Origin: Blastococcus sp. PRF04-17
GTDB lineage: Bacteria; Actinomycetota; Actinomycetes; Mycobacteriales; Geodermatophilaceae
Assembly (NCBI RefSeq): GCF_023016265.1
Contig: NZ_CP095412.1
Location: 1,426,001 to 1,490,000 of the forward strand
DNA: 64,000 nucleotides
Direction: 5' to 3'
In this document: piece by piece, positions 1 through 64,000 of the stretch
Position numbering within the stretch: position 1 is the first letter of the stretch
How the letters are laid out: each line of letters opens with the position of its first letter
Notes under the pieces: model-generated
What the model was told of the DNA's origin: nothing
Seen by the model: the letters and a program-made list of their open reading frames with translations, nothing else
Database searches by the model: none
Translations under genes and position numbers: made by a program

Positions 1-206
1 AACCATGGCGGCCGCCCCGACGCAATCCCCCGCTGTAGCGCGCCGGCCCTCTCGTCGACGTCTGCGGGACGCCCGGCGACGTGCCGCCACACCGCGTCGG
101 CGCCGAGTGCGTTGAAGAGCTCACCGGCGTCTCGCCCCGGCACCACTGGAGTGAGGACGACGGTCTGCCCGCGGAGTTCGGTGTCCGCCACCGGGGGCCA
201 GATCAT
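1..206 (-). CDS. GNAT-family N-acetyltransferase, N-terminal part (runs off left edge)
   Basis: The minus-strand frame reads MIWPPVADTELRGQTVVL and continues with a DAGELFNAL..DAVWRHVAGRPAD pattern. That is the usual start of RimJ/RimL-type GNAT acetyltransferases, which move an acetyl group from acetyl-CoA to an amine. Only about 68 residues are inside the window, so the acetyl-CoA-binding core (R/QxxGxG/A) is not visible. The ATG at 206 is used; the frame stays open upstream to a GTG at 269 that would add 21 residues (..DPRPTDVPWPT), and neither start has a convincing ribosome site. Family is fairly sure; substrate unknown. Confidence 0.6.
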   Translation of the reverse strand, partial: MIWPPVADTELRGQTVVLTPVVPGRDAGELFNALGADAVWRHVAGRPADVDERAGALQRGIASGRPPW

Positions 207-696
207 CGTCGGCCAGGGGACGTCCGTGGGACGAGGATCGGCGATGGGAGCGAAAAAGCCGGTGGCCACGACCGCAGCAGACCATGAACACTTCGTTCAC
301 TTGCACCCAGGTGACGGGCAACGTGTGCCTTGCGCCGGTCGGAGACCGGCGCAGCGCGATCGGGGACGAAGTGCGCGCACGGGTGCCGAAGGCGGACCCC
401 CTGTGGGACAACGGCGCCGGAGCCTTCGGGGCGACCGTCTCCGTAGCGGGCTCCTCCAACCAGACGGCATCGTGCCCGCGAATAGAACTGCTGAAGATGC
501 GCCATGCGGTCGACGACTGGGCAGCCGTCGCCTCGTGGGCTTGCGGCGCTGGCCGCAAGCGACCGTGTCACCAAAGCCTCGATCATCCTCGCGCCTCGCT
601 GCCTGGGCAGCGCGTGTCATCAAGGCCGGCGCACTCGGCGGCACTGAAGCCGCCTTGGGCCACCGTTGTGAACGGCGGCCCGGCTCCGGAGAATTC
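207..696. other. No supportable gene
   Basis: All six frames are open in places, but none shows a recognisable domain, a good ribosome site or consistent GC3 bias. It separates the 3' end of the nuclease-ATPase gene from the acetyltransferase. It may hold the acetyltransferase promoter or a decayed gene. Confidence 0.4.
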
Positions 697-3447
697 CTAC
701 TCCGGGATGGAGAGCTGGCTCTCACTCGGTTCCACCGGTCCTCTGCGTACATGCGTCTCAATACCGCAAGCGCGCGCCCACCCACGGATGAATTTGCCAA
801 CCGACATTGTCGTCGGGCTTGCCCAGTCCGCTCGCAAGAGCGAACGGTGGGCCTCGCCAATCTCTCGCGGGGTTGCACCAGGGTCCTCAGACAACGCCTG
901 AAACGCCTCCCGCATACCTGGCTGCTGTTCAACCACCATACGCAAGCGACTCGCGTCAATTCGCCCGTCCTCCACGAGGTTTTCGTCAACCAGGGCGATG
1001 CGCTGGCCCGCGTCAAGTTCGATGGCGCCCAACAGACTCAGGTCTCTCACGGCCGGTCGGAAGCTCCTTGAGGACGGCCTGGCCACGTTCGTCGGATCTG
1101 AAAGGTGCTTCAATAGCTGCAATGCGGGCCCGGCGTTGCTACCGGGGAATGCGCTCCTCACGCGCACAGGGACGGCGCCACTCAGCAGCTTGGCTTCCCT
1201 TCTGACGGGGCTCTCCTCGGACAACCGCGCGATGCCGTCCCGGTCCAGCGTAACCAAGCCGGCATAGTCCATCCATTGGCAGATTGATCGAGCATAGGTG
1301 AACCAACTATCACTCTTCGCCTCAACCGTCGGGAATTCGCCGGGCAGGGCCGCCGCGAACTCTGTCAGAGGAACACGCTCCGTACGGGCGAGCATCTCAG
1401 CCGCTAGCTTGTACATCTTGTGTCGCCGTAACGCTTGAGCCACTTTCCCGCGGATAGATTCCTCTCGGTCCGAGGCGCTCATCAGTTCAGGCTCTATTGA
1501 GATGGTATTGGCTTCCGCCAAGAGGACCCCGAAGAGTCGAAGCTCACGGGCGTAGTTGAAGATCACCGTGACTGAGGTGTCCATCTTCTTGGCAGCATCA
1601 GACACCGTGATAGTGCCACCTGACGCCTCGACGACGCGCAGAAGGCGGCCAGCTCCTAGAGGGGCGTAGCGAACGACATACGAATCTTCGATGGCCACTC
1701 GACCAGTGTTGAGGAAGTCGCGGAAGGTGTCCCAATAGGTGTCAATCCGGTCACCTACCTGAACGACAAGTCGTTGGTGCAGCAAGCTTGCCAGGACGGC
1801 GTTGGAGACAATCGTCTCCTCAAGGTCAACAACCGCGACCGGCGCCGCCCGTGCTATTGCACGCAAGGCTGCATCCTCTGCCGGACTCAAGCGGGCCAGA
1901 TCACTCTCGAAGAGAGACTGAACGTTGAGCGCCTCACGCGCCAGTTCGTCTTGGGTGATGCCCTTGCCGGCTTCCGTAAGCACATGGCCAGCCAGTTTCT
2001 TGAAGAGCCACGGTAGCCCTTGGGAATACTCACGAAGTCGCTGTCGCAACTCGCGATGGAGTTTGCTTTCGAGGGACTTTTCAAGTCGACGAAGCAGTGT
2101 CTCAACCTCGCGTGGGCCGAACGGTTCGAGAACAACAACCTGGGAGACATCTCGGATCTCGTCCCGGAGTCGGTACGGATGCGCCTCAGTCCAGCCCACC
2201 AGGTCAGTCTTCCAGGAGAAGCTAACAGTCAGAGGGGCCGGGATGTCACGGAGAAGGAACGCCAGGTCCCTGAATTCGCGCGTCAGGTTCGCGTCGTTGA
2301 AGACGTTCTCGAATTGATCGAAGGCAAGAAGCAATGGCCTGACATCAGCTGACCATTGCGCATGTCGCAGTGTCTCCACCAAGCTTCGTAGGCTACTCAT
2401 GGCGGCATCATCGGGCAATGTAAGACACCCGTGGCCGACGGCCCGGCGGATGATCAGATCCAATGCGGCGGAGACGAAGTCCGGAGATTCTGCAGTTCTC
2501 GCGTCCACGACGACTGCAACACCACCGGAGCGTTCGACTTCTTGCTGCAGGCGCAGCATGAGCGAACTCTTGCCCCATCCGGACTTGGCATTGATGACAA
2601 CTGAGCCGGCGCGCTGTCGGTCCGCTATGGTTTTGAACACGTCTTCGACGACAAGCTTTCGGCCGACGAAGAATGCAGGAGCGGCTGGAAGCTGATACTC
2701 GAAGTCAGAGCTGCTGCCTTGTACTTCCACAATGCTAGGCGCGGCGGGGATCCTGAGCGGAACGGACGGAACGCCCTCCTCGAGTCGAGCAACCGGCAGC
2801 CCCATAGCAAGGTGCTGCTCCACGAGGGTCAAGATTGGAGTTGGCACGGGAGTCTCTCGGGACCAAACAACCCACCGGCTTGCGCGCCGAGAGTCGGGAT
2901 CGAGCTCGCATGCTGCCATGGCCAGACCGTGCTCGGTGATGAGGACGGTAGGGTCCGATTTCAGTTGGGGACCGACATCCCAGGCCGGCAACAGGTGTGC
3001 ATCCTCAAGTAGGGAGCATACGTCAACCGAGCCGATGTACCGGAAGCCCGGAAACTTCCTCTGCGCATCCTCGGCCTGTTCGCGTGCTGACTGAGTTAGT
3101 CGAGGTAGTCCTACAAACAGACCATTCAGATGACCGTCGTCAACTCGCGCCAAGGCGAACTTTCCAAGAAAGGAAGTCAGCATCGGTGCGCCGACGTTTG
3201 ATGCGTAGGCCTTGCACTCGGCGATCAGCCTCTGACCGGTGACCCTGTGTCTAGCCTGTACATCTAGCTCAATGCCGTCGCTTGTGATGTTGAGGTTTTC
3301 CATTCGCGGCTTCTCGTACCCTTGGGTACTGAGCAGTTGGGCCACGAACTTCTCGAAAAGATGCCCCCGCTTATTCGATATAGCGGCAGCGGACTCGCCT
3401 TCGGCGAGGACCGCCACCGCAGTCGTCTCAATCGAGATCTGACGCAC
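697..3447 (-). CDS. Restriction-endonuclease-like / STAND ATPase fusion protein, putative defence protein
   Basis: 916 aa. Residues about 25-150 look like an Mrr-type PD-(D/E)xK nuclease: a helix with E32, the GIELDV stretch with D62, then AECK with E77 and K79. Residues about 255-560 form a P-loop ATPase of the STAND/AAA+ type: FVGR at 260-263, Walker A AKSGWGKSS at 287-295 and Walker B LLLAFDQFE at 372-380. The remaining C-terminal part is helical with no clear domain and may be the sensor. The GTG start is fixed by an in-frame stop directly upstream and has a G-rich ribosome site. Known Avs-type proteins join a nuclease to a STAND core and C-terminal sensor; phage sensing here is inference. 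It lies in an island with a TIR protein. Confidence 0.75.
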   Translation of the reverse strand: MRQISIETTAVAVLAEGESAAAISNKRGHLFEKFVAQLLSTQGYEKPRMENLNITSDGIELDVQARHRVTGQRLIAECKAYASNVGAPMLTSFLGKFALARVDDGHLNGLFVGLPRLTQSAREQAEDAQRKFPGFRYIGSVDVCSLLEDAHLLPAWDVGPQLKSDPTVLITEHGLAMAACELDPDSRRASRWVVWSRETPVPTPILTLVEQHLAMGLPVARLEEGVPSVPLRIPAAPSIVEVQGSSSDFEYQLPAAPAFFVGRKLVVEDVFKTIADRQRAGSVVINAKSGWGKSSLMLRLQQEVERSGGVAVVVDARTAESPDFVSAALDLIIRRAVGHGCLTLPDDAAMSSLRSLVETLRHAQWSADVRPLLLAFDQFENVFNDANLTREFRDLAFLLRDIPAPLTVSFSWKTDLVGWTEAHPYRLRDEIRDVSQVVVLEPFGPREVETLLRRLEKSLESKLHRELRQRLREYSQGLPWLFKKLAGHVLTEAGKGITQDELAREALNVQSLFESDLARLSPAEDAALRAIARAAPVAVVDLEETIVSNAVLASLLHQRLVVQVGDRIDTYWDTFRDFLNTGRVAIEDSYVVRYAPLGAGRLLRVVEASGGTITVSDAAKKMDTSVTVIFNYARELRLFGVLLAEANTISIEPELMSASDREESIRGKVAQALRRHKMYKLAAEMLARTERVPLTEFAAALPGEFPTVEAKSDSWFTYARSICQWMDYAGLVTLDRDGIARLSEESPVRREAKLLSGAVPVRVRSAFPGSNAGPALQLLKHLSDPTNVARPSSRSFRPAVRDLSLLGAIELDAGQRIALVDENLVEDGRIDASRLRMVVEQQPGMREAFQALSEDPGATPREIGEAHRSLLRADWASPTTMSVGKFIRGWARACGIETHVRRGPVEPSESQLSIPE

Positions 3448-3798
3448 TCAAGCCCCCATCTCCCGAGTCTCCCAATGTCGGCCCGGTGCCGATCTCGACC
3501 CAGCTTTCGCTGGGAGTCAGCGTAGGAGAGCACTCCGACACTTTGCTCCCGACGCGCGAGTCGCTGTCACCGCTCCTGAAGCGTCGGGGGAGTTCCCAGG
3601 CGTCGGGCGGCGAGCGGCAAGCGGCGAGTTCGTCGGCGGACGCGCTGGCGTCTCGAAGCTGCAAGTGGGGATCCCCTTGTGCGCGTCCCGCGCGGCGATC
3701 GCGCTGCGGCTCCGTACGGCCTGCGACGACGCCGGGTCTCACCGTTGTCGAGCAAGATGTGCAAGCAGCCTGAGAAACTCAACGGGAGGGGCCCCCAA
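3448..3798. other. No supportable gene
   Basis: Intergenic stretch upstream of the nuclease-ATPase gene and downstream of the broken membrane-anchored gene. It should contain the promoter of the former. No ORF with domain content, no strong hairpin and no repeats were seen. Confidence 0.4.
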
Positions 3799-4503
3799 CT
3801 ACGGTCGGAATTCGCCGGTGAGAACCACCTCGCCATTATCGTTGGCGTAGGTCCGATTCAACCCTGTGCCGAACAGGCGGACACGGAGCCTTTCCGCCAC
3901 GTTTACGGTGACGGAGTGGGCCTGCCCCAATGCGACGTCCCCCTCCCACAGCAATTCCTCCGTGGTTGGATCGGTCAAACTGACATGGAACTCGGCGTCG
4001 GAGTCGCTCTCGTCCTCCAGCCCTATCGTGACCACAAGTTCCGTATAGCCGGGGGCACGCCGATGTCATGGCTGTCCCCAGGGAAAGCCGTTCCGTCGAC
4101 CAGTCGCAGCCCGATCCCACTCAGGTACTGTTGGTTATTGACTTTAAAGGGGGCTGCCCGACGGATCCGAACTCGTAGCTGCTTTCAACGACGTCGTCGG
4201 GATTTACTGCCCGAGAGCGCAGCGTCGTCGTCGGCGTTGTCGTCGTCGGCGTTGTCGTCGTCGGGGAATTTTTGCGGAGGAAGATTCGGGCGCCTTTGAC
4301 TCGCTTTGGCTAGCCTGTGCCGACGTGCTCGTATCCGCTGGGTCGCCAGATTCCTGAGACCCACTGCTGCCGAAGAGGACGCCGATGAGCGCCAATACAG
4401 CTGCAACCGTAAGGCCACCTATGACCTGATGATTAGTTGACTCCGCGAGCCATCGCCAGACCCCTGAGCGAGATGGTGGAGTCGTTCCCGGCCCATGCGT
4501 CAT
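3799..4503 (-). pseudogene. Broken membrane-anchored protein with NPCBM-like C-terminal domain (several frameshifts)
   Basis: Joining three minus-strand frames gives one coherent protein. It has a cytoplasmic start (MTHGPGTTPPSRSGVW), one transmembrane helix (VIGGLTVAAVLALIGVLFG, about residues 24-42), a Ser/Gln-rich linker, an acidic DDDNADDDNADDD repeat built from 15-bp units near 4220-4262, and a C-terminal beta domain (..LVDGTAFPGDSHDIGV..YTELVVTIGLEDES) like NPCBM sugar-binding modules. Frameshifts lie near 4262 (CCCC), 4205 (AAA), 4130 and 4050 (CCCCC), all at or near short runs, so base-calling error is as likely as decay. The start at 4503 has an AAGGGGG ribosome site. Domain assignment is tentative. 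Confidence 0.5.
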
Positions 4504-5045
4504 CCAGCCCCCTTGCCGCGTGCGGACCCTAGCGTCCAGCAACCACCCGTGCTACCCGTCTTTCCTCGCGGTGTGACGGGACAGCACTCGGGACCGGGGC
4601 CGGAGGGCGAGCAGGCGTGGCAGCCCCGTCCTCGCCAGTCGGCGCGGCGGGGGCATCGGCACTCCAAGCGAGCCCGGCGAGCCCCGCCCCCCTCGCGGGG
4701 AGACGGGCTCTTGATCATCGGAAAGGTGAAGGTCATCCCCGGGCACCCCGGCGGCGTAGTACCTCGGCGTTGACGGCGTCCACCTGAGTCCCCTCACGGC
4801 CTGGTAGCAGGTATCCATCGCCGGCCGATCTGCGAGAAGGGCACCGCTGCAAGAGCCGCGTGCTCGATCCGCAAGACGATCCCCTGCGAGACGCCGGCGG
4901 CCAACTCTGTAGACCGCTCGGACGTCACCGCGGCAGGTTGGCCTGCGGGACACTCGCGGCTGCGGTCCGGGCCGGCCGGTGCTCGGGACTCCGACAGCTC
5001 ACGCAAGCACCAGCCGGGTGATGATGGAGGCATGGTGGGGAACCT
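4504..5045. other. No supportable gene between divergent broken genes
   Basis: Lies between the divergent starts at 4503 (-) and 5046 (+), so it must hold both promoters. A minus-strand frame at 4794-4940 (..TELAAGVSQGIVLRIEHAA..) looks protein-like but belongs to no family I recognise and has no start or partner; it could be a gene remnant. Confidence 0.4.
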
Positions 5046-5962
5046 GTGAGTAGCGGCGGTGACGGTCAGTCCCAAGACGCTTCCTCGATGGCCGTCGACG
5101 TTGTCGCCGCTGCCGCCACTACCGGTGTCGGGGCCCTCCTCGGAGGCACGCCCGGCGCCATGGCCGGTGCGGCGATGGAGCCGCTGCTCGCACGGGCATT
5201 GCAGCGCGCTGGAGCCGAGATCGGGATCTGGCGGCGCCAGTCCGCAGCCAAGGTCCTCGACGATGCGTCGCGTCGGTTGGGTCGCAGTCCCGATGACGTG
5301 GTCGAGCTAGCAACCCGGTCGCCTCAGTCGGCGCAGTTGCTGGCTGAGGCGCTTTCGCTGCGGCGCGCACAATCAATGAGCAAAAGATCCGCGCTCTCGC
5401 CCGGGCATTGGCGAACGGGCTGCGCGACGATGAGGCGCGGCCAGACGAGGAGCAGCTCGTCGTTGCAGCTCTCGGCGAGGTCGAGGCTCCGCACATCAAA
5501 GTCCTCACTCACCTTGGACCCGAGCGGGCACGCACTCGTACGCAGGCGACCGCTCTTCGCAGCCGCACTACGACCACTCGCGGACGGCGTCCAGCTTCCT
5601 TGGCTGAGGAGTGCCGGCTCAGCCGGGCAACGATTCGAGCCGTGCTCTCGGTCTTAGAGCGGGCCGGGATGGCTGCCGCTGATGATGGCTCGGAGACCAT
5701 TCGGATCGATAAATTGGTCATCGAGATGCAGGAGGAGGTGAACAAAATTACCGACCTGCTGCTCAATCCGCCCAAGAACGGCAAGATTCCGAGCAGCAAG
5801 AAGCCGCATCAACTGAAGCGGCCTGGGTCGCCGGCAACTGCTGGTTGGGTGATCACGCCGTTTGGGCAGCTCTGCTTGGAGTATCTCGAGGACGTCGACG
5901 TCACCATTGCGGCGAGCGACGCGCTCGAGGAAGGAGAGGACCAGCCCCTCGCTGACGACTAG
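5046..5962 (+). pseudogene. Hypothetical protein with C-terminal helix-turn-helix, one frameshift
   Basis: About 305 aa if one base is restored near 5360-5370. The first frame gives a Gly/Ala-rich N-terminus (VGALLGGTPGAMAGAAMEPL, membrane-active or amphipathic in character) and a helical region to about residue 105. The second frame continues with INEQKIRALARALANGLRDD, an HTH-like segment (LAEECRLSRATIRAVLSVLE) and an acidic tail. GTG start at 5046 with a GTGGGG ribosome site. I do not recognise the family. The HTH suggests nucleic-acid binding; the Gly-rich stretch recalls small abortive-infection proteins, but that is speculation. Confidence 0.5.
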
Positions 5963-6047
5963 CGTGGGTGCTGCGTCCATAGCCGCTGGATCAGCGCCTG
6001 GCCAGGTGGTGCCCCGTAACCATCGAGTAACGGGAACGGTCGCCGAG

Positions 6048-6397
6048 TCAGCGATGACTGAGCACGTTGACCACATGACCGTCGGGGTCGCGCAGGAAAA
6101 AGCGGCGAACGCCCCACGGCTCGTCGGTGAGGGGATGCACGATTTCAGCCCCTTCCCGCACGGCTGCCGCGTAGGCGGCGTCCATGTCGTCGACCCGAAG
6201 TGAGACATTCGGGACCACTGGCGCGGTCTCATCATGAGTCATCAGGCTGATTTGCACACCGGGCCGGTTCGGTCTGCCAGGGTGACGATCCAGCCGTGGT
6301 CCATCACCGGCTCGAGGCCGAAGACTCGCCCGTAGAAAGCCTTGGTGTCCTCCGGTGACCGGCTGGAGAAGTCCGGGACCACTCGCTCAACGCTCAC
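6048..6397 (-). pseudogene. VOC (glyoxalase/bleomycin-resistance) superfamily protein, one frameshift
   Basis: Two overlapping minus-strand frames make one compact VOC protein of about 115 aa: SVERVVPDFSSRSPEDTKAFYGRVFGL, then after the shift ISLMTHD..VSLRVDDMDAAYAAA..GVRRFFLRDPDGHVVNVLSH. This is the paired beta-alpha-beta-beta-beta fold, ending in the conserved DPDGH/N motif with its metal ligand region. The frameshift is at about 6254-6258 (GTGTGC). The GTG at 6397 has a GGAAG ribosome site. Members bind or modify small molecules, and the substrate is unknown. It may be intact in the organism. Confidence 0.6.
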
Positions 6398-6545
6398 GCC
6401 GATAAGACTTCCACAGCCACGGCCGGGCTCAGCCCACCCGCCAGCTTCCTGCTGGGGGATGGTCAACTGCAGTGCATGAGATGCACATGGATGGAGGACA
6501 TCGACGAGGAGGCGTGATTCGACCAGCTAGCCCACTATTCGGCCG

Positions 6546-7376
6546 CTATTGCTCCTCTTCGTCCTCGAAGGGGTCCGCGAAACGTATCTCGACCTGCCGA
6601 TGCGCGACCAGATTCGACATTTCCTTGAGGACGTGTTGCGCGCGATTCGCCTTGCGTCGGTCCTTCACCGTGATCACGTAACCGCCCGTGGCCTTGCGCT
6701 CGATACGCGCGCCGGAGCCGATCGCGTTCCCGATCGTTTCCATGAATTCGATCTCACTAGGAGAGGTGAGAACGACGGCCGGCCCTCCCGTCGGGATGGG
6801 AATCCTCGGTCGGTGGACGGTCTGGCTGGTGTTTCGGACCAGCTCGAGGATCTCCTCCAGCAACTCACGGTCCTTGCGGTGAGGCGCCTCCGGTTGATCC
6901 GGCGCGCTGACCGCGTTGAGCGCGTCCTGGAGTTGTGGCCAGAGTCCCTTGAAGACGGCAGCGAGCGCCTGGTCCGGACGCGCACGGTCCAGTGTCCCGT
7001 TGATCGACTCGACGACGTTCCGGATGCCGGCCTCGTCGGCCGACTTCATGTGGAACTGGTTGAGCGGGGACGTCACGTCAGACGGGGACAGCCGCCACAA
7101 GAGCGGGACGACCCGCGCCGTCTCGACTGCCTTGCTCAGCGCCCCAGCCTCGAACAGAAGCCACGGTGCCTGCAGGTTGCTCGGCGTCAGGCACAGGATC
7201 CCGAAGTCGCTGCCCTCCAGCTCACCGGAAATGACTGAGCTCCAGCGGACGCCCGCTTCGTTGTCCCGGACCGACATGTACGGCTCGACCGACTCAAACA
7301 ACGCCGGAAGCCAGTCCCGCAGGGCCTCCGCGATCTGCCTGCTTTCCTCGCCAGACCAACTGATGAAGACCTTCAC
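6546..7376 (-). CDS. TIR-domain protein (putative NADase / immune effector)
   Basis: 276 aa. It opens with VKVFISWSGEESRQIAEAL, the first beta strand and helix of a TIR domain. The box ILCLTPSNLQAPWLLFEAGAL at residues 60-80 follows, where E76 is at the position of the catalytic glutamate of bacterial TIR NADases. After residue about 150 there is a helical linker, then a small alpha/beta domain (..GNAIGSGARIERKATGGYVITV..) and an acidic end. Start GTG at 7376, because the TIR fold begins immediately there. Bacterial TIR proteins of this type cleave NAD+ or make signalling cyclic nucleotides in anti-phage systems. Here it stands alone, and its trigger is unknown. Confidence 0.8.
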   Translation of the reverse strand: MKVFISWSGEESRQIAEALRDWLPALFESVEPYMSVRDNEAGVRWSSVISGELEGSDFGILCLTPSNLQAPWLLFEAGALSKAVETARVVPLLWRLSPSDVTSPLNQFHMKSADEAGIRNVVESINGTLDRARPDQALAAVFKGLWPQLQDALNAVSAPDQPEAPHRKDRELLEEILELVRNTSQTVHRPRIPIPTGGPAVVLTSPSEIEFMETIGNAIGSGARIERKATGGYVITVKDRRKANRAQHVLKEMSNLVAHRQVEIRFADPFEDEEEQ

Positions 7377-7875
7377 GTCTCGTAGCCTACGGTCGGGGGG
7401 CGCCCTTCCATCTCGCGCTCGGCGGCGCGAGCCCGCGTGCGGAGGAGGGGGTGTTGCAGACGCGTGCACCCCGTCCCCCCACGGATCCTTCGTCGGGACG
7501 ACGGTCCCCTTGGAGTGAGCTTCCGGCCCACGGGACCACCCACTGACAGACCTTCGCCGTCCACACTCCCCTGCGCTTCCCACAACCCGCCCGGTCCGGC
7601 TGGCGCGGGTCGAGGGAAGGGTCGGCCGGAGGCCGATCCCGAAGGGACGCGAAGCGCCCTTCCCGCGACCGAGGCAGCTGGCACGCTGATCGGGTGGGAC
7701 GCGCGTCGCCGATGCCGCGGGCGTGCCGACGTGGGAGCCGGATCCTCGCGCATGCCCGGGCTCCGGTCTTTCGCCGGTCGTCCAGAATGCTGCTCGTGCA
7801 GCAGCTGAGAGAGCCGATCCCGCCTGGAGCCTGGCATCATAGAGGTGAAGTCGAGCGGGCCCGCCTGGCAGCCGG
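7377..7875. other. No supportable gene between divergent TIR and DUF3800-like genes
   Basis: Very GC-rich with long open frames on both strands, but all translations are Arg/Pro/Gly-rich and without domains. It must contain the promoters of the genes starting at 7376 (-) and 7876 (+). Confidence 0.4.
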
Positions 7876-8409
7876 TTGACCGCCCAGGCATTCGTCGATG
7901 AGTCGGCTCGTGGGTCCAACTACCACGTGTGCGTCGCCGTCGTCGCGGACGGAGACGTAGACGGGCTACGCCGGCTCGTTCGGTCGTTCTGCCTGCCCGG
8001 GCAGCGGCGGTGGCACTTCGTGACCGAGCGCGACAGCCGCCGCCGGCAGATTCTCGACGCAGTTGTAGGCAGCGGTCAGCTGTCAGCGCTGGCCTTCTAC
8101 GGCAAGGGCCGCGACACGGACGTCCGCGCCGAGAGCTTTCGTCGCATGGTCAGCCCACTTCTCGACCGCGGAGTGCAGCGACTGATCATCGAGTCGCGCC
8201 AAGGGCGCGATCAGCGCGACCGCCAGGTGCTCATCGAGGAACTCCGCCGCCTCGCTCGACCCCAACCGTTTCGCTACGTGCACCTGCCGCCGCACGGCGA
8301 CCCGCTTCTGTGGGTCGCCGACGCCTTGGCCTGGAGTCATTCCGCCGGAGGCACCTGGCGAGCGCGCATCGCGGACATCACCGCGGCCGAGGACGTCTCG
8401 CCGCCGTAG
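7876..8409 (+). CDS. DUF3800-like (RNase H-fold) hypothetical protein
   Basis: 177 aa. It starts AFVDES, the conserved acidic first strand of DUF3800-type proteins, which are predicted RNase H-fold nucleases often found beside mobile elements and defence genes. A second acidic position is visible in LLWVADALAW near residue 155. TTG at 7876 is the only usable start between an in-frame TGA at 7846 and the VDES motif; there is no strong ribosome site. It lies 200-350 bases before the island end. Function inferred only from the weak family match. Confidence 0.55.
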   Translation: MTAQAFVDESARGSNYHVCVAVVADGDVDGLRRLVRSFCLPGQRRWHFVTERDSRRRQILDAVVGSGQLSALAFYGKGRDTDVRAESFRRMVSPLLDRGVQRLIIESRQGRDQRDRQVLIEELRRLARPQPFRYVHLPPHGDPLLWVADALAWSHSAGGTWRARIADITAAEDVSPP

Positions 8410-8605
8410 ACAGCGCGAAGCCCGGCCGCTCACCGTCCGGAGAGGAGCCGGGCCCACTTCCTGACGCTCAGCGCGACAGGCAAGGCTCAGTGTAGGCGTC
8501 CCCCACACAGGCGCCAAGCCCCGCAGGCAGCACACCGCCGGGGCGGCCCGACCGCTCCTGCCGGGATGCGTGAATCACGATACCCCTACCTCGTATACGT
8601 ATCCG

Positions 8606-8638
8606 CGGTGCCCACACGGTGCCCACACGGTGCCCACA
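8606..8638. repeat. Three tandem 11-bp repeats CGGTGCCCACA
   Basis: Copies at 8606-8616, 8617-8627 and 8628-8638 are identical. They sit about 110 bp from a tRNA 3' fragment. Short tandem direct repeats beside a tRNA att site are typical of arm-type integrase binding sites; that role is inferred. Confidence 0.7.
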
Positions 8639-8744
8639 AAACGGCCGTTTCGGACCATCGACGGCCATCACCCGCCAACAAGGAAACCGCACGTCAGAAG
8701 GCAAATCACCGATGATCATGCAGGTCGGCGAAGGGCCCTGAGAT

Positions 8745-8791
8745 ACCTCATAATCCCTGGGTCGTGGGTTCGAGCCCCACCCGCCCCACCA
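8745..8791 (+). other. 3' fragment of a CAU-anticodon tRNA (attachment-site scar)
   Basis: Reads from the anticodon loop (CTCATAAT) through the T arm (GGGTTCGAGCCCC) to acceptor CCGCCCC, discriminator A and CCA. The 5' half (it should begin GGGGCGG) is absent upstream, so this is not a working gene. The anticodon CAU fits tRNA-Met or tRNA-Ile2. A lone tRNA 3' end is what remains at the distal end of an element integrated into a tRNA gene. The intact gene would then be left of the window. Confidence 0.75.
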
Positions 8792-8867
8792 GCGGCGAAC
8801 CCATCGTCGGCGACAGGGATCGTCCGCCGACGGGTGATCTGTCCGTGGGCGCCCCTAGGCTCGCGCC

Positions 8868-9719
8868 GTGCGCTTCGGTGTGTCGCTCCCCTGCTTCGGC
8901 ACGGACGTCGACGCGGCGGTGATCGCCGACTGGGCGCACACCGCCGAAGCCGCAGGCTGGGACGGCTTCTTCCTCTGGGACCACCTGTTCGCCTTCGCGG
9001 ACGGCCCCATCGACGTCGTCGACCCGTGGATCGCGCTCACTGCGGCCGCCTGCGCGACGAGCCGGATCCGACTGGGCACGCTCGTGACTCCCCTTCCTCG
9101 CCGTCGGCCCGTGGTGGTCGCCCGCCAGACCGTCACCCTCGACCGGCTCAGCGGCGGGCGGCTGACCCTCGGAGTGGGCAGCGGCGCCTTCCCGTTCGAG
9201 TGGGACTACGTCGGCGAGGAAGGCGACCACCGCACCCGCGGCGAGATGCTCGACGAGCACCTCGACCTCCTGGACCGGCTGTGGACCGGCGAGCCCGTGC
9301 GTCACGAGGGCCGGCACTACCGCGCCGCGGGGCCCGAGTGGTCCGCCATCTGCTACCCGCCGCCGCTGCAGCGGCCGCGCGTCCCCGTGTGGGTCGGCGG
9401 TTCGTGGCCGGGCACCCGGCCCTTCGTGCGAGCAGCCCGCTGGGACGGCGTCGTACCCATGCGGGACGGCCCGTGGGAGGTCGCCCACACGGCGGCCGTG
9501 GCCGCCCGTATGAGGGAGCTGCGGGGCGATCTGACCGGCTTCGACATCGCCGTTCCCGGGGAGAGCAGCGGCAGCGACGCCGCCCGCGGGGAGCTGCACG
9601 CCGCGCACGCCGACGCGGGTGCGACCTGGTGGATCGAGGCCGTCCACCCATGGCGGACCGACCTCCCCGACCGCGACTGGGTCCACGTCGCCCGTGGACG
9701 GCTCGAGGCAGGGCCCTGA
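8868..9719 (+). CDS. LLM-class flavin-dependent oxidoreductase
   Basis: 283 aa, luciferase-like TIM barrel. The N-terminus MRFGVSLPCFGTDVDA, GWDGFFLWDHLF, the strand TSRIRLGTLVTPLPRRRPVV, and RLSGGRLTLGVGSGAFPFEWDYVGE are the classic LLM motifs for flavin or F420 binding. The C-terminal part is shorter than usual. GTG start at 8868. It is the first chromosomal gene after the tRNA scar and stands alone. Whether it uses FMN or F420, and the substrate, cannot be told. Confidence 0.85.
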   Translation: MRFGVSLPCFGTDVDAAVIADWAHTAEAAGWDGFFLWDHLFAFADGPIDVVDPWIALTAAACATSRIRLGTLVTPLPRRRPVVVARQTVTLDRLSGGRLTLGVGSGAFPFEWDYVGEEGDHRTRGEMLDEHLDLLDRLWTGEPVRHEGRHYRAAGPEWSAICYPPPLQRPRVPVWVGGSWPGTRPFVRAARWDGVVPMRDGPWEVAHTAAVAARMRELRGDLTGFDIAVPGESSGSDAARGELHAAHADAGATWWIEAVHPWRTDLPDRDWVHVARGRLEAGP

Positions 9720-9886
9720 GCGCTCGGCAGGCGGTCACGGCGAGTCACACCGACATCGCTTCTCGACGAGCACGCGCCGACCGGCGGGCCCGACCGGGTG
9801 AACACGGCGTCCGGTGGTGACCAGTTCGGTAGACCGGCCCCTCCGACGGCCCCAAGGTTGCAGACCGGACCGGATCGAAATCGGGG

Positions 9887-10966
9887 GTGAGCGCCCTGGG
9901 CAGGCATTGCGCACCGCGTCGCCCCTTTCCGATGATCCCGTTCCTCGGCGGCAGTGCGAGCGCGCTCACCGTGGCCTCGCTCGTGGCGCTGGTGCAGACC
10001 ACCGCCGTGGCCGACGACGGTCGCACCGCCTTGGCGCTCTCCTCGATCGCCCAGGTCGCGGAACCGGTGCCCCCGGACGAGCAGTGGTCGCCACCCGGAC
10101 CACTGGCCATCCCGTCGATCGGCGTGGTCGATCCGAGGCTCGACGACTGGTACGGGCCGACCGGCGTCTCGATGCTCCCGGCCTCGATCTCGACCTTCGT
10201 CGCTGCGCCCCTCCCGGCCACGCCTCCCTACGTCCCGCTGGCCGTCCCCGCTCCGCCTCCCGCCCCGACGGGTGCGGTGACGCCGGGGGCACCGACGCCG
10301 AAGCCGACCACTCCGGGCGCGCAGCCCGCCGGCACGCAGACACCGGGGACCAAGACACCGGGGACCGAGACACCGGGGACCGAGACACCGGGGACCGAGA
10401 CACCGGGGACCGAGACCCCGGGGACCGAGACCCCGGGGACCGAGACTCCCGGGACCGAGACCCCGGGCAACGAAACACCGACCGAGCCGACCGAGCCGAC
10501 CCAGCCGACCGAGCCGACCCAGCCGACCCAACCGACCGAGCCGACCCAACCGACCGAGCCGACCCAACCGACCGAGCCGACCCAACCGACCGAGCCGACC
10601 CAACCGACCGAGCCGACCCAGCCGACCGAGCCGACCGAGCCGACCGAGCCGACGGAGCCGACGGAGCCGAGCGACCCTCCGGTGACCTGCACACCGGCGG
10701 AGCCCGAGGGTGACGCCGAACCCCTGCCGGTCGGCGAGGGCACCCTTCCCGAGGTCGAGCCGGGGGCCCCGACCGACCCGGTCGACCCGACGGAACCGCC
10801 CTGCCTGCCGCCGTGCGAGGCCGAGGAGTCCGTGGGCGACGCCGGGGGCACGCCGCCCGCCGACGACATGGCGGCCGAGCCCGCCGTGGAGCCGGCGGAC
10901 CCGGCGGAGCCGCCCACCTGCACCGAGGAGCCGGTGACCGAGCCGGCCACGGTCGTCGTCCCGTAG
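9887..10966 (+). CDS. Exported Thr/Pro/Glu-repeat protein
   Basis: 359 aa. A hydrophobic segment (ALTVASLVALVQTTAVADDG, about residues 25-44) looks like a signal peptide with AVA/DD cleavage. A Pro-rich linker is followed by about nine TPGTE pentapeptides and then about fifteen PTEPTQ/PTEP units. The C-terminal 110 residues are acidic and Pro-rich with five or six cysteines. Codons keep a strong GC3 pattern in this frame, which rules out the long opposite-strand frames of Leu-Gly-Arg. An ATG at 9932 is an alternative start. It probably forms an extended, possibly glycosylated, surface stalk. No catalytic domain is visible. Confidence 0.7.
   Translation: MSALGRHCAPRRPFPMIPFLGGSASALTVASLVALVQTTAVADDGRTALALSSIAQVAEPVPPDEQWSPPGPLAIPSIGVVDPRLDDWYGPTGVSMLPASISTFVAAPLPATPPYVPLAVPAPPPAPTGAVTPGAPTPKPTTPGAQPAGTQTPGTKTPGTETPGTETPGTETPGTETPGTETPGTETPGTETPGNETPTEPTEPTQPTEPTQPTQPTEPTQPTEPTQPTEPTQPTEPTQPTEPTQPTEPTEPTEPTEPTEPSDPPVTCTPAEPEGDAEPLPVGEGTLPEVEPGAPTDPVDPTEPPCLPPCEAEESVGDAGGTPPADDMAAEPAVEPADPAEPPTCTEEPVTEPATVVVP
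10340..10672 (+). repeat. In-frame minisatellite: 15-bp TPGTE units then 9-18-bp PTEPTQ units
   Basis: From about 10340 to 10470 the unit is a near-identical 15-mer (ACACCGGGGACCGAG). From about 10480 to 10672 the unit is CCGACCGAG / CCGACCCAG. Units keep the reading frame, so copy number can change without frameshift. Assembly of this array from short reads may be unreliable. Confidence 0.85.
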
Positions 10967-11015
10967 CCGGCCGGGGCCGCCGGGCTCTGGCCGACCGACG
11001 GCGGGGAGCCGCCGG

Positions 11016-12305
11016 TCACCAGAGGGACATCGACCGCTCGAAGATGCCGGCGATGTCCTCCTCGGTCACCGCACGCGGGCTCGTGGCGAGCAGCCGCTGC
11101 TGCTTCATCGTCCCCTCGACCAGAGCGGGGATGTCTCCCCGGTCGAAGCCCACCGCGCCGAGGCCGTCGGGGATGCCGATGTCGCGCATCAGATCGGTGA
11201 GCACCAGGGGCAGGAACTCCTCCGGTTCGGTCGGCAGCCCGGCGTTGGGCGCGAGCAGCTGCGCCGCCCGGACGTGCCGTTCCGGCGAGGCTTCGAAGGT
11301 GAACCGGAAAGCCTCCGGCGCGGTCAGGGCGACCGACATCCCGTGCGGCACCAGCGGCTCGTCGCCGGGGTAGTCGTCGGGGTGGAAGCCCTTCACCTGG
11401 CCGGCGATCGGATAGGCGTTGGCGTGCGGGATGTGCACGCCGGCGTTGCCGAAGCCCATGCCGGCGAACGTCGCGGCCATCGCCATGTCGCCGCGCGCGT
11501 CGGGGTCGTCGCCGTGGCGCACCGCCCGACGGAACGACCCGGCCAGCAGGCTCAGCGACTTCTCCGCCCACATGTCGGAGATCGGGTTGGACCCGCAGTA
11601 GGGCACCCGCTGCTCCGGCGTCTTGCGCTCGTAGGTCGTGTACCAGCGGGCGGTGTAGCTCTCCAGCGCGTGGCAGAGGATGTCCATGCCCGACGCCGCG
11701 GTCACCATCGGCGGCTGGCTGAAGGTCAGCGCCGGGTCGATGACGGCCATCGTCGGCCGCAGCCGCGCATGGCTGATGCCGGTCTTCACCTTGAGCGAGA
11801 GCACGTCCAGCACGCAGATGGTGGTGCTCTCCGACCCGGTGCCCGTCGTCGTCGGGACGGCGACCAGCGGCCGCAGCGGCTCCGACGGGGCCTGCCCCTT
11901 GCCGACCGGGACGTTGATGTAGTCCATCAGCTCGCCGGGATTGGTGGTCAGCAGGTTGATCGCCTTGGCCGTGTCGATCGCCGAGCCCCCGCCGACCGCC
12001 ACGTACGCGTCCCACGGCCCGGACGAGCGGGCCGCCTCGACCGCGGCGGTGAGGCTCTCGTCGGTCGGCTCCACGTGGACCCCGTCGAACACCTGCGCCT
12101 CGATGCCGAACCGGGACATCTGCTCGGCCACCCGCTGCGGATGCCCCGTCGCCGCCACGCCGGCGTCGGTGATCACCAGCACCCGGCCCACCCCGTACCG
12201 GCTCAGGTCGAAGCCGATCTCGTCGGAGGCGCCGGAGCCGAACTTCAGCTGCGGCGCGCCGTAGGTGAACACCGACTCGGGGTCCGCGGGCAGGTCCAGG
12301 CTCAT
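11016..12305 (-). CDS. Hydroxyacid-oxoacid transhydrogenase (iron-containing alcohol dehydrogenase family)
   Basis: 429 aa. It has the Fe-ADH fold: AVGGGSAIDTAKA nucleotide loop, PTTTGTGSE, and metal-ligand region D..MDILCHALE / GFGNAGVHIPHANAYP. The internal stretch PYCGSNPISDMW is characteristic of the HOT (ADHFE1-like) branch, which couples 4-hydroxybutyrate oxidation to 2-oxoglutarate reduction using a bound nicotinamide. Start ATG 12305 with GGAAGGGA ribosome site. It lies upstream of nothing on its strand and downstream of a DHFR-like gene. The family branch is a firm call; the in vivo substrate is inferred. Confidence 0.85.
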   Translation of the reverse strand: MSLDLPADPESVFTYGAPQLKFGSGASDEIGFDLSRYGVGRVLVITDAGVAATGHPQRVAEQMSRFGIEAQVFDGVHVEPTDESLTAAVEAARSSGPWDAYVAVGGGSAIDTAKAINLLTTNPGELMDYINVPVGKGQAPSEPLRPLVAVPTTTGTGSESTTICVLDVLSLKVKTGISHARLRPTMAVIDPALTFSQPPMVTAASGMDILCHALESYTARWYTTYERKTPEQRVPYCGSNPISDMWAEKSLSLLAGSFRRAVRHGDDPDARGDMAMAATFAGMGFGNAGVHIPHANAYPIAGQVKGFHPDDYPGDEPLVPHGMSVALTAPEAFRFTFEASPERHVRAAQLLAPNAGLPTEPEEFLPLVLTDLMRDIGIPDGLGAVGFDRGDIPALVEGTMKQQRLLATSPRAVTEEDIAGIFERSMSLW

Positions 12306-12357
12306 CGAGTTCCCTTCCGGCTGGCCGCGTCGTCGCGGCCGGGCGCCCTCGAAGCTG

Positions 12358-12930
12358 TCACACGGGCGGGCCGGACACCACACGGTGGCGGAGGAAGACC
12401 GTTCCCGCGTCGAACCGGCGGTCCTCGACCAGCTCGAGCTCGAGCCGGACGTCGTCCGGGAGTGCCCGGGTGCCCCCGCCCACGAGCACCGGGACCAGGA
12501 ACAGCTGGAGCTCGTCGACCAGCCCGGCCCGGAACGCCGAGGCCGCGAGGTCCGGCCCGCCGACGGCGAGCGGCGCCTGCGCCGACTCCTTGAGCGCCCG
12601 GACGGCGGCCGGGTCGAACTCCCGCTCCAGCCGGGTGCGCGGCGCGGACACCGAGTCCAGCGTCCGCGAGTACACGATCTTGTCGATGGACTGCCAGATG
12701 CGGGTGAAGTCCTCCTCGACCGGTTCCCCGCTGCCGTCGGTGGCGGCGGTCTCCCAGTACTGCATGAGCGCGTACGTCCGCCGCCCGATCAGCTGGATGC
12801 CGAGCGGCCGCGACAGATCGTTGACGAAGGCGTGCACCTGCTCGTCGGGTGCCGCCCAGCCGAACTCGCCGTCGGCGTCGGCGACGTAGCCGTCGAGCGA
12901 GCAGATGGCCATGTAGACGAGCTCGGCCAC
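12358..12930 (-). CDS. Dihydrofolate-reductase/RibD-C-like protein
   Basis: 190 aa. It opens VYMAICSLDGYVADADGEFGW, then GRRTYALMQYW, KIVYSRTLDSV, PLAVGGPDLAASAF, and VPVLVGGGTRALP. These are the hallmarks of the RibD C-terminal/DHFR-like family, which reduces a pterin- or pyrimidine-like substrate with NADPH. Start GTG 12930 with an AGAGGACC ribosome site. It is transcribed divergently from the kinase. True DHFR residues are not all present, so it is the YwjB/YyaP type of unknown substrate. Confidence 0.8.
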   Translation of the reverse strand: MAELVYMAICSLDGYVADADGEFGWAAPDEQVHAFVNDLSRPLGIQLIGRRTYALMQYWETAATDGSGEPVEEDFTRIWQSIDKIVYSRTLDSVSAPRTRLEREFDPAAVRALKESAQAPLAVGGPDLAASAFRAGLVDELQLFLVPVLVGGGTRALPDDVRLELELVEDRRFDAGTVFLRHRVVSGPPV

Positions 12931-12995
12931 GTGCGAGGTCCTCTCTGCCGGGTGGTCGCCGGTAGCTTGGCGCATCCAGCGGGTAGGGAGCCGCC

Positions 12996-14200
12996 GTGAG
13001 CGCCGACACGGGACCCCAGACACGACTGGTCGCCGGCCGGTACGCGCTCGGCGAGGTGCTCGGACGGGGCGGCATGGGCACCGTCTGGCTGGCGACCGAC
13101 ACCGTGCTCGAGCGGCGGGTCGCGCTCAAGGAGCTCACCTTCTCCATGGACCTGTCCGCCGAGGAGCGCACGATCCTGCGGGAGCGGACGATGCGCGAGG
13201 CCCGCGCCGCGGCCCGGCTCGACCACCCGCGGGTGGCCCGCGTCTTCGACGTGGTGGAGGAGCAGGGCAAGCCGTGGCTGGTCATGGAGCACGTCCCCTC
13301 GCGCAGCCTGCAGGACGTCGTCGAGGAGCAGGGACCGCTGCCGCCGCACGCGGTCGCCCGGATCGGGCTCGACGTCCTGGAGGCCCTCGACGCGGCGCAC
13401 CAGGCCGGCATCGTGCACCGCGACGTGAAGCCGGCCAACGTGCTGGTCGACGGCGCCGGCCGCGCCTGCCTCACCGACTTCGGCATCGCCACCACCACCG
13501 GCGACTCCAGCCTGACCACGCACGGCGCGCTCATCGGGTCGCCGTCCTACATGGCGCCGGAGCGGGCCAACGGCGAGGAGCCCCGGCCGGAGGTCGACCT
13601 GTGGTCGCTGGGCGCGACGCTCTACGCCGCGGTCGAGGGCCGGCCGCCGTTCGACAAGGGCGAGGCGATGGCGACGCTCATGTCGGTGGTCTCCGAGCAC
13701 CCCGCGCCCATGCTCCGGGCGGGCCCGCTCGAGCCGGTGCTGCGCGGGCTGCTCACCAAGGCGCCCGCTGCGCGCGCCACGGCGGCGCAGGCACGCCGCG
13801 ACCTGCAGGCCGTGCTCGCCGGGTCCCCGCCGGGCGGTCCTCCACCGCCGCGGACGGCCCAGCCTCCCCGCCCGCGCCGGGCGGGGTGGCCGGCGAGAAT
13901 CTCGTGCGGCTCGATTCCGCGGACCTGCGGGCCCTCGCCTCGGCGTCCAAGGCCTTGCTGGGCTCGGTCGCCCGCGACGCCGCCAGTCACCTCGCCGAGC
14001 ACCGCCGCGAGCGGAAGACCAGGGACCGGCAGTCGGAGGGACGTCGTCCGCCGATGGGCGCGGCGCCGCCGGCACCACCGCGGCGACGTCGGTTCAAGCG
14101 CCGCTGGGTCGTCGTCCCGGTGCTGGTGACCGTGGCACTAGTGGTCGTCGCCATCGGCGGCGCCGTGCTCGCCCTCGCGTGGTTCCTCGGGCTGCTCTGA
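12996..14200 (+). pseudogene. Ser/Thr protein kinase (PknB-like) with C-terminal TM helix; one frameshift in the linker
   Basis: About 401 aa after restoring one base near 13831-13840. Kinase motifs are complete: G-loop GRGGMGTVW (23-31), K45, HRDVKPAN at 141-148, DFG at 161-163 and an APE-like MAPE. After the shift the frame continues with a Pro/Ala linker, LVRLDSADLRALASASKALL, a basic stretch and a single TM helix (VVVPVLVTVALVVVAIGGAV), then stops at 14200 with almost no extracellular part. This organisation fits actinobacterial membrane kinases. Catalytic competence looks intact; only the linker is shifted, so a sequencing error is the simplest explanation. GTG start at 12996. Confidence 0.75.
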
Positions 14201-14203
14201 CCG

Positions 14204-15226
14204 TCAGCGGCCGGTGGGGACGTCGATCCGCCGGGTCGCCACGTAGTAGAGCGTCGTCCCCTCGTCGACGGGGACGTCCCACGGCGGGCTGACCACGAGT
14301 CCGTCACCCCCGCGGAGCGCGAGCAGCGTGGCCCCGAAGGTGCGGCCGAACCAGGTCTGGCAGTCACCGACCGTCCGGTGCGGAAAGCCCGCGGGCACGC
14401 GCATCGAGTACGTGTTGCCGTGTCCGCCGCTGCTCATCAGGTCGTTGTAGACCTGCGTGAGGCCGGGGTCGTTGGCCTCCTCGGACAGCAGGAACGGCAT
14501 GTGCCACTGGACGACCTGCACGTGCTCGTTCACGTAGCGCAGGTTCTCCCGCCGGCCCAGGTCGCGCACCGCCGCCACCAGGTGGATGTCCGGGTTGGCG
14601 TGGTCCACGGCCACCGCGATGGCGAGGGTCTCGTTGTCGTCGCGGCCGTCGATGACCGCCGTCCGTGCCGCCGGGACCCCCGCCCGCGACATGACGTCCT
14701 CGTGGGTGAGGTCGCCGCGGACGAAGTGCACGGCGGGGTTGTCCGGCATCGGGTTCTCGGGCACGTCGTCCCAGGCGCACAGGGCCACCTGGAAGCCGTT
14801 CTCCGCGGTGAGCTCGGCGACGATCCGCTCGGTGCGGCCGGGCCAGTAGCCCAGCAGCACCACGTGGTCGGACAACTCCAGGGGGATCACACCTCTCAAG
14901 CGCCTGCCCCGGACCGACTGCAGGGCGTTGGCCAGCTGGGTGAACAGCAGGGTGAGCGTCACGATCCCGCCGACGATCACGTAGCTGCCGACGAGGCGCC
15001 CGGCCGTGCTCACCGGGAAGACGTCGCCGTAGCCGACCGTCGCCGACGTCACGACGAAGTACCACCAGTACGTCGCGGGGTGCGCGATGCCGCTGCCGGC
15101 CGGCTCGACGAGCCACATCACCAGCCAGCTGCTCAGGAACACGAAGGTCGCCACCGCCAGGGGCAGCCGCCAGCCCTGCAGCCTCACCCGCAGGAAGCGG
15201 GACAGGCGGTAGAGCAGGAACGGCAC
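14204..15226 (-). CDS. Potassium channel with RCK (TrkA-N) domain
   Basis: 340 aa. Two TM helices (about 22-42 and 75-98) flank the pore helix and the selectivity filter TVGYGD at 63-68. A Rossmann RCK domain follows (HVVLLGYWPGRTERIVAEL, VHFVRGDLTHEDVM, then the acidic DGRDDNETLAIAVAV), and a C-terminal RCK-C-like part. It is a 2-TM MthK/Kch-type channel gated by ligand or nucleotide. GTG start at 15226. The 3' end lies 4 bases from the convergent kinase stop. Confident family call. Confidence 0.9.
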   Translation of the reverse strand: MPFLLYRLSRFLRVRLQGWRLPLAVATFVFLSSWLVMWLVEPAGSGIAHPATYWWYFVVTSATVGYGDVFPVSTAGRLVGSYVIVGGIVTLTLLFTQLANALQSVRGRRLRGVIPLELSDHVVLLGYWPGRTERIVAELTAENGFQVALCAWDDVPENPMPDNPAVHFVRGDLTHEDVMSRAGVPAARTAVIDGRDDNETLAIAVAVDHANPDIHLVAAVRDLGRRENLRYVNEHVQVVQWHMPFLLSEEANDPGLTQVYNDLMSSGGHGNTYSMRVPAGFPHRTVGDCQTWFGRTFGATLLALRGGDGLVVSPPWDVPVDEGTTLYYVATRRIDVPTGR

Positions 15227-15302
15227 GGTGGACCCCCGGGACGGCGGACGGACGAGGCAAGCTACCGTCCCCGCACCGTCACGGGTGTGCGGGCCGTCGT
15301 AG

Positions 15303-15862
15303 TCAGCCGACCGGCGTGCCCGCCCGTGGCGTCGTCGCGTGGCGTCCGCGGCGCAGGTGCAGCCGCTCCCGGTGGGCCTCCGGGGAGTGGACGACGGTCA
15401 CCGGGCAGGAGGCGTGCAGCGCGCAGTGCATGCTGACCGAGCCCAGCAGCATGCTGGCGAAGCCGCCGTGACCGCGACTGCCCACGACCAGCAGGTCGGC
15501 GCCGTGCGACGCCCCGATCAGGACGTCGGCCGCTACGCCCATCACCGCGTGCAGCCGGACGACCGGGCCCGGCGTGGGCCCTTCCGCGACGATGTCGTCG
15601 ACGAAGGCGCGCAGGCGGTCGAGGGCGGCGGTGCGGACCTGCTCGACCTGGCCGGTGTCGACGGCGTAGAAGTCCATCCAGGCGTCGGGTGGGCGAAAGG
15701 CGGTCACCGCCTCCACCGGGACCCCCGCCGTGCGGCGTCCTCGAGCGCGAACAGTAGCGCCGCGCGCGCACCGGGCGAGAAGTCGATCCCGGCGACCACC
15801 CGTGGTCCCCGGTCCTCGCGCTGGTCGTCGACCACGACGACCGGCTCGGCCTGCTGGGTCAT
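15303..15862 (-). pseudogene. Universal stress protein (UspA family), one frameshift
   Basis: About 186 aa if the CCCCC run at 15722-15726 is one base short. The first frame gives MTQQAEPVVVVDDQRE..VVAGIDFSPGARAALLFALEDAARRG. The second continues VPVEAVTAFRPPDAWMDFY and ends with the ATP-binding loop GASHGADLLVVGSRGHGGFASMLLGSVSMHCALHASCPVTVV, which is the G-2x-G-9x-G(S/T) signature. Starts at ATG 15862, overlapping the stop of the next upstream Usp-like gene by 4 bases, so the two are co-translated. Confidence 0.75.
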
Positions 15863-16167
15863 GACGCCACCTCCTCCGAGGGCACGACGAGCAGCTCGGC
15901 ACCGGTGCGGGCTGCCACCTCCGCCAGGGTCACCGGCCAGGTCACCGCCGCGACCCGCGTGCGGCCGTGGACGCCGGTCTCCGCGGCGGCCTGATCCACC
16001 ATGGCGGCGAGCGCTGCCTCCATCTCCCCGAGTCCCTCGTCGGGCAGCGCCGGATCGCCGGACCACACGGTGACGGCGAGCAGGGTGGCGTCGCGGCGCT
16101 CGGCTTCGCGCAGCGCCCACAGCAGCGCCTGGTAGCCGCCGTCGGAGGGCCGCACGTCGACGAGCAC
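15859..16167 (-). CDS. Usp-like small protein
   Basis: 102 aa. VLVDVRPSDGGYQALLWALREAERRDATLLAVTVWS is the first half of a Usp fold, and AEVAARTGAELLVVPSEE resembles the end, but the ATP-binding loop is missing. The frame is open further upstream (LEATERASGAPADAADRPL), so the true start may be earlier or in a shifted frame. Couples to the following Usp through an ATGA overlap. Probably a non-ATP-binding partner Usp. Confidence 0.55.
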   Translation of the reverse strand: MLVDVRPSDGGYQALLWALREAERRDATLLAVTVWSGDPALPDEGLGEMEAALAAMVDQAAAETGVHGRTRVAAVTWPVTLAEVAARTGAELLVVPSEEVAS

Positions 16168-16382
16168 CAGCGGCCGGTCGGCAGCGTCGGCCGGCGCGCC
16201 CGAGGCACGCTCCGTCGCCTCGAGGATCCTCCGCCTCCGCCTCCGGCACCAGAGGCCGGGGCGCGGCGGCGACGGTCGCCGGTCGCGTGCCCGGCCGCAG
16301 TCGAGGTGGGTGAACTCGAATCCCTCGGGGCTGCTCGGCTCCTGACGTCACGCCGCCATGACGATCGACGACACGTCGGCGG

Positions 16383-16652
16383 TCAGCGCGCGGAGCTCAG
16401 CGACCGGTTCACCGCGCTGATGCGCGCGCACTCGGGGCAGGCGGTCCGGCCGACGCCGACCCGCTCCCACTTCTGGGACCCCCAGACCTGGACGATCGCG
16501 CCGCACACGGCGAGCTCGACCTCCCCGTCGAGCTCGGCCGGCGGGCGGTGCGCCTCGACCGCGTGCCAGGGGTGCACGGCCTCGGCCGGCCGGCCGCGCG
16601 ACCAGCGGTCCGGCCGGGCGAAACCCACGGCGTAGCTGTTCACGATCAACAT
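16383..16652 (-). CDS. Small putative zinc-ribbon protein
   Basis: 89 aa. Two cysteine pairs are suggested: a lone C near CGAIVQVWG and CPEC in RTACPECARI, together with H residues in VHPWHAVEAH. The spacing recalls short actinobacterial DUF3039-type zinc proteins. ATG at 16652 has a CGGGGC ribosome-like site. Role unknown. Confidence 0.5.
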   Translation of the reverse strand: MLIVNSYAVGFARPDRWSRGRPAEAVHPWHAVEAHRPPAELDGEVELAVCGAIVQVWGSQKWERVGVGRTACPECARISAVNRSLSSAR

Positions 16653-16751
16653 GTGCCCCGAGTCACAGGCGGGCAATCACCACGATCGAGCGAATGCAGA
16701 CGATCCCGGGCAGCCGCGTGTGCGCAGCCGCCTGGAGGGAAACAAAGGCTC

Positions 16752-17330
16752 ATGACCGATACCGACCGCGACGTCGTCGACCTGCTCTCCGCCGACCACC
16801 GCGAGTTCGACCGCATCTTCACCGAGCTCGAGCAGCTCATCGGCAAGCAGGATCAGGACGCCGTCCGCCGCAAGCGTGAGCTGGTCGACGAGGTGACCAT
16901 CGGCCTGGTCAAGCACTCCGTCGCGGAGGAGACCCAGGTCTATCCGCGGGTGGAGAAGGAGCTCGACCAGGAGGAGGCGGAGCACTCCAAGGAGGAGCAC
17001 GCCGAGGCCGAGGAGACCATGAAGCGCCTGGAGCGCATGGACGCCGACGACCCGGAGTTCGACGCGGCCGTCACGGAGCTGATCCGCGAGATCCGCCACC
17101 ACGTCGAGCACGAGGAGGGCCGCATGTTCGCCGAGCTCCGCGCGCGGTTCAGCCGCGAGGAGCTCGTGCAGATGGCCGGCCAGGTCGAGATGGTCAAGAA
17201 GATCGCTCCCACCCGGGCGCACCCGATGACGCCCAACGAGGCCGGGGTCCGCCTCGCGGTCGGCCCCGTCGCGAGCTTGCTGGACCACCTCCGGGACGCC
17301 GTCAGCGGTCGCGGGAAGCACAGCGGCTGA
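16752..17330 (+). CDS. Hemerythrin HHE cation-binding domain protein
   Basis: 192 aa. Metal-ligand motifs of HHE proteins are clear: DHREFDRIF near the start, KHSVAEETQVYPRVE, and HHVEHEEGRMFAELR, giving the H..HxxxE..HxxxH/E pattern for a di-iron centre. A strongly acidic middle and a Lys/Gly-rich end follow. ATG at 16752 is preceded by GAGGGAAAC and AAAGG. Such proteins bind O2 or sense oxidative or nitrosative stress. It sits beside Usp genes, a general-stress context. Confidence 0.85.
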   Translation: MTDTDRDVVDLLSADHREFDRIFTELEQLIGKQDQDAVRRKRELVDEVTIGLVKHSVAEETQVYPRVEKELDQEEAEHSKEEHAEAEETMKRLERMDADDPEFDAAVTELIREIRHHVEHEEGRMFAELRARFSREELVQMAGQVEMVKKIAPTRAHPMTPNEAGVRLAVGPVASLLDHLRDAVSGRGKHSG

Positions 17331-17397
17331 CCGCCCCCTGGGGCCGCCCGCCGCGTTACCGTCGTAGGACGGTCGCGCGGAAGGAGGCCCTCCGGGC

Positions 17398-17703
17398 ATG
17401 GATCCGATCAGCCTGCTGGTGGGCGGCGCGCTGATGGCCGCCGGTTTCCTGGCGGGACGGGTGGGGCGGCGCCGCCCCGCCCCGCCGGCCCCGGCGACGC
17501 CGGTCTGCGGCTGCGGCCACGCGCTGAGCCAGCACGACCGCGAGACCTCGACCTGCTACGCGGAGCTGCGCCGCGACCAGTTCGACCGGCGGGGCCGCTG
17601 GGCCGGCCACACCTGGGTGCCGTGCACGTGTCGGCAGTACGTCGGTCCGCGGCCGATCGACGAGGTGTTCGCGCCCCGACTGCTGCCGCCGGCCGTCGAC
17701 TGA
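17398..17703 (+). CDS. Small membrane-anchored Cys/His protein
   Basis: 101 aa. One N-terminal TM helix (ISLLVGGALMAAGFLAGRVG), then CGCGHALSQHDRETSTCY and PCTCRQY, a likely metal site of CxC/H/C/CxC type. ATG 17398. Its TGA overlaps the next ATG by one base (TGATG), so it is translationally coupled to the hydrolase. Family not recognised. Confidence 0.65.
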   Translation: MDPISLLVGGALMAAGFLAGRVGRRRPAPPAPATPVCGCGHALSQHDRETSTCYAELRRDQFDRRGRWAGHTWVPCTCRQYVGPRPIDEVFAPRLLPPAVD

Positions 17704-18418
17704 TGGCCGTGCCCGACGACCGCTGGTCCCCGCGCCGGGCCGCCGTCCTGGCCGCGACGGAACCGGCGAGGTCCCTGGTCAGCGCCGGCGCCCTCGCGGC
17801 CGCGCTGCCGCTGCTCCGGTACGCCCCGCGCGGCGAGGCGCATCCGGTTCTCGTCCTACCGGGGCTGATGGCCTCCGACGTCTCCACCCGCGTGCTGCGC
17901 AGCTGGCTGGGCCGCCTGGGTTACCCCGTCGTCGGCTGGGCGCTCGGCCGCAACCGCGGGCCGAGCGAGGAGGTGAACCGGGAGCTGCCGCAGCTGGTCG
18001 ACCGCCTCGCCCGGGAGCACGGGACGCCGGTCAGCATCCTGGGCCAGAGCCTCGGCGGCATCTTCGCCCGGCGCCTGGCTCGGCAGGCGCCGCGGCAGGT
18101 GCGGCAGGTCATCTCGCTGGGCTCGCCGTTCGCCCTGACCGATCGCCGGTCGCGCAACGCCCTGGCCAGGCCGCTGCGGGTGCCGAGCACCGCCGTCTAC
18201 TCGAAGTGGGACGGCGTCGTCGATTGGCGGGCGTGCCGGCAGGAGCCCGGCCCGCGCAGCGAGAACGTGTCGGTGCGCGCGAGCCACCTCGGCATGGGCT
18301 ACGACCCCGCCGTCCTCTGGGTGGTGGCCGACCGACTGGCGCTCCCCGGAACGAGTGGCGGCCGTTCGAGCGGCCCACCCGGTTCGGGCTCGCGACCCTG
18401 TTCCCGCCCGAGGACTGA
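17703..18418 (+). pseudogene. Alpha/beta hydrolase (lipase/esterase-like), frameshift near the 3' end
   Basis: About 238 aa. HPVLVLPGLMASDVSTRVL is the oxyanion strand, and ILGQSLGGIFARRLA carries the nucleophile serine (GQSLG). SKWDGVVDWRAC provides the acid and ASHLGMGY the histidine, so the triad is complete. At 18344-18350 (CCCCGG) a base seems missing; the other frame ends NEWRPFERPTRFGLATLFPPED, which fits better than the continuing frame. It resembles PGAP1/lipase-type enzymes acting on acyl esters. Cotranscribed with the upstream small membrane protein. Confidence 0.7.
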
Positions 18419-18424
18419 CTGCGG

Positions 18425-19252
18425 TCAGGCCTCCCCCATCACCAGACCCTCGATGGTGTGCTGCTGCACGATCGGCTCGAGCCGGTCGACCACCCGGCCG
18501 AGCAGGTGGTCGCGCACGTCCTCCGGGATCGAGTCGTAGAACTCCCGGGTCATCGCCATGTCGTGGAACTCGTCGTGGCCGGCGCCCGGCGCGTCGACCC
18601 CGACGACCAGCACCGGCCGGGACAGCTGCGACTCGTTCTTCGTCCCGCGGTGCACCGTGAGCGCCGAGCGCGCAGACATGTCGCCGCGGTTCGGGTACTT
18701 GCGCACGGCGAGGGACTCGAAGCGCGGGTACTCGGTCTTCGGCGGGAACATCTGGTGGTGCCAGTCGAGACCGGACTCGAACTGCGTGCCCTGCGCGATC
18801 TCGAAGGGTCCCATGTCCTCCGTGGTGTCCACGGCGGTCAGGTTGAAGGCCAGCGAGGTCAGCTTCCGGCCCTCGTAGGTCTCCGGCGGGGAGGGGAAGT
18901 CGCGGTGCCACGGCTGGTTCTTCGCGCCGGCGAACGGGATGTCGAAGCCCAGTTCGAGCACCTTGTAGTCCGGCCCCAGCACGGTCTCGCACACCGCCCG
19001 GAACCAGGGGTGGGAGACGATGTCGAGGAAGCCCCGGAGCTGCTCGGGGTGGATCTCCACGTAGTAGCGGTTGGGTCCGCGCCCGACCGCGCCGCCCTCG
19101 CGGTTGATCGCCTCCTCGAACGCCGTCTCGATGTCCTCCCGCATGCGGTCGGCCCACTCGGTCGGGAAGGCCCCCTTCAGCGCGGTGATGCCGTCGGTCA
19201 TCAGCGCGTGCTCGATCGCGGCACGGTCGATGGGGGTTTCGGTGGTCGTCAT
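18425..19252 (-). CDS. Phytanoyl-CoA dioxygenase (PhyH) family Fe(II)/2-oxoglutarate oxygenase
   Basis: 275 aa. The double-stranded beta-helix ligands are visible: WHRDFPSPP supplies H and D, and ALTVHRGTKN the second H. R residues near the end may bind 2-oxoglutarate. The N-terminus is a helical LxxDGITALKGAF typical of PhyH. Start ATG 19252. A LacI-type operator-like sequence lies 32 bases upstream. Substrate unknown; members hydroxylate lipids, ectoine or secondary metabolites. Confidence 0.8.
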   Translation of the reverse strand: MTTTETPIDRAAIEHALMTDGITALKGAFPTEWADRMREDIETAFEEAINREGGAVGRGPNRYYVEIHPEQLRGFLDIVSHPWFRAVCETVLGPDYKVLELGFDIPFAGAKNQPWHRDFPSPPETYEGRKLTSLAFNLTAVDTTEDMGPFEIAQGTQFESGLDWHHQMFPPKTEYPRFESLAVRKYPNRGDMSARSALTVHRGTKNESQLSRPVLVVGVDAPGAGHDEFHDMAMTREFYDSIPEDVRDHLLGRVVDRLEPIVQQHTIEGLVMGEA

Positions 19253-19283
19253 GCGGACTCCTTCGTCGCCTGCCTCCCGAGCG

Positions 19284-19299
19284 TTTACAACGTTAGAAC
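19284..19299. promoter_or_regulatory. LacI-family operator-like site upstream of phyH-like gene
   Basis: TTTACAACGTTAGAAC is an imperfect palindrome around a CG centre (consensus TACAACGTTGTA). A related sequence lies before GH51 at 20468. A CG-centred palindrome of this size is the usual LacI-family half-site arrangement. Role inferred. Confidence 0.5.
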
Positions 19300-19343
19300 C
19301 GTCGGCGGCAGGGGCGCCAGCCCAGCCGGCGACCCGCTCCGGA

Positions 19344-20383
19344 TCAGGCTCGGCAGGAGCGGGTCGTGCTCTCACGGACGGCGAGGGTGAAGTCCGCCGT
19401 CACCTCGCGCGGCGCCTCCCGCCGGTCGCCCCGGAGCTGCCTGGCGAGGAAGTCGACGGCGAGCGCGGCGATCTGCTGCTTGTCCGGGCTGATGGTGGTG
19501 AGCGTCGGCATGCTGTACCGGCCGTCCTCGATGTCGTCCCATCCGACGACCGCGACGTCCTCGGGCACGCGCACCCCGCGCTCGTGCAGCGCCCGGAGGG
19601 CGCCGAGGGCCAGCAGGTCGTTGAAGCAGAAGACTGCGTCGGGAGGCTCGCGCAGGTCGAGCAGCCGGTGCATCGCCGCCGCGCCGTCGGCCCGGTGGTA
19701 GGCGTCCACCCGGCACCGGAGCTCGGCCGGTGCGGGCAACCCCACCTCCCCGAGGGCCTCGAGGTAGCCCTGGTGGCGCAGGTGCGCGGTCTGGGAGGCC
19801 GGCCGCGGCTGGTCGCCGATCGCCGCGATGCGACGGCGCCCCACCTCGATCAGGTGGCGCGTCGCCACCTGGGCGGCGGCCACGTTGTCGATGGAGACGT
19901 GATCGGCCGCCCGTCGTAGACCCGCTCGCCGAGCAGGACCAGCGGCGTGGTGTCCCTCCGCCGCCCGAGCTCGGCGGCACCCACGGTGATCGGGCTGAAG
20001 ATGAGCCCGTCGATCAGCTGTCCACGGATGCCGTCGAGCACCAGCTGCTCGCGCTCCACCCGCCCGTCGGTCTGGTCGATCAGCACCGTCCACCCGACCT
20101 CCTCCGCAGCCTTGATGACCGAACGCGCCAACTCGGCGAAGTACGGCAGGTCGAGCTCGGGCAGCGCCAGGGCGATCACGTTCGAGTGCCCGCGGCGCAG
20201 GTTGCGGGCGGCCGGGTTCGGCCGGTAGTGCAGCTCGTCGATCGCCTGCTGCACGCGGGCCCGCGTCGCGTCGGTGATGTGCGCGTACCCGTTCACCACG
20301 TTGGAGACCGTCTTGACCGAGACGCCGGCGCGTTCGGCCACGTGCTTGAGGCTGACCCGGCCCTCGGACGGACTGCTTCCCAT
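19344..20383 (-). pseudogene. LacI-family transcriptional regulator, one frameshift
   Basis: About 346 aa after restoring a base near 19905-19913. The N-terminal HTH is standard: VSLKHVAERAGVSVKTVSNVVNG, then the hinge HYRPNPAARNLRRGHSNVIAL. The effector domain continues ..LVLLGERVYDGR, then in the other frame DHVSIDNVAAAQVATRHLIEVGRRRIAAIG through PDAVFCFNDLLALGALRAL and VVGWDDIEDG. Start ATG 20383. It is divergent from the arabinoside operon and is the likely repressor of it, releasing DNA on binding a pentose or oligosaccharide. Confidence 0.8.
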
Positions 20384-20427
20384 CCGACCGAGGCTAGTGA
20401 CCCCGCTCACCACCGGCACGGAGGTAA

Positions 20428-22094
<1,667 letters not shown>

Positions 22095-22144
22095 ACTCCG
22101 ACCCCCCACCACACCGCACGTTCTCAACGACGAGGAGCGCACTG

Positions 22145-23446
22145 ATGAGACGAACGACCTGGAAGGCGGCGATGGCCGCCGGCGTCACCGGAGCCCTGGT
22201 GCTCACCGGCTGCGGTGGCGGCTCGGGCGCCGGCGGCCCCGCCGCCGAGGGCGTCGGTGAGTTCACCGGCGAGTACGACGGCCCCGACGTGACGCTGTCG
22301 TACTGGAACGGCTTCACCGGTGGTGACGGGCCGTTCATGCAGGACCTCGTGGACCAGTTCAACGAAGAGCACGACAACATCAACGTCGAGTCGAACACGA
22401 TCCAGTGGGGCGACTTCTACCAGCGCGTCCCGGCCGCGGTGCAGGCAGGCCAGGGCCCCGACGTCGGCGTCATGCACCTCGACCAGCTGGCCACGCACGC
22501 CGCCCGCAACATCATCGTGCCGGTCGACGACCTCGCCGAGGGGATCGGGCTCTCCGAGGAGGACTTCACCCCGGAGATCTGGGACGCCGGCATCTACAAC
22601 GACGCGCGCTACGGCATCCCGCTCGACGTCCACTCGCTGGCCATGTACTACAACACCGAGCACTTCGAGCAGGCCGGCATCACCGAGCCGCCCACCGACG
22701 AGGCCTCGTTCATGGAGGCGCTCGACAAGCTCAAGGCGGCCGGCTTCCAGACGCCGTTCTGGATGCCCTCGCTGTGGCCGGGCCACCTGATCTGGCTCTC
22801 GCTCACCTGGCAGAACGGGGCACCGTACAGCGACGACGGCACCGAGGCCCTGTACGACTCCGAGGAGGGTGTCGCGGCGCTGGAGTGGATGCGGTCGATG
22901 GTCGACCAGGGCTACAGCCCGCCCGGCGTCGCGATCGACGCGCAGTACGTCGCCTTCAAGAACGGCCAGAACTCGATCACCTGGGACGGCATCTGGCAGA
23001 TCAACGACCTCGAGTCCAACAACATCCCCTACGGCATCGCCCCCATCCCGACGATCGGCGACGAGCAGGCGTTCTGGGCCAACTCGCACCACTTCTTCAT
23101 CAGCAGGCAGGGTGCGGAGGACGAGAACAAGGCCGCTGCCGCGCAGGTGTTCATCGCCTGGATGAGCGACCACTCCGACGAGTGGGCGGGCTCGGCGATG
23201 ATCCCGGCGCGGGAGTCGGTGCGTGAGAGCGCAGCGGAGTTCCCGCAGGGAGTGATCGCCGAGGAGATCGAGAGCATGCGGTTCCTGCCGCCGGTCCCGG
23301 GTGTCGGTGGAGTCCAGACCGAGGTCCTCGAGCCGGCGGTCGCCAACAGCGTCCTCGGCGAGGAAGACCCCGCTGCCGCCCTCGAGTCCGCCGCCCGACG
23401 GGCGAACGAGCTGATGGAGCGCAACCGAGAGCAGTTCGGGGACTGA
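22145..23446 (+). CDS. Sugar ABC transporter substrate-binding lipoprotein (family 1)
   Basis: 433 aa. Signal peptide with lipobox LVLTGC, Cys23. The mature protein has family-1 binding-protein features: VTLSYWNGFTGGDGPFMQDLVDQFNEEH, GQGPDVGVMHLDQL, YGIPLDVHSLAMYYN, and many Trp residues for sugar stacking. ATG 22145 with AGGAGC ribosome site. It works with the two following permeases; the ATPase is absent, as usual for MsiK-type shared ATPases in actinobacteria. Ligand probably an arabino-oligosaccharide, judged from GH51/GH43 neighbours. Confidence 0.9.
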   Translation: MRRTTWKAAMAAGVTGALVLTGCGGGSGAGGPAAEGVGEFTGEYDGPDVTLSYWNGFTGGDGPFMQDLVDQFNEEHDNINVESNTIQWGDFYQRVPAAVQAGQGPDVGVMHLDQLATHAARNIIVPVDDLAEGIGLSEEDFTPEIWDAGIYNDARYGIPLDVHSLAMYYNTEHFEQAGITEPPTDEASFMEALDKLKAAGFQTPFWMPSLWPGHLIWLSLTWQNGAPYSDDGTEALYDSEEGVAALEWMRSMVDQGYSPPGVAIDAQYVAFKNGQNSITWDGIWQINDLESNNIPYGIAPIPTIGDEQAFWANSHHFFISRQGAEDENKAAAAQVFIAWMSDHSDEWAGSAMIPARESVRESAAEFPQGVIAEEIESMRFLPPVPGVGGVQTEVLEPAVANSVLGEEDPAAALESAARRANELMERNREQFGD

Positions 23447-23447
23447 C

Positions 23448-24464
23448 ATGGCGACCACCGTCACGGCGCCCCGCAGCGACACCGTCTCCGACGACCGCCG
23501 CGGCGGGGCGCCGCGGCGGGGCGACCCGCACCGCGCGGGCGCCGCTCCCTGGCTGTTCCTGGCGCCCTATCTGGTGCTCTTCGTGGCCTTCGTGCTGGGG
23601 CCGATCGTCTACGGGCTGTACATCAGCCTGCACCGGTACGACTTCACCCTTCCGAACAAACCGTTCGTCGGCCTGGAGAACTACACCGACCTGTTCACGC
23701 CGGGGTCGGTGACGTTCGACGTCTTCTGGCGGGCGATGCGGGCGACGGCGATCTTCACGGTCATGAGCGTGCCGCTGCTCCTGGTCGTGCCGCTCGTGAT
23801 CGCCCTGGTGATGAACAAGAAGTTCCCGGGCCGGAACGTCTTCCGCGCCCTGTACTTCGCGCCCTACGTCCTCGGCGTCGCGGTCGTGGCGATCCTGTGG
23901 CGGTACCTGCTCGACGCGAACATCGGGCCGGTCAACTACTACCTCGGGCTGCTCGGGCTGCCGGACGACACCAACTGGACGACGTCCACGCCGGCGGCGT
24001 GGTTCGCGCTGGTCGGCGTCACGGTGTGGTGGACGCTCGGTTTCAACGCCGTCATCTACCTCGCCGGGCTGCAGGACATCCCCAAGGAGCTGTACGAGGC
24101 GGCGGAGATGGACGGCGCCAACCGCTGGCAGCAGTTCCGCAACGTCACCCTGCCCGGGCTCAAGCCGGTGCTCTCGTTCGTCACGATGATCACCATCATC
24201 GCGTCGGCGAACATGTTCGGGCAGTCCTACCTGATCACCCGCGGCGCCCCGGGGACCGAGACCCGGACGGCGATCTACCAGATCGCCGAGACCGGCCTGC
24301 GCAACTACCAGATGGGCAGCGCCGCCGCGATGAGCTACGTCCTGACCGTCTTCCTGATCATCCTCAGCCTGGGCGTCTTCTGGCTGTTCCGGGAGAAGCA
24401 GGCCCGGAAGAAGGAGCCACCGCTGCAGGCAGCCCCCATGGCGCTCCGACAGGGAAGGGGCTGA
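23448..24464 (+). CDS. Sugar ABC transporter permease (MalF-like)
   Basis: 338 aa, six predicted TM helices beginning WLFLAPYLVLFVAFVLGPIVYGLY. The EAA loop reads YEAAEMDGANRWQQFRNVTLPGLKP, which docks the ATPase. ATG follows the preceding stop by one base (TGACATG), so it is co-translated with the binding protein. A hydrophilic, Arg-rich N-terminal extension precedes TM1. Confidence 0.9.
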   Translation: MATTVTAPRSDTVSDDRRGGAPRRGDPHRAGAAPWLFLAPYLVLFVAFVLGPIVYGLYISLHRYDFTLPNKPFVGLENYTDLFTPGSVTFDVFWRAMRATAIFTVMSVPLLLVVPLVIALVMNKKFPGRNVFRALYFAPYVLGVAVVAILWRYLLDANIGPVNYYLGLLGLPDDTNWTTSTPAAWFALVGVTVWWTLGFNAVIYLAGLQDIPKELYEAAEMDGANRWQQFRNVTLPGLKPVLSFVTMITIIASANMFGQSYLITRGAPGTETRTAIYQIAETGLRNYQMGSAAAMSYVLTVFLIILSLGVFWLFREKQARKKEPPLQAAPMALRQGRG

Positions 24465-24465
24465 C

Positions 24466-25371
24466 ATGTCGACCTCGGTGGAGCCCCGCCCCGGTGCTGC
24501 CGCTCCGGCGCGTCAGAACCGCAAGCCCCCGCCGGAGCCCACCAAGCTCAAGGTCCGCCGGGTGCTCCGCTACGTGGTGCTGACCCTGCTGGCGCTGGCT
24601 TTCATCAGCCCGCTGATCTTCATGCTGGTGACGTCGTTCAAGACGAGGGCCGACGCGGCCTCGCTCCCGCCGACGTGGATCCCGAACCCCTTCAGCACCG
24701 ACGCCTACGCGACGGTGACGGGGGCAGGAACCAACACCCCGGTCCTGCGCTGGTTCGCCAACAGCATGATCGCGGCGGCCCTGCACGCGCTGCTGGTCGT
24801 CTCGACGGCGGCGCTGGCGGCGTACGCGCTGGCCCGGATGGAGTTCCGCGGCAAGAAGATCGTCTTCGGCATGGTCGTCGCGACGCTGTTCGTGCCGCCG
24901 GTCATCCTGGTCATCCCGAACTACCTGATCGTCGGTGAGCTGTTCTGGCTGGACACCCTGATCGCGATCATCGTGCCCACGGCGGCGTCGGCCTTCGGCG
25001 TCTTCTTCCTGCGGCAGTTCTTCATCGGGCTCCCGCTGGAGCTGGAGGAGGCCGCCCGGCTGGACGGCGCCAACCGATGGCAGATCTTCTGGAAGGTCGT
25101 GCTGCCGCTGTCCCGCCCGGCGCTGGTGACCCTGGCCATGCTGTCGTTCCTGACCAACTACAACGACTTCCTGTGGCCGGTCTACGTGCTGTTCAGTCCG
25201 GACGTGCAGACCCTGCCGGCCGGCCTGTCGACCCTGCAGACGGCCAACGCGGTGCGCTACGACCTCCTGATGGCCGGCGCCGTGGTGGCGAGCGTGCCGG
25301 TGCTGGCGCTGTACGTGGGTGCCCAGCGCTTCATCATCGAGGGCGTGTCGCGGTCGGGGCTCAAGGGGTGA
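24466..25371 (+). CDS. Sugar ABC transporter permease (MalG-like)
   Basis: 301 aa. TM1 is VLRYVVLTLLALAFISPLIFML, and the EAA loop is LEEAARLDGANRWQIFWKVVLPLSRPAL. It ends in the RFIIEGVSRSGLKG tail typical of MalG-type subunits. Start one base after the previous stop; its TGA overlaps the epimerase GTG. Forms the membrane channel with the MalF-like partner. Confidence 0.9.
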   Translation: MSTSVEPRPGAAAPARQNRKPPPEPTKLKVRRVLRYVVLTLLALAFISPLIFMLVTSFKTRADAASLPPTWIPNPFSTDAYATVTGAGTNTPVLRWFANSMIAAALHALLVVSTAALAAYALARMEFRGKKIVFGMVVATLFVPPVILVIPNYLIVGELFWLDTLIAIIVPTAASAFGVFFLRQFFIGLPLELEEAARLDGANRWQIFWKVVLPLSRPALVTLAMLSFLTNYNDFLWPVYVLFSPDVQTLPAGLSTLQTANAVRYDLLMAGAVVASVPVLALYVGAQRFIIEGVSRSGLKG

Positions 25372-26405
25372 GCGATCGCCGCGAGCCGTTCGGCTCGACG
25401 CCCGACGGGCAGGAGGTGGAGCGGTACGTGCTGAGGCACGGCGACGTCGAGGTCGCCGTCCTCACCTACGGGGCGGTCCTCCAGTCGGTCCGCACCCCGG
25501 ACCTCCGGGGTGCGGTCACCGACGTCGCGCTCGGCTACGACGACCTGGCCGGCTACCTCGCCGACGAGACCTACGTCGGTGCGGTGGTCGGCCGGTTCGG
25601 CAACCGGATCGCCGACGGGCGGTTCGTGCTCGACGGCGTCGAGCACGTCCTGCCGCAGAACCACGGCACCTCCTGCCTGCACGGCGGACCCGAGGGATTC
25701 CACACCAAGGTGTGGTCGGCCCGGGAAGTGCCCGGCGGGGTCGAGCTGACCCTGACCAGTCCGGACGGCGACATGGGGTTCCCCGGCGAGCTGACGGCGA
25801 CGGTCACCTACGTCCTGGACGCCGACGGTCTGAGCCTCAGCTATCGCGCGGAGACCGATCGGCCGACCGTGGTCAACCTGACCAACCACGCGTACTGGAA
25901 CCTCGCCGGCGCGGGGACCGTCGAGGACCACCTGCTGGAGTTGTCCGCCTCGCGGTTCGTCGCCGTGGACGAGCGGCTGATCCCGACGGGCATCGCGCCG
26001 GTGGAGGGCACGCCGATGGACTTCCGCGGCGGTCGCCGGGTCGGCGAGCGGCTGCGCGAGGGGACCGAGCAGCTGCAGCACGCCCAGGGCTACGACCACG
26101 CGTGGCTGCCGGACGGCGAGGGGATGCGCCCGATCGCCCGGTTGACCGACCCGTCGTCGGGCCGGGTGCTCGAGGTGCTGACCGATCAGCCGAGCGTGCA
26201 GTTCTACTCGGGCAACTTCCTCGACGGCAGCGTGCTGGGTCGTGGCGGCCGGTCCTACCGGCAGGGCGACGGGCTGTGCCTGGAGACCCAGCACCTTCCC
26301 GACTCCCCCAACCACCCGGAGTTCCCCTCGACCGTGCTGCGCCCGGGCGAGCTCTACGCCAGCACGACCACGTTCCGGTTCGGCACGACGGGGGCCCGAC
26401 GATGA
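25368..26405 (+). CDS. Aldose 1-epimerase (mutarotase)
   Basis: 345 aa, GalM-like. Seen: VLTYGAVLQSVRTPD, GAVVGRFGNRIADGRF, LHGGPEGFHTKVW, the catalytic histidine in VVNLTNHAYWNLAG, and the catalytic glutamate in GLCLETQHLPDSPNHPEFP. Interconverts alpha and beta anomers of aldoses such as arabinose, xylose or galactose before kinase or isomerase steps. GTG start overlaps the permease stop (GTGA). Confidence 0.9.
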   Translation: MSDRREPFGSTPDGQEVERYVLRHGDVEVAVLTYGAVLQSVRTPDLRGAVTDVALGYDDLAGYLADETYVGAVVGRFGNRIADGRFVLDGVEHVLPQNHGTSCLHGGPEGFHTKVWSAREVPGGVELTLTSPDGDMGFPGELTATVTYVLDADGLSLSYRAETDRPTVVNLTNHAYWNLAGAGTVEDHLLELSASRFVAVDERLIPTGIAPVEGTPMDFRGGRRVGERLREGTEQLQHAQGYDHAWLPDGEGMRPIARLTDPSSGRVLEVLTDQPSVQFYSGNFLDGSVLGRGGRSYRQGDGLCLETQHLPDSPNHPEFPSTVLRPGELYASTTTFRFGTTGARR

Positions 26406-27403
26406 GGCGAGTGGGAGCGGCGCTGGCCGCCGCGGTCCTGCTGGCGGGATGCGGCGGCGACGCCGGCGAGGACGGGACGGCGGCCGCCTCGTCGTCGCCC
26501 GCGGTCGCCGACGCCGCGGCCGACGGCAACCCCGTGATCGACGACGACTTCCCCGACCCCGACGTCCTCGAGGTCGACGGCACCTACTACGCCTACGCGA
26601 CCAACACCGCGACCCTCAACGTGCAGGTCGCCACCTCGACCGACCTGGAGACGTGGGAGACCTCGCGCGAGGACGCGCTGCCCGAGCTGCCGTCGTGGGT
26701 CATCCCCGGCAAGACCTGGGCACCCGAGGTGAGCCGGTTCGGGCCGGATCAGTTCGTCATGTACCCGACGACGACCAACTTCGACCCGGCCTACCAGTGC
26801 ATCGCGGTCGCCACCGCCACGTCACCGGAGGGACCGTTCGAGATCGTCGGGAACGAGATGCTGGTCTGCCCCGCGGAGGAGGGCGGTGCCATCGACGCCG
26901 CCACGTTCACCGACGCCGACGGCAGCAACTACCTGCTCTGGAAGAACGACGGCAACTGCTGCGGCTTCGACACGTGGCTCTACATCGCCCCGCTGAGCGC
27001 CGACGGGCTGAGCCTCACCGGCGAGCCCACCCGGCTGATCAAGCAGGACCAGGAGTGGGAGGACCATCTCGTCGAGGCGCCGACCCTGGTCGAACGCGAC
27101 GGCACCTACGTGCTCCTGTACTCGGCCAACGACTACGGCGGCGAGGAGTACGCCATCGGCTACGCCACCGCGGACGCGGTCACGGGGCCGTACACCAAGG
27201 GCGAGGAACCCCTGTTCACCACCGACGCCAGCGACGGCCGGTACATCGGGCCCGGCGGCCAGGACGTCGTCGTCACCCCCGAGGGCGAGGACGTGCTCCT
27301 GTTCCACTCCTGGTACGGCGGGATCACCTACCGCGGCATGAACCAGCTGCCGCTGACGTGGGAGGACGGCCGGCCCGTCGTCGAGATGGCGGACGCCGGC
27401 TGA
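26402..27403 (+). CDS. GH43-family glycoside hydrolase, lipoprotein
   Basis: 333 aa. Signal peptide with lipobox LLAGC (Cys17) and a Ser/Ala linker, then a five-bladed beta-propeller. NPVIDDDFPDPDV carries the general-base Asp (D52), GGAIDAATFTDADG the pKa-modulating Asp, and HLVEAPTLVERDGTYVLLYS the general-acid Glu. Arabinanase, arabinofuranosidase or xylosidase activity outside the membrane fits the operon. ATG overlaps the epimerase stop (ATGA). Confidence 0.85.
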   Translation: MRRVGAALAAAVLLAGCGGDAGEDGTAAASSSPAVADAAADGNPVIDDDFPDPDVLEVDGTYYAYATNTATLNVQVATSTDLETWETSREDALPELPSWVIPGKTWAPEVSRFGPDQFVMYPTTTNFDPAYQCIAVATATSPEGPFEIVGNEMLVCPAEEGGAIDAATFTDADGSNYLLWKNDGNCCGFDTWLYIAPLSADGLSLTGEPTRLIKQDQEWEDHLVEAPTLVERDGTYVLLYSANDYGGEEYAIGYATADAVTGPYTKGEEPLFTTDASDGRYIGPGGQDVVVTPEGEDVLLFHSWYGGITYRGMNQLPLTWEDGRPVVEMADAG

Positions 27404-27408
27404 CGCCC

Positions 27409-28023
27409 TCACCCGCGCCGGCGGGCGACGACGACGACGTCGTGCACGGGCAGGTCGGTGGGTTCGTGCCCGCCCGGCGGCCGCGGTCGCGACTCGGCCA
27501 CGACGTCCCAGGACGACGCGTCGAGCAGGGCGGCGAGCTCGTCGGCCGTGAAGAACATGCCGGGGACGTCGGGCCGGTGCGCCGCCAGGTGCTCGTCGGA
27601 CCGGTCGTGGCCGGCGACCACGAGCGTCCCACCGGGGGCGACCGCGTCGGCCAGCCGCGGGACGAGCGAGGTCATGGACGCCCCGGGCAGGTGCACGAAC
27701 ATCGCCGAGACGAGGTCGTAGCGGTCGTCCCCGGGTGTCCACCGGGTCAGGTCGGCATGGGTCCAGGTGATCCGGTCGGCCACGCCGAGGGCCGCCGCCC
27801 GCTCCCGGCCGCGCTCCAGCGCCGCGGTGGCGAAGTCCATCGCCGTCACCCGCCAGCCGCGCCCGGCCAGCCAGAGCGCGTCGCCGCCCTCCCCGCAGCC
27901 GGCGTCGAGCGCCGTCCCGGGCGGCAGGTCCTCGACAGGGGCGACCAGGGCTGCGTTCGGCCGGCCGCTCCACATCCTCGGATGCGCCCGGTAGCGCTCC
28001 TCCCACGACTGCTCGTCGAACAT
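27409..28023 (-). CDS. Class I SAM-dependent methyltransferase
   Basis: 204 aa. Motif I is LDAGCGEGGDALWLAGRGW, motif II VTAMDFATAALE and motif III DRYDLVSAMFVHLP, with a conserved N-terminal WEERYRAHPRMWSGRPN typical of TehB/thiopurine-like methyltransferases. Start overlaps the last bases of the flavoprotein gene, so the pair is co-translated. Substrate unknown; such pairs can detoxify metalloids or small thiols. Confidence 0.85.
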   Translation of the reverse strand: MFDEQSWEERYRAHPRMWSGRPNAALVAPVEDLPPGTALDAGCGEGGDALWLAGRGWRVTAMDFATAALERGRERAAALGVADRITWTHADLTRWTPGDDRYDLVSAMFVHLPGASMTSLVPRLADAVAPGGTLVVAGHDRSDEHLAAHRPDVPGMFFTADELAALLDASSWDVVAESRPRPPGGHEPTDLPVHDVVVVARRRG

Positions 28024-28985
28024 CAGCGGGCTCCGCTCGTGGTGAGGGCGGCCACGGCCAGCCGGGTGTCCTCGGCGATCAGGTCGGCGTTGATGGCGGC
28101 GCCGGCGGTGAGGCCCGCGCCCGCCGCGACGATCACCTGCGCCTGCAGGTTGGCGACGTTGCCGGCCACCCACACCCCCGGTACCGAGGTCGCGCCCATG
28201 GGGTCGGCGGGGATGTGCGTGCCGAACACGTGCCCGCCCATCTCCATCTCGACCGGTTCGAGGCCGAGGGAGGTGAGCAGCCCGGCGCGGGCGGTCATCC
28301 GGGTCGCCACCACCACGGCGTGCCGCGGCACGAGCTCACCGGAGGCCAGCCGGACCCCGGCCAGCCGGCCGTCGCGGGACTCCAGTGCGGCCACCTCCCC
28401 CTCGACGAGGGAGATTCCGCGGGCCGCGAGCTGGGTCAGCTCGTCGGCGGACGGCTCCGGCGCGGTGTGCAGGAAGACCGTCACGTCGGCCGTCCACTGC
28501 CGCCACATCAGGGCCTGGTGCACGGTCATGGCCGAGGTGCCGATGATCCCGACGGCCTGGTCGCGCACCTCCCACCCATGGCAGTACGGGCAGTGCAGGA
28601 CGTCGCGCCCCCACAGCTCGCGCACCCCGGGGACGTCAGGCAGCTCGTCGACCAGGCCGGTGGTGACCAGCAGCCGGCGCGCCCGGACCTCCCGCCCGTC
28701 GCCCAGACCGACGCGGAACCCGTCGCCCGTCCGTTCCGCGGACGTGACCGTCCCCTCGACGACCTCGCCGCCGTACCCGGCCACCTCGGCACGACCGGCG
28801 GCCATCAGCTCTGCGGGCGGGGTCCCTTCGCGGGCGAGGTAGTTGTGCACGCCGTCGGCCGGCGCATTGCGCGGCGTCCCGGCGTCCACCACGAGCACCG
28901 ACCGCCGCGCTCGCGAGAGGGCGAGCGCCCCGCTCAGCCCGGCGGCTCCGCCGCCGACCACCACCACGTCGTACTGCTGTTCCAT
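28023..28985 (-). CDS. NAD(P)/FAD-dependent oxidoreductase, thioredoxin-reductase-like
   Basis: 320 aa. FAD site VVVGGGAAGLSGALALSRA near residue 10, the redox pair CPYC in LHCPYCHGWEVRDQ, the NADP segment GIIGTSAMTVHQALMWRQW, and the final FAD motif VPGVWVAGNVANLQAQVIVAAGAG. It is the short TrxR-like branch found in actinobacteria beside XRE-cupin regulators; one is divergently placed here. Start ATG 28985. Confidence 0.85.
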   Translation of the reverse strand: MEQQYDVVVVGGGAAGLSGALALSRARRSVLVVDAGTPRNAPADGVHNYLAREGTPPAELMAAGRAEVAGYGGEVVEGTVTSAERTGDGFRVGLGDGREVRARRLLVTTGLVDELPDVPGVRELWGRDVLHCPYCHGWEVRDQAVGIIGTSAMTVHQALMWRQWTADVTVFLHTAPEPSADELTQLAARGISLVEGEVAALESRDGRLAGVRLASGELVPRHAVVVATRMTARAGLLTSLGLEPVEMEMGGHVFGTHIPADPMGATSVPGVWVAGNVANLQAQVIVAAGAGLTAGAAINADLIAEDTRLAVAALTTSGAR

Positions 28986-29062
28986 CTGCCCGGTCCTCCT
29001 CGTTCCGTCGAGGACCCCACCGTGGACCGGGTATCCGCGAGTCGGCAAGTATGCTTGCTGAT

Positions 29063-29648
29063 ATGGCAAGGGATGACGGCGACGTGCTCTCCGGTGTGGG
29101 GCCGCGGCTGCGCGCGCTGCGGCAGGAGCGCGGCGCCACGCTGACGCAGCTGGCCGAGACGACCGGCATCTCGGTGAGCACCCTCTCCCGGCTGGAATCC
29201 GGTCAGCGCAGGCCGACCCTCGAGCTGCTGCTCCCCTGGCCCGCGCGCACCAGGTGCCCCTCGACGAGCTGGTGGACGCGCCGCCCACCGGCGATCCCCG
29301 GGTGCACGCCCGCCCCTTCGACCGGGACGGGGCGACGGTGGTTCCGATGACCCGGCGACCGGGCGGCATCCGCGCGTTCAAGCAGATCTATCCGCCCGGG
29401 TGGCCGCACCGCGCCCCCGAGCAGAACTCGCACGAGGGCTACGAGTGGCTCTACGTGCTGTCCGGCCGGCTGCGCCTGCTGCTGGGCGAGCACGACGTCG
29501 TCCTCACCAGTGGGGAGGCCGCCGAGTTCGACACCCACGTGCCGCACTGGTCCGGCAACCCGGGCCCCGAGCCGCCGAGGTGCTGATGCTCTTCGGCCCC
29601 CAGGGCGAGCGGGTGCACGTGCGCGCCCGCCCGACCGGCCGGGACTGA
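29063..29648 (+). pseudogene. XRE-family HTH-cupin regulator, two frameshifts
   Basis: About 195 aa. The N-terminal HTH is VGPRLRALRQERGATLTQLAETTGISVSTLSRLESGQRRPTLELL. After a missing base in CCCC at 29233-29236 the protein continues VPLDELVDAPPTGDPRVHA and a cupin core (SHEGYEWLYVLSGRLRLLLGEHDVVLTSGEAAEFDTHVPHW). A second missing base near 29572 restores EVLMLFGPQGERVHV. Start ATG 29063. It divergently faces the TrxR-like and methyltransferase genes, which it probably controls. Confidence 0.75.
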
Positions 29649-29651
29649 ACC

Positions 29652-30336
29652 TCACACGGCCAAAGCTGCATCCTCGGCCGCGATCGCGGAGTTCCACCGC
29701 CGCTCGGCGGCCTGCCACCGGGTCCTCGGTGTCGCCGCACCGCCAGTAGCCGGAGATCGAGGTGTGCTGCGGCGCCAGGCCGCGCTCTCGCCTCAGGTAC
29801 CGGCGGAGCTCGCGGACCGCCCCCGCCTCCCCGTGCACGAACACCTGCCCGTCACCCGGGGGCAGCGGACGGGCGCGGACGGCGGCTCTGCGGTGCACCC
29901 ACTCGAACTCGACGCCCTCGCCGACCGCCAGGTCGTCCAGCTCCTCCTGGGCGAAGGCGACCTCGATCACCACCCGGGCGGGCCAGTCCGCGACCCGGGC
30001 TGGACGTGTACGCGCCGCCGGACCCCATGCGCTGGATGCGGTCGCCCGGCCGGGCCGCTGCGTCCCACGGTCCGGCGAGCCCCGCGTCGCCGTGGTGGAC
30101 GAAGTCGATCGCCAGCTCGCCGGCCGACGCGCCCCAGGCCCGCACGCTGTAGGTGCGGGCGACCGGCCACCGGCCCGTTCACAGGTCCGCCCGCGCCTGG
30201 TCGTGGTCGTCCGGTCCCGCATGGGCACCGCCCCGGCCGCGAACAGCAGGCTCAGGTAGTGGTCGTGCGCGCCACCTCGCTGGTCCGGAGCACGCGCCGA
30301 CGCGCGGGACTGGCTTTCCACGGCCTGCTCGCTCAT
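29652..30336 (-). pseudogene. Siderophore-interacting protein (FAD/NAD(P)H-binding), decayed
   Basis: Recognisable blocks in different frames: [53 protein letters not shown], then [52 protein letters not shown] and SISGYWR. The part between GAYTSSPG and VVIEVAF, about 25-30 residues in family members (the LLAGDESALPAI region), is missing at about 29990, besides several frameshifts. ViuB-type proteins release iron from ferric siderophores. The internal deletion makes true decay likely here. Confidence 0.65.
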
Positions 30337-30532
30337 GCCCCGACGTCAGCCTTACCTCTTCGGGCAATCCGTGCCTCGTCCGATCGGATGCGCGCAGTAG
30401 CCGTAGCGACACCGTGAGGCGACCCGGCGGCCGCTTCTCGACCGCCGGGCCTGGGCCCGCCGGGCTGCCGGCGGCTCGGCAGGCCGTTCCCCCGTTCTGC
30501 CCGGGCGGCAGGACCTGCAACCCGGGTCGGGG

Positions 30533-31327
30533 TCAGGGATGCGGGAGATCTCCTGTCTCGGCGAGCTCCCGGGCGATGTCGATCAGCTTGCGGTTGGTCT
30601 CCTGCGAAGTGCGCGAAAGGACGGCGAAGGCCTGGTCGGCGGTCAGCTTGAACCGCTCCATCAGGATCCCCTTGGCTTGCCCGATGACGTCGCGGCTGGA
30701 GACGGCCCGCTGCAAGTTGGCCTCGTGCCTGGCGCCGGCCAGGGCGACCGCCGCATGGGAGGCGAAGACGAGGCCCACGTCCTCGGACCCCTCGTGGAAC
30801 GCGTGCGGGCGCTCCGCGTAGAGATTGAGCGCGCCGAGGTTGTCGCCGGTCACGAACAGCTGGAAACTCAGGGCGCTGAGCACGCCCAGCTTCGCCGCCT
30901 CGGCGGTGTACTGCGGCCACCGCTCCTCGGCGCGCATGTCGTCGATGCGCACCGTCTCGTGCTCCCACACCGCGTCGAGGCAGGGTCCCTCCCTGACGCG
31001 GTTCTGCATCTCGTCGATCCGCTGGGGCAGTGGGCCGGTGGCCGCGCGGGGTTCGACCGTATGCCGGCCGATCACGTAGCTGATCGTGCAGTGCTCGGCG
31101 CCGGGGATGGAGCCGACCGCCGTGGACGTGATCGTCTGCAGCGTGCCCTCGACGTCGCCGTGCTCGTCCTGCAGCGAGCGGGCCAGCTGCCCCATGATCT
31201 CGCCGAGGTTGTTCTCGGCCCCGCCCGCGCCGGCTCCAGCGTCGCCGATGACGGGCGCCGACTGCTGACCCGAGCCGCTCTGCTCAGACCGCCCGGCGCG
31301 GTCGGAGGCGCTCGAGTCCCCCACCAT
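30533..31327 (-). CDS. GAF-ANTAR domain transcription antitermination regulator
   Basis: 264 aa. A GAF domain spans about residues 65-195 (CTISYVIGRHTVEPRAATG, REGPCLDAVWEHETVRIDDM, SALSFQLFVTGDNLGALNLYA). A C-terminal ANTAR domain follows: AVSSRDVIGQAKGILMERFKLTADQAFAVLSRTSQETNRKL, which binds paired RNA hexaloops to block terminators. Common in actinobacteria as a stress or starvation regulator. ATG 31327. No ANTAR target hairpin was found next to it. Confidence 0.9.
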   Translation of the reverse strand: MVGDSSASDRAGRSEQSGSGQQSAPVIGDAGAGAGGAENNLGEIMGQLARSLQDEHGDVEGTLQTITSTAVGSIPGAEHCTISYVIGRHTVEPRAATGPLPQRIDEMQNRVREGPCLDAVWEHETVRIDDMRAEERWPQYTAEAAKLGVLSALSFQLFVTGDNLGALNLYAERPHAFHEGSEDVGLVFASHAAVALAGARHEANLQRAVSSRDVIGQAKGILMERFKLTADQAFAVLSRTSQETNRKLIDIARELAETGDLPHP

Positions 31328-31847
31328 GGCCCGTAATCTAGCCGTGCCCCGCCATTCTCGGGGGCTCCGGTCGCGGACGTCAGGACATCGGCATGCGGAC
31401 CCCTGCATCCAGCGGAGCGGTCGCGATGTCCTCGTCGACCTCGTGCGCCGGCTGGTCGCCGCTCTCCTAGGCCCACCAGGATGTTCCGCCCCGGTAGCAC
31501 TCGACCAGCGGCGCGATCTCCGCGTGGCCGGGCTCAGCCGGTGTTCGACACCGTCGGTGTGTCGTCGGCCCTGCTTCCGACCTTCCGCCCTCAGGCGGTC
31601 GATCGATACCTCGTCCGACACCGAGGTCGAATCGACCGCCTGGGCGCAGCTGGTGATCGATCCCCTCACACCGGGGCGGGCAAGACACGGCCGATGCGAC
31701 TGGTCGACCGAAGCCTCCAGTCCACCGGCCTCATACCGCTCTGGAGCCAGGCTGCGTCGTCGACACCGCCAGATAGAGCTGCTCGGCCACGCTCCGCCCT
31801 CTCATCGAGGAAGCGTCACGCATCAGCCGAAGCGGCACAGAGATCAG
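31328..31847. other. No supportable gene
   Basis: Open frames on both strands lack domains. A minus-strand stretch near 31470-31560 (..AEIAPLVECYRGG..) is protein-like but unassigned. The 5' side should hold the promoter of the ANTAR gene. Confidence 0.4.
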
Positions 31848-31883
31848 GCTCCCCCGATTGGACTCGAACCAATAACCCTGCGA
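31848..31883 (-). repeat. Left copy of a 36-bp tRNA-Asn 3'-end repeat (att site)
   Basis: On the minus strand it reads the T arm and 3' acceptor of tRNA-Asn (GGTTATTGGTTCGAGTCC then AATCGGGGGAG). It is identical over 36 bases to 37966-38001, in the same orientation. The 5' part of a tRNA is absent from both copies. Confidence 0.85.
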
Positions 31884-31979
31884 GAACGCGCCAGGGACAT
31901 TGGACAGCCTTGGTACGTGACTGAACTTGCAGATCAACTGCGCATTTCGCGTTGACGAGCGTTGACTGAAAAGTGCAGA

Positions 31980-32400
31980 TTACGGTTGATTAATCGTCGT
32001 AAGTTCGTCGCCCAGGCGGGCGCACGGTGCTCCTCTGCCCACCACGGCTGCACCATTCTGCGACCCTGAGAGGTGGTCGGTCGGTGAGGTCGATGCTGCG
32101 GCTGCCGTCCTCCCAGGCGTCGAGAGCCGCCGCAGTGCGTCGATCAACGCGGCCGCTGCCCGCGCCGGGTATCCGGGCTGCATGCCGTGACCGGCGCGGT
32201 GCTCCTTGCGGCGCTTGCCAGCGGTCTCGACGTAGTCGGCGATCGGCGTCTCCGGCTGGACGAGCGACCGGCCGGCGAGGTCGGTGCGGACACCGGCCTC
32301 GACCGTCATGGCGGTGATGCCGAAAGGGGTGACCTCCCTGCGCAGTGACAGAGTTAGCCCCTCGATCGCCGCCTTGACCACGGAGTATGTAGCCCGACTC
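31980..32400 (-). pseudogene. Short-chain dehydrogenase fragment (C-terminal half)
   Basis: Contains the active site region RATYSVVKAAIEGLTLSLRREV (YxxxK) and PFGITAMTVEAGVRTDLAGRSL, followed by an SDR-like tail (ADYVETAGKRRKEHRAGHG). The N-terminal NAD-binding half (TGxxxGxG) cannot be found upstream, where frames break near 32400-32450. It is a truncated remnant inside the tRNA-Asn-bounded element. Confidence 0.7.
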
Positions 32401-32720
32401 TTCGGATGTGCGAGGCGTACCTGGCCAACCCGGCGGGATGCACCCCTCGCCTCCCGGCGGAGGGCCGAGCAGGCGCCTCACTCGCCGAGCACTTCGATGC
32501 CTCCCCGCGCTTGGCGACAGACGTCGCCTTGGCGGGCATAGAAAGGCCCTGGACGTGAGGCACCAGCGGGCGACACCATCGACCCGTAGAGGAGTACAAG
32601 GCTCAAGAGGTCCAGACCCCTAGTGAGCCAAATAGTTGAGCTGGGGCGGGGAAAGCTGGCGCCGTCCGCCGACTATTTCTTCTCTACAGTGAACCACTCC
32701 GGCTGAGGAGCGAGGAGGAG

Positions 32721-32771
32721 ATGGCCATGTTCCTCGAGTCCTTCATCCGAGATGCCGGGAGTCCTCGATGA
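32721..32771 (+). CDS. Possible 16-codon leader ORF
   Basis: ATG GCC ATG TTC.. encodes MAMFLESFIRDAGSPR, directly after a strong GAGGAGGAG ribosome site. Its TGA overlaps the methyltransferase ATG (ATGA). It could couple translation to the methyltransferase, or be the remnant of an upstream gene end. No homology recognised. Confidence 0.3.
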   Translation: MAMFLESFIRDAGSPR

Positions 32772-33590
32772 CTACCGCGGTCGCCGAGCACTGGGCCAGC
32801 GGGGATGTCTACGGTCGGATCGTCACCGCGCTCCACGCGGCGGGGAAGTCACTCGACGCGCTGACCATCGAGGACCTCGCCCCGGTCGACCACTTCCACG
32901 CTCGCGGGTTACCGGCCACGATCGAGCTTGGCGACTCCCTTCCGGCGCGGGCCGGGGACCACTTGCTCGACGTCGGTTGCGGGCTCGGGGGCCGGCTCGC
33001 TACTTCGCCCGGCGCTTCGGTTGCCGGGTCAGCGGCATCGACGTGACTGGGCCGTTCATCGACGCCGGCCGGCGGCTGACGGAGTTGCTCGGGATGGGGG
33101 CAGTGGTCGACCTGCGACAGGGGGACGGTCAGGCCCTGCCATACGGCGACGGAACGTTTGACGGCGGCTACGCCCAGCACGTCACGATGAACGTGCCCGA
33201 CCGGCCCTCCTTCTTCGGTGAGGCCTGGCGGGTGATCCGACCTGGTGGATTCTTCGCGATCACGGAACACGGCCGAGGAAACGCGGGTCCGACATACCAC
33301 CCGGTGCCCTGGTCGGAGGACGGCCGGGGGAGTTCCTCGTGACGCCCGAGGAGACCGTAGAACTCCTCGGCGCAGCGGGTTTCGTCGACATCGACGTCAC
33401 CGACACCGGCCAGGACGACCTGCAGAGATACCGGGCGACCCTGGCACTGGCGGAGCGTGGCGAACTGCCGGCCCTCGGCCTGCATGTGCTCATGGGGCCT
33501 GGGGCTGTTGAGAAGTGGCGCAACTCGGCCCGCAACATCGAGGAGGGCCGCACGCATCCGGTGAGGGTGATCTGCCGTAAGCCAGGATGA
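32768..33590 (+). pseudogene. SAM-dependent methyltransferase (UbiE/sarcosine-methyltransferase-like), two frameshifts
   Basis: About 274 aa when one G is restored at 32988-32992 (GGGGG) and another at 33326-33330 (GGGGG). The chain reads LTIEDLAPVDHFHARGLPAT, LLDVGCGLGG, then ARYFARRFGCRVSGIDVT, GDGQALPYGDGTFDGGYAQHV, AWRVIRPGGFFAITEHG, then FLVTPEETVELLGAAGFVDID. The N-terminal LAPVDxFHxRG is typical of small-amine or ubiquinone-like methyltransferases. Only intact-looking cargo gene of the small element. Confidence 0.7.
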
Positions 33591-33890
33591 GGTCTGCGTC
33601 TGGGGTTGCTCGCCGGCCTGAACATCGAGTACCTGCGCGGCGACCCAACCGATCAACCGAGCGGGTCTCCGGGCCGACGGGCGGCGCTGATCCCGCACTG
33701 AAGGGCTGAGGACCAGATGGTCCTCCCCGAGGATCTCACCGCGGGTCGGCTGCTTGCTGCCGGACGAGGAGCACGAAAGGCCAACCTGGCCCGCCAGATG
33801 TTGCGCGTTCGAGCTCGATGTCCGCGTGAGGCAGGAGGCACCTCTCGGATCAAGAAGCGTGCGGGCTGTATCCGACTCGGTCGTTGACGG
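33591..33890. other. No supportable gene
   Basis: About 300 bases between the methyltransferase stop and the first recognisable integrase codons. No frame shows the integrase R-box region, so the integrase is 5'-truncated rather than merely frameshifted here. Confidence 0.4.
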
Positions 33891-34014
33891 GTCGACCAGG
33901 CGGGCCTGTCAGCCCGCCAGATCGCCGACCATCTGGGGCACAACCGGCCGAGCTGATGGCGCTCGCCGGATCTCCCCAGGTCTGCTCATCGAAAGTCCCC
34001 ACCCGGGAGCGGGG

Positions 34015-34852
34015 TCAGGTTAGCGGTCGTCGGGTGCCGGTGGCGGCGCGGCGGAGGGTGTCGGTGCGGGCGTGGTGGTCGCGGAGTCGGTAGCTGTCGC
34101 CGTCGAGATTGAGCACGACGGAGCGGTGCAGGAGGCGGTCGAGCATGGCGGCGGCGACGGTGGTGTCGCCGAGGACCTCGCCCCAGGCGGCGACTCCGCG
34201 GTTGGTAGTGAGCACGATGGAGGTCTTGCCGTAGCGCTGGGAGACGACCTGGAACAGCGCTGAGGCGGCCTCGCCGGGCAGCGGCAGGTAGCCCAGTTCG
34301 TCGATGACGAGCAGGGTGGGGCCGGCGTAGAAGCGCATGGTGGTGGCCCAGCGGCCCTCGATCGCGGCGCGGTGGCAGCGGGCGGCCAGGTCGGCGGCGG
34401 TGGTGAAGTAGGTGCGGTAGCCGGCCTGCGCCGAGGCCCGGGCGAGGCCGACGGCGAGGTGGGTCTTGCCGACTCCGGGTGGGCCGATGAGCAGCACGTT
34501 GGTCGCGGTCTGTAAGTAGCGGCAGGTCGCCAGCTCCTGGATGAGAGCGCGGTCGACTCCTGGGGCGGCGTCGTAGTCGAAGTCGTCGAGGCTGGCCGGG
34601 CTGGGTAGCGAGGCGAACCGGAGCCGGCCGGCCAGCCGGCGGGCCTCGGTCGCGTCGACCTCGAGGGGCCAGCAGCCGCTCGAGGGCGGCGGTCAGGCTC
34701 AGGCCTTCGGTGCGGGCGGCGTCGAGCACGGCGGGCAGGTGCTCGGCGGCGGTGTGCAGCTTGAGGGTGGCCAGGTGGCCGCGCAGCTGCTGGTAGAGGC
34801 TGGCCTGCGCGCTCGTGCTCGGTGTGGCTGTGCTCGGTTCGGTGGTGTTCAT
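34015..34852 (-). pseudogene. istB: IstB ATPase helper of IS21, one frameshift
   Basis: About 278 aa. The N-terminal part is SLYQQLRGHLATLKLHTAAEHLPAVL. After an extra C near 34662-34665 comes the AAA core: Walker A LLIGPPGVGKTHLAVGLA, YFTTAADLAARC, Walker B PTLLVIDELGYLPL, and SIVLTTNRGVAAWGEVLGD with RLLHRSVVLNLDGDSYRLR. IstB assembles on DNA with IstA and selects target sites. Its ATG overlaps the istA stop (ATGA). Confidence 0.85.
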
Positions 34853-36206
34853 CGGAGGGTGTTCCTTCCTCGGGCGGCCCGGTCGTAGGCGGCCAGGTCG
34901 ACCACGACGTCCGAGCTCGTGGCGCTGCTGGAAGAGGGTCGGCGGAGGGCGTCGGCCGCGGCGCGGGCGGCCGGGCCGGGTGGGATGCGCTGCTTGCGCC
35001 GGTGCGGCGCGGCGGTGCTGAACGCGGCCAGGACCGCGGTCTGCAGCGCGACGACGTGGCCGGAGTCGCGGATCATCACCCCGGCCCCGTCGGTGGCCAG
35101 CCGGTGCCGCGCGAGCACGGTGGGCGGCCGGCCAGGCGCCGCGGCGGTGGCGATGTCGATGCTGTCCGCGCCGAGCCGGTGCGCCACGGTCACCGTCGTC
35201 CCGGCCAGCTCCGGCGGCACCGAGTAGAGGTTGCCGCGGTAGGCCACCAGCGCCTGCGCGGAGATCTTCCGCTCGGCGGTGAGCACCGCGGGGAACGGCG
35301 CCGGCAGCGGCGCGAGCCGCTCGTCGGCGAGGAAGCTGGAGACGGCGCCCCGCCGGCCGCCGAGGGTGCGGAGGCGGGCGTCGCCGCGGGTGGCGCAGAA
35401 CTCGTCCAACGACGCCTGCGCCTGCTCGGGCGTGACCTCGTCGGCCAAGGTGCGCCACCAGCGCTGGGCGGCGGTGTGGTTGGCCTTCTCCACCACGCCC
35501 TTGCGGTTGCCGCGCCGGGGTGGGCAGATCGCGACCTGCACGCCGTAGTGCTTGGCGACGGCGGCGAACGAGGCGCTCACCCGCCCGGAAGCGGGGTGGC
35601 AGACCGTCGCCATCCGGTCGAACCGCCAACTGCGGGTCAGCCCGCCCAGCGCGGCGGCCACGCGGTGCAGAGCGTCGATCAGCTGCGGCTGCTCCATCGA
35701 CGAGCACAGCACGCCGCGCCAGCGCCCGGAGTGCGCCAGCGCCCCGACCAGCAGGAACGCCTTCCCCTGGTATCCGGTGGCGGCCCAGCCGGCGGGCGGG
35801 TCGGGCAGCTCGACCCAGTCCCACTGGGTCTCCTCACCCGGCGGGTGCTCGATCACCGCCGCCGGCCGGCCTTGGCCGGCGCGCACGGCTCGCATGCCGG
35901 GCGCAGATCCCGGGCCCGCAACTGGCGGGTGAACGTGGAGTACGCCCGGTCGTAGCCCAGGCCGGTGACCTCGTCGAACAAGGTCATCGCCCACAGGTGC
36001 GGGTCCTCGGCCAGCCGTGCCCGGCAGTAGTCGATGAACGGGCCGAACCCGTCCGGACCGGCGGGGGCGCGCACCCCGGCCTGGCGGCCGTTGAGGTAGG
36101 CGCGGATGGTCTTGCGGTCACGGCCCAGGTGCCGGGCGATCGCCGAGATCGTCCAGCCCTGGCGACGTAGCGCGTGCACGTCGATGTCTTCCTCCCGTGT
36201 GAGCAT
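34849..36206 (-). pseudogene. istA: IstA transposase of IS21, one frameshift
   Basis: About 452 aa. N-terminal HTH: REEDIDVHALRRQGWTISAIARHLGRDRKTIRAYL. After a missing G near 35870-35875 comes the rve/DDE domain, with TQWDWVELPDP (first D) and CPPRRGNRKGVVEKANHTAAQRWW (E). Then the C-terminal part LVAYRGNLYSVPPELAGTTVTVAHRL binds the ends. Start ATG 36206. Whether the frameshift is real or a base-call error cannot be told. Confidence 0.85.
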
Positions 36207-36384
36207 GAGAGGCAGGGCTCCTTCGAGGTGGTGCGGTGGTCAGAGACCGCCATCCTCGGAGGAGCCCCCGCCGTCTCTGGCGGAGCTCCACGGGTGGGGA
36301 CTTTCAGTGAGCAGCTCTGGGGAAATTCACCTGAGCGCCGTCAGAGCCTGACCCAGGACGTCTACATGGGTCGCGGCCTGGCGA

Positions 36385-37801
36385 GGTGACGTCCCGCTGA
36401 GTGGTGGATGTAGTCCTCACCGTGTTGGTCAGCGGTGTGGTGACTATGAGGCCATGAGGGCTGGCTGCGCCACCTCCTTGTCGGACTGCTTGGGCCGGGT
36501 GAGTAGGGCCATGGAGCCTTCGGAGAGGTAGCGGCGGTCGGAGACTTGCCATTCGTCGTGGGCCTCGACCAGGACGGCGCCGGCGAGGCGGAGCAGGGCT
36601 TCGGGGTTGGGGAAGACGCCGACGACGTCGGTGCGCCGCTTGATCTCCTTGTTCAGCCGTTCCAGCGGGTTGGTCGACCAGACCTTCTTCCAGTGCGCGA
36701 CGGGGAAGCCGGTGAAGGCCAGCAGATCCTGCTCGGCGTCGCGCAGCATGGCCTCGACCTTGGGGAACTGGCGGCCGAGCATGCCGGCGATGACGTCGAG
36801 CTGAGAGTGCACGTGCTCGGCGTCGGGCTGGGCGAAGATCGTGCGGATCGCGGCGGCGACCATCTCGCTGTTGCCCTTCGGTACCTGGGCGAGCACGTTG
36901 CGCATGAAGTGCACCCGGCAGCGCTGCCAACTGGCACCGAGCAGCACCGCGCCGATGGCGGCCTTCAACCCGGCGTGGGCGTCGGAGATGACCAGCTGCG
37001 TGCCAGCCAGCCCGCGGGCCTTCAGCGAGCGCAGGAACGCCGTCCAGAACGCGCCGTCCTCGGAGTCGCCGACGGCGAAGCCGAGGACCTCCCGGTGCCC
37101 GTCGGCCGCGACACCGGTGGCGATCACCACGGCCTGGGAAACGACCCGCCGGTTCACCCGCGCCTTGCAGTAGGTCGCATCCAGGAACACGTAGGGGAAG
37201 GGCTGCTCGGCCAGCGAGCGGTCGGCGAACGCTCTGACCTCGGCGTCCAGATCGGCGCAGATCCGGGAAACCTCGGACTTGGAGATGCCGGTGTCGGCGC
37301 CCAGGGCGCGCACCAGGTCGTCGACCTTGCGGGTGGAGACGCCGTGCAGGTAGGCCTCCATGACCACCGCGAACAGCGCCTGGTCGATCCGCCGGCGGCG
37401 TTCCAGCAGCGAGGGGAAGAACGATCCGGCGCGCAGCTTCGGGATCCGCAGCTCCAGATCCCCGGCCGTCGTGGACAGGGTGCGCGGGCGGGAGCCGTTG
37501 CGCTGCGCGGTGCGGGCCTCGGTGCGCTCGTGCGGGCCGGCGCCGATCACCGCGGTGAGCTCGGCCTCGATCAGGGCCTGGTAGATGGTTGTGGCCGCCG
37601 ACCGGATTCGGTCGTCGACATCGGCGGCCTTCAGTGCCTCGAGCACCTCGAGCAGGGCAGACTGGTCCAGGGCCATCGTGTGCTGTGTCCTTCCGCGAGA
37701 ACCATTGGCGTGGTCTCGCTGACCATCACACGATGGCCCCTCGCACGTGATCAACCACGCGGTCAGTGGCCTGGACTTACACCACCCCGGGGGACGTCAC
37801 C
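36385..37801 (-). mobile_element. IS256-family insertion sequence
   Basis: 1417 bp. The ends match as inverted repeats: GGTGACGTCCC..GTGGTG at 36385 and the same 11 bases on the minus strand from 37801. The 8-bp duplication CCTGGCGA flanks it at 36377-36384 and 37802-37809, the normal IS256 length. One intact transposase. Inserted in the last codons of the integrase, 41 bases from the IS21 copy. Confidence 0.9.
36444..37676 (-). CDS. IS256-family transposase (mutator type)
   Basis: 410 aa, full length for the family. Seen: AELTAVIGAGPHERTEARTAQRNGSRPR, GDLELRIPKLRAGSFFP, and the DDE residues in PYVFLDATYCKARVN (first D), LVISDAHAGLKAAI (second D) and WSTNPLERLNKEIKRRTDVVGVFPN (E). The mutator signature with HFMRNVLAQVPK is intact. 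Start ATG 37676 with GGAAGGA ribosome site. Appears functional. Confidence 0.95.
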   Translation of the reverse strand: MALDQSALLEVLEALKAADVDDRIRSAATTIYQALIEAELTAVIGAGPHERTEARTAQRNGSRPRTLSTTAGDLELRIPKLRAGSFFPSLLERRRRIDQALFAVVMEAYLHGVSTRKVDDLVRALGADTGISKSEVSRICADLDAEVRAFADRSLAEQPFPYVFLDATYCKARVNRRVVSQAVVIATGVAADGHREVLGFAVGDSEDGAFWTAFLRSLKARGLAGTQLVISDAHAGLKAAIGAVLLGASWQRCRVHFMRNVLAQVPKGNSEMVAAAIRTIFAQPDAEHVHSQLDVIAGMLGRQFPKVEAMLRDAEQDLLAFTGFPVAHWKKVWSTNPLERLNKEIKRRTDVVGVFPNPEALLRLAGAVLVEAHDEWQVSDRRYLSEGSMALLTRPKQSDKEVAQPALMAS

Positions 37802-37965
37802 CCTGGCGAACCCGGAAGCGGCGACGGCCCTGCAGCGCTCACGCTAATCAGCGACGTCGAAACGATCCGCGAGGCTGGGCGCCGGACCGGCGGGGACGAA
37901 TGTTCGTCGCTTGTTGTCGCAACGGCGGGTGCGGAGGGCGCCTTAAGCGGCTGACCTGGGGTTTT

Positions 37966-38001
37966 GCTCCCCCGATTGGACTCGAACCAATAACCCTGCG
38001 A
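37966..38001 (-). repeat. Right copy of the 36-bp tRNA-Asn 3'-end repeat (att site)
   Basis: Identical to 31848-31883 and in the same orientation, 118 bases after the integrase stop. Together they bound a 6.15-kb decayed element. No tRNA-Asn 5' half follows on the right (minus-strand upstream), so the intact gene is elsewhere. Confidence 0.85.
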
Positions 38002-38073
38002 TTTGATCTTGGGGCGTTGGACACCGTTGGCTTGCGCTGAAATCGCAGGTCAACCACTCATTTGGCGCGTTGG

Positions 38074-39132
38074 TTACGTCGGTCCAGGACGGTTGTGTGC
38101 GGGAGTATTTGATGAGTAAGTGATGCATCCTCCCTTCACCCACGGCCGATCCGCGCCCGAGTCGGATCCCCCGCGGCTCGTCGTCTCCTCTACCTGGGGC
38201 CCGCCGGTTCCGCCGGCAGCCGATGCGGCGAGAAGCGCGGTGATCCGCCGGTCGGGAGTCGGGTGCGATGCCAGCAGCCGCCGTGCCCACCCACAGGTTC
38301 CACGCTGACCGTCGTCCATCGCACGGAGTGCCGCTGCGAGCCCCAGCGCGAGGCCGTGGTCAGCGGTGAACCGGTCCGCGGCGAACTCGGATCGTCGGCT
38401 GATCGAGGCCTCGACCGAGGGACAGAGCACCGCAGCCAGCCCGACGAAGGCGAGCACTCCGACGACCATCCACTGGCCCTGCTGCAGGGCGTGCGTCACG
38501 GCCACGACCAGCCCGGCGAACACGGCAACGGCAGGCCTGGGCCGGGGTTGGCGGCCGGCCAGGGTGTTCGCGAGACCGGTCAGGAACCTCGTTGTCAGGC
38601 GCCACGGCGCGGCAAGCCACGAGATAAGCAGCATCGGCCGAGTCGCTCCCCCGGCGTGATGGCCGAGCTCGTGCACCAGCACTGCCACCAGCAAGTCCTC
38701 CGGCAGTCGACCAAGCTCGTAGTCCTGCAGGACGCGGGTGGTGACCGCGACGCTGCGTCCCCCGGCGGCGTAGGCATTGGGCATCCCAGCCATCTGGACG
38801 TAGAGGTCGACATCACCGGCCTCCGTTCCGGTAACTCGAAGGGCTGTCGCCCACGCCGGCTGGAGGGCTGCTGCCTGCCTGGCGCCGGGCCGACGGAAGC
38901 CGTACGCGGCACGGACGGTCATCCGTTCGCCGACTCCAGTGATCACAGCCGCTGCGCACGCTGCCCAGGCCAGTAGGAGGAGTCCCGACCACCGACCCAG
39001 TGCAGTCGAGGCCAAACCCAGAAGCGGCAGGCTGCCGATCACGGCGGGCGTCGCGGCGACCCACCGCCAGAGCTGGTATCGAGCGGCTCGACGCCGCTCG
39101 TCGTCAGGCGGCTGGCGTTCTCCCGACTTCAT
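38074..39132 (-). CDS. M48-family membrane zinc metallopeptidase
   Basis: 352 aa. HELGHH (HExxH-type zinc site) lies in LLVAVLVHELGHHAGG, with SEFAADRFTADHGL supplying the downstream Glu ligand. At least four TM helices flank it (VIGSLPLLGLASTAL, LLLLAWAACAAAVITGV, VAVFAGLVVAVTHAL, MVVGVLAFVGLAAVLC). HtpX/BlaR1-like peptidases act on membrane proteins. ATG 39132 has GAGGAGG. It is the first gene right of the att site. Confidence 0.85.
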   Translation of the reverse strand: MKSGERQPPDDERRRAARYQLWRWVAATPAVIGSLPLLGLASTALGRWSGLLLLAWAACAAAVITGVGERMTVRAAYGFRRPGARQAAALQPAWATALRVTGTEAGDVDLYVQMAGMPNAYAAGGRSVAVTTRVLQDYELGRLPEDLLVAVLVHELGHHAGGATRPMLLISWLAAPWRLTTRFLTGLANTLAGRQPRPRPAVAVFAGLVVAVTHALQQGQWMVVGVLAFVGLAAVLCPSVEASISRRSEFAADRFTADHGLALGLAAALRAMDDGQRGTCGWARRLLASHPTPDRRITALLAASAAGGTGGPQVEETTSRGGSDSGADRPWVKGGCITYSSNTPAHNRPGPT

Positions 39133-39352
39133 CCACAGACCTCCTCGAGGCAGCAGGGTCCGGTCAGTCTGCCGCTGGTTGCTGACATGCGCGGTGCTCG
39201 TCATTGCCACATGAGGCCCCACGGTCCCCGATCCGGTGCGCCCCTCTCTGACGGCGCAGGTCCGAAAAGAAGATTCGCCGGCCGTGTCACCAAACGGCTC
39301 GAAATGGCGCCTTCTCCGGGTGAGCGCGACAGCCGCCGGGGTGGGAGTGCCG

Positions 39353-39799
39353 ATGTGGAAGCAGGGCCGAACAGCACGCAGCGCCGACACGTCCCTCACC
39401 CCCGGCCCCGGCGACCCTGCGGAGAGCCGAGTCCTCGGCGGCGGCGACGCCACGCCGATCGGGCAGGTCGTCCGTCCCTGGGCTCTCCAGGCCCTCGTCG
39501 CCGCCTATGGCGGGGACACCTACCGGCTGCTGACCGATCTGGCCGACGTCGTCGAAGCCAGCATCGCCTACGTCGACCGGCCCACCGTCGAAGCCCATCT
39601 GGAGCGGTCACTCACCGACGACGAATGGTCGAGGGTCGCCGCCCAGTTCACCGCGATGGCCTTCGACGAACACGTCGGTGACGCCGGCATGCTCCGCACC
39701 GACTGGATCGAGGACAGACTTCATCGAGCCGGCGTCCCGGGCCGGGGGCTTGGCGCCAGTGGGAGGTCGGGGCCCTCGCGGCAGCCGATGCGGCGATGA
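39353..39799 (+). CDS. Hypothetical protein, phage/AICE-like
   Basis: 148 aa, mostly helical: RPWALQALVAAYGGDTYRLLTDLADVVEAS and LERSLTDDEWSRVAAQFTAMAFDEHVGDAG, then a basic end. ATG 39353 has GGGAG. The stop overlaps the next ATG (ATGA). No family recognised. The pairing with an HTH/zinc protein and a tRNA scar suggests mobile-element cargo. Confidence 0.55.
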   Translation: MWKQGRTARSADTSLTPGPGDPAESRVLGGGDATPIGQVVRPWALQALVAAYGGDTYRLLTDLADVVEASIAYVDRPTVEAHLERSLTDDEWSRVAAQFTAMAFDEHVGDAGMLRTDWIEDRLHRAGVPGRGLGASGRSGPSRQPMRR

Positions 39800-40854
39800 G
39801 GGTCAGCCGCACCTGCGCGTCCTGCGGCTACACCGCCGACTACGTCAGCGACGCAGTCGCCGATGCTCATCATCGGCGGCACTCCTGTGCCAAGCATCGG
39901 GGCGGCCTGGAGCAAGCCACTCGCCGAGCGGAGCGGCTCGAGGCGCGAGTGACCCGCGAGTGCACCCATCCGCAGGCGCGCCATCGGCACGGAACCCGTG
40001 CGGCTTACGTCAAGGACCGCTGCCGCTGCACCGACTGCACCGCTGCCAATACCGCCGCCAGCCGCACCGCCACCCGAGAACGGATCTACGGCCGCTGGCA
40101 GCCATACGTCGACGCCGGTCCCGTCCGCGAGCACATCGCTGCTCTGCGCGCGGCCGGAATCGGGGTCGAGCGCATCGCGCAGCTCGCCGGCATCTCGGTC
40201 AGCCACGTCCGCGAGCTGGCTGGCCGGGCCAACCCCCCAGGGACACAGAGGGTCCGCCCAAGCACGGCCACGCAGGTCCTCCGCATCGGCATCGATGACG
40301 CCAGCCGGGCACCGAGCAGCCGCGTCGACGCCACCGGCACCCACCGTCGTTTGCAAGCGCTCGTCGCCATCGGTTGGTCAACCGAGCTATTGGCCGCCCA
40401 GCTCGGCCGCCGCCCGAGCAGCCTGTGCCGCAGCATGACCGGCCAGTCGGTCACTGCCCGCACTGCACAAGAGATCGCGGCCCTCTATGAGCGGCTGTGG
40501 AGCACCAGGCCGCCACGTGCGACCACCGAGCAGCGTGCCGCCGCCGACGCCGCCCGGGCGAAGGCCGCCGCGCAAGGCTGGCTGCCGCCGCTGGCCTGGG
40601 ACAACATCGACGTGGACCCCACGCCGCCGACGCTCACCGCTTGCCCCTTCCAGGCAACCGACATCGACGAGATCGCCGTGGAACGCGCCCTCGCCGGCGA
40701 TCACATCACCTATCACGAGCTCACCGCAGTCGAACAACAGGAAGCCGTCCGCCGCCTCACCGCCCGAGGTAGCTCGATCCGGGACATCGCCGCCCAACTC
40801 GGCACAACGAAGCGCACCGTCTCCCGCCGGCGCGCATCCTTGGGCGCAGCATGA
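39796..40854 (+). CDS. Zinc-finger / multi-HTH DNA-binding protein, actinophage/AICE-like
   Basis: 352 aa. Two Cys/His clusters open it: CASCGYTADYV..HHRRHSCAKH and DRCRCTDCTAAN. They are followed by three HTH-like units: LRAAGIGVERIAQLAGISVSHVREL (about residue 115), LVAIGWSTELLAAQLGRRPSSL, and the terminal LTARGSSIRDIAAQLGTTKRTVSRRR. Such proteins occur in actinobacterial prophages and integrative elements. It is co-translated with the upstream gene and ends 90 bases before a tRNA-Gly scar. Confidence 0.65.
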   Translation: MRVSRTCASCGYTADYVSDAVADAHHRRHSCAKHRGGLEQATRRAERLEARVTRECTHPQARHRHGTRAAYVKDRCRCTDCTAANTAASRTATRERIYGRWQPYVDAGPVREHIAALRAAGIGVERIAQLAGISVSHVRELAGRANPPGTQRVRPSTATQVLRIGIDDASRAPSSRVDATGTHRRLQALVAIGWSTELLAAQLGRRPSSLCRSMTGQSVTARTAQEIAALYERLWSTRPPRATTEQRAAADAARAKAAAQGWLPPLAWDNIDVDPTPPTLTACPFQATDIDEIAVERALAGDHITYHELTAVEQQEAVRRLTARGSSIRDIAAQLGTTKRTVSRRRASLGAA

Positions 40855-40944
40855 CGACCGAGCTGCGGACAGGTACGAGGCTTCGCCGTAGCGACCGACC
40901 GGTTGGCGGAGTCAGAGCCCGGCTGCAGGCGACGGCGATCTCCC

Positions 40945-40990
40945 GCCTTCCAAGCTGGCCACGCCGGTTCGATCCCGGTCACCCGCTCCA
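40945..40990 (+). other. 3' fragment of tRNA-Gly(UCC) (attachment-site scar)
   Basis: Reads from the anticodon loop CTTCCAA (anticodon TCC) through T arm CCGGTTCGATCCCGG to acceptor CACCCGC, T, CCA. The 5' half expected for tRNA-Gly (GCGGGTGTAG..) is absent upstream. It marks the distal end of an element integrated from the left. No second copy was seen in the window. Confidence 0.75.
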
Positions 40991-41205
40991 CCTTCTGGCC
41001 TGCTCGGATGCCCAACTGCCAGCTCAGCTGTACATCGGCGCCATGGAGTCGCGGCGCTGCTAGGGGCGGCCTGCCGGGCGCGCCGCTGTCGGTCCGGTGC
41101 CCGGGCGCTGCGCCGGAACGCCGAGGGCGTCGCCGGCCTGGCGGGGACCGGCGTCCGTGCCGCTGCCGGGCGTGGCTGGATCGCCGGGTACCGTCCAGCC
41201 GGTGG

Positions 41206-42054
41206 TCACGGGCACGTGCCGGGCCGTCGGCGGATCGCGCGCTCGACGACCGCCAGGTTGACCGCCCAGGCCGGCGGGTGACAGATCGGGCCCTGCCGAG
41301 GCTCCTCAATCCTTGCCTCGCGCCAGAACCGCTCCAACGCAGCGTTGAACGGCTCGCCTAGGCGCTGGACCGCATGGCCCGCACCGCGGATCACGGCGCG
41401 CACGGCATGCGGTGCGAGTTCTTCGGCGAGGGCGTCAGCGCACGCCTCGAAGAGCCGCGCGTGCCCGCCGCTGACGATCAGGATCGGCGTGCCCGCGTCA
41501 CGCAAGGTGAACAGCGGCAGCTCCGCCGTCCACGGCGGCCGCTCACGCATGGTCAGCTCCACCAGCCGACGCATGCTCGGATCGAGAGGGATGCGTTGGG
41601 CGGGGGCGCCGAGAAAGGCCTGGAGGAACGCCGGCAAGAACTCCTCCGGTGAAGCGACCCGGCGCAGCTCCTCGAACGCTTCCATCGCCCTCAGCGCCTC
41701 CGCGTCCGAGGCGAGGAGCTGGTAGGCAGGTGGCTCCACCAGGGTCAGCGTGGCGACGAGACCCGGCCGCTTCGCAACGGCGAGCAGGGTGCCGATGCAG
41801 CCGTAGCTGTGCGCAACAACGTGCGTGGGCGCGTCGATCAGCTCGGCGATGTCCTCGGCGTCGGCCGCGAAGTCGTTGCCTTCGGCCGGAGGACTCGGCG
41901 GCGTGCCCCGGCGGGCGGGCAGGACCATCGTCCACCGCTCAGCGAGAGCAGCTTGGCGGCTCCACGTCCGGACGGGATCGGACATGGTGCCGTGGACCCA
42001 CAGCGTCCGGGGACCGCACCCCTCGGTCCGCACGTGCAGCGGCAGAGGAGTCAC
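41206..42054 (-). CDS. Alpha/beta hydrolase
   Basis: 282 aa. TLWVHGTMSDPVRTW is the HG oxyanion region, VVAHSYGCIGTLLAVA carries the nucleophile (HSYG), and AVIRGAGHAVQRLGEPFN the catalytic His. An acid lies in the TPILIVSGGHARL strand region. GTG 42054 is 87 bases downstream of the aldolase gene on the same strand, so it may be the last gene of the catabolic operon, for example an esterase or enol-lactonase. Substrate unknown. Confidence 0.75.
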   Translation of the reverse strand: MTPLPLHVRTEGCGPRTLWVHGTMSDPVRTWSRQAALAERWTMVLPARRGTPPSPPAEGNDFAADAEDIAELIDAPTHVVAHSYGCIGTLLAVAKRPGLVATLTLVEPPAYQLLASDAEALRAMEAFEELRRVASPEEFLPAFLQAFLGAPAQRIPLDPSMRRLVELTMRERPPWTAELPLFTLRDAGTPILIVSGGHARLFEACADALAEELAPHAVRAVIRGAGHAVQRLGEPFNAALERFWREARIEEPRQGPICHPPAWAVNLAVVERAIRRRPGTCP

Positions 42055-42141
42055 AGCGGACCTCCGAACTCGGCCTTCCCCATGGTCTGCAGCTGCGGCA
42101 ACGGGGTGGCGGCGGACTCGCCACCACCCCGTTGCTCGGCC

Positions 42142-43182
42142 TCAGCGAGCGGCCGCCTCCGGGGTCCGCTCGCGTGCCCGCAGGTCGAGGGCGATGTCGA
42201 CGATCATGTCCTCCTGGCCGCCGACGAGACCGCGGCGGCCGACCTCGAGCAGGATCGAACGGACGTCGATGCCGTACTGCTTCGACGCGGCCTCCGCATG
42301 CCGCAGGAAGGAGCTGTAGACCCCGGCATAGCCAAGGGTCAGCGTCTCCCGGTCGACCTGGACTGGCCGGTCCTGCAGCGGGCGAACCAGGTCATCGGCG
42401 GCGTCCTGGAGGGCGAATAGGTCGCAGCCGTGCTGCCAGCCGTGCAGGTTCGCCACGGCGATGAACGGCTCGATCGGGCAGTTGCCCGCACCGGCCCCAT
42501 GCCCGGCCAGCGACGCGTCCACCCGGGTCACGCCCTCCTCGACCGCGACAACGGAGTTGGCCACCGCGAGCGACAGGTTCTGGTGGGCGTGGATGCCGAT
42601 CTGTGTGTCGGGGTCGAGCACGTCGCGGTAGGCCCGGACCCGCTCGCGGACGCCGTCCATGGTCAGCCGGCCACCGGAGTCCGTGACGTAGACGCAGTGC
42701 GCCCCGTAGGACTCCATCAGGGCGGCCTGTTTGGCGAGCTCGGACGCCGGGGCCATGTGGCTCATCATCAGGAAGCCGGAGACGTCCATGCCGAGGTCGC
42801 GGGCGGTGGCGATGTGCTGTGCCGATACGTCGGCCTCGGTGCAGTGGGTAGCCACCCGGATCGAGCGCACGCCGAGTGAGTAGGCGTGCTTGAGTTCGGC
42901 GATGGTGCCGATGCCTGGCAGCAGCAGGGTAGTGAGCACCGCGCGCTGGAGGTTGGCCGCGGCGGCCTCAATCCACTCCCAGTCGGAGTTGCTGCCGGGC
43001 CCGTAGTTCAGGCTGCCGCCGGCCAGGCCGTCGCCGTGCGCGACCTCGATAGCGTCGACGCCGGCGGCGTCGAGCGCGGCGACGATCTTTCCGACGTCGG
43101 TAGGCGAGATGCGGTGCCGGACGGCGTGCATGCCGTCCCGCAGCGTGACGTCCTGGATGTACAGCTTGGGGGTCGTGGTCAT
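42142..43182 (-). CDS. mhpE: 4-hydroxy-2-oxovalerate aldolase
   Basis: 346 aa. [15 protein letters not shown] carries the catalytic R and metal-ligand D of HMGL-type aldolases. Others are [31 protein letters not shown] (metal His pair) and [19 protein letters not shown]. Splits 4-hydroxy-2-oxopentanoate to pyruvate and acetaldehyde, which channels to the dehydrogenase partner. ATG overlaps the mhpF stop. Final step of meta-cleavage. Confidence 0.95.
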
Positions 43183-44144
43183 GCCGTCACCTGCGCAGCA
43201 GCTCGTCGGGCACTGGTCCCAGTGGCCAGGCTCTCGCCGACCCGCAGGGCCGCCGAGGTCATGATGTCGAGGTTGCCCGCGTAGGCGGGCAGGTAGTGGG
43301 CGGCGCCCTCGACCTCGAGGAACACCGTCACCTTGGTCGTCACCGGACCGGCGCCGTCGGGCAGCAGGGTGTGCACCGGTTCGCCGTCGGCGATGGGGGT
43401 GAACTGCACCTCCTGCTTGAGCCGGTAGCCGGGCACGTACTCGGCGACGTCCTTGGCCATCCGGGCGATCGAGTCGCGGATGGCGTCGTGGTCGGCGTCG
43501 CCGATCAGGCAGAACACGGTGTCGCGCATGATCAGCGGAGGCTCGGCCGGGTTGAGCACGATGATCGCCTTGCCGCGGCCGGCGCCGCCGACCGCCTCGA
43601 TGGCGTGCGCGGTGGTCTCGGTGAACTCGTCGATGTTCGCCCGGGTGCCTGGGCCGGCGGACTTGGATGCGATCGAGGCGACGATCTCCGCGTAGGGCAC
43701 CGGGGTGACCCGGGCGACGGCGGCCACCATGGGGATGGTCGCCTGCCCGCCGCAGGTGACCATGTTGACGTTGGTCGCGTCCTCGGCCAGGTGCTGGTCG
43801 AGGTTGACCGGCGGGACGACGTACGGGCCGATCGCCGCGGGCGTCAGGTCGACCAGTTTCTTGCCGTACGGCGCGAGCTTCTCGGCGTTGGCGAGGTGGG
43901 CCTTGGCGGAGGTGGCGTCGAAGACGATCTCGATCTCGTCGAAGCCGTCCATCGCGATGAGGCCGTCGACGCCCTCGTGCGTGGTGGGCACCTTCATGCG
44001 GCGGGCGCGGGCCAGTCCGTCGGAGTCCGGGTCGATGCCGACCATCGCCCCCATCTCCAGCGCGTCGGAGTGGCGGATGACCTTGATCATCAGGTCGGTG
44101 CCGATGTTGCCCGAACCGATGATGGCGACCTTGGTCTTGCTCAT
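43179..44144 (-). CDS. mhpF: Acetaldehyde dehydrogenase (acylating)
   Basis: 321 aa. Rossmann start [28 protein letters not shown], and the catalytic Cys131 in [14 protein letters not shown]. It also has [22 protein letters not shown] and [22 protein letters not shown]. Converts acetaldehyde, NAD+ and CoA to acetyl-CoA in a complex with the aldolase. ATG overlaps the hydratase stop (ATGA), so mhpD-mhpF-mhpE are translationally coupled. Confidence 0.95.
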
Positions 44145-44968
44145 GCCTGGTCCTTTCCAGAGAAGGTGGCGCTGACCGATCCGAGGGGACCGACGTCCGC
44201 CGTCACGACCGAGCCGGGCGGCGTGGCCACCATGGGTCCGAGTGCCCCCGAGAGGACGACCTGTCCGGCACGCAGCGGGTCGCCCAGGTCGCGAGCGGTC
44301 CGAGCCAGCCAAGCCAGGGCGTTGAGCGGATCTCCCAGGCAGGCCGCGCCGCTGCCTTCGGAAACCAAGTCACCGCCCAGTCGCATCGCCATGCCGACCT
44401 CGACCGGCTCGAACTCGTCCAGGGTCAGCCGCCGCTCCCCCAGCACGAACAGCCCGCTGGAGGCGTTGTCGGCGACGGTGTCGCCGAAGGTGATGTCCCA
44501 GCCGGCGATCCGGCTGTCCACGATCTCCAGTGCGGCGACGGCGTAGGCGACCGCGCCGCGCACCTGCTCGGCGTCCAGCGGTCCGTCGGCCAGGTCCGCA
44601 CCGAGCACGAAGGCGATCTCGGCCTCGGTCTTGGGCTGCAGCAGCCGGTCCGAGGGGACCTCGGGGAGGTCGCTGACGTCCATGTCGGCGAAGAGGACGC
44701 CGAAGTCGGGGCGGTCGACGCCCAGCTGCTTCTGCACGGCCGGCGAGGTGAGGCCGATCTTGCGGCCGACGACGCGCGCGCCGCCGGCGAGCCGGGCGTC
44801 GGTGAGGCGCTGCTGCACGGCGTAGGCCAGGTCGACGTCGTCAGTACCGATCAGGTCGCGGACCGGGACGCAGGGAACGCCGGTCTGAGCGGCGGTCTGC
44901 AGCCGCTCCGCGGCCTGCGTGACGACGTCCCGCTGGGTCGAGACGGACGGTGTGCTTGCGTGAGTCAT
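44141..44968 (-). CDS. mhpD: 2-keto-4-pentenoate hydratase
   Basis: 275 aa. [49 protein letters not shown] (metal Glu pair), [24 protein letters not shown] and [26 protein letters not shown] are the family motifs. Hydrates 2-hydroxypenta-2,4-dienoate to 4-hydroxy-2-oxovalerate. GAGGG ribosome site. It lies 28 bases after the IclR gene. Confidence 0.95.
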
Positions 44969-44996
44969 TGCATCCCTCGGGGTTGGCGCTGTGTCT

Positions 44997-45820
44997 TCAC
45001 GATGGCGGGAGTCGGCCGGCTGCCCCTAGTGCGGCGTTCGGCTCAGTGGAACGTCGGGCGAGAATCGACCCGACACCCGCCGCCGCAGCCCGGACGGCGG
45101 TGGTGGCCGCTTCGGGCCGGAAGCGGGGAACGGGGCCGGTGATGCTGATCGCGCCGACCGGCTGGTCGAGCGGATCGAGGATCGGCGCCGCGACGCAGGC
45201 GATGCCGACCGCGGACTCCTCGTGCTCGAACGCGACCCCCGCTTCCAGGATGCGTTCCAGCTGCCGTCGCAGCAGACCGGGGGCGGTGATGGTCCGGGGG
45301 TGCGCCGCGGAAGGCCATCGGCCACGACGTGGGCGAAGAGCTCCGCCGGCGACCAGGCGAGCAGTGCCTTGCCGATGGCGGTGCAGTGCAGCGGCATTCG
45401 GCCACCGACCCGCGAGGGGGCGTCGGCCTGCCGGTGGCCGCCGATCTTGGCGACGTAGACGACGCTGTCCTCGTCGAGCACCCCGAGGTGGACGGTCTCG
45501 TGCGTGCGCTCGTACAGGTCCTCCATGAACGGGGTGGCGATCTCCAGGAGGTCCCGTTCCATCGAGGCCCGCATGCCGAGTTGGAAGACGCGGTTGCTCA
45601 GCCGGTAGCCGTCGTCGCGGCGGTCCAGCAGGCGGGCGTCGACCAGATCGGCTACGACGCGGTGGAGCGTGCCCTTGGCGATCCCGGTGCGCCGCGCCAG
45701 CTCGGCCAGGGGGACGCCCTGATCGTCGGCACGGAAGGCGAAGAGGACGGCGACGACCTTGCCCAGCACCGTGTTGAGGTCCACCGTCGGCTCGTGCGCC
45801 GCCAGCCCACCTAGGGCCAT
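44997..45820 (-). pseudogene. IclR-family transcriptional regulator, one frameshift
   Basis: About 274 aa with one base restored in GGGGG at 45307-45311. HTH: VVAVLFAFRADDQGVPLAELARRTGIAKGTLHRVVADL. Effector domain: METIATPF-like LLEIATPFMEDLYERTHETVHLGVLDEDSVVYVAKIGG, RMPLHCTAIGKALLAW, then after the shift GIACVAAPILDPLDQPVGAISITGPVPRF. It sits inside the operon between the Liv genes and mhpD, so it probably senses a pathway aromatic. GAGGAGG ribosome site before ATG 45820. Confidence 0.8.
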
Positions 45821-45894
45821 CGGGTCCTCCTCTCGGGGGCCGAGCTCGATCGAGGGGGTGACCCGGCGCCGGAATGGCGCCGGGTCACCGTGCG

Positions 45895-47148
45895 TCACTC
45901 GAAGCTGTAGCTCTCAGCGCTGGGCCCTTCGAAGGTCGTCAGCATGCGCAGACCACCTGGCACTGCCTCATCGACCTTCGTGACGTACACAGTCCGGAGC
46001 GGCGGCTCGCCGACCTCGGTGTAGTCGACAGGGGCGGGGTAGAGCCCCTCCAGGTCGAGATCGGCGGTCTCCCGCATCGCGGTCACGACGCCCTCCGGAG
46101 TCAGGTCCCCGGCGTCGCAGGCGCGCTCGATGGCGTCAGCGAGCAGCTCCGCCTGGGCGTAGGCGAGCGGAACCTCCCAGCCCTTGGCGCCGTCGGGCGC
46201 GACCTCCTCGTACAGCGCGGTCGCATCCTGCACCCCAGGCTCCTCGGCCGCGTAGGGCGCGATGCTCTGGACCGTGTACCCGTTCTCGATGAGCGCCGGG
46301 CCCGCGGGGGTGTTCAGCAGCGCCGGGTTGAAGGCAGGCGTGTTGCTGAGGATCGGCACGTTGACGTCCAGAGAGGCGAGCACACCGGCGATCGAGGCCA
46401 GTTGCGGAGGAGCCGCCGCGACGATCACAGCCGAGACACCTGCCTGCTGGAACGCCGCCGCCTGCGCCGACAGGTCGGTGTCTCGTGGAGTGATCTCCTG
46501 GGAGACGATTTCCAGCCCGCGCTCGTCGGCCGCGTGCTGGGCCCCTGCCAGGGAGTCGCCGCCCAGGTCGCCGACGAAGTAGACGACCCCGACGGTGTCT
46601 CCCTCAGTGAGCCCGAGTTCGTCGACGAGGTAGTCGATGGCATTGGCACCTTCGACGCTGTACGTGGCACCTGGGATCTGCGCGGTCTCGTAGGGAAGTG
46701 TGGAACTTGCCCACCCCATCCCACCGACGTAGACGCGGTCCTCTTCGGCAAGGGGCATGACCGCCGGGACGATCGGCGAGCCCTGTAGCTGCTGGAACGC
46801 CAGCACGTTCGGCTGCATGCTGCGGTACAGCGCTACTGCCTTCTGCGGGTCGTAGGCGTGGTCCTGCACGTCGACCTCGACGGATCGCTCACAGATCCCG
46901 CCGTCCTCGTTCCGCGCATCCCAGTACGCCTGGGTCTCAGCCACCATCACCTCCGACGCGGCGGCGAACGGACCCGTCAGGTCGGTCAGGAAGCCGATGG
47001 TGATGGTGGAGTCGCTGACACCGTTGCCGGTCGCGACGTCGCCGCCGGCTGCGCCATTCCCCTCCGAGCCAGGCGCGGTGGTCGAGCAGGCGGTCAACGC
47101 AGCGAGGCAGCTTGACGCCACCAGCAGCGATCGGGTGCGGTGCTTCAT
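45895..47148 (-). CDS. Branched-chain-amino-acid/aromatic-type ABC substrate-binding lipoprotein
   Basis: 417 aa. Signal peptide with lipobox LAALTAC. Peripla_BP_6 fold: ITIGFLTDLTGPFAAASEVMVAETQAYWD, ICERSVEVDVQDHAYDPQKAVALYRSM, GVVYFVGDLGGDSLAGA, GVSAVIVAAAPPQLASIAGVL. Such LivK-like proteins in catabolic clusters bind aromatic acids or amides rather than leucine. Start overlaps the permease stop (ATGA). Confidence 0.9.
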   Translation of the reverse strand: MKHRTRSLLVASSCLAALTACSTTAPGSEGNGAAGGDVATGNGVSDSTITIGFLTDLTGPFAAASEVMVAETQAYWDARNEDGGICERSVEVDVQDHAYDPQKAVALYRSMQPNVLAFQQLQGSPIVPAVMPLAEEDRVYVGGMGWASSTLPYETAQIPGATYSVEGANAIDYLVDELGLTEGDTVGVVYFVGDLGGDSLAGAQHAADERGLEIVSQEITPRDTDLSAQAAAFQQAGVSAVIVAAAPPQLASIAGVLASLDVNVPILSNTPAFNPALLNTPAGPALIENGYTVQSIAPYAAEEPGVQDATALYEEVAPDGAKGWEVPLAYAQAELLADAIERACDAGDLTPEGVVTAMRETADLDLEGLYPAPVDYTEVGEPPLRTVYVTKVDEAVPGGLRMLTTFEGPSAESYSFE

Positions 47149-48322
47149 CGGGTCGTCTCCTTCGACGAGGTAGGCACGCCGGCGGCGCGCGGATCGTGGG
47201 TGGTGCCGTCACCGGCCACGTGGGGTGGAACCGCCGGGTGCGGTGCCGGCGCGGTGAAGTCGTCGCGGTCGGGGGTCGATAGCCGCGCACGCCGTCGCCT
47301 CAGCGCGCCGGCGAGACCTCCCCGAAGGAAGAGGAGGACGGCGATGATCGCGGCGCCGTAGAGGAACCGGGCGAGCGTTGCTGCATCCAGCCCGCCGGTT
47401 CCCGGGGTCGCCAAGAACGGGAGATCGCCGCTGTACTGGGTCAGGATCAGAGGGAGTGCCGCCACGAAGACGGCCCCGGCCGCGGCACCGCCGACGGATC
47501 CGAGCCCGCCGATGACGATCATGACCAGGAAGTCGATCGACAACTGCAAGGCGAAGACATCGGGCGAGATGCGCGTGTAGGCGAGCGCCAAGAGGACGCC
47601 TGCCACACCGGCGTAGGCGGACGAGATGACGAACGCGGTGGCCTTGGCGCGGGCCACGTGAATGCCCATCGCCGCCGCAGCGGTCTCACTGTCCCGGACA
47701 TTGGCCAGCGCACGACCGGTCCGGCTCGCCTTCAGGTTGACGGCGATCCACGCGGACAGGAGCGCAACGCCCAGGAACAGGTACCAGAGGCGGTGCAGAC
47801 CGGTGAACTGGACACCCGCGATGGCAAGGAAGTCTGGATCGCGGTTGCTGAAGCTGAAGCCAGGGACGGAGAAGGGCTGGACCCCGCGCCCGTTGAACCC
47901 CCGCTGATGCCGTCGAGGTTGACGATGAGGTGTCGCGCTAGGAAGACCAGGCCGAGGGTTGCGAGCCCCAGATAGATGCCTCGCAGTCGTCCCGCGATAG
48001 GGCTGAACAGCGCACCAGCCAAGGCTGCGGCCGATGCCGCGAGAACGAACGCGAGCAACGGTGGAAGGCCGAGCCCGGGTACTGGAGCGTCGGCTTCGCC
48101 AGCAAGCCAGGCGTACGTGAAGGCGCCGACGGCTGCGAAGAACGCGTGGCCGAGCGACAGCTGGCCGGCCACGCCGACGAGCAGGGTGAGACCGATCGCT
48201 CCGACGATCGCGGCCATCGCGAACAGCCCGGTCTGGAGCCAGAAGCCGTCAAGCACGAACGGCAGGAGGATCGCGACAGCTAGCAGGGCAAGTGTCGCCC
48301 CGCGGCGGATGGCGTTAGACAC
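47145..48322 (-). pseudogene. livM: LivM-type ABC permease, one frameshift
   Basis: About 392 aa with a base restored in CCCCC at 47898-47902. N-terminal frame: ALLAVAILLPFVLDGFWLQTGLFAMAAIVGAIGLTLLVGVAGQLSLGHAFFAAVGAF and LRGIYLGLATLGLVFLARHLI. C-terminal frame: LWYLFLGVALLSAWIAVNLKASRTGRALANVRDSETAAAAMGI with the EAA-like loop, then SIDFLVMIVIGGLGSVGGAAAG. Ends in a long hydrophilic tail. Start GTG 48322 overlaps livH by 8 bases. Confidence 0.85.
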
Positions 48323-49205
48323 GGACGGCCTCCTTGCGACCGAAAAGACCCGACGGTCTGACGAGGAGGACAAGGATCATGACGGCGTAGGGGACGACCT
48401 CGCCGAAACCCTGACCGAGGAAGTGCAGCTGGGCTTCGTAGCCGATGGCCAGGGAGCTGGCCACGCCGATGATGAGGCCCCCCACGATGGCTCCCGGCAC
48501 GGAGTCGAACCCGCCGAGGACCCAGGCGGGGATGGCCGCCAGAGCGCTCAGGGCGAGGGAGGGCGCGACACCGGGAGCCGGGAACGAGGCAAAGAAGATC
48601 CCCGCGATGGCCGCCAGAGCGCCGGCCAGTGCCCATCCGGTGGTCCCTGTCCTGGACAGGCGGATGCCCATGAGCGACGCCGTGTCACCGTCCGCCGCAG
48701 CTGCCCGCATGGCCACGCCGATCCTGGTCCGGGCGAAGAGGAACCAGAGGAGCGCGAAGACGACGAGAGCGACTCCGGCGGCGATCAGTCGACTCGCCGG
48801 CAGGGTGACTCCGCCCCACCGCACCGTGTCGGCACCCCACGGTGCCCCGATGGGAAGGATGTCGTTGCCGATCTGTCGGGTCAGCTCGGTCAGCAGAAGG
48901 ATGTCGACACCCAGCATCAGGATCGCCGCGGTCGCCGGTGTGGGCTCGGCGAGGTTCCGTACGAGCACGGTGTTGACGAGAACGCCGAGAGCGGCAGAAC
49001 CGAGGATGCCGATCACGGCCGCCACCCAGAAACCGGTGTGGGGCTGAAGTACCGCGACAATGTAGGCACCGGCCAGCAAGACCGAGCCGTGGGCGAAGTT
49101 CAAGACGCCGGTGGACGTGAAGACGATGACGAAGCCGACCGCGATCAGACCGAGGATCAGGCCGATGGACAGGCCGTTCGCCAACTGCGTCAGGAAGTAG
49201 CTCAT
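48315..49205 (-). CDS. livH: LivH-type ABC permease
   Basis: 296 aa, eight hydrophobic segments: LANGLSIGLILGLIAVGFVIVFTSTGVLNFAHGSVLLAGAYI, and the docking loop ARTRIGVAMRAAAADGDTASLMGI, then AIPAWVLGGFDSVPGAIVGGLIIG. This is the LivH signature. ATG 49205 overlaps the fused ATPase stop (ATGA). It pairs with the LivM subunit. Confidence 0.9.
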   Translation of the reverse strand: MSYFLTQLANGLSIGLILGLIAVGFVIVFTSTGVLNFAHGSVLLAGAYIVAVLQPHTGFWVAAVIGILGSAALGVLVNTVLVRNLAEPTPATAAILMLGVDILLLTELTRQIGNDILPIGAPWGADTVRWGGVTLPASRLIAAGVALVVFALLWFLFARTRIGVAMRAAAADGDTASLMGIRLSRTGTTGWALAGALAAIAGIFFASFPAPGVAPSLALSALAAIPAWVLGGFDSVPGAIVGGLIIGVASSLAIGYEAQLHFLGQGFGEVVPYAVMILVLLVRPSGLFGRKEAVRV

Positions 49206-50779
49206 GCGGCGGCCGCTCCGAGGTAGGCCTGTAGGACCGCGGGGTTCCGCTGGACCTCGTGTGGCGGGCCTTCTGCGATGCACTTTCCGAAGTCGAGAAC
49301 GGTGATGCGCTCGGCCAGCCCCATCACGAACGGCATGTCGTGCTCGACGAGCAGGATGGACAGGCCGAGTTCCTGCTGCACCGTCCGGATGACCGCCGCC
49401 ATCTCCTGGGACTCCCCGTGGGCCATGCCCGCTACTGGTTCGTCCAGGAGGAGGAGCGCCGGCTCGGCGGCGAGCGCCCTGCCCAGCTCGACGCGCTTCC
49501 GATCGCCGTAGGAAAGTCCGTGAACCTCGCGGTCGAGGAGGTGCGTGATGGAGAGCAGCTCAGCGATCTCGCTCACCACGGCACGATGCGCTCGTTCTTC
49601 CCGGCCGTTGCGCGGTAGCCGGAGGGCGTTGGCGATCGCCCCGGCCCGCAGCACACGGTGTCGCCCGACGAGGAGGTTGTCCTCGACGGTCGCTTCCAGG
49701 GACAGCGAGATGTTCTGGAAGGTCCGCGCGATACCCAGCTCGTTGATCCGGTGCGCGGGGAGGTCGGTGAGTCGTGCTTCGCCGTACCGGACCGCCCCGC
49801 TCGTCGCTCGGTAGGCCCCGCCGAGCACGTTGATGCACGTGGATTTGCCGGCGCCGTTGGGGCCGATGAGGGCGTGAATGGTCCCCGGCTCGACGTCGAA
49901 GGACACGTCGGACAATGCGGTGACGCCGCCGAATCGCACGGTCACCTGATCGACGTGGAGCGGCAGCACCTCCCGGCGGGGGCGGCCATTCCCTGGCAGG
50001 GTTGGCGCGGGTAGAGCCGGCTCGTTCGGCTGCGCTGGCGATTCCGCGATTCCGAGATAGCGGTTGCGCACGTCCTCCGTTGCGGCCAGTTCGTCCGCCG
50101 GCCCGGACGCCGTGACCTCTCCGACTTCGAGCACGTAAGCCGTGTCCGCCACCCGCAGACCCATCATCGCGTTCTGCTCGATGAGCAGAACCGACGTACC
50201 TTGCGCGTGGATCTCCTGGATGATCTCGCCGATCTGGTCGACGAGGATCGGCGCGAGGCCGAGTGAGGGCTCGTCGAGCAACAGCAATCTGGGTGCGGTC
50301 ATCAACGCTCGGGCGATGGCCAGCATCTGTTGCTGGCCACCAGAGAGAAGCCCTCCGCGCTGTGACCGTCGCTCGGCCAGGATCGGAAAGAGCTCGAGCG
50401 CCCGGTCGTACGCCTGCGCAGCGGCCCGCTTGTCCCGCACTGTGTAGCCACCAGCGCGAAGGTTCTCGTCGACGGTCAGGTCGCGGAAGATCCGACGCCC
50501 CTCGGGCACCTGAACCAGCCCGGAACGGACGATCTCCGACGTGTCGCGCCCCGCGAGGTCTCGCCCATCGAACCGGACGGTTCCGGCAGTGACCGCTCCC
50601 CCAACATGCCCCAGGGTGCGAGAGATCGCCCTCAGCAGGGTCGTCTTTCCCGCCCCATTGCTCCCCAGGACGGCGACGACCGAGCCCGGCTCGACCTTGA
50701 GCGAGACGCCTTTCAGCGCCTGCACCGCCCCGTCATAGGACACCGACAGTGCGTCGACTTCGAGAAGCGGCGGAGACAT
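49202..50779 (-). CDS. Fused LivF-LivG ABC ATPase
   Basis: 525 aa with two complete ATP-binding cassettes. Cassette 1 (about 1-235, LivF-like): Walker A LGSNGAGKTTLL, LLSGGQQQMLAIARALM, Walker B LLLLDEPSLGLAP. Cassette 2 (about 275-525, LivG-like): Walker A IGPNGAGKSTCIN, signature LSYGDRKRVELGRALA, Walker B LLLLDEPVAGMA, followed by LSILLVEHDMPFVMGLAERITVLDFG. A Pro/Ala-rich linker joins them. LivF and LivG are normally separate. Start ATG 50779 with a GAGAGGTC ribosome site. First gene of the Liv-iclR-mhpDFE operon. Confidence 0.9.
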   Translation of the reverse strand: MSPPLLEVDALSVSYDGAVQALKGVSLKVEPGSVVAVLGSNGAGKTTLLRAISRTLGHVGGAVTAGTVRFDGRDLAGRDTSEIVRSGLVQVPEGRRIFRDLTVDENLRAGGYTVRDKRAAAQAYDRALELFPILAERRSQRGGLLSGGQQQMLAIARALMTAPRLLLLDEPSLGLAPILVDQIGEIIQEIHAQGTSVLLIEQNAMMGLRVADTAYVLEVGEVTASGPADELAATEDVRNRYLGIAESPAQPNEPALPAPTLPGNGRPRREVLPLHVDQVTVRFGGVTALSDVSFDVEPGTIHALIGPNGAGKSTCINVLGGAYRATSGAVRYGEARLTDLPAHRINELGIARTFQNISLSLEATVEDNLLVGRHRVLRAGAIANALRLPRNGREERAHRAVVSEIAELLSITHLLDREVHGLSYGDRKRVELGRALAAEPALLLLDEPVAGMAHGESQEMAAVIRTVQQELGLSILLVEHDMPFVMGLAERITVLDFGKCIAEGPPHEVQRNPAVLQAYLGAAAA

Positions 50780-50889
50780 CGAAGACCTCTCGTGATGGGG
50801 CGTCGGTCTGGTGCGAGGAGCGATCCCTTGCGGACGAGAGGCGCCCATGGACCGTGGAACTGCACGACGATGTCCGCCTGACTGGCGGA

Positions 50890-50901
50890 CTAGCATGCTA
50901 G
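50890..50901. promoter_or_regulatory. Operator CTAGCATGCTAG (site 1)
   Basis: Perfect 12-bp palindrome 111 bases upstream of the livFG start. Two near-identical copies lie upstream of the other two catabolic operons. Read on the minus strand it is preceded by GTGACC..CATTAC, as is site 2. Predicted binding site of the GntR regulator at 57031. Confidence 0.7.
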
Positions 50902-50975
50902 CGTGCACAGTAATGCCGGTCACACATGAACGCAAGACCGGCGCGGGCGTGGCGCCGTAATAGCGAGCCCTGACT

Positions 50976-51662
50976 TCAGCCGGCTTGACGACTCTCGATG
51001 CCGCCGCTGCCGTGGACGAGCGATGCCAGCGTCGGCGCGAGGAGGGCGCGCGTATGACGCCCGACGTTGAGCTCGCGAAGGAAACCGAGGTCCTGAGAAA
51101 CGTCGACGTCGTGCCGCAACGTCGCGACGCTCAGTGGCACCGCCACTGCTCCGGATGCCGCATGTGCGCTCGCGGAGTCCACCCCGAAACACGGACGAAG
51201 GGCGTCGCCCCGCGCACTGGTGAGCAGTGTCGTCCCAGTTCCTCGATGGTCGGCCACGAAGGCGCGCGGGTGCCCATCGGCGAAGGCGAGGGCTTGATCG
51301 AGGTCGTCGGCACGCAGCCCGGGCAGGTCCGCAAGCAGGACAGCGGTGCCCATACCCGCCCGATCATCCAGCTGCTCAGCGCCTCGTACTAGGGCCCGGT
51401 TGAGGTCGCCCTGCCCCTCGTCGGGAAGCACGTGGACCCCCAACGTCGGGGCAATGCGTTGCAAGCTCGGCTCGTCGGTCAGCACGGTGATGTCTCGCAC
51501 CCGAGAGGCCTCAGCAGCCGCCTCGACCGTGTCCACCGCCATTGCAAAGACCAGTTGCGCCCGCAAGGACGGCGTGAGTCCCGTCAGCCGAGACTTCGCA
51601 GACGAGAGGCGCTTCACGGGGACCAGCAGGTGCCAAGGCGTCCTATCCGGACCTTTCCGCAT
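50976..51662 (-). CDS. fbiD: 2-phospho-L-lactate / phosphoenolpyruvate guanylyltransferase (F420 synthesis)
   Basis: 228 aa, CofC/FbiD family. HLLVPVKRLSSAKSRLTGLTPSLRAQLVFAMAVDTVEAA is the nucleotide-binding start, VLTDEPSLQ and HVLPDEGQGDLNRAL follow, and VLLADLPGLRADDLDQAL carries the metal-binding aspartate. FVADHRGTGTTLLTSARG and the Pro-rich end complete it. Makes the GDP-activated PEP or lactate unit joined to FO. ATG overlaps the npdG stop by one base. Last gene of the F420 operon. Confidence 0.9.
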   Translation of the reverse strand: MRKGPDRTPWHLLVPVKRLSSAKSRLTGLTPSLRAQLVFAMAVDTVEAAAEASRVRDITVLTDEPSLQRIAPTLGVHVLPDEGQGDLNRALVRGAEQLDDRAGMGTAVLLADLPGLRADDLDQALAFADGHPRAFVADHRGTGTTLLTSARGDALRPCFGVDSASAHAASGAVAVPLSVATLRHDVDVSQDLGFLRELNVGRHTRALLAPTLASLVHGSGGIESRQAG

Positions 51663-52387
51663 CAGCTGAGGGCCACCTCTGGGAGGGAGGCTCGGTTTCG
51701 GTCGACATGGCGCAGGGCCAGGCCGCTACGGGTGCGGTAGCGCTTGTTGACGGCGATCAGGACGGCGGTGAACGGCTCGAGCTGGCGCGCCTGGCGAAGC
51801 GGGCCGACGTCGATGCCCGGGGTACCGGTCACGGCCGCCGCGAGGTTGAGTGCGGTGACGCGGGCGCGGTCGTCGTCGGCGCACACCAGCACGTCCTCGC
51901 CACTGAGGTCGTGGCTGAGCTTGAGCAGGCTGGGCGCGGACAGGTGGTGGAAGGCAGCGGCAACTCTGCTGTTCGGCAGCGACGCCGCTACCTGCTCGGC
52001 GGCGCTGCCCTCGACCACGTCGAGGCCGTACGGACCGGTGACGTCGAAGCCGAGGGGGTTGATCGCCGAGATCACGACTGTTTCGGCCAGGGGGTCGGCG
52101 AGTTCGCGGATGCTGTCGCCGGAGGGGTCCCAGGGCGTGGCGAGGATGACGACGTCGTGAGTGGCGGCGGCTTCGGCGTTGGCGGCGCCGAACAGCAGCC
52201 GCTCGACGTCGACCGCCGGGGCGAGGGACTCGGCGAGCTCCGCGGCTGACGCGGTCGCGCGATCGGCATCGCGCGACCCGAGCGTCACCCGGTGACCGGC
52301 GGCGGCCAGCCGGGCGGCCAGGCCTCGGCCGAGGGCACCAGTGCCGCCCAGGATCGCGACAGGCTGACGGGTCGAGACGGCGGTCAT
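51662..52387 (-). CDS. npdG: NADPH:F420 oxidoreductase
   Basis: 241 aa. Rossmann start [35 protein letters not shown] with the NADP-specific [64 protein letters not shown], and [19 protein letters not shown]. This is the Fno/NpdG family that transfers hydride between NADPH and F420. It recharges F420H2 for the upstream LLM oxidoreductase. ATG overlaps the fbiC stop (ATGA). Confidence 0.9.
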
Positions 52388-54966
52388 CGGATGCTCTCCA
52401 CGGCAACGAGGGGAAGGAAAGTGCGCGGACGGCCCTCTCCGGGCTGGAGGTCGGCCGGCACGCGGCCGTAAGTGGTGGTGCGCTGTCGGGTGGGCCGCCC
52501 GATCTCGGCCGCCAGGGCTTGCAGCTGGCCGACGGTGCGCTCGGAGCCGTGCTCGGAGCCCGCCATCCGGCTGATGGTCTCCTCCATCAGGGTGCCGCCC
52601 ATGTCGTTGGCCCCACCGGTGAGCAGCTGCTGGACGCCAACGTCGCCGAGCTTGACCCAGGAGCACTGGATGTTGTTGATCCGGCCGTGCAGCAGCAGGC
52701 GGGCGACGGCGTGGACGGCACGGTTCTGCGCGGGTGTGGGGCCTGGGCGGGCCACGCCGGCCAGGTAGAGCGGGGCGTTGGCGTGGACGAACGGCAGGGG
52801 CACGAACTCGGTGAACCCGCCGGTCTGGGTCTGGATGCGGGCGAGGGTGCGCAGGTGCGCCACCCAGTGATGGGGGGCGTCGACGTGGCCGTACATCATC
52901 GTCGCCGTCGACGGGATGCCCAGCTCGTGCGCGGTGGTGACGACCTCGATCCAGGCCGCGGCGGAGAGCTTGCCCTTGGTCAGCACCCAGCGGACGTCGT
53001 CGTCGAGGATCTCGGCGGCGGTGCCGGGGATGGAGTCCAGGCCGGCGTCCTTGGCCGCGGCCAGCCAGTCGCGGATCGACAGGCCCGTGCGGGTCGCCCC
53101 GTTGACCACCTCCATCGGGCTGAAGGCGTGCAGGTGCATGTACGGCACCCGAGCCTTGACCTCGGCGGCGATGTCGAAGTAGGCGGTGCCGGGCAGATCG
53201 GGGTGGATGCCGCCCTGCAGGCAGACCTCGGTGGCGCCGCGTTCCCGCGCCTCGACGACCCGGTCGCCGATCTGGGCCAGCGAGAGGGTGTAGGCGTCGG
53301 CGTCGGTGCGCCGCTGGGCGAAGGCGCAGAAGCGGCAGCCGGTGTAGCAGACGTTGGTGAAGTTGATGTTCCGGTTGACGACGTAGGTGACGTCGTCGCC
53401 GACGGTGTCCCGGCGCAGGCCATCGGCGAGAGCGCATAGCGCCTCCAGCGCCGGGCCCTCGGCCTCGAGCAGTGCCAGCGCGTCTGCGTCCGACAGCCGG
53501 GCCGGGTCGGCCTCGGCGTGCCGCAGCGCAGCGCTCAGGTGCGCGGGCAGAGGCGCCGGCGCGGGTGCGCCGGTGCGGGCGGCGTGGTCCCGCACGGCGT
53601 CCCAGTCGCCGTAGACGGTGTCGAAGTCGCCGCGGCGGTCGTCGCTGCGGCCGCTGGTGTCGACCTCGCGGTGCAGCGCCACGCGGCCGCTGGCCTGAGT
53701 GCCGAACTCCGGCTCCTGCCACGGCAGGCCCACCGGCCGGGCGTCCTCGCGGGCCAGACCATCGGGATCGGCGAGCGCGTCGACGTGCGCCCGCAGCCGC
53801 GGGTCGAGCCACGGCTCGTCGAGGTAGGGCGGGTAGACCGTCAGCCGTTCCCGCAGCTGGAAGCCGGCCCCGGCGGTGCGGCGGGCCAGCTCCTCGATCG
53901 CCGGCCAGGGTGCCTCGGGGTTGACGTGGTCCGGGGTCACCGGGGAGACCCCGCCCCAGTCGTCGATGCCGGCGCGCAACACCGCGTCGTACTCCTCGCC
54001 GACCAGGTTCGGCGGGGCCTGGATCCGCGTGCCGGGGCCGAGCAGCAGTCGGGCGACGGCGATCGTGGCGACCAGATCGTCCAGCTCGGCGTCGGCGTGA
54101 CCCCGCATCGCCGTGTCGGGCTTGGCGCGGAAGTTCTGAATGATCACCTCCTGGATGCCTCGGTATGTGCGGCTGATCTCCCGCAACTCGAACAGGGCGT
54201 CCACGCGTTCGGCCAGGGTCTCGCCGATGCCGATGAGCAGGCCGGTGGTGAATGGCACCGCCGTGCGGCCGGCGTCGTGCAGCACCTGCAGCCGCACCCG
54301 GGGCTCCTTGTCCGGGGAGCCGAAGTGCGGGCCGCCCGGCTCCGACCACAGCCGGGTGGCGGTGGTCTCGAGCATCATCCCCATCGACGGCGCGACCGGC
54401 TTCAGCCGCGTCAGCGCTGCCCAGCTCAGCACCCCGGGGTTGAGGTGCGGCAGCAGGCCGGTCTCCTCCAGCACCGCGATCGCGCAGGCCCGCAGGTACT
54501 CGAGCGTGCTGGCGTAGCCGCGCTCCTCCAGCCACTGCGCGGCGGCCGGCCAGCGGTCTTCCGGGCGGTCGCCGAGAGTGAACAGCGCCTCCTTGCAGCC
54601 GGCGGCCGCGCCGGCACGGGCGATCTCCAGCACTTCGTCCCGCTCCAGGAACGGGGCGTCGAGCCGGTGCGGCACGGTGGCGAACGTGCAGTAGTGGCAG
54701 CGGTCCCGGCACAGCCGGGTCAGCGGGATGAACACCTTGCGGGAGTAGGTGACGACCCCCGGCCTTCCGGCCGCGGCCAGACCCGCGTTCCGGACCCTCG
54801 CCGCACTGGCGGACAGGTCCACCAGCGTGTCCCCGCGCGCGTGCAGCAGCGTCTCTGCCTCGGTGCGGTCCAGCGCCGCCGAGTCGCGGGCGCGGCGCAG
54901 CGCCCTGCTCATGGCGCTGGGAGACGGCCGAACGCCGGCTGGCAACCCTGCAGCACTGTTGGTCAC
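52384..54966 (-). CDS. fbiC: Bifunctional FO synthase (CofG-CofH fusion)
   Basis: 860 aa, normal length for FbiC. Two radical-SAM clusters: CRDRCHYC with C86, C90, C93 (CofG half) and CYTGCRFC with C540, C544, C547 (CofH half). The intervening linker is acidic. Makes the deazaflavin FO from tyrosine and a diaminouracil intermediate. Start GTG 54966. In actinobacteria FbiC is normally a stand-alone housekeeping gene; here it is in a catabolic operon, followed by npdG and fbiD, suggesting a second copy. fbiA and fbiB are not in the window. Confidence 0.95.
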
Positions 54967-55058
54967 GCGGTCTCCGTCTCGGTGTTCGTGCGATCGCGTC
55001 CGGCGGGGCGGGCGCGTCAGCCGCTGCCCACCCCGCCGGCGTTTCGTGGGAAGGCCGC

Positions 55059-55676
55059 TCAGGCCGGTGCGTTCTCCTTGGCGGAGAGCGCGGTGGTGAT
55101 GTCGGCGGCCGACGCGATCTCGGCGAGCAAGCCGAGAGATTCGATCGAGGCCTGGTGGGCCGCCGGCGTAGCGGCCGAGCAGGCGTCCTCGACCACGATG
55201 ACCCGGTACCCGAGGTCGCTCGCCTGCCGGGCCGTGCCCTCCACCGAGGCGTTCGTGGCCACCCCGGTGAACAGCACCGTCTGGACGCCCCTGCTCTGCA
55301 GCAGCTCGTGCAGGCCGGAGTCGGTGAAGCCGCCGACCCGCTTGTGGGTGACGACCTCGTCGCCCTCACCGGGGGCGACCTCGGCGACGATGTCGGCGAG
55401 CGGGCTGCCGTCCTTCAGGCAGCCGGACTGGGCCACGATGCCGAGCAGCGGCGAGTTGGCGTTGAGGTCGGAGTAGTCCGGCTGCCACGCCACCCGCGTG
55501 TAGACAACCGGGACGCCGGCGGCGCGGGCGGCGTCGAGCACGCCCTTGGTGACGTCGAGGACATTGCGCTCGGCCACCTGCTGGTGGAAGAAGCCGGCGA
55601 ATGCTCCGTCGGGGCCGACGATGTCGCCCTGGTAGTGAACGGCTACGACGGCGGTGGTGCGGGGATCGAGCTCCAT
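55059..55676 (-). CDS. Isochorismatase-fold hydrolase lacking the usual cysteine
   Basis: 205 aa. It has [20 protein letters not shown] (the usual DxQ is replaced by HYQGD), [25 protein letters not shown] (catalytic Lys in HKR) and [23 protein letters not shown]. In amidohydrolase members the last motif is ATNxCVE with the nucleophile Cys; here Ser or Ala occupies that place. Either the chemistry is not Cys-based, as in true isochorismatases, or it is a divergent amidase. It lies 29 bases after the LLM gene. Starts ATG 55676. Confidence 0.8.
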
Positions 55677-55705
55677 TGCGGGTCCTCCGGTAGGTGGGGT
55701 GGGGT

Positions 55706-56779
55706 TCAGGCGCGGGCGAGGATGGACGAGCCGATGTCGTTGATGTCGCGCTCGGCGGTGTACGGGTTGGACAGGAAGACCTGAACCAGGTCGACGCCGG
55801 ACTCGGTCATCAGCTGCGCCTTCTCCAGCAGCTCGTCGGGAGTGCCGTAGAGGCACCAGTAGTCGACGAGCTGCTTGGTGATCAGCGGCCGGTGTGCGGG
55901 GGTCAGCCCGCGCAGGTACTGCTTCCACACGTCGAGGTAGTGCGGGCGGTCGGTGGCATTCGGGTCGCCGAGGTAGGCCATGGCTGCCTGAGTGGAGGCC
56001 TGCACGATCTCCTCGCCGAGCTCGTCGACGTGCTGGTTCATCAGACCCACGTTGGTCAGGCAGGAGCTGATCGGACCCGAGCCGAAGCCCTTGTCAATCC
56101 CGTCCTCCCAGGTCTCGCCATCGCGCAGCTGGTAGAACCAGGCGAGCCCACAGAGCTTGACCGAGCCCGCCGGGCGGCCCGCGTCGGCGACGGCCTTGTC
56201 CAGCTCGCGACGGATGAGGCCGATCATGTCGGGGTTGGGACCGAGGCAGTAGACGACCACGTCGGCGTACTTGGCGGCCTCGTGCAGACCCTTCGGGCCG
56301 CCGGCGGCGACCCAGATTGGGACGCGGTCCTTGATGTTGTACCAGCCGGCGTCGGGGTCCAGGAACTCGATCTCGCGCTGCTCGCCCAGCCAGTCGTGGA
56401 CCACGCGCTCGCCGTGCAGCAGTCCGCGCGACACCTCCAGGGCGTCGGTGAGCTCCTTGATGGTGGCGGTGCGGTGCCCCATGGAGCGCAGCGCGTTGTT
56501 GGCCGTGCCGATGCCGAGGAACGTCCGCCCCGGGGCGAGGGCGTTGAGCGTCGCGATCGAGTTCGCCGTGACCGGCGCGATGCGGGTCAGCGGGTTGGTC
56601 ACCTGGGTGCCCAGCTGGATCGTCGACGTCTGCTGGGACGCGATCGCCAGAAACTGATAGGGGTCGCTGAACAGCAGCGGCCCCTCACCGGCGCCGAAGT
56701 GGGTGACGCCGAGGCCTTCGGCCTGCTTCACCATCTCGATCTGGTCGATCTTGGCGCAGGTCCCGATCATGAAATCCAC
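55706..56779 (-). CDS. LLM-class oxidoreductase, probably F420-dependent
   Basis: 357 aa. MDFMIGTCAKIDQIEMVKQAEGLGVTHFGAGEG, STIQLGTQVTNPLTRIAPVTANSIATLNALAPGRTFLGIGTANNALRSMG (N-terminal F420/flavin phosphate region) and VPIWVAAGGPKGLHEAAKYADVVVYCLG resemble F420-dependent reductases and MER-like proteins. F420 use is supported by the co-operonic fbiC, npdG and fbiD. GTG 56779 preceded by AAAGGAG. First gene of the F420 operon. Substrate unknown; reduction or oxygenation of an aromatic or N-heterocycle are both possible. Confidence 0.85.
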   Translation of the reverse strand: MDFMIGTCAKIDQIEMVKQAEGLGVTHFGAGEGPLLFSDPYQFLAIASQQTSTIQLGTQVTNPLTRIAPVTANSIATLNALAPGRTFLGIGTANNALRSMGHRTATIKELTDALEVSRGLLHGERVVHDWLGEQREIEFLDPDAGWYNIKDRVPIWVAAGGPKGLHEAAKYADVVVYCLGPNPDMIGLIRRELDKAVADAGRPAGSVKLCGLAWFYQLRDGETWEDGIDKGFGSGPISSCLTNVGLMNQHVDELGEEIVQASTQAAMAYLGDPNATDRPHYLDVWKQYLRGLTPAHRPLITKQLVDYWCLYGTPDELLEKAQLMTESGVDLVQVFLSNPYTAERDINDIGSSILARA

Positions 56780-56907
56780 TGCTGCTGCTCCTTTGCGGCG
56801 CCGGTCGCGGCCGGTCTGTGGAACGCCCGTAGCGGCCGAACGGGCGGATGGTGCATGTGGTCGCCCGGCGGGGGACCGGGGCGAGACGATTCGCAGCCAG
56901 TGGAGCA

Positions 56908-56919
56908 CTGGCATGCTAG
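56908..56919. promoter_or_regulatory. Operator CTGGCATGCTAG (site 2)
   Basis: Lies between the divergent LLM operon (start 56779) and GntR gene (start 57031), 111-129 bases from each, and can serve both. Differs from site 1 by one base. The surrounding GTGACC..CATTAC on the minus strand is shared with site 1. Confidence 0.7.
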
Positions 56920-57030
56920 CGTCGCAGCAGGACGGTAATGGGGGTCACATCCACTGGCAAGCCCCTGTCGTGTCCGGCTTTCCTGACTCCCAGGTGTGAG
57001 CACTTGGCTCGCCGCGAGAGGACGACGCTG

Positions 57031-57786
57031 ATGGACCACTACGCTCGACGAGTGCCAGCTGACGGAATCTCGCGCTTGCTGAGCGATGTCCCGTCGAGCG
57101 CCGCGACGGCCCGCCGGGGCATGCGCCTCGGATCGGTTGCCTACGAGCAGATCAAGGAACAACTGCTCGAGGGGCGCTGGGCTGCCGGAGAGCGGTTGTC
57201 GCTGGAGACGTTCAAGTCCCAGCTGGGGGTCAGCAAGCAGCCGGTCATGGAAGCGCTGCGCCGACTTGATGCTGACGGCCTGGTCGAGATCGTGCCGCAG
57301 GTCGGTTGCCGTATCGCGTCCTACTCACCGCAGGAAGTCGGCGACTTCTTCACCCTCTTCGCCGCGTTCGAGGGTGCGATAGCCGGAGTCGCGGCCGACC
57401 GGCGGACCGAGGAGGACCTCGTGACGCTGCGCGAGATGCACGGACGCATCGGCGAGTTGACGGATGAGCATGACGTCGGCGCTCGCGCGCACGGCTACCG
57501 GGTGCTGAACCGCGCGTTCCACGGCGTCATCCATCGAATGGCTCGTTCCAACCTCGTCGAAGAGATGAGCCTGCGCATGTGGGATCTCAGCGACTTCCTC
57601 ATCAACACGGCGGGCGTCCCCCAGCCGCTGGCCAGCGCCCTGGACGACCGGCACGCCGATCACGACGCGATCCTGCAGGCGCTGATCGCCGGCGACAGCG
57701 CGGCGGCCCGCGCTGAGATGGAGCGGCACATCCTCGGCACCGTGCAGATCATCGGCGACGAAGGACGATTGGCCGCCGGACAGTGA
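57031..57786 (+). CDS. GntR-family (FCD) transcriptional regulator
   Basis: 251 aa. The N-terminal winged helix is VAYEQIKEQLLEGRWAAGERLSLETFKSQLGVSKQPVMEALRRLDADGLVEIVPQVGCRIAS. The helical FCD effector domain has FFTLFAAFEGAIAGVAADR, NRAFHGVIHRMARSNLVEEM (metal-ligand His/Asn) and HADHDAILQALIAGDSAAARAEMERHI. Start ATG 57031 with GAGAGGA. Only plus-strand gene in the catabolic cluster, next to operator site 2, so it is the best candidate for the regulator of all three operons. Confidence 0.9.
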   Translation: MDHYARRVPADGISRLLSDVPSSAATARRGMRLGSVAYEQIKEQLLEGRWAAGERLSLETFKSQLGVSKQPVMEALRRLDADGLVEIVPQVGCRIASYSPQEVGDFFTLFAAFEGAIAGVAADRRTEEDLVTLREMHGRIGELTDEHDVGARAHGYRVLNRAFHGVIHRMARSNLVEEMSLRMWDLSDFLINTAGVPQPLASALDDRHADHDAILQALIAGDSAAARAEMERHILGTVQIIGDEGRLAAGQ

Positions 57787-57858
57787 ACTGCCGCTCCGCC
57801 CTGAACCGACGGCTGGCACCGGCAGTGATTCGAGCCATGGAGATTCCCGCGCCGGTGC

Positions 57859-57895
57859 GCGTGTCAACCGGCTCGCGGAGAGCCGGTTGACACGC
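57859..57895. terminator. Perfect hairpin, bidirectional terminator
   Basis: A 15-bp perfect stem (57859-57873 GCGTGTCAACCGGCT with 57881-57895) and a 7-base loop, between the convergent gntR and mhpB-like stops. No long U tract follows on either side, common for actinobacterial terminators. It insulates the two operons. Confidence 0.75.
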
Positions 57896-57932
57896 ACAGC
57901 CTGCTGCGGTCGCGGGGACGCGCCGCACAAGA

Positions 57933-58874
57933 TCAGTGCAGTGTGACCGTGGTGAGCCCGAAGCCCGCGATGAGCTCCCGGATAGGCCGGTAGTAGCTGT
58001 ACTGGACCGTGTACCGGCCAGTTGCACCGAGGGCGGCGTAGCCGGCGATCCAGGTCCGGACCTCGTGTGCGGAGTTTCCGGCGATCCGGGTCATCTCGTC
58101 CGGAGTCCACGCGTCGAGCGGGGTGAGGTCACCCGAGGCGAGGATCTTCAACAGCTCCTGGTCCCACTCGGGCGCGAGGTCCTGGATCGTCGCCGTGCCG
58201 GCGGCGAAGTCCCGGGCCGCGGCGATGACGCGCTGCTGGCGCATTTCGCGCGCATCCGGCGGGAGGGGCTGCCCCTCCCCCATCAGCATGCGGCGCTGTT
58301 CCGGCGTGGCGGTGGCCATCCGCGGTACGGGCGGGTCGTGTGACAGCCCGCCTGAAGAGATGAGCAGGACCTTCTGGTGGAGGGTCGCCAGGTGGCGGCC
58401 GATGGCCTCGCCGAGCAGGCGGACCCGCTGCACCGGGGTGAACGGCGGCGCGACCGAGTTGATGAAGATGGGCACGAATGGCTTGGCGGTGATGTCGCCG
58501 TACATGATCTCCATCGGTTGGACGGCGCCATGGTCGACCTGCATGTCGAGCGACACGGTCAGGTCGATGCCGTCGGCGAGCACCGCCTCGGCGATGCCGC
58601 GGGCCAGGTCCTCCGGTACGTCCAGCCGGCCGGCCTGGCTGCCGTAGTCGCCGATGCTCTCGGCGGCGTAGCCGATGCAGAACGGCGGCATCAGTCGGTA
58701 GAAGAAGCCGTTGTAGTGGTCCGGGCCGAAGTTGACGACCACATCGGGGTCGAACTCACGGACGAATCGGCGGGCCTCCTCGAAGGCCGCCTCGAGCTCC
58801 GCCGACACCTCGGCGTCCAACTCGGCGTGCTCGAGCAGCGGACTGTGGCTCATCGCCAGCAGGGCGAGCGTCAC
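57933..58874 (-). CDS. mhpB: Extradiol ring-cleavage dioxygenase (2,3-dihydroxyphenylpropionate type)
   Basis: 313 aa, LigB/class III. ALLAMSHSPLL carries the first iron His, VVVNFGPDHYNGFFYRLMPPFCIG the second His region, VDHGAVQPMEIMYG the catalytic His, and LLISSGGLSHDPPVPRM the acid/base region. MhpB-like over its full length. Cleaves a catechol at the meta position to a ring-fission product. GTG 58874 overlaps the upstream hydrolase stop. Aromatic side chain cannot be told from sequence. Confidence 0.9.
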   Translation of the reverse strand: MTLALLAMSHSPLLEHAELDAEVSAELEAAFEEARRFVREFDPDVVVNFGPDHYNGFFYRLMPPFCIGYAAESIGDYGSQAGRLDVPEDLARGIAEAVLADGIDLTVSLDMQVDHGAVQPMEIMYGDITAKPFVPIFINSVAPPFTPVQRVRLLGEAIGRHLATLHQKVLLISSGGLSHDPPVPRMATATPEQRRMLMGEGQPLPPDAREMRQQRVIAAARDFAAGTATIQDLAPEWDQELLKILASGDLTPLDAWTPDEMTRIAGNSAHEVRTWIAGYAALGATGRYTVQYSYYRPIRELIAGFGLTTVTLH

Positions 58875-59764
58875 GCGGACTCACCTCCCTGCGGCTGACG
58901 TCCGAGGAGGAAGTCGAGGTGGATGCGGTTGAAGGTCTCGGTCTGCTCGTACTGAGGCCAATGGCCGGCGTTTTCGATTACCGCCAGCCGACCATTGGGG
59001 ATGAGGTCGGCGATGCGCCGCCCCTCGTCGACCGGGCCCGAGGGGTCCTTCGTCGTCCAGATGACCAGCGCCTCGGCCTGGATGGAGCGCAGGTCGTCGT
59101 CGGTGAGCATGTTGCGCTTGCGGGTCTCCAGGTCCTGCAGCGCCATGTTCATCTCGCACGCCTTGAGCCAGTCCGGCTGCTGGAAGATCATCTGCCGGGT
59201 CCGGATCAGGTCGTCGGTGACCATGGCGGGGTCGGCCATGAGCCACTCCAGCCGGGCCTTGACCCGCTCCCAGCTGGGATCCTTCGCCGCTTCCATGGAC
59301 AGCGTGTAGAGCCGCTCCATCACCTTCGGGTTGGCCATGGTGCCGCCCATCGTGTTGAGCACGATGCGCTCGACCCGTTCGGGTCGGTCGATCGCGTACC
59401 GGGCCGTGACCCATCCGCCGAGGGACTCGCCGCTGAAGAACGCCTTCTGCGCACCCAGGGTGTCCAGGACATGGTCGACCTGGTCGACGTAGTGCGGGAT
59501 CTCCAGCGGGTGGTCGGGCTTGGTGGAGTAGCCGTGTCCGATGAAGTCGAGCGCCCAGACGGAGAAGTGCTCGGCGTGCGCGGCGAGGTTGCGCACGTAG
59601 GCCTCGGCGTGCCCGGTGATGCCATGAAGCAGAAGGAGGACCGGCTTCGACTCGTCCCCCGCGTGCAGGTAGCGCGTGCGGTACGGGCCCGCCTGCAGGA
59701 AGCCTTGGCTGAACTCGACCTGGTTCAGGTCGCTCCAGACGCTGGTGTAGGGGCGGTCGGTCAT
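58871..59764 (-). CDS. mhpC: C-C bond hydrolase of the meta-cleavage pathway
   Basis: 297 aa. LLLLHGITGHAEAYVRNL (HG), ALDFIGHGYSTKPD, FFSGESLGGWVTARYA (nucleophile GESLG), LVIWTTKDPSGPVDEGRRIADL (acid) and VIENAGHWPQYEQTETFNRI (His) give a full triad. MhpC/BphD-type enzymes hydrolyse 2-hydroxy-6-oxodienoates to 2-hydroxypentadienoate plus an acid. Overlaps both neighbours by four bases, so it is co-translated. Confidence 0.9.
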   Translation of the reverse strand: MTDRPYTSVWSDLNQVEFSQGFLQAGPYRTRYLHAGDESKPVLLLLHGITGHAEAYVRNLAAHAEHFSVWALDFIGHGYSTKPDHPLEIPHYVDQVDHVLDTLGAQKAFFSGESLGGWVTARYAIDRPERVERIVLNTMGGTMANPKVMERLYTLSMEAAKDPSWERVKARLEWLMADPAMVTDDLIRTRQMIFQQPDWLKACEMNMALQDLETRKRNMLTDDDLRSIQAEALVIWTTKDPSGPVDEGRRIADLIPNGRLAVIENAGHWPQYEQTETFNRIHLDFLLGRQPQGGESA

Positions 59765-61679
59765 CGGGCTCCTCCGGTGGCGTGCTCGGTGTCGTCGCGG
59801 TCGGCCGGCATGGCCATCGGCACGGTGATCGGGACTGCTTGGGTGCTGTACTCAGGGGTGTCGGTCTGCTTGCCGGACTGGGTGCTCACCGGTCGGCCGA
59901 GGACGGCGGTGAGCGCGTCCTCGAGCTGATGCAGAGCTTCGGCGTCGTCCCAAACAGCAGCGCTCTGTCGCCAGGCGACGTAGCCGTCGGGGCGAACGAG
60001 GATGGCACCAGCCTCGTCGATCTCACGAACGCGGTGCCAGTAGCCGTAGGGGTCGATGGTGCCGGGCTCGCCGACCACCACGGTGCGCAAGAAGGGCAGG
60101 TCTAGCTTCTGCGCAGCTCGCTTCCACGCCTGACCGGCGAGCCCGGTGAGCAGCGTCATCTGTCCCTTGCCGACGACGTCCAGGGTCGAGACGCGGATGC
60201 CGTCCGAGCCGACGAGCCAAGCATGGGGCAGCTTGGCGCCCGGACGGGTCCTGGCCTGCAGGTAGAGCTCGCGGTGGCGTGGCCACTCCTCCGTCCCGGC
60301 CGTCGCGTCAGGGACCACGGCGCCGGACTCGTAGCGCTGGTTGAGCTCCACGCCGTGCGCGTTGAACTCGGTGTTCTTCAGTTCCAGCGCCTCGTAGAGC
60401 CGCTCGCGGAGCGCTACACCCTCCGGGCTGGCCTCCTTCAGCTTGAGGAGTCCGTCCCGGACCGGGTCGTCGCTGTCACGGTCGAACCACTCGCGCAGTC
60501 CCGCATAGTCCTTGCGCGACTGATTGGCGCGGGCGACGACCTGCTTGCCGACCGGAACGCGTTCGGGGGTGTACGAGTCGAGCAGTCCTGGTCCGGCGTG
60601 CCCCTTGACGACGAAGGCCACCTTCCAGGCCAAGTTGAATGCGTCCTGGATGGACGTGTTCGACCCTAGGCCGCTCGACGGCGGGTGCCGGTGCACGGCG
60701 TCGCCGCCGCAGAAGACGCGGCCGACCTGGTAGTTCGTGGCGTGCTGTTGGTTGACGTACCACAGCGACTTGGTGACGATCTCGGGCTGCAGATCGGGGT
60801 CGCCGACGAGGGTGCGAATCTGTCCGATCACGACGTCGTCGCTCAGGTCCGGTTCACCCTTGGCCATGTCGAAGCCCCAGCCGGCGATCCACTCGGTCCA
60901 CGGCGTGACGGCCCGCAGCAGCCCCATGCCGATCTCGCCGAAGCCGGCCTTGGAGTTGAAGATCCAGTGCAGGATGCTCGGCCGGTGGGCCACGAAGCGG
61001 CTCAGGTCGGCGTTGAAGCGGATGTAGGCCGTCCCGGCGCGGGCCAGCTCCCCTCGAACGGCAGACCGATCTGCTCGGCGACCTTCGACTTGGCTCCGTC
61101 GAAGGCCAGCAGGTAGCGGGCGCGCTGCTCGAACAGCTGACCGGAACGCACATCGCGGAACCGCACCGTGACGCCGTCGGAGTCCTGCTCGTGCGAGAGG
61201 TACTCGGTGTGGAAGCTGAGCATCGCGCCGCGGCTGGCGGCGTTCTTGATCAGGAGCGGTTCCATGAGTGGCTGCGGAAGGTCGAGCATCGTGCAGGGGC
61301 TGCCCTGCAGGTAGTCCCCGAAGCGCAGATCACCGGTCCCCCAGGTCTGCAGACGAACGATCTCCTCACCAGCCAGGCTGGTGGTGAAGAGCGTGTCGCC
61401 CATCTGGTCCCACGGGGTGGCGTACTTCTGCGCCTCCTGCTCCACGCCGAGGTCGCGCAGAACCTCGACGGCCCGTTGGTTGGTGATGTGCGCCCGGGGG
61501 CCGTTGGCCACCCAGGGGAACATCGTCACGGCGTGCACGCGCACCCCGTACGTGGCCAGCGCCAGGGCCGCGGTCCCGCCGGCCGGCCCGAGGCCGACGA
61601 CGACGACATCGGTGTCGAATCCGCTGCCATCGTCCGGGAAGGGCACGAAGGCAGGCGGAGGAAGGGTCGTCTTGTCCAT
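59761..61679 (-). pseudogene. FAD-dependent aromatic hydroxylase (phenol/dichlorophenol monooxygenase-like), one frameshift
   Basis: About 639 aa with a base restored in CCCC at 61050-61053. VVVVGLGPAGGTAALALATYGVRVHAVTMF is the FAD site, GPRAHITNQRAVEVLRDLG and YLLAFDGAKSKVAEQIGLPFEG (DG motif) follow. After the shift comes VGRVFCGGDAVHRHPPSSGLGSNTSIQDAFNLAWK (GD motif). The C-terminal thioredoxin-like domain is typical of TfdB/phenol 2-monooxygenases. Hydroxylates a phenol to a catechol for the extradiol enzyme. First gene of its operon, behind operator site 3. Error in the read is more likely than decay. Confidence 0.85.
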
Positions 61680-61773
61680 GGCACCTTCTCAGAGCTTGGG
61701 AGGTTCGCCGGATCTCGGACTTTGAGAGGCCCGTCGGCTCTGCTGCGTGACCGCGGTCACCGCTGCTGGCATT

Positions 61774-61785
61774 CTGGCATGCTAG
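61774..61785. promoter_or_regulatory. Operator CTGGCATGCTAG (site 3)
   Basis: Identical to site 2 over 12 bases, about 95 bases upstream of the hydroxylase start at 61679 and just after the transporter permease stop. Places the hydroxylase operon in the same predicted regulon. Confidence 0.7.
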
Positions 61786-61843
61786 TACGTGTGATGCAAG
61801 GCACCTCGTGGGGCCGCTCAACGTGTAGGCGTCGCTCCCTGGG

Positions 61844-62638
61844 TCAGGCAGGGGCGGGCTGCCACCGGGAGAAGTAGGCCTGCACGCCGGCGAGGAGTCG
61901 GTCCACAGCCACCGCGATGACCACGGCGGCGAACGTGGCCGCCCAGACCACGTTGACGTCGAAGCTGTTCTGGCCCAGGACCATGAGATAGCCCAGACCG
62001 GAGTCCGCTCCGGTGAACTCGGCGACGATCGCGGCCTGGATGGCGAAACCGAACGTGATCCGAGCCGAGGTGCCGACCCAGAGCACGGCCGCGGGGAGAC
62101 GGGCGTCCCGGATGACCTGCCATCGCCCGGCGCCCAGCATCCGGGTGTGGTGACGGACGTCGGGATCGACGTCCGCAACCCCCGCCGCAGTGCTCACGAT
62201 GATCACGAAGACGATGACGAAGGCGACGTGCACCATGCGCGATGCCATCGAATAGCCGAGCGCGACCGCGAAGAACGGGTAGAAGACCAGGCGCGGGAAC
62301 CCCTGCCAGAAGGCGATGAAGGGCGAGAGCACCCGCCCGACTGCGTCGAACGTCCCGGCCACGGTGCCCACGAGGATCCCGATGACCAAGGCGAACCCGT
62401 ACCCGACCACAGTCGCCGTCACGGTGGTGACGGTGTTGCTCACGAGCGTGCCGTCCGAGAGCCAGGTGCCGATGTTGTCGAGGATCCGCGACGGCGTACC
62501 GACGATGAAAGCGTTGATAACTCCGGCAGTCGCCATCCACTGCGAGGCACCTAGGAGCAGCGCCACGAACGCAACCTGGGCGAGGACCATCCACAGGGCG
62601 CCGAGAGACCGGCAGCGCGGGGTCAGAACAGTCGCCAC
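61844..62638 (-). CDS. ABC permease, SsuC/TauC type
   Basis: 264 aa, six TM helices. The docking loop is HHTRMLGAGRWQVIRDARLPAAVLWVGTSARITFGFAIQAAIVAEFTGADSGLGYLM, diagnostic for nitrate/sulfonate/taurine-type permeases. GTG 62638 overlaps the upstream permease by 16 bases. Such importers in catabolic clusters carry aromatic acids, nitriles or pyrimidine-like molecules. Confidence 0.9.
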   Translation of the reverse strand: MATVLTPRCRSLGALWMVLAQVAFVALLLGASQWMATAGVINAFIVGTPSRILDNIGTWLSDGTLVSNTVTTVTATVVGYGFALVIGILVGTVAGTFDAVGRVLSPFIAFWQGFPRLVFYPFFAVALGYSMASRMVHVAFVIVFVIIVSTAAGVADVDPDVRHHTRMLGAGRWQVIRDARLPAAVLWVGTSARITFGFAIQAAIVAEFTGADSGLGYLMVLGQNSFDVNVVWAATFAAVVIAVAVDRLLAGVQAYFSRWQPAPA

Positions 62639-63438
62639 TGGGTGAACCTCCGCTCGACGTGGGCGAGGGCGCGATCGGCCAGGAGGGAGATGACGGCGAT
62701 GACCGTCGCTGCTCCCACGAGGAGGGCCGGGTCCCCGAGGATGTTGCCGCGGGTCAGGTAGGAGCCGAGTCCTTGTGAACCACCGAGGTACTCCGCCAGG
62801 GCCGCACCGAGCACTGCCCAGACCACGGCCAGACGCAGGCTCGTCATGAGCCACCCGGTGACCGCCGGCACGTAGACCGACCGGGCGAGCCAGCCTCGTC
62901 CCGCACCCAGGACCTTGGCGTTGTGCACGTACACGGTGTCGATGGAGGACAGCCCGCTGAACACGTTGAGGTAGACGATCAGGAAGATCAGCGAGGCAAC
63001 GAAGACGGCCGCCGACGTCGTTCCGATGCCGAACCACAGGATGAACAGCGGGGCCAACGCGATCCTCGGGACGGCGTTCGCGATCACGAGGAACGGCGCG
63101 ATGAATCGGCGGACCAGCGCGAAAGGCCACGTCAGCGCCACTGACAAGCAGGCCGATGACACCCCGAAGGCGAAGCCGACCGCTGCGCTGCGCACCGTAA
63201 TCCCCACGTCTTGCCAGAACAGCGGGTCGGTGACGAACAAGCCGAGCTGCCGGGTGACCAACACCGGCGAGCCGGTGATGGTCTCGACGACCGGCACCCG
63301 GTTGGCGGCCAGTTGCCACAGGCCGATCAGCCCACCCCACAGGAGCACCTGCGCACCGAGGATCCTGGCCGACTGGGGAATGGCCGGGCGCAGCCGAGCC
63401 GCCGACCCGAGTGCGGCGGGGGCGGTGGACGTCGTCAC
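62623..63438 (-). CDS. ABC permease, SsuC/TauC type (second subunit)
   Basis: 271 aa. ILGAQVLLWGGLIGLWQLAANRVPV, RIALAPLFILWFGIGTTSAAVFVASLIFLIVYLNVFSGL, and loop HNAKVLGAGRGWLARSVYVPAVTGWLMTSLRLAVVWAVLGAALAEYLGG. A pair of different SsuC-like permeases suggests a heterodimeric channel. GTG 63438 overlaps the ATPase stop. Confidence 0.9.
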   Translation of the reverse strand: MTTSTAPAALGSAARLRPAIPQSARILGAQVLLWGGLIGLWQLAANRVPVVETITGSPVLVTRQLGLFVTDPLFWQDVGITVRSAAVGFAFGVSSACLSVALTWPFALVRRFIAPFLVIANAVPRIALAPLFILWFGIGTTSAAVFVASLIFLIVYLNVFSGLSSIDTVYVHNAKVLGAGRGWLARSVYVPAVTGWLMTSLRLAVVWAVLGAALAEYLGGSQGLGSYLTRGNILGDPALLVGAATVIAVISLLADRALAHVERRFTQWRLF

Positions 63439-64000
63439 GAGGACCGTCCTGGCGCCGTGCCGGCATCGATCGGGGTCACCTGGTCGCGGAGGTCGCTCCA
63501 CAGCTGCTCGTGCATGTGCGTGAACTGCGGGTCGAAGCGCAGTTCGAGCAGATCCCGTGGGCGACCGAGAGGCACGGGCCGATCCGTGAGCACCGTGCCC
63601 GGGCCGCGGGTCATGGTGACCACACGGTCCGAGAGCCCGACCGCCTCCTCGAGGTCGTGGGTCACGAACACGACGGTCTGCCGCGTCTCCTCCCACAGTG
63701 CGAGCAGGTCGTTCTCCATGAGGTTCCGCGTCTGCGCGTCGAGAGCACTGAAAGGCTCGTCCATCAGCAGGACGCGGGGACGGAGCACCAGGCTGGCCGC
63801 GATGGCGACCCGCTTACGCATCCCCCCGGAGAGCTGGTGCGGGAAGGAGTCGTCGAAGCCCTGCAGTCCGACCCGGGCCAGCCATTCGCGGGCCTGGGCG
63901 TTGGCGTCCCGCTTCGAGGCCCCGCGGTAGCGCAGCCCGAGGGCGACGTTCTGCAGAGCCGTCTTCCAGGGAAGCAGCGCGTCCCGCTGGAAGACGAAGC
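63435..64000 (-). CDS. ABC ATPase, SsuB/TauB type (runs off right edge)
   Basis: C-terminal about 188 residues. Q-loop FVFQRDALLPWKTALQNVALGLRYRG, signature LSGGMRKRVAIAASLVLRPRVLLMDEPFSALD (Walker B included), and H-loop VVFVTHDLEEAVGLSDRV. Walker A is beyond the window edge. Completes a Tau-type importer with the two permeases; a substrate-binding protein is expected further right. Confidence 0.9.
   Translation of the reverse strand, partial: FVFQRDALLPWKTALQNVALGLRYRGASKRDANAQAREWLARVGLQGFDDSFPHQLSGGMRKRVAIAASLVLRPRVLLMDEPFSALDAQTRNLMENDLLALWEETRQTVVFVTHDLEEAVGLSDRVVTMTRGPGTVLTDRPVPLGRPRDLLELRFDPQFTHMHEQLWSDLRDQVTPIDAGTAPGRSS

What the first reader, a model, noticed from the sequence alone, without database searches (positions are those of the whole stretch)
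41206..64000. Catabolic cluster combining a meta-cleavage route with its own F420 synthesis and recycling genes
Seen: hydroxylase, extradiol dioxygenase, C-C hydrolase, MhpD, MhpF, MhpE, two importers, two regulators, and an operon LLM oxidoreductase - isochorismatase-fold hydrolase - fbiC - npdG - fbiD. F420-using catabolism is known (e.g. picrate degradation with npdG-type genes), but a meta-cleavage cluster that also carries the FO synthase and guanylyltransferase is, to my knowledge, not a standard arrangement. Inference: an F420H2-dependent step and a hydrolytic step convert an aromatic or N-heterocycle into a phenol that enters meta-cleavage.
Basis: partly seen in the sequence, partly recalled or inferred. 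Interest (0 to 1): 0.85.

Follow-up and report, generated by a model that had tools for sequence, protein, structure and literature searches.

The report
Aromatic-degradation regulon with own F420 supply
A soil actinobacterium carries a gene cluster for breaking down an aromatic compound that includes extra genes for making and recharging the rare cofactor F420, and one shared DNA switch, found nowhere else in its genome, sits in front of all three operons.

Summary
A FAD hydroxylase, a LigB-type extradiol dioxygenase, a C-C hydrolase, MhpD/F/E, two importers, GntR and IclR regulators, and an operon LLM - isochorismatase fold - fbiC - npdG - cofC (fbiD) are present. The genome has a separate housekeeping fbiC, so the cluster copy is an extra of its own lineage. 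A palindromic operator, CTAGCATGCTAG (pattern CTAGMATKCYAG), occurs at three places in the 4.59-Mb genome: one before each of the three cluster operons. In 112 family genomes, 7 of 8 sites lie in these clusters. Cluster-type fbiC was found only in the four genomes that have the LLM family. The LLM protein is closest to F420-dependent enzymes. The 'isochorismatase' has lost the Cys/Asp/Lys triad (Ser/His/His). Best reading: an induced regulon raises F420 supply while an F420H2-dependent reductase and a partner protein convert an ortho-fused substrate, perhaps coumarin-like, into a 2-substituted phenol that enters meta-cleavage. Substrate, induction and F420 use are inferred, not shown. New variant of a known kind (npd-type F420 catabolism).

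The parts
61774..61785 (-). operator site 1, 95 nt before the hydroxylase start
   Evidence: CTAGCATGCCAG; one of three sites in the whole genome
59761..61679 (-). FAD aromatic hydroxylase, HbpA-like, in two frames (61002-61679 and 59761-60993; break near 61050)
   Evidence: the intact relative in L017 (78-84% identical to the pieces) is closest to 2-hydroxybiphenyl 3-monooxygenase
58871..59764 (-). C-C (meta-cleavage product) hydrolase
   Evidence: best solved relatives are alkyl- and aryl-type meta-cleavage product hydrolases
57933..58874 (-). LigB-type extradiol dioxygenase, MhpB-like
   Evidence: 8k04, 2,3-dihydroxyphenylpropionate dioxygenase, E=6e-96
56938..57786 (+). GntR/FCD regulator, divergent from the LLM gene
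   Evidence: neighbour in 25 of 30 LLM loci
56908..56919 (-). operator site 2, between GntR and LLM, 129 nt before the LLM start
55706..56779 (-). LLM-fold oxidoreductase, predicted F420-dependent (GTG start after AAAGGAG)
55059..55676 (-). isochorismatase-fold protein with His/His/Ser where cysteine hydrolases have Asp/Lys/Cys
52384..54966 (-). second fbiC (FO synthase, CofGH fusion)
51662..52387 (-). npdG, F420:NADP oxidoreductase
50976..51662 (-). cofC/fbiD guanylyltransferase
50890..50901 (.). operator site 3, perfect palindrome, 111 nt before the likely ATG (50779) of the importer ATPase
45895..50779 (-). Liv-type importer: fused ATPase pair, two permeases (one frame-broken), binding protein
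45026..45898 (-). IclR-type regulator, frame broken near 45300
44141..44968 (-). MhpD-like hydratase
43179..44312 (-). MhpF-like acetaldehyde dehydrogenase (true start probably inside)
42142..43182 (-). MhpE-like aldolase
41206..42054 (-). alpha/beta hydrolase just downstream; role unknown, possible esterase or lactonase
61844..64000 (-). second importer (permease and ATPase), cut by the window end; no operator with up to two mismatches in window 62001-74000 (L023)

Best explanation
One catabolic regulon of three operons. Shown by sequence: each operon starts behind the same 12-bp palindromic operator, whose pattern lies nowhere else in the genome. Inferred: the divergently coded GntR/FCD protein binds it and lets go when the substrate or an intermediate is present. 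Induction makes the meta-cleavage enzymes and, at the same time, an extra FO synthase (FbiC), the guanylyltransferase (CofC) and the F420:NADP oxidoreductase (NpdG), so that the F420 pool rises with demand; FbiA (one copy, elsewhere) and presumably FbiB finish the cofactor. NpdG charges F420 with NADPH. Inferred: the LLM enzyme uses F420H2 to reduce a ring-fused substrate, and the isochorismatase-fold partner (Ser/His/His) opens the reduced ring. The product is a 2-substituted phenol; the HbpA-like hydroxylase makes the 3-substituted catechol, the MhpB/LigB-type dioxygenase cleaves it, the C-C hydrolase splits off the side-chain acid, and MhpD/E/F give pyruvate and acetyl-CoA. Most likely substrate class, guessed: coumarin-like lactones, giving 3-(2-hydroxyphenyl)propionate.
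For: Operator: 3 sites in 4,585,415 bp, all three in the cluster; 112 family genomes hold 8 sites, 7 of them inside LLM/fbiC clusters; 51 of 56 sites lie before cluster genes. The housekeeping fbiC regions L002 and L024 have none even with one mismatch. Cluster-type fbiC is found only in the 4 of 112 genomes with the LLM family; the fourth is a 202-residue piece, 98% identical to the B. tunisiensis cluster copy and at most 78% to any housekeeping row compared. The cluster fbiC clade is separate from the family's housekeeping clade, SH-aLRT 100. In B. tunisiensis and G. ruber the order is LLM2-fbiC-mhpDFE-cofC, behind an exact or one-mismatch operator. A Marmoricola MAG has LLM-Isoch-fbiC with an fbiC sister to that MAG's own other copy, so probably a second, independent recruitment; Kineosporia has a cofC there. 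LLM: the profile's ten best PDB sequences and Foldseek ranks 1-21 are F420 enzymes. Hydroxylase relative nearest HbpA; dioxygenase nearest a 2,3-dihydroxyphenylpropionate dioxygenase. Of 30 LLM loci, 17 have the HbpA-like hydroxylase and 11 HpaB, none both.
Against: No expression, binding or enzyme data. Of the 30 LLM loci only one shows fbiC and one cofC inside the fetched flank of at most 10 kb (in two more, B. tunisiensis and G. ruber, fbiC lies just beyond it); the five plasmid loci opened have no F420 genes nearby. So cofactor supply is a local add-on, not part of the core. HbpA acts on 2-hydroxybiphenyl, and the C-C hydrolase is nearer to CumD/HsaD/BphD-type enzymes than to the MhpC entries, so the side chain may not be propionate. 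The hydroxylase and two other frames are broken in this assembly. The operator pattern was widened (M, K, Y) after looking at relatives, so the count in relatives is partly circular. The reversed-pattern control gives none in this genome but 49 strand-matches spread over 36 of the 112 family genomes, more than the pattern's 9: the case rests on where the sites lie, not on their number.
Confidence: 0.65

Rival explanations
1. The LLM enzyme is an FMN-dependent RutA-like monooxygenase with a RutB-like partner, and the F420 genes are unrelated riders on a mobile catabolic island.
For: RutA is an LLM protein (recalled) and RutB is among the nearest folds of the partner. A flavin reductase lies in 11 of 30 loci. 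In most loci fbiC is not seen near the LLM gene.
Against: Nearest sequences and folds are F420 enzymes; the first other entry, SsuD (an FMN enzyme, recalled), is at Foldseek rank 22. The F420 genes sit in the LLM operon behind the operator and recur with the LLM family. The flavin reductase goes with HpaB: 10 of the 11 loci that have it also have HpaB. The partner lacks the triad of the amidohydrolases.
Confidence: 0.12
2. The LLM enzyme runs as an F420-reducing dehydrogenase (Adf/FGD-like) that oxidises an alcohol or hemiacetal in the pathway; NpdG recovers NADPH from the F420H2.
For: FGD, Adf and hydroxymycolate dehydrogenase are among the matches. A zinc alcohol dehydrogenase is present in 12 of 30 loci.
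Against: The best matches are Mer, a reductase in methanogens (direction recalled); in picrate degradation the F420:NADPH oxidoreductase shares an operon with hydride transferases that reduce the substrate (PMC5352752, passages).
Confidence: 0.2
3. The substrate is an N-heterocycle (quinolone or pyridone type), reduced by the LLM enzyme and opened by an amidase-type isochorismatase.
For: Near folds of the partner are biuret, triuret and ureidoacrylate amidohydrolases.
Against: The Cys position is Ser in 21 of 21, the Asp position His in 21 of 21, the Lys position His in 19 of 21. Ser at that place is what the C162S (TrtA) and C169S (BiuH) forms carry that were crystallised with substrate bound.
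Confidence: 0.15

Closest known systems
npd operon of picrate and 2,4-dinitrophenol degraders (Rhodococcus opacus, Nocardioides simplex)
   Same: F420H2-dependent LLM-type hydride transferase in one operon with an F420:NADPH oxidoreductase, for catabolism (PMC8498797 and PMC5352752, passages read)
   Different: There for nitroaromatics; I recall no FO synthase or CofC in it. Here the ring is opened by meta-cleavage, and fbiC and cofC are in the operon.
ohp operon of Rhodococcus sp. V49 (3-(2-hydroxyphenyl)propionate)
   Same: Monooxygenase, hydrolase and dioxygenase set with transporter and regulator (gene content recalled; OhpB substrate range from PMC6222606, passages)
   Different: No LLM, isochorismatase-fold or F420 genes are described there as far as I recall; its sequence was not compared.
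hcd genes of Pseudomonas mandelii 7HK4 (7-hydroxycoumarin)
   Same: Reduction of the pyrone ring, then hydroxylation, extradiol cleavage and C-C hydrolysis (PMC7913881, abstract and sections 2.4 and 3)
   Different: Reduction there is by the NADPH-dependent alcohol dehydrogenase HcdE, not by an F420 enzyme.
F420H2-dependent reductases (FDR) of actinobacteria acting on coumarins and aflatoxin
   Same: The 2012 paper proposes F420H2 reduction of coumarin, then melilotate hydroxylase and extradiol cleavage (PMC3288000, passages)
   Different: Those are FDOR enzymes; in the passage read, only one M. smegmatis gene of that kind, MSMEG_5998, was predicted to lie in a conserved operon. Here the reductase is LLM-type and in a catabolic cluster.
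Plasmid F420 modules: Rhodococcus jostii RHA1 pRHL3 and Paenarthrobacter ureafaciens pCZY
   Same: fbiC with cofC, or with cofD and a nitroreductase-family gene, on plasmids near catabolic genes
   Different: No meta-cleavage genes in the stretches read, and no operator with up to one mismatch in them.

Membership tests
F420-dependent LLM (luciferase-like hydride transferase) enzymes | Bac_luciferase fold | tested here: met
   113.1 bits, cut-off 27.9; model pLDDT 87.6
F420-dependent LLM (luciferase-like hydride transferase) enzymes | Nearest solved relatives use F420 | tested here: met
   ten best of 12 profile matches; Foldseek ranks 1-21
F420-dependent LLM (luciferase-like hydride transferase) enzymes | Binds and uses F420 | not testable with these tools
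   needs an assay
TIGR03842 LLM family | Over curated cut-off | tested here: not met
   107.7 bits, cut-off 295.45
Isochorismatase-fold cysteine hydrolases (RutB, BiuH type) | Fold | tested here: met
   132 bits, cut-off 27; TM-score 0.93 to 3kl2
Isochorismatase-fold cysteine hydrolases (RutB, BiuH type) | Catalytic Cys-Asp-Lys | tested here: not met
   Ser, His, His; the triad is recalled, its positions are read off the alignment to BiuH and TrtA
npd-type F420 catabolic operon | LLM hydride transferase with npdG in one operon | tested here: met
   co-transcription inferred from spacing
npd-type F420 catabolic operon | Hydride transfer to nitrophenols | not testable with these tools
   no substrate known
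Mhp/Ohp-type meta-cleavage pathway | LigB-type 2,3-dihydroxyphenylpropionate dioxygenase, C-C hydrolase, MhpD/E/F | tested here: met
   MhpD model below its cut-off
Mhp/Ohp-type meta-cleavage pathway | Acts on phenylpropionates | not testable with these tools
   hydroxylase relative nearest HbpA

The most novel reading that the evidence does not exclude
A substrate-induced cofactor regulon: the cell keeps one FbiC for housekeeping and a second, dedicated FbiC lineage (with CofC, NpdG and, in relatives, RibBA) that is switched on with one catabolic pathway, serving a new F420H2-dependent ring reduction followed by ring opening by a serine/histidine member of the isochorismatase fold.
Probability: 0.4. 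Interest if true: 0.85.

Novelty: new variant of a known kind. Interest (0 to 1): 0.74.

Why it matters
A 2021 review says that, beyond nitroaromatics, little is known of what F420 does in Rhodococcus, Nocardia and Nocardioides (PMC8498797, passage). This cluster family, seen in many actinobacterial genera, points to a natural aromatic substrate class and to a defined reductase gene, and it suggests that F420 supply can be a regulated, pathway-linked trait. The three operators make the idea directly testable, and several carriers bear culture-collection numbers.

Tried and rejected
Rejected: 'only copies of the F420 genes'. Rejected as filing: cysteine hydrolase. Weak evidence not leaned on: all 30 LLM-bearing genomes have an fbiC match at E<=1e-60, some only fragments, but so do 252 of 396 sampled phylum genomes at E<=0.001, 123 over cut-off. 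At E<=1e-100 the LLM family was not found in the other 395 sampled Actinomycetota (more distant paralogues could fall under that limit). A second full-length fbiC is not unique to LLM carriers: G034 and G134 have two copies of the housekeeping type. Paper searches that turned up no report of this arrangement in the listings and passages seen: (open-licence library only); Powell and Archer 1998 was not read, only seen as a reference. Passages of PMC13101518 and PMC11852219 gave nothing on this cluster. I could not decide whether the broken frames are assembly errors or decay. The HcdE sequence was not at hand, so the Rhodococcus alcohol dehydrogenase was not compared with it. FbiB was not searched for; whether Kineosporia's cofC is an extra copy was not tested. 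Rows dropped: loci L051 and L054 (LLM2 paralogues) were left out of the count of 30; many contigs are short, so counts are lower bounds. In the fbiC tree five duplicate or partial rows were left out, rows under 400 residues were not taken, and 9 of 27 Geodermatophilaceae housekeeping loci were used; method quick, SH-aLRT only.
Full report
What is there. On the minus strand, from high to low coordinates, lie: an importer with a SaoP/NtrB/TauC-like permease (61844 to beyond the window); hydroxylase - C-C hydrolase - LigB dioxygenase (61679-57933); then, after the divergent GntR/FCD gene (56938-57786, plus strand), LLM (55706-56779) - isochorismatase fold (55059-55676) - fbiC (52384-54966) - npdG (51662-52387) - cofC (50976-51662); then a Liv-type importer, an IclR gene and MhpD-MhpF-MhpE (50779-42142), and an alpha/beta hydrolase (41206-42054). 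Three frames are broken: hydroxylase near 61050, IclR near 45300, LivM-type permease; a second cofC at 4240221-4240786 of the genome is split as well. I take these as probable assembly indels; the LLM, isochorismatase, fbiC, npdG, cofC, LigB and C-C hydrolase frames are open.

The genome. The window lies at 1426001-1490000 of a 4,585,415-base single contig. It has a second fbiC at 1748192-1750681, two further npdG matches over the cut-off, the split second cofC and one cofD/fbiA at 3969818-3970744. So the cluster carries the FO-synthase, guanylyltransferase and recharging steps and must lean on FbiA (and FbiB, not searched) elsewhere.

The operator. The same word stood in the promoters of the LLM operon and of the importer-IclR-mhp operon. 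A search for CTAGCATGCTAG with up to two mismatches gave four window sites (mean 0.75 in shuffles, 1 of 100 shuffles reached four); three have at most one mismatch, and these lie before the three operons. With the pattern CTAGMATKCYAG, widened after seeing relatives, the window has three sites and the whole genome the same three and no other; the reversed control gave none. They lie 95 nt before the hydroxylase start, 129 nt before the LLM start and 111 nt before the likely ATG of the importer ATPase. In 112 family genomes there are eight sites: three in G000, two in G011, one each in G094 and G127, all seven in the LLM/fbiC clusters, and one in G121, which has no LLM match. The reversed pattern, by contrast, gives 49 strand-matches in 36 of the 112 genomes, against 9 for the pattern (my count); CTAG-rich words are rare in such DNA, so the reversed word is not an equal control by number, and the argument is the place of the sites. 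In 37 related loci (5 plasmid, 32 genome) there are 52 sites, against a mean of 0.07 in 30 rounds of first-order Markov sequences; 31 of the 37 have at least one (counted from the listing), and 6 have none. In the set (the 37 loci, L022, L122 and the window), 51 of 56 sites lie within 700 nt before a recognised cluster gene (60 nt of overlap allowed): GntR, LLM, hydroxylase, HpaB, LigB, transporter, LLM2 or ribBA. The region around the housekeeping fbiC has none, even with one mismatch (L002, L024). That the GntR protein is the binder is inferred from its place next to 25 of these sites.

F420 genes belong to the cluster family. In 112 family genomes the LLM family is in four (E<=1e-60), and an fbiC of the cluster type is in those four: 100, 84 and 82% identity to the window's, and a piece in G127. 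That piece is 98% identical to the B. tunisiensis cluster copy, 81% to the window's, and at most 78% to the housekeeping rows compared; it lies on another contig than that MAG's LLM2 gene, so adjacency is not shown there. The full-length copies elsewhere in the family are near 70%, and 48-49% in three genomes. In G011 and G094 the order is LLM2-fbiC-mhpD-mhpF-mhpE-cofC, about 10 kb from GntR-HpaB-LigB-LLM-Isoch-hydrolase, and the LLM2 operon has an exact operator in G011 and L054 and a one-mismatch site in G094. In the fbiC tree of 39 rows the three cluster copies form a clade (SH-aLRT 100) apart from the family's housekeeping clade (99), where the window genome's own second copy lies. The Marmoricola MAG fbiC in LLM-Isoch-fbiC order is sister (87% identity over 445 columns, SH-aLRT 100) to another fbiC of that MAG, so it looks like a separate recruitment; it is cut by the contig end, and a MAG can be chimeric. 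Kineosporia has cofC between Isoch and the hydroxylase. In L046 ribBA has an exact operator, and in L021 and L121 a one-mismatch site lies near ribBA; RibA feeds the FO precursor (established knowledge), which fits a cofactor-supply regulon.

The core without F420 genes. In 30 LLM loci of the genome scan (32 loci less two LLM2 loci), Isoch is seen in 25, GntR in 25, LigB in 24, C-C hydrolase in 22; an HbpA-like hydroxylase in 17, HpaB in 11, either in 28, both in none; a zinc alcohol dehydrogenase in 12; fbiC in 1 and cofC in 1 (in two more genomes fbiC lies just outside the fetched flank). Of the thirteen plasmid hits at 70% identity or more, five were opened (Rhodococcus and Gordonia): they have GntR, LLM, Isoch, hydroxylase, hydrolase and dioxygenase, and no F420 genes were found in them. 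So the reaction set is the conserved part and F420 supply is a repeated addition.

The enzymes. The LLM profile's ten best PDB sequences are Mer, hydroxymycolate dehydrogenase, FGD and Adf; [quoted passage not shown] the twelfth and weakest, DszA, uses FMN (recalled). Foldseek ranks 1-21 are F420 enzymes. The isochorismatase-fold family has His at the Asp position (21 of 21), Ser at the Cys position (21 of 21) and His at the aligned Lys position (19 of 21); the C162S and C169S forms of triuret and biuret hydrolase carry the same Ser. It is therefore either a non-covalent or serine/histidine hydrolase or a helper protein. The intact hydroxylase relative in L017 is nearest to 2-hydroxybiphenyl 3-monooxygenase, the dioxygenase to 2,3-dihydroxyphenylpropionate dioxygenase, the C-C hydrolase to the CumD, HsaD and BphD type. 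Together these ask for an ortho-substituted phenol.

Function. The most economical chain is: F420H2 reduction of a ring fused to the aromatic ring, ring opening to a 2-substituted phenol, 3-hydroxylation, extradiol cleavage, C-C hydrolysis, MhpD/E/F. Coumarin to 3-(2-hydroxyphenyl)propionate fits, and the F420 part was proposed in 2012 for another enzyme class (PMC3288000, passages), while in Pseudomonas an NADPH enzyme does that step (PMC7913881). The substrate stays a guess at about one in three. What is shown: gene content, recurrence, a shared operator that is unique in this genome, an extra fbiC lineage. What is inferred: F420 use, induction, ring reduction, substrate.

Novelty. Pairing of an F420 hydride transferase with an F420:NADP oxidoreductase in a catabolic operon is known from picrate degradation. 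A meta-cleavage regulon with its own FO synthase and guanylyltransferase under a shared operator I did not find in print (searches; one open-licence library, mostly seen as listings). I call it a new variant of a known kind.

Noticed in passing
L123 11860-15076 (R. jostii RHA1 pRHL3): fbiC-cofC pair on a plasmid beside an LLM gene, a flavin reductase, a mycofactocin-coupled SDR and a deazaflavin nitroreductase-family gene.
   Followed up: partly
L124 8863-13252 (Paenarthrobacter ureafaciens pCZY): nitroreductase family - cofD - cofGH on a conjugative plasmid from a nicotine culture, next to catabolic genes.
   Followed up: no
L125 11884-15068 (Sphingobium TomTYG73 plasmid): fbiC next to a citryl-CoA lyase gene on a plasmid of a Sphingobium; similar hits in several related plasmids.
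   Followed up: no
L021 4325-5698 and L046 near 4828: ribBA (GTP cyclohydrolase II / DHBP synthase) placed with the cluster and its operator.
   Followed up: partly
L020 26314-35658: Bacterial microcompartment shell genes with aldehyde and alcohol dehydrogenases a few kb from the LLM cluster on R. oxybenzonivorans plasmid pRB98.
   Followed up: no
L133 (G121 C4 60654-60665): The only operator site in the 112 family genomes outside an LLM carrier; its neighbours were not read.
   Followed up: no
window 41206-42054: Alpha/beta hydrolase just after mhpE; could be a lactonase or esterase of the pathway.
   Followed up: no
window 10699-10788: tRNA-Ser (CGA), the only tRNA that ARAGORN finds in the window.
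   Followed up: no
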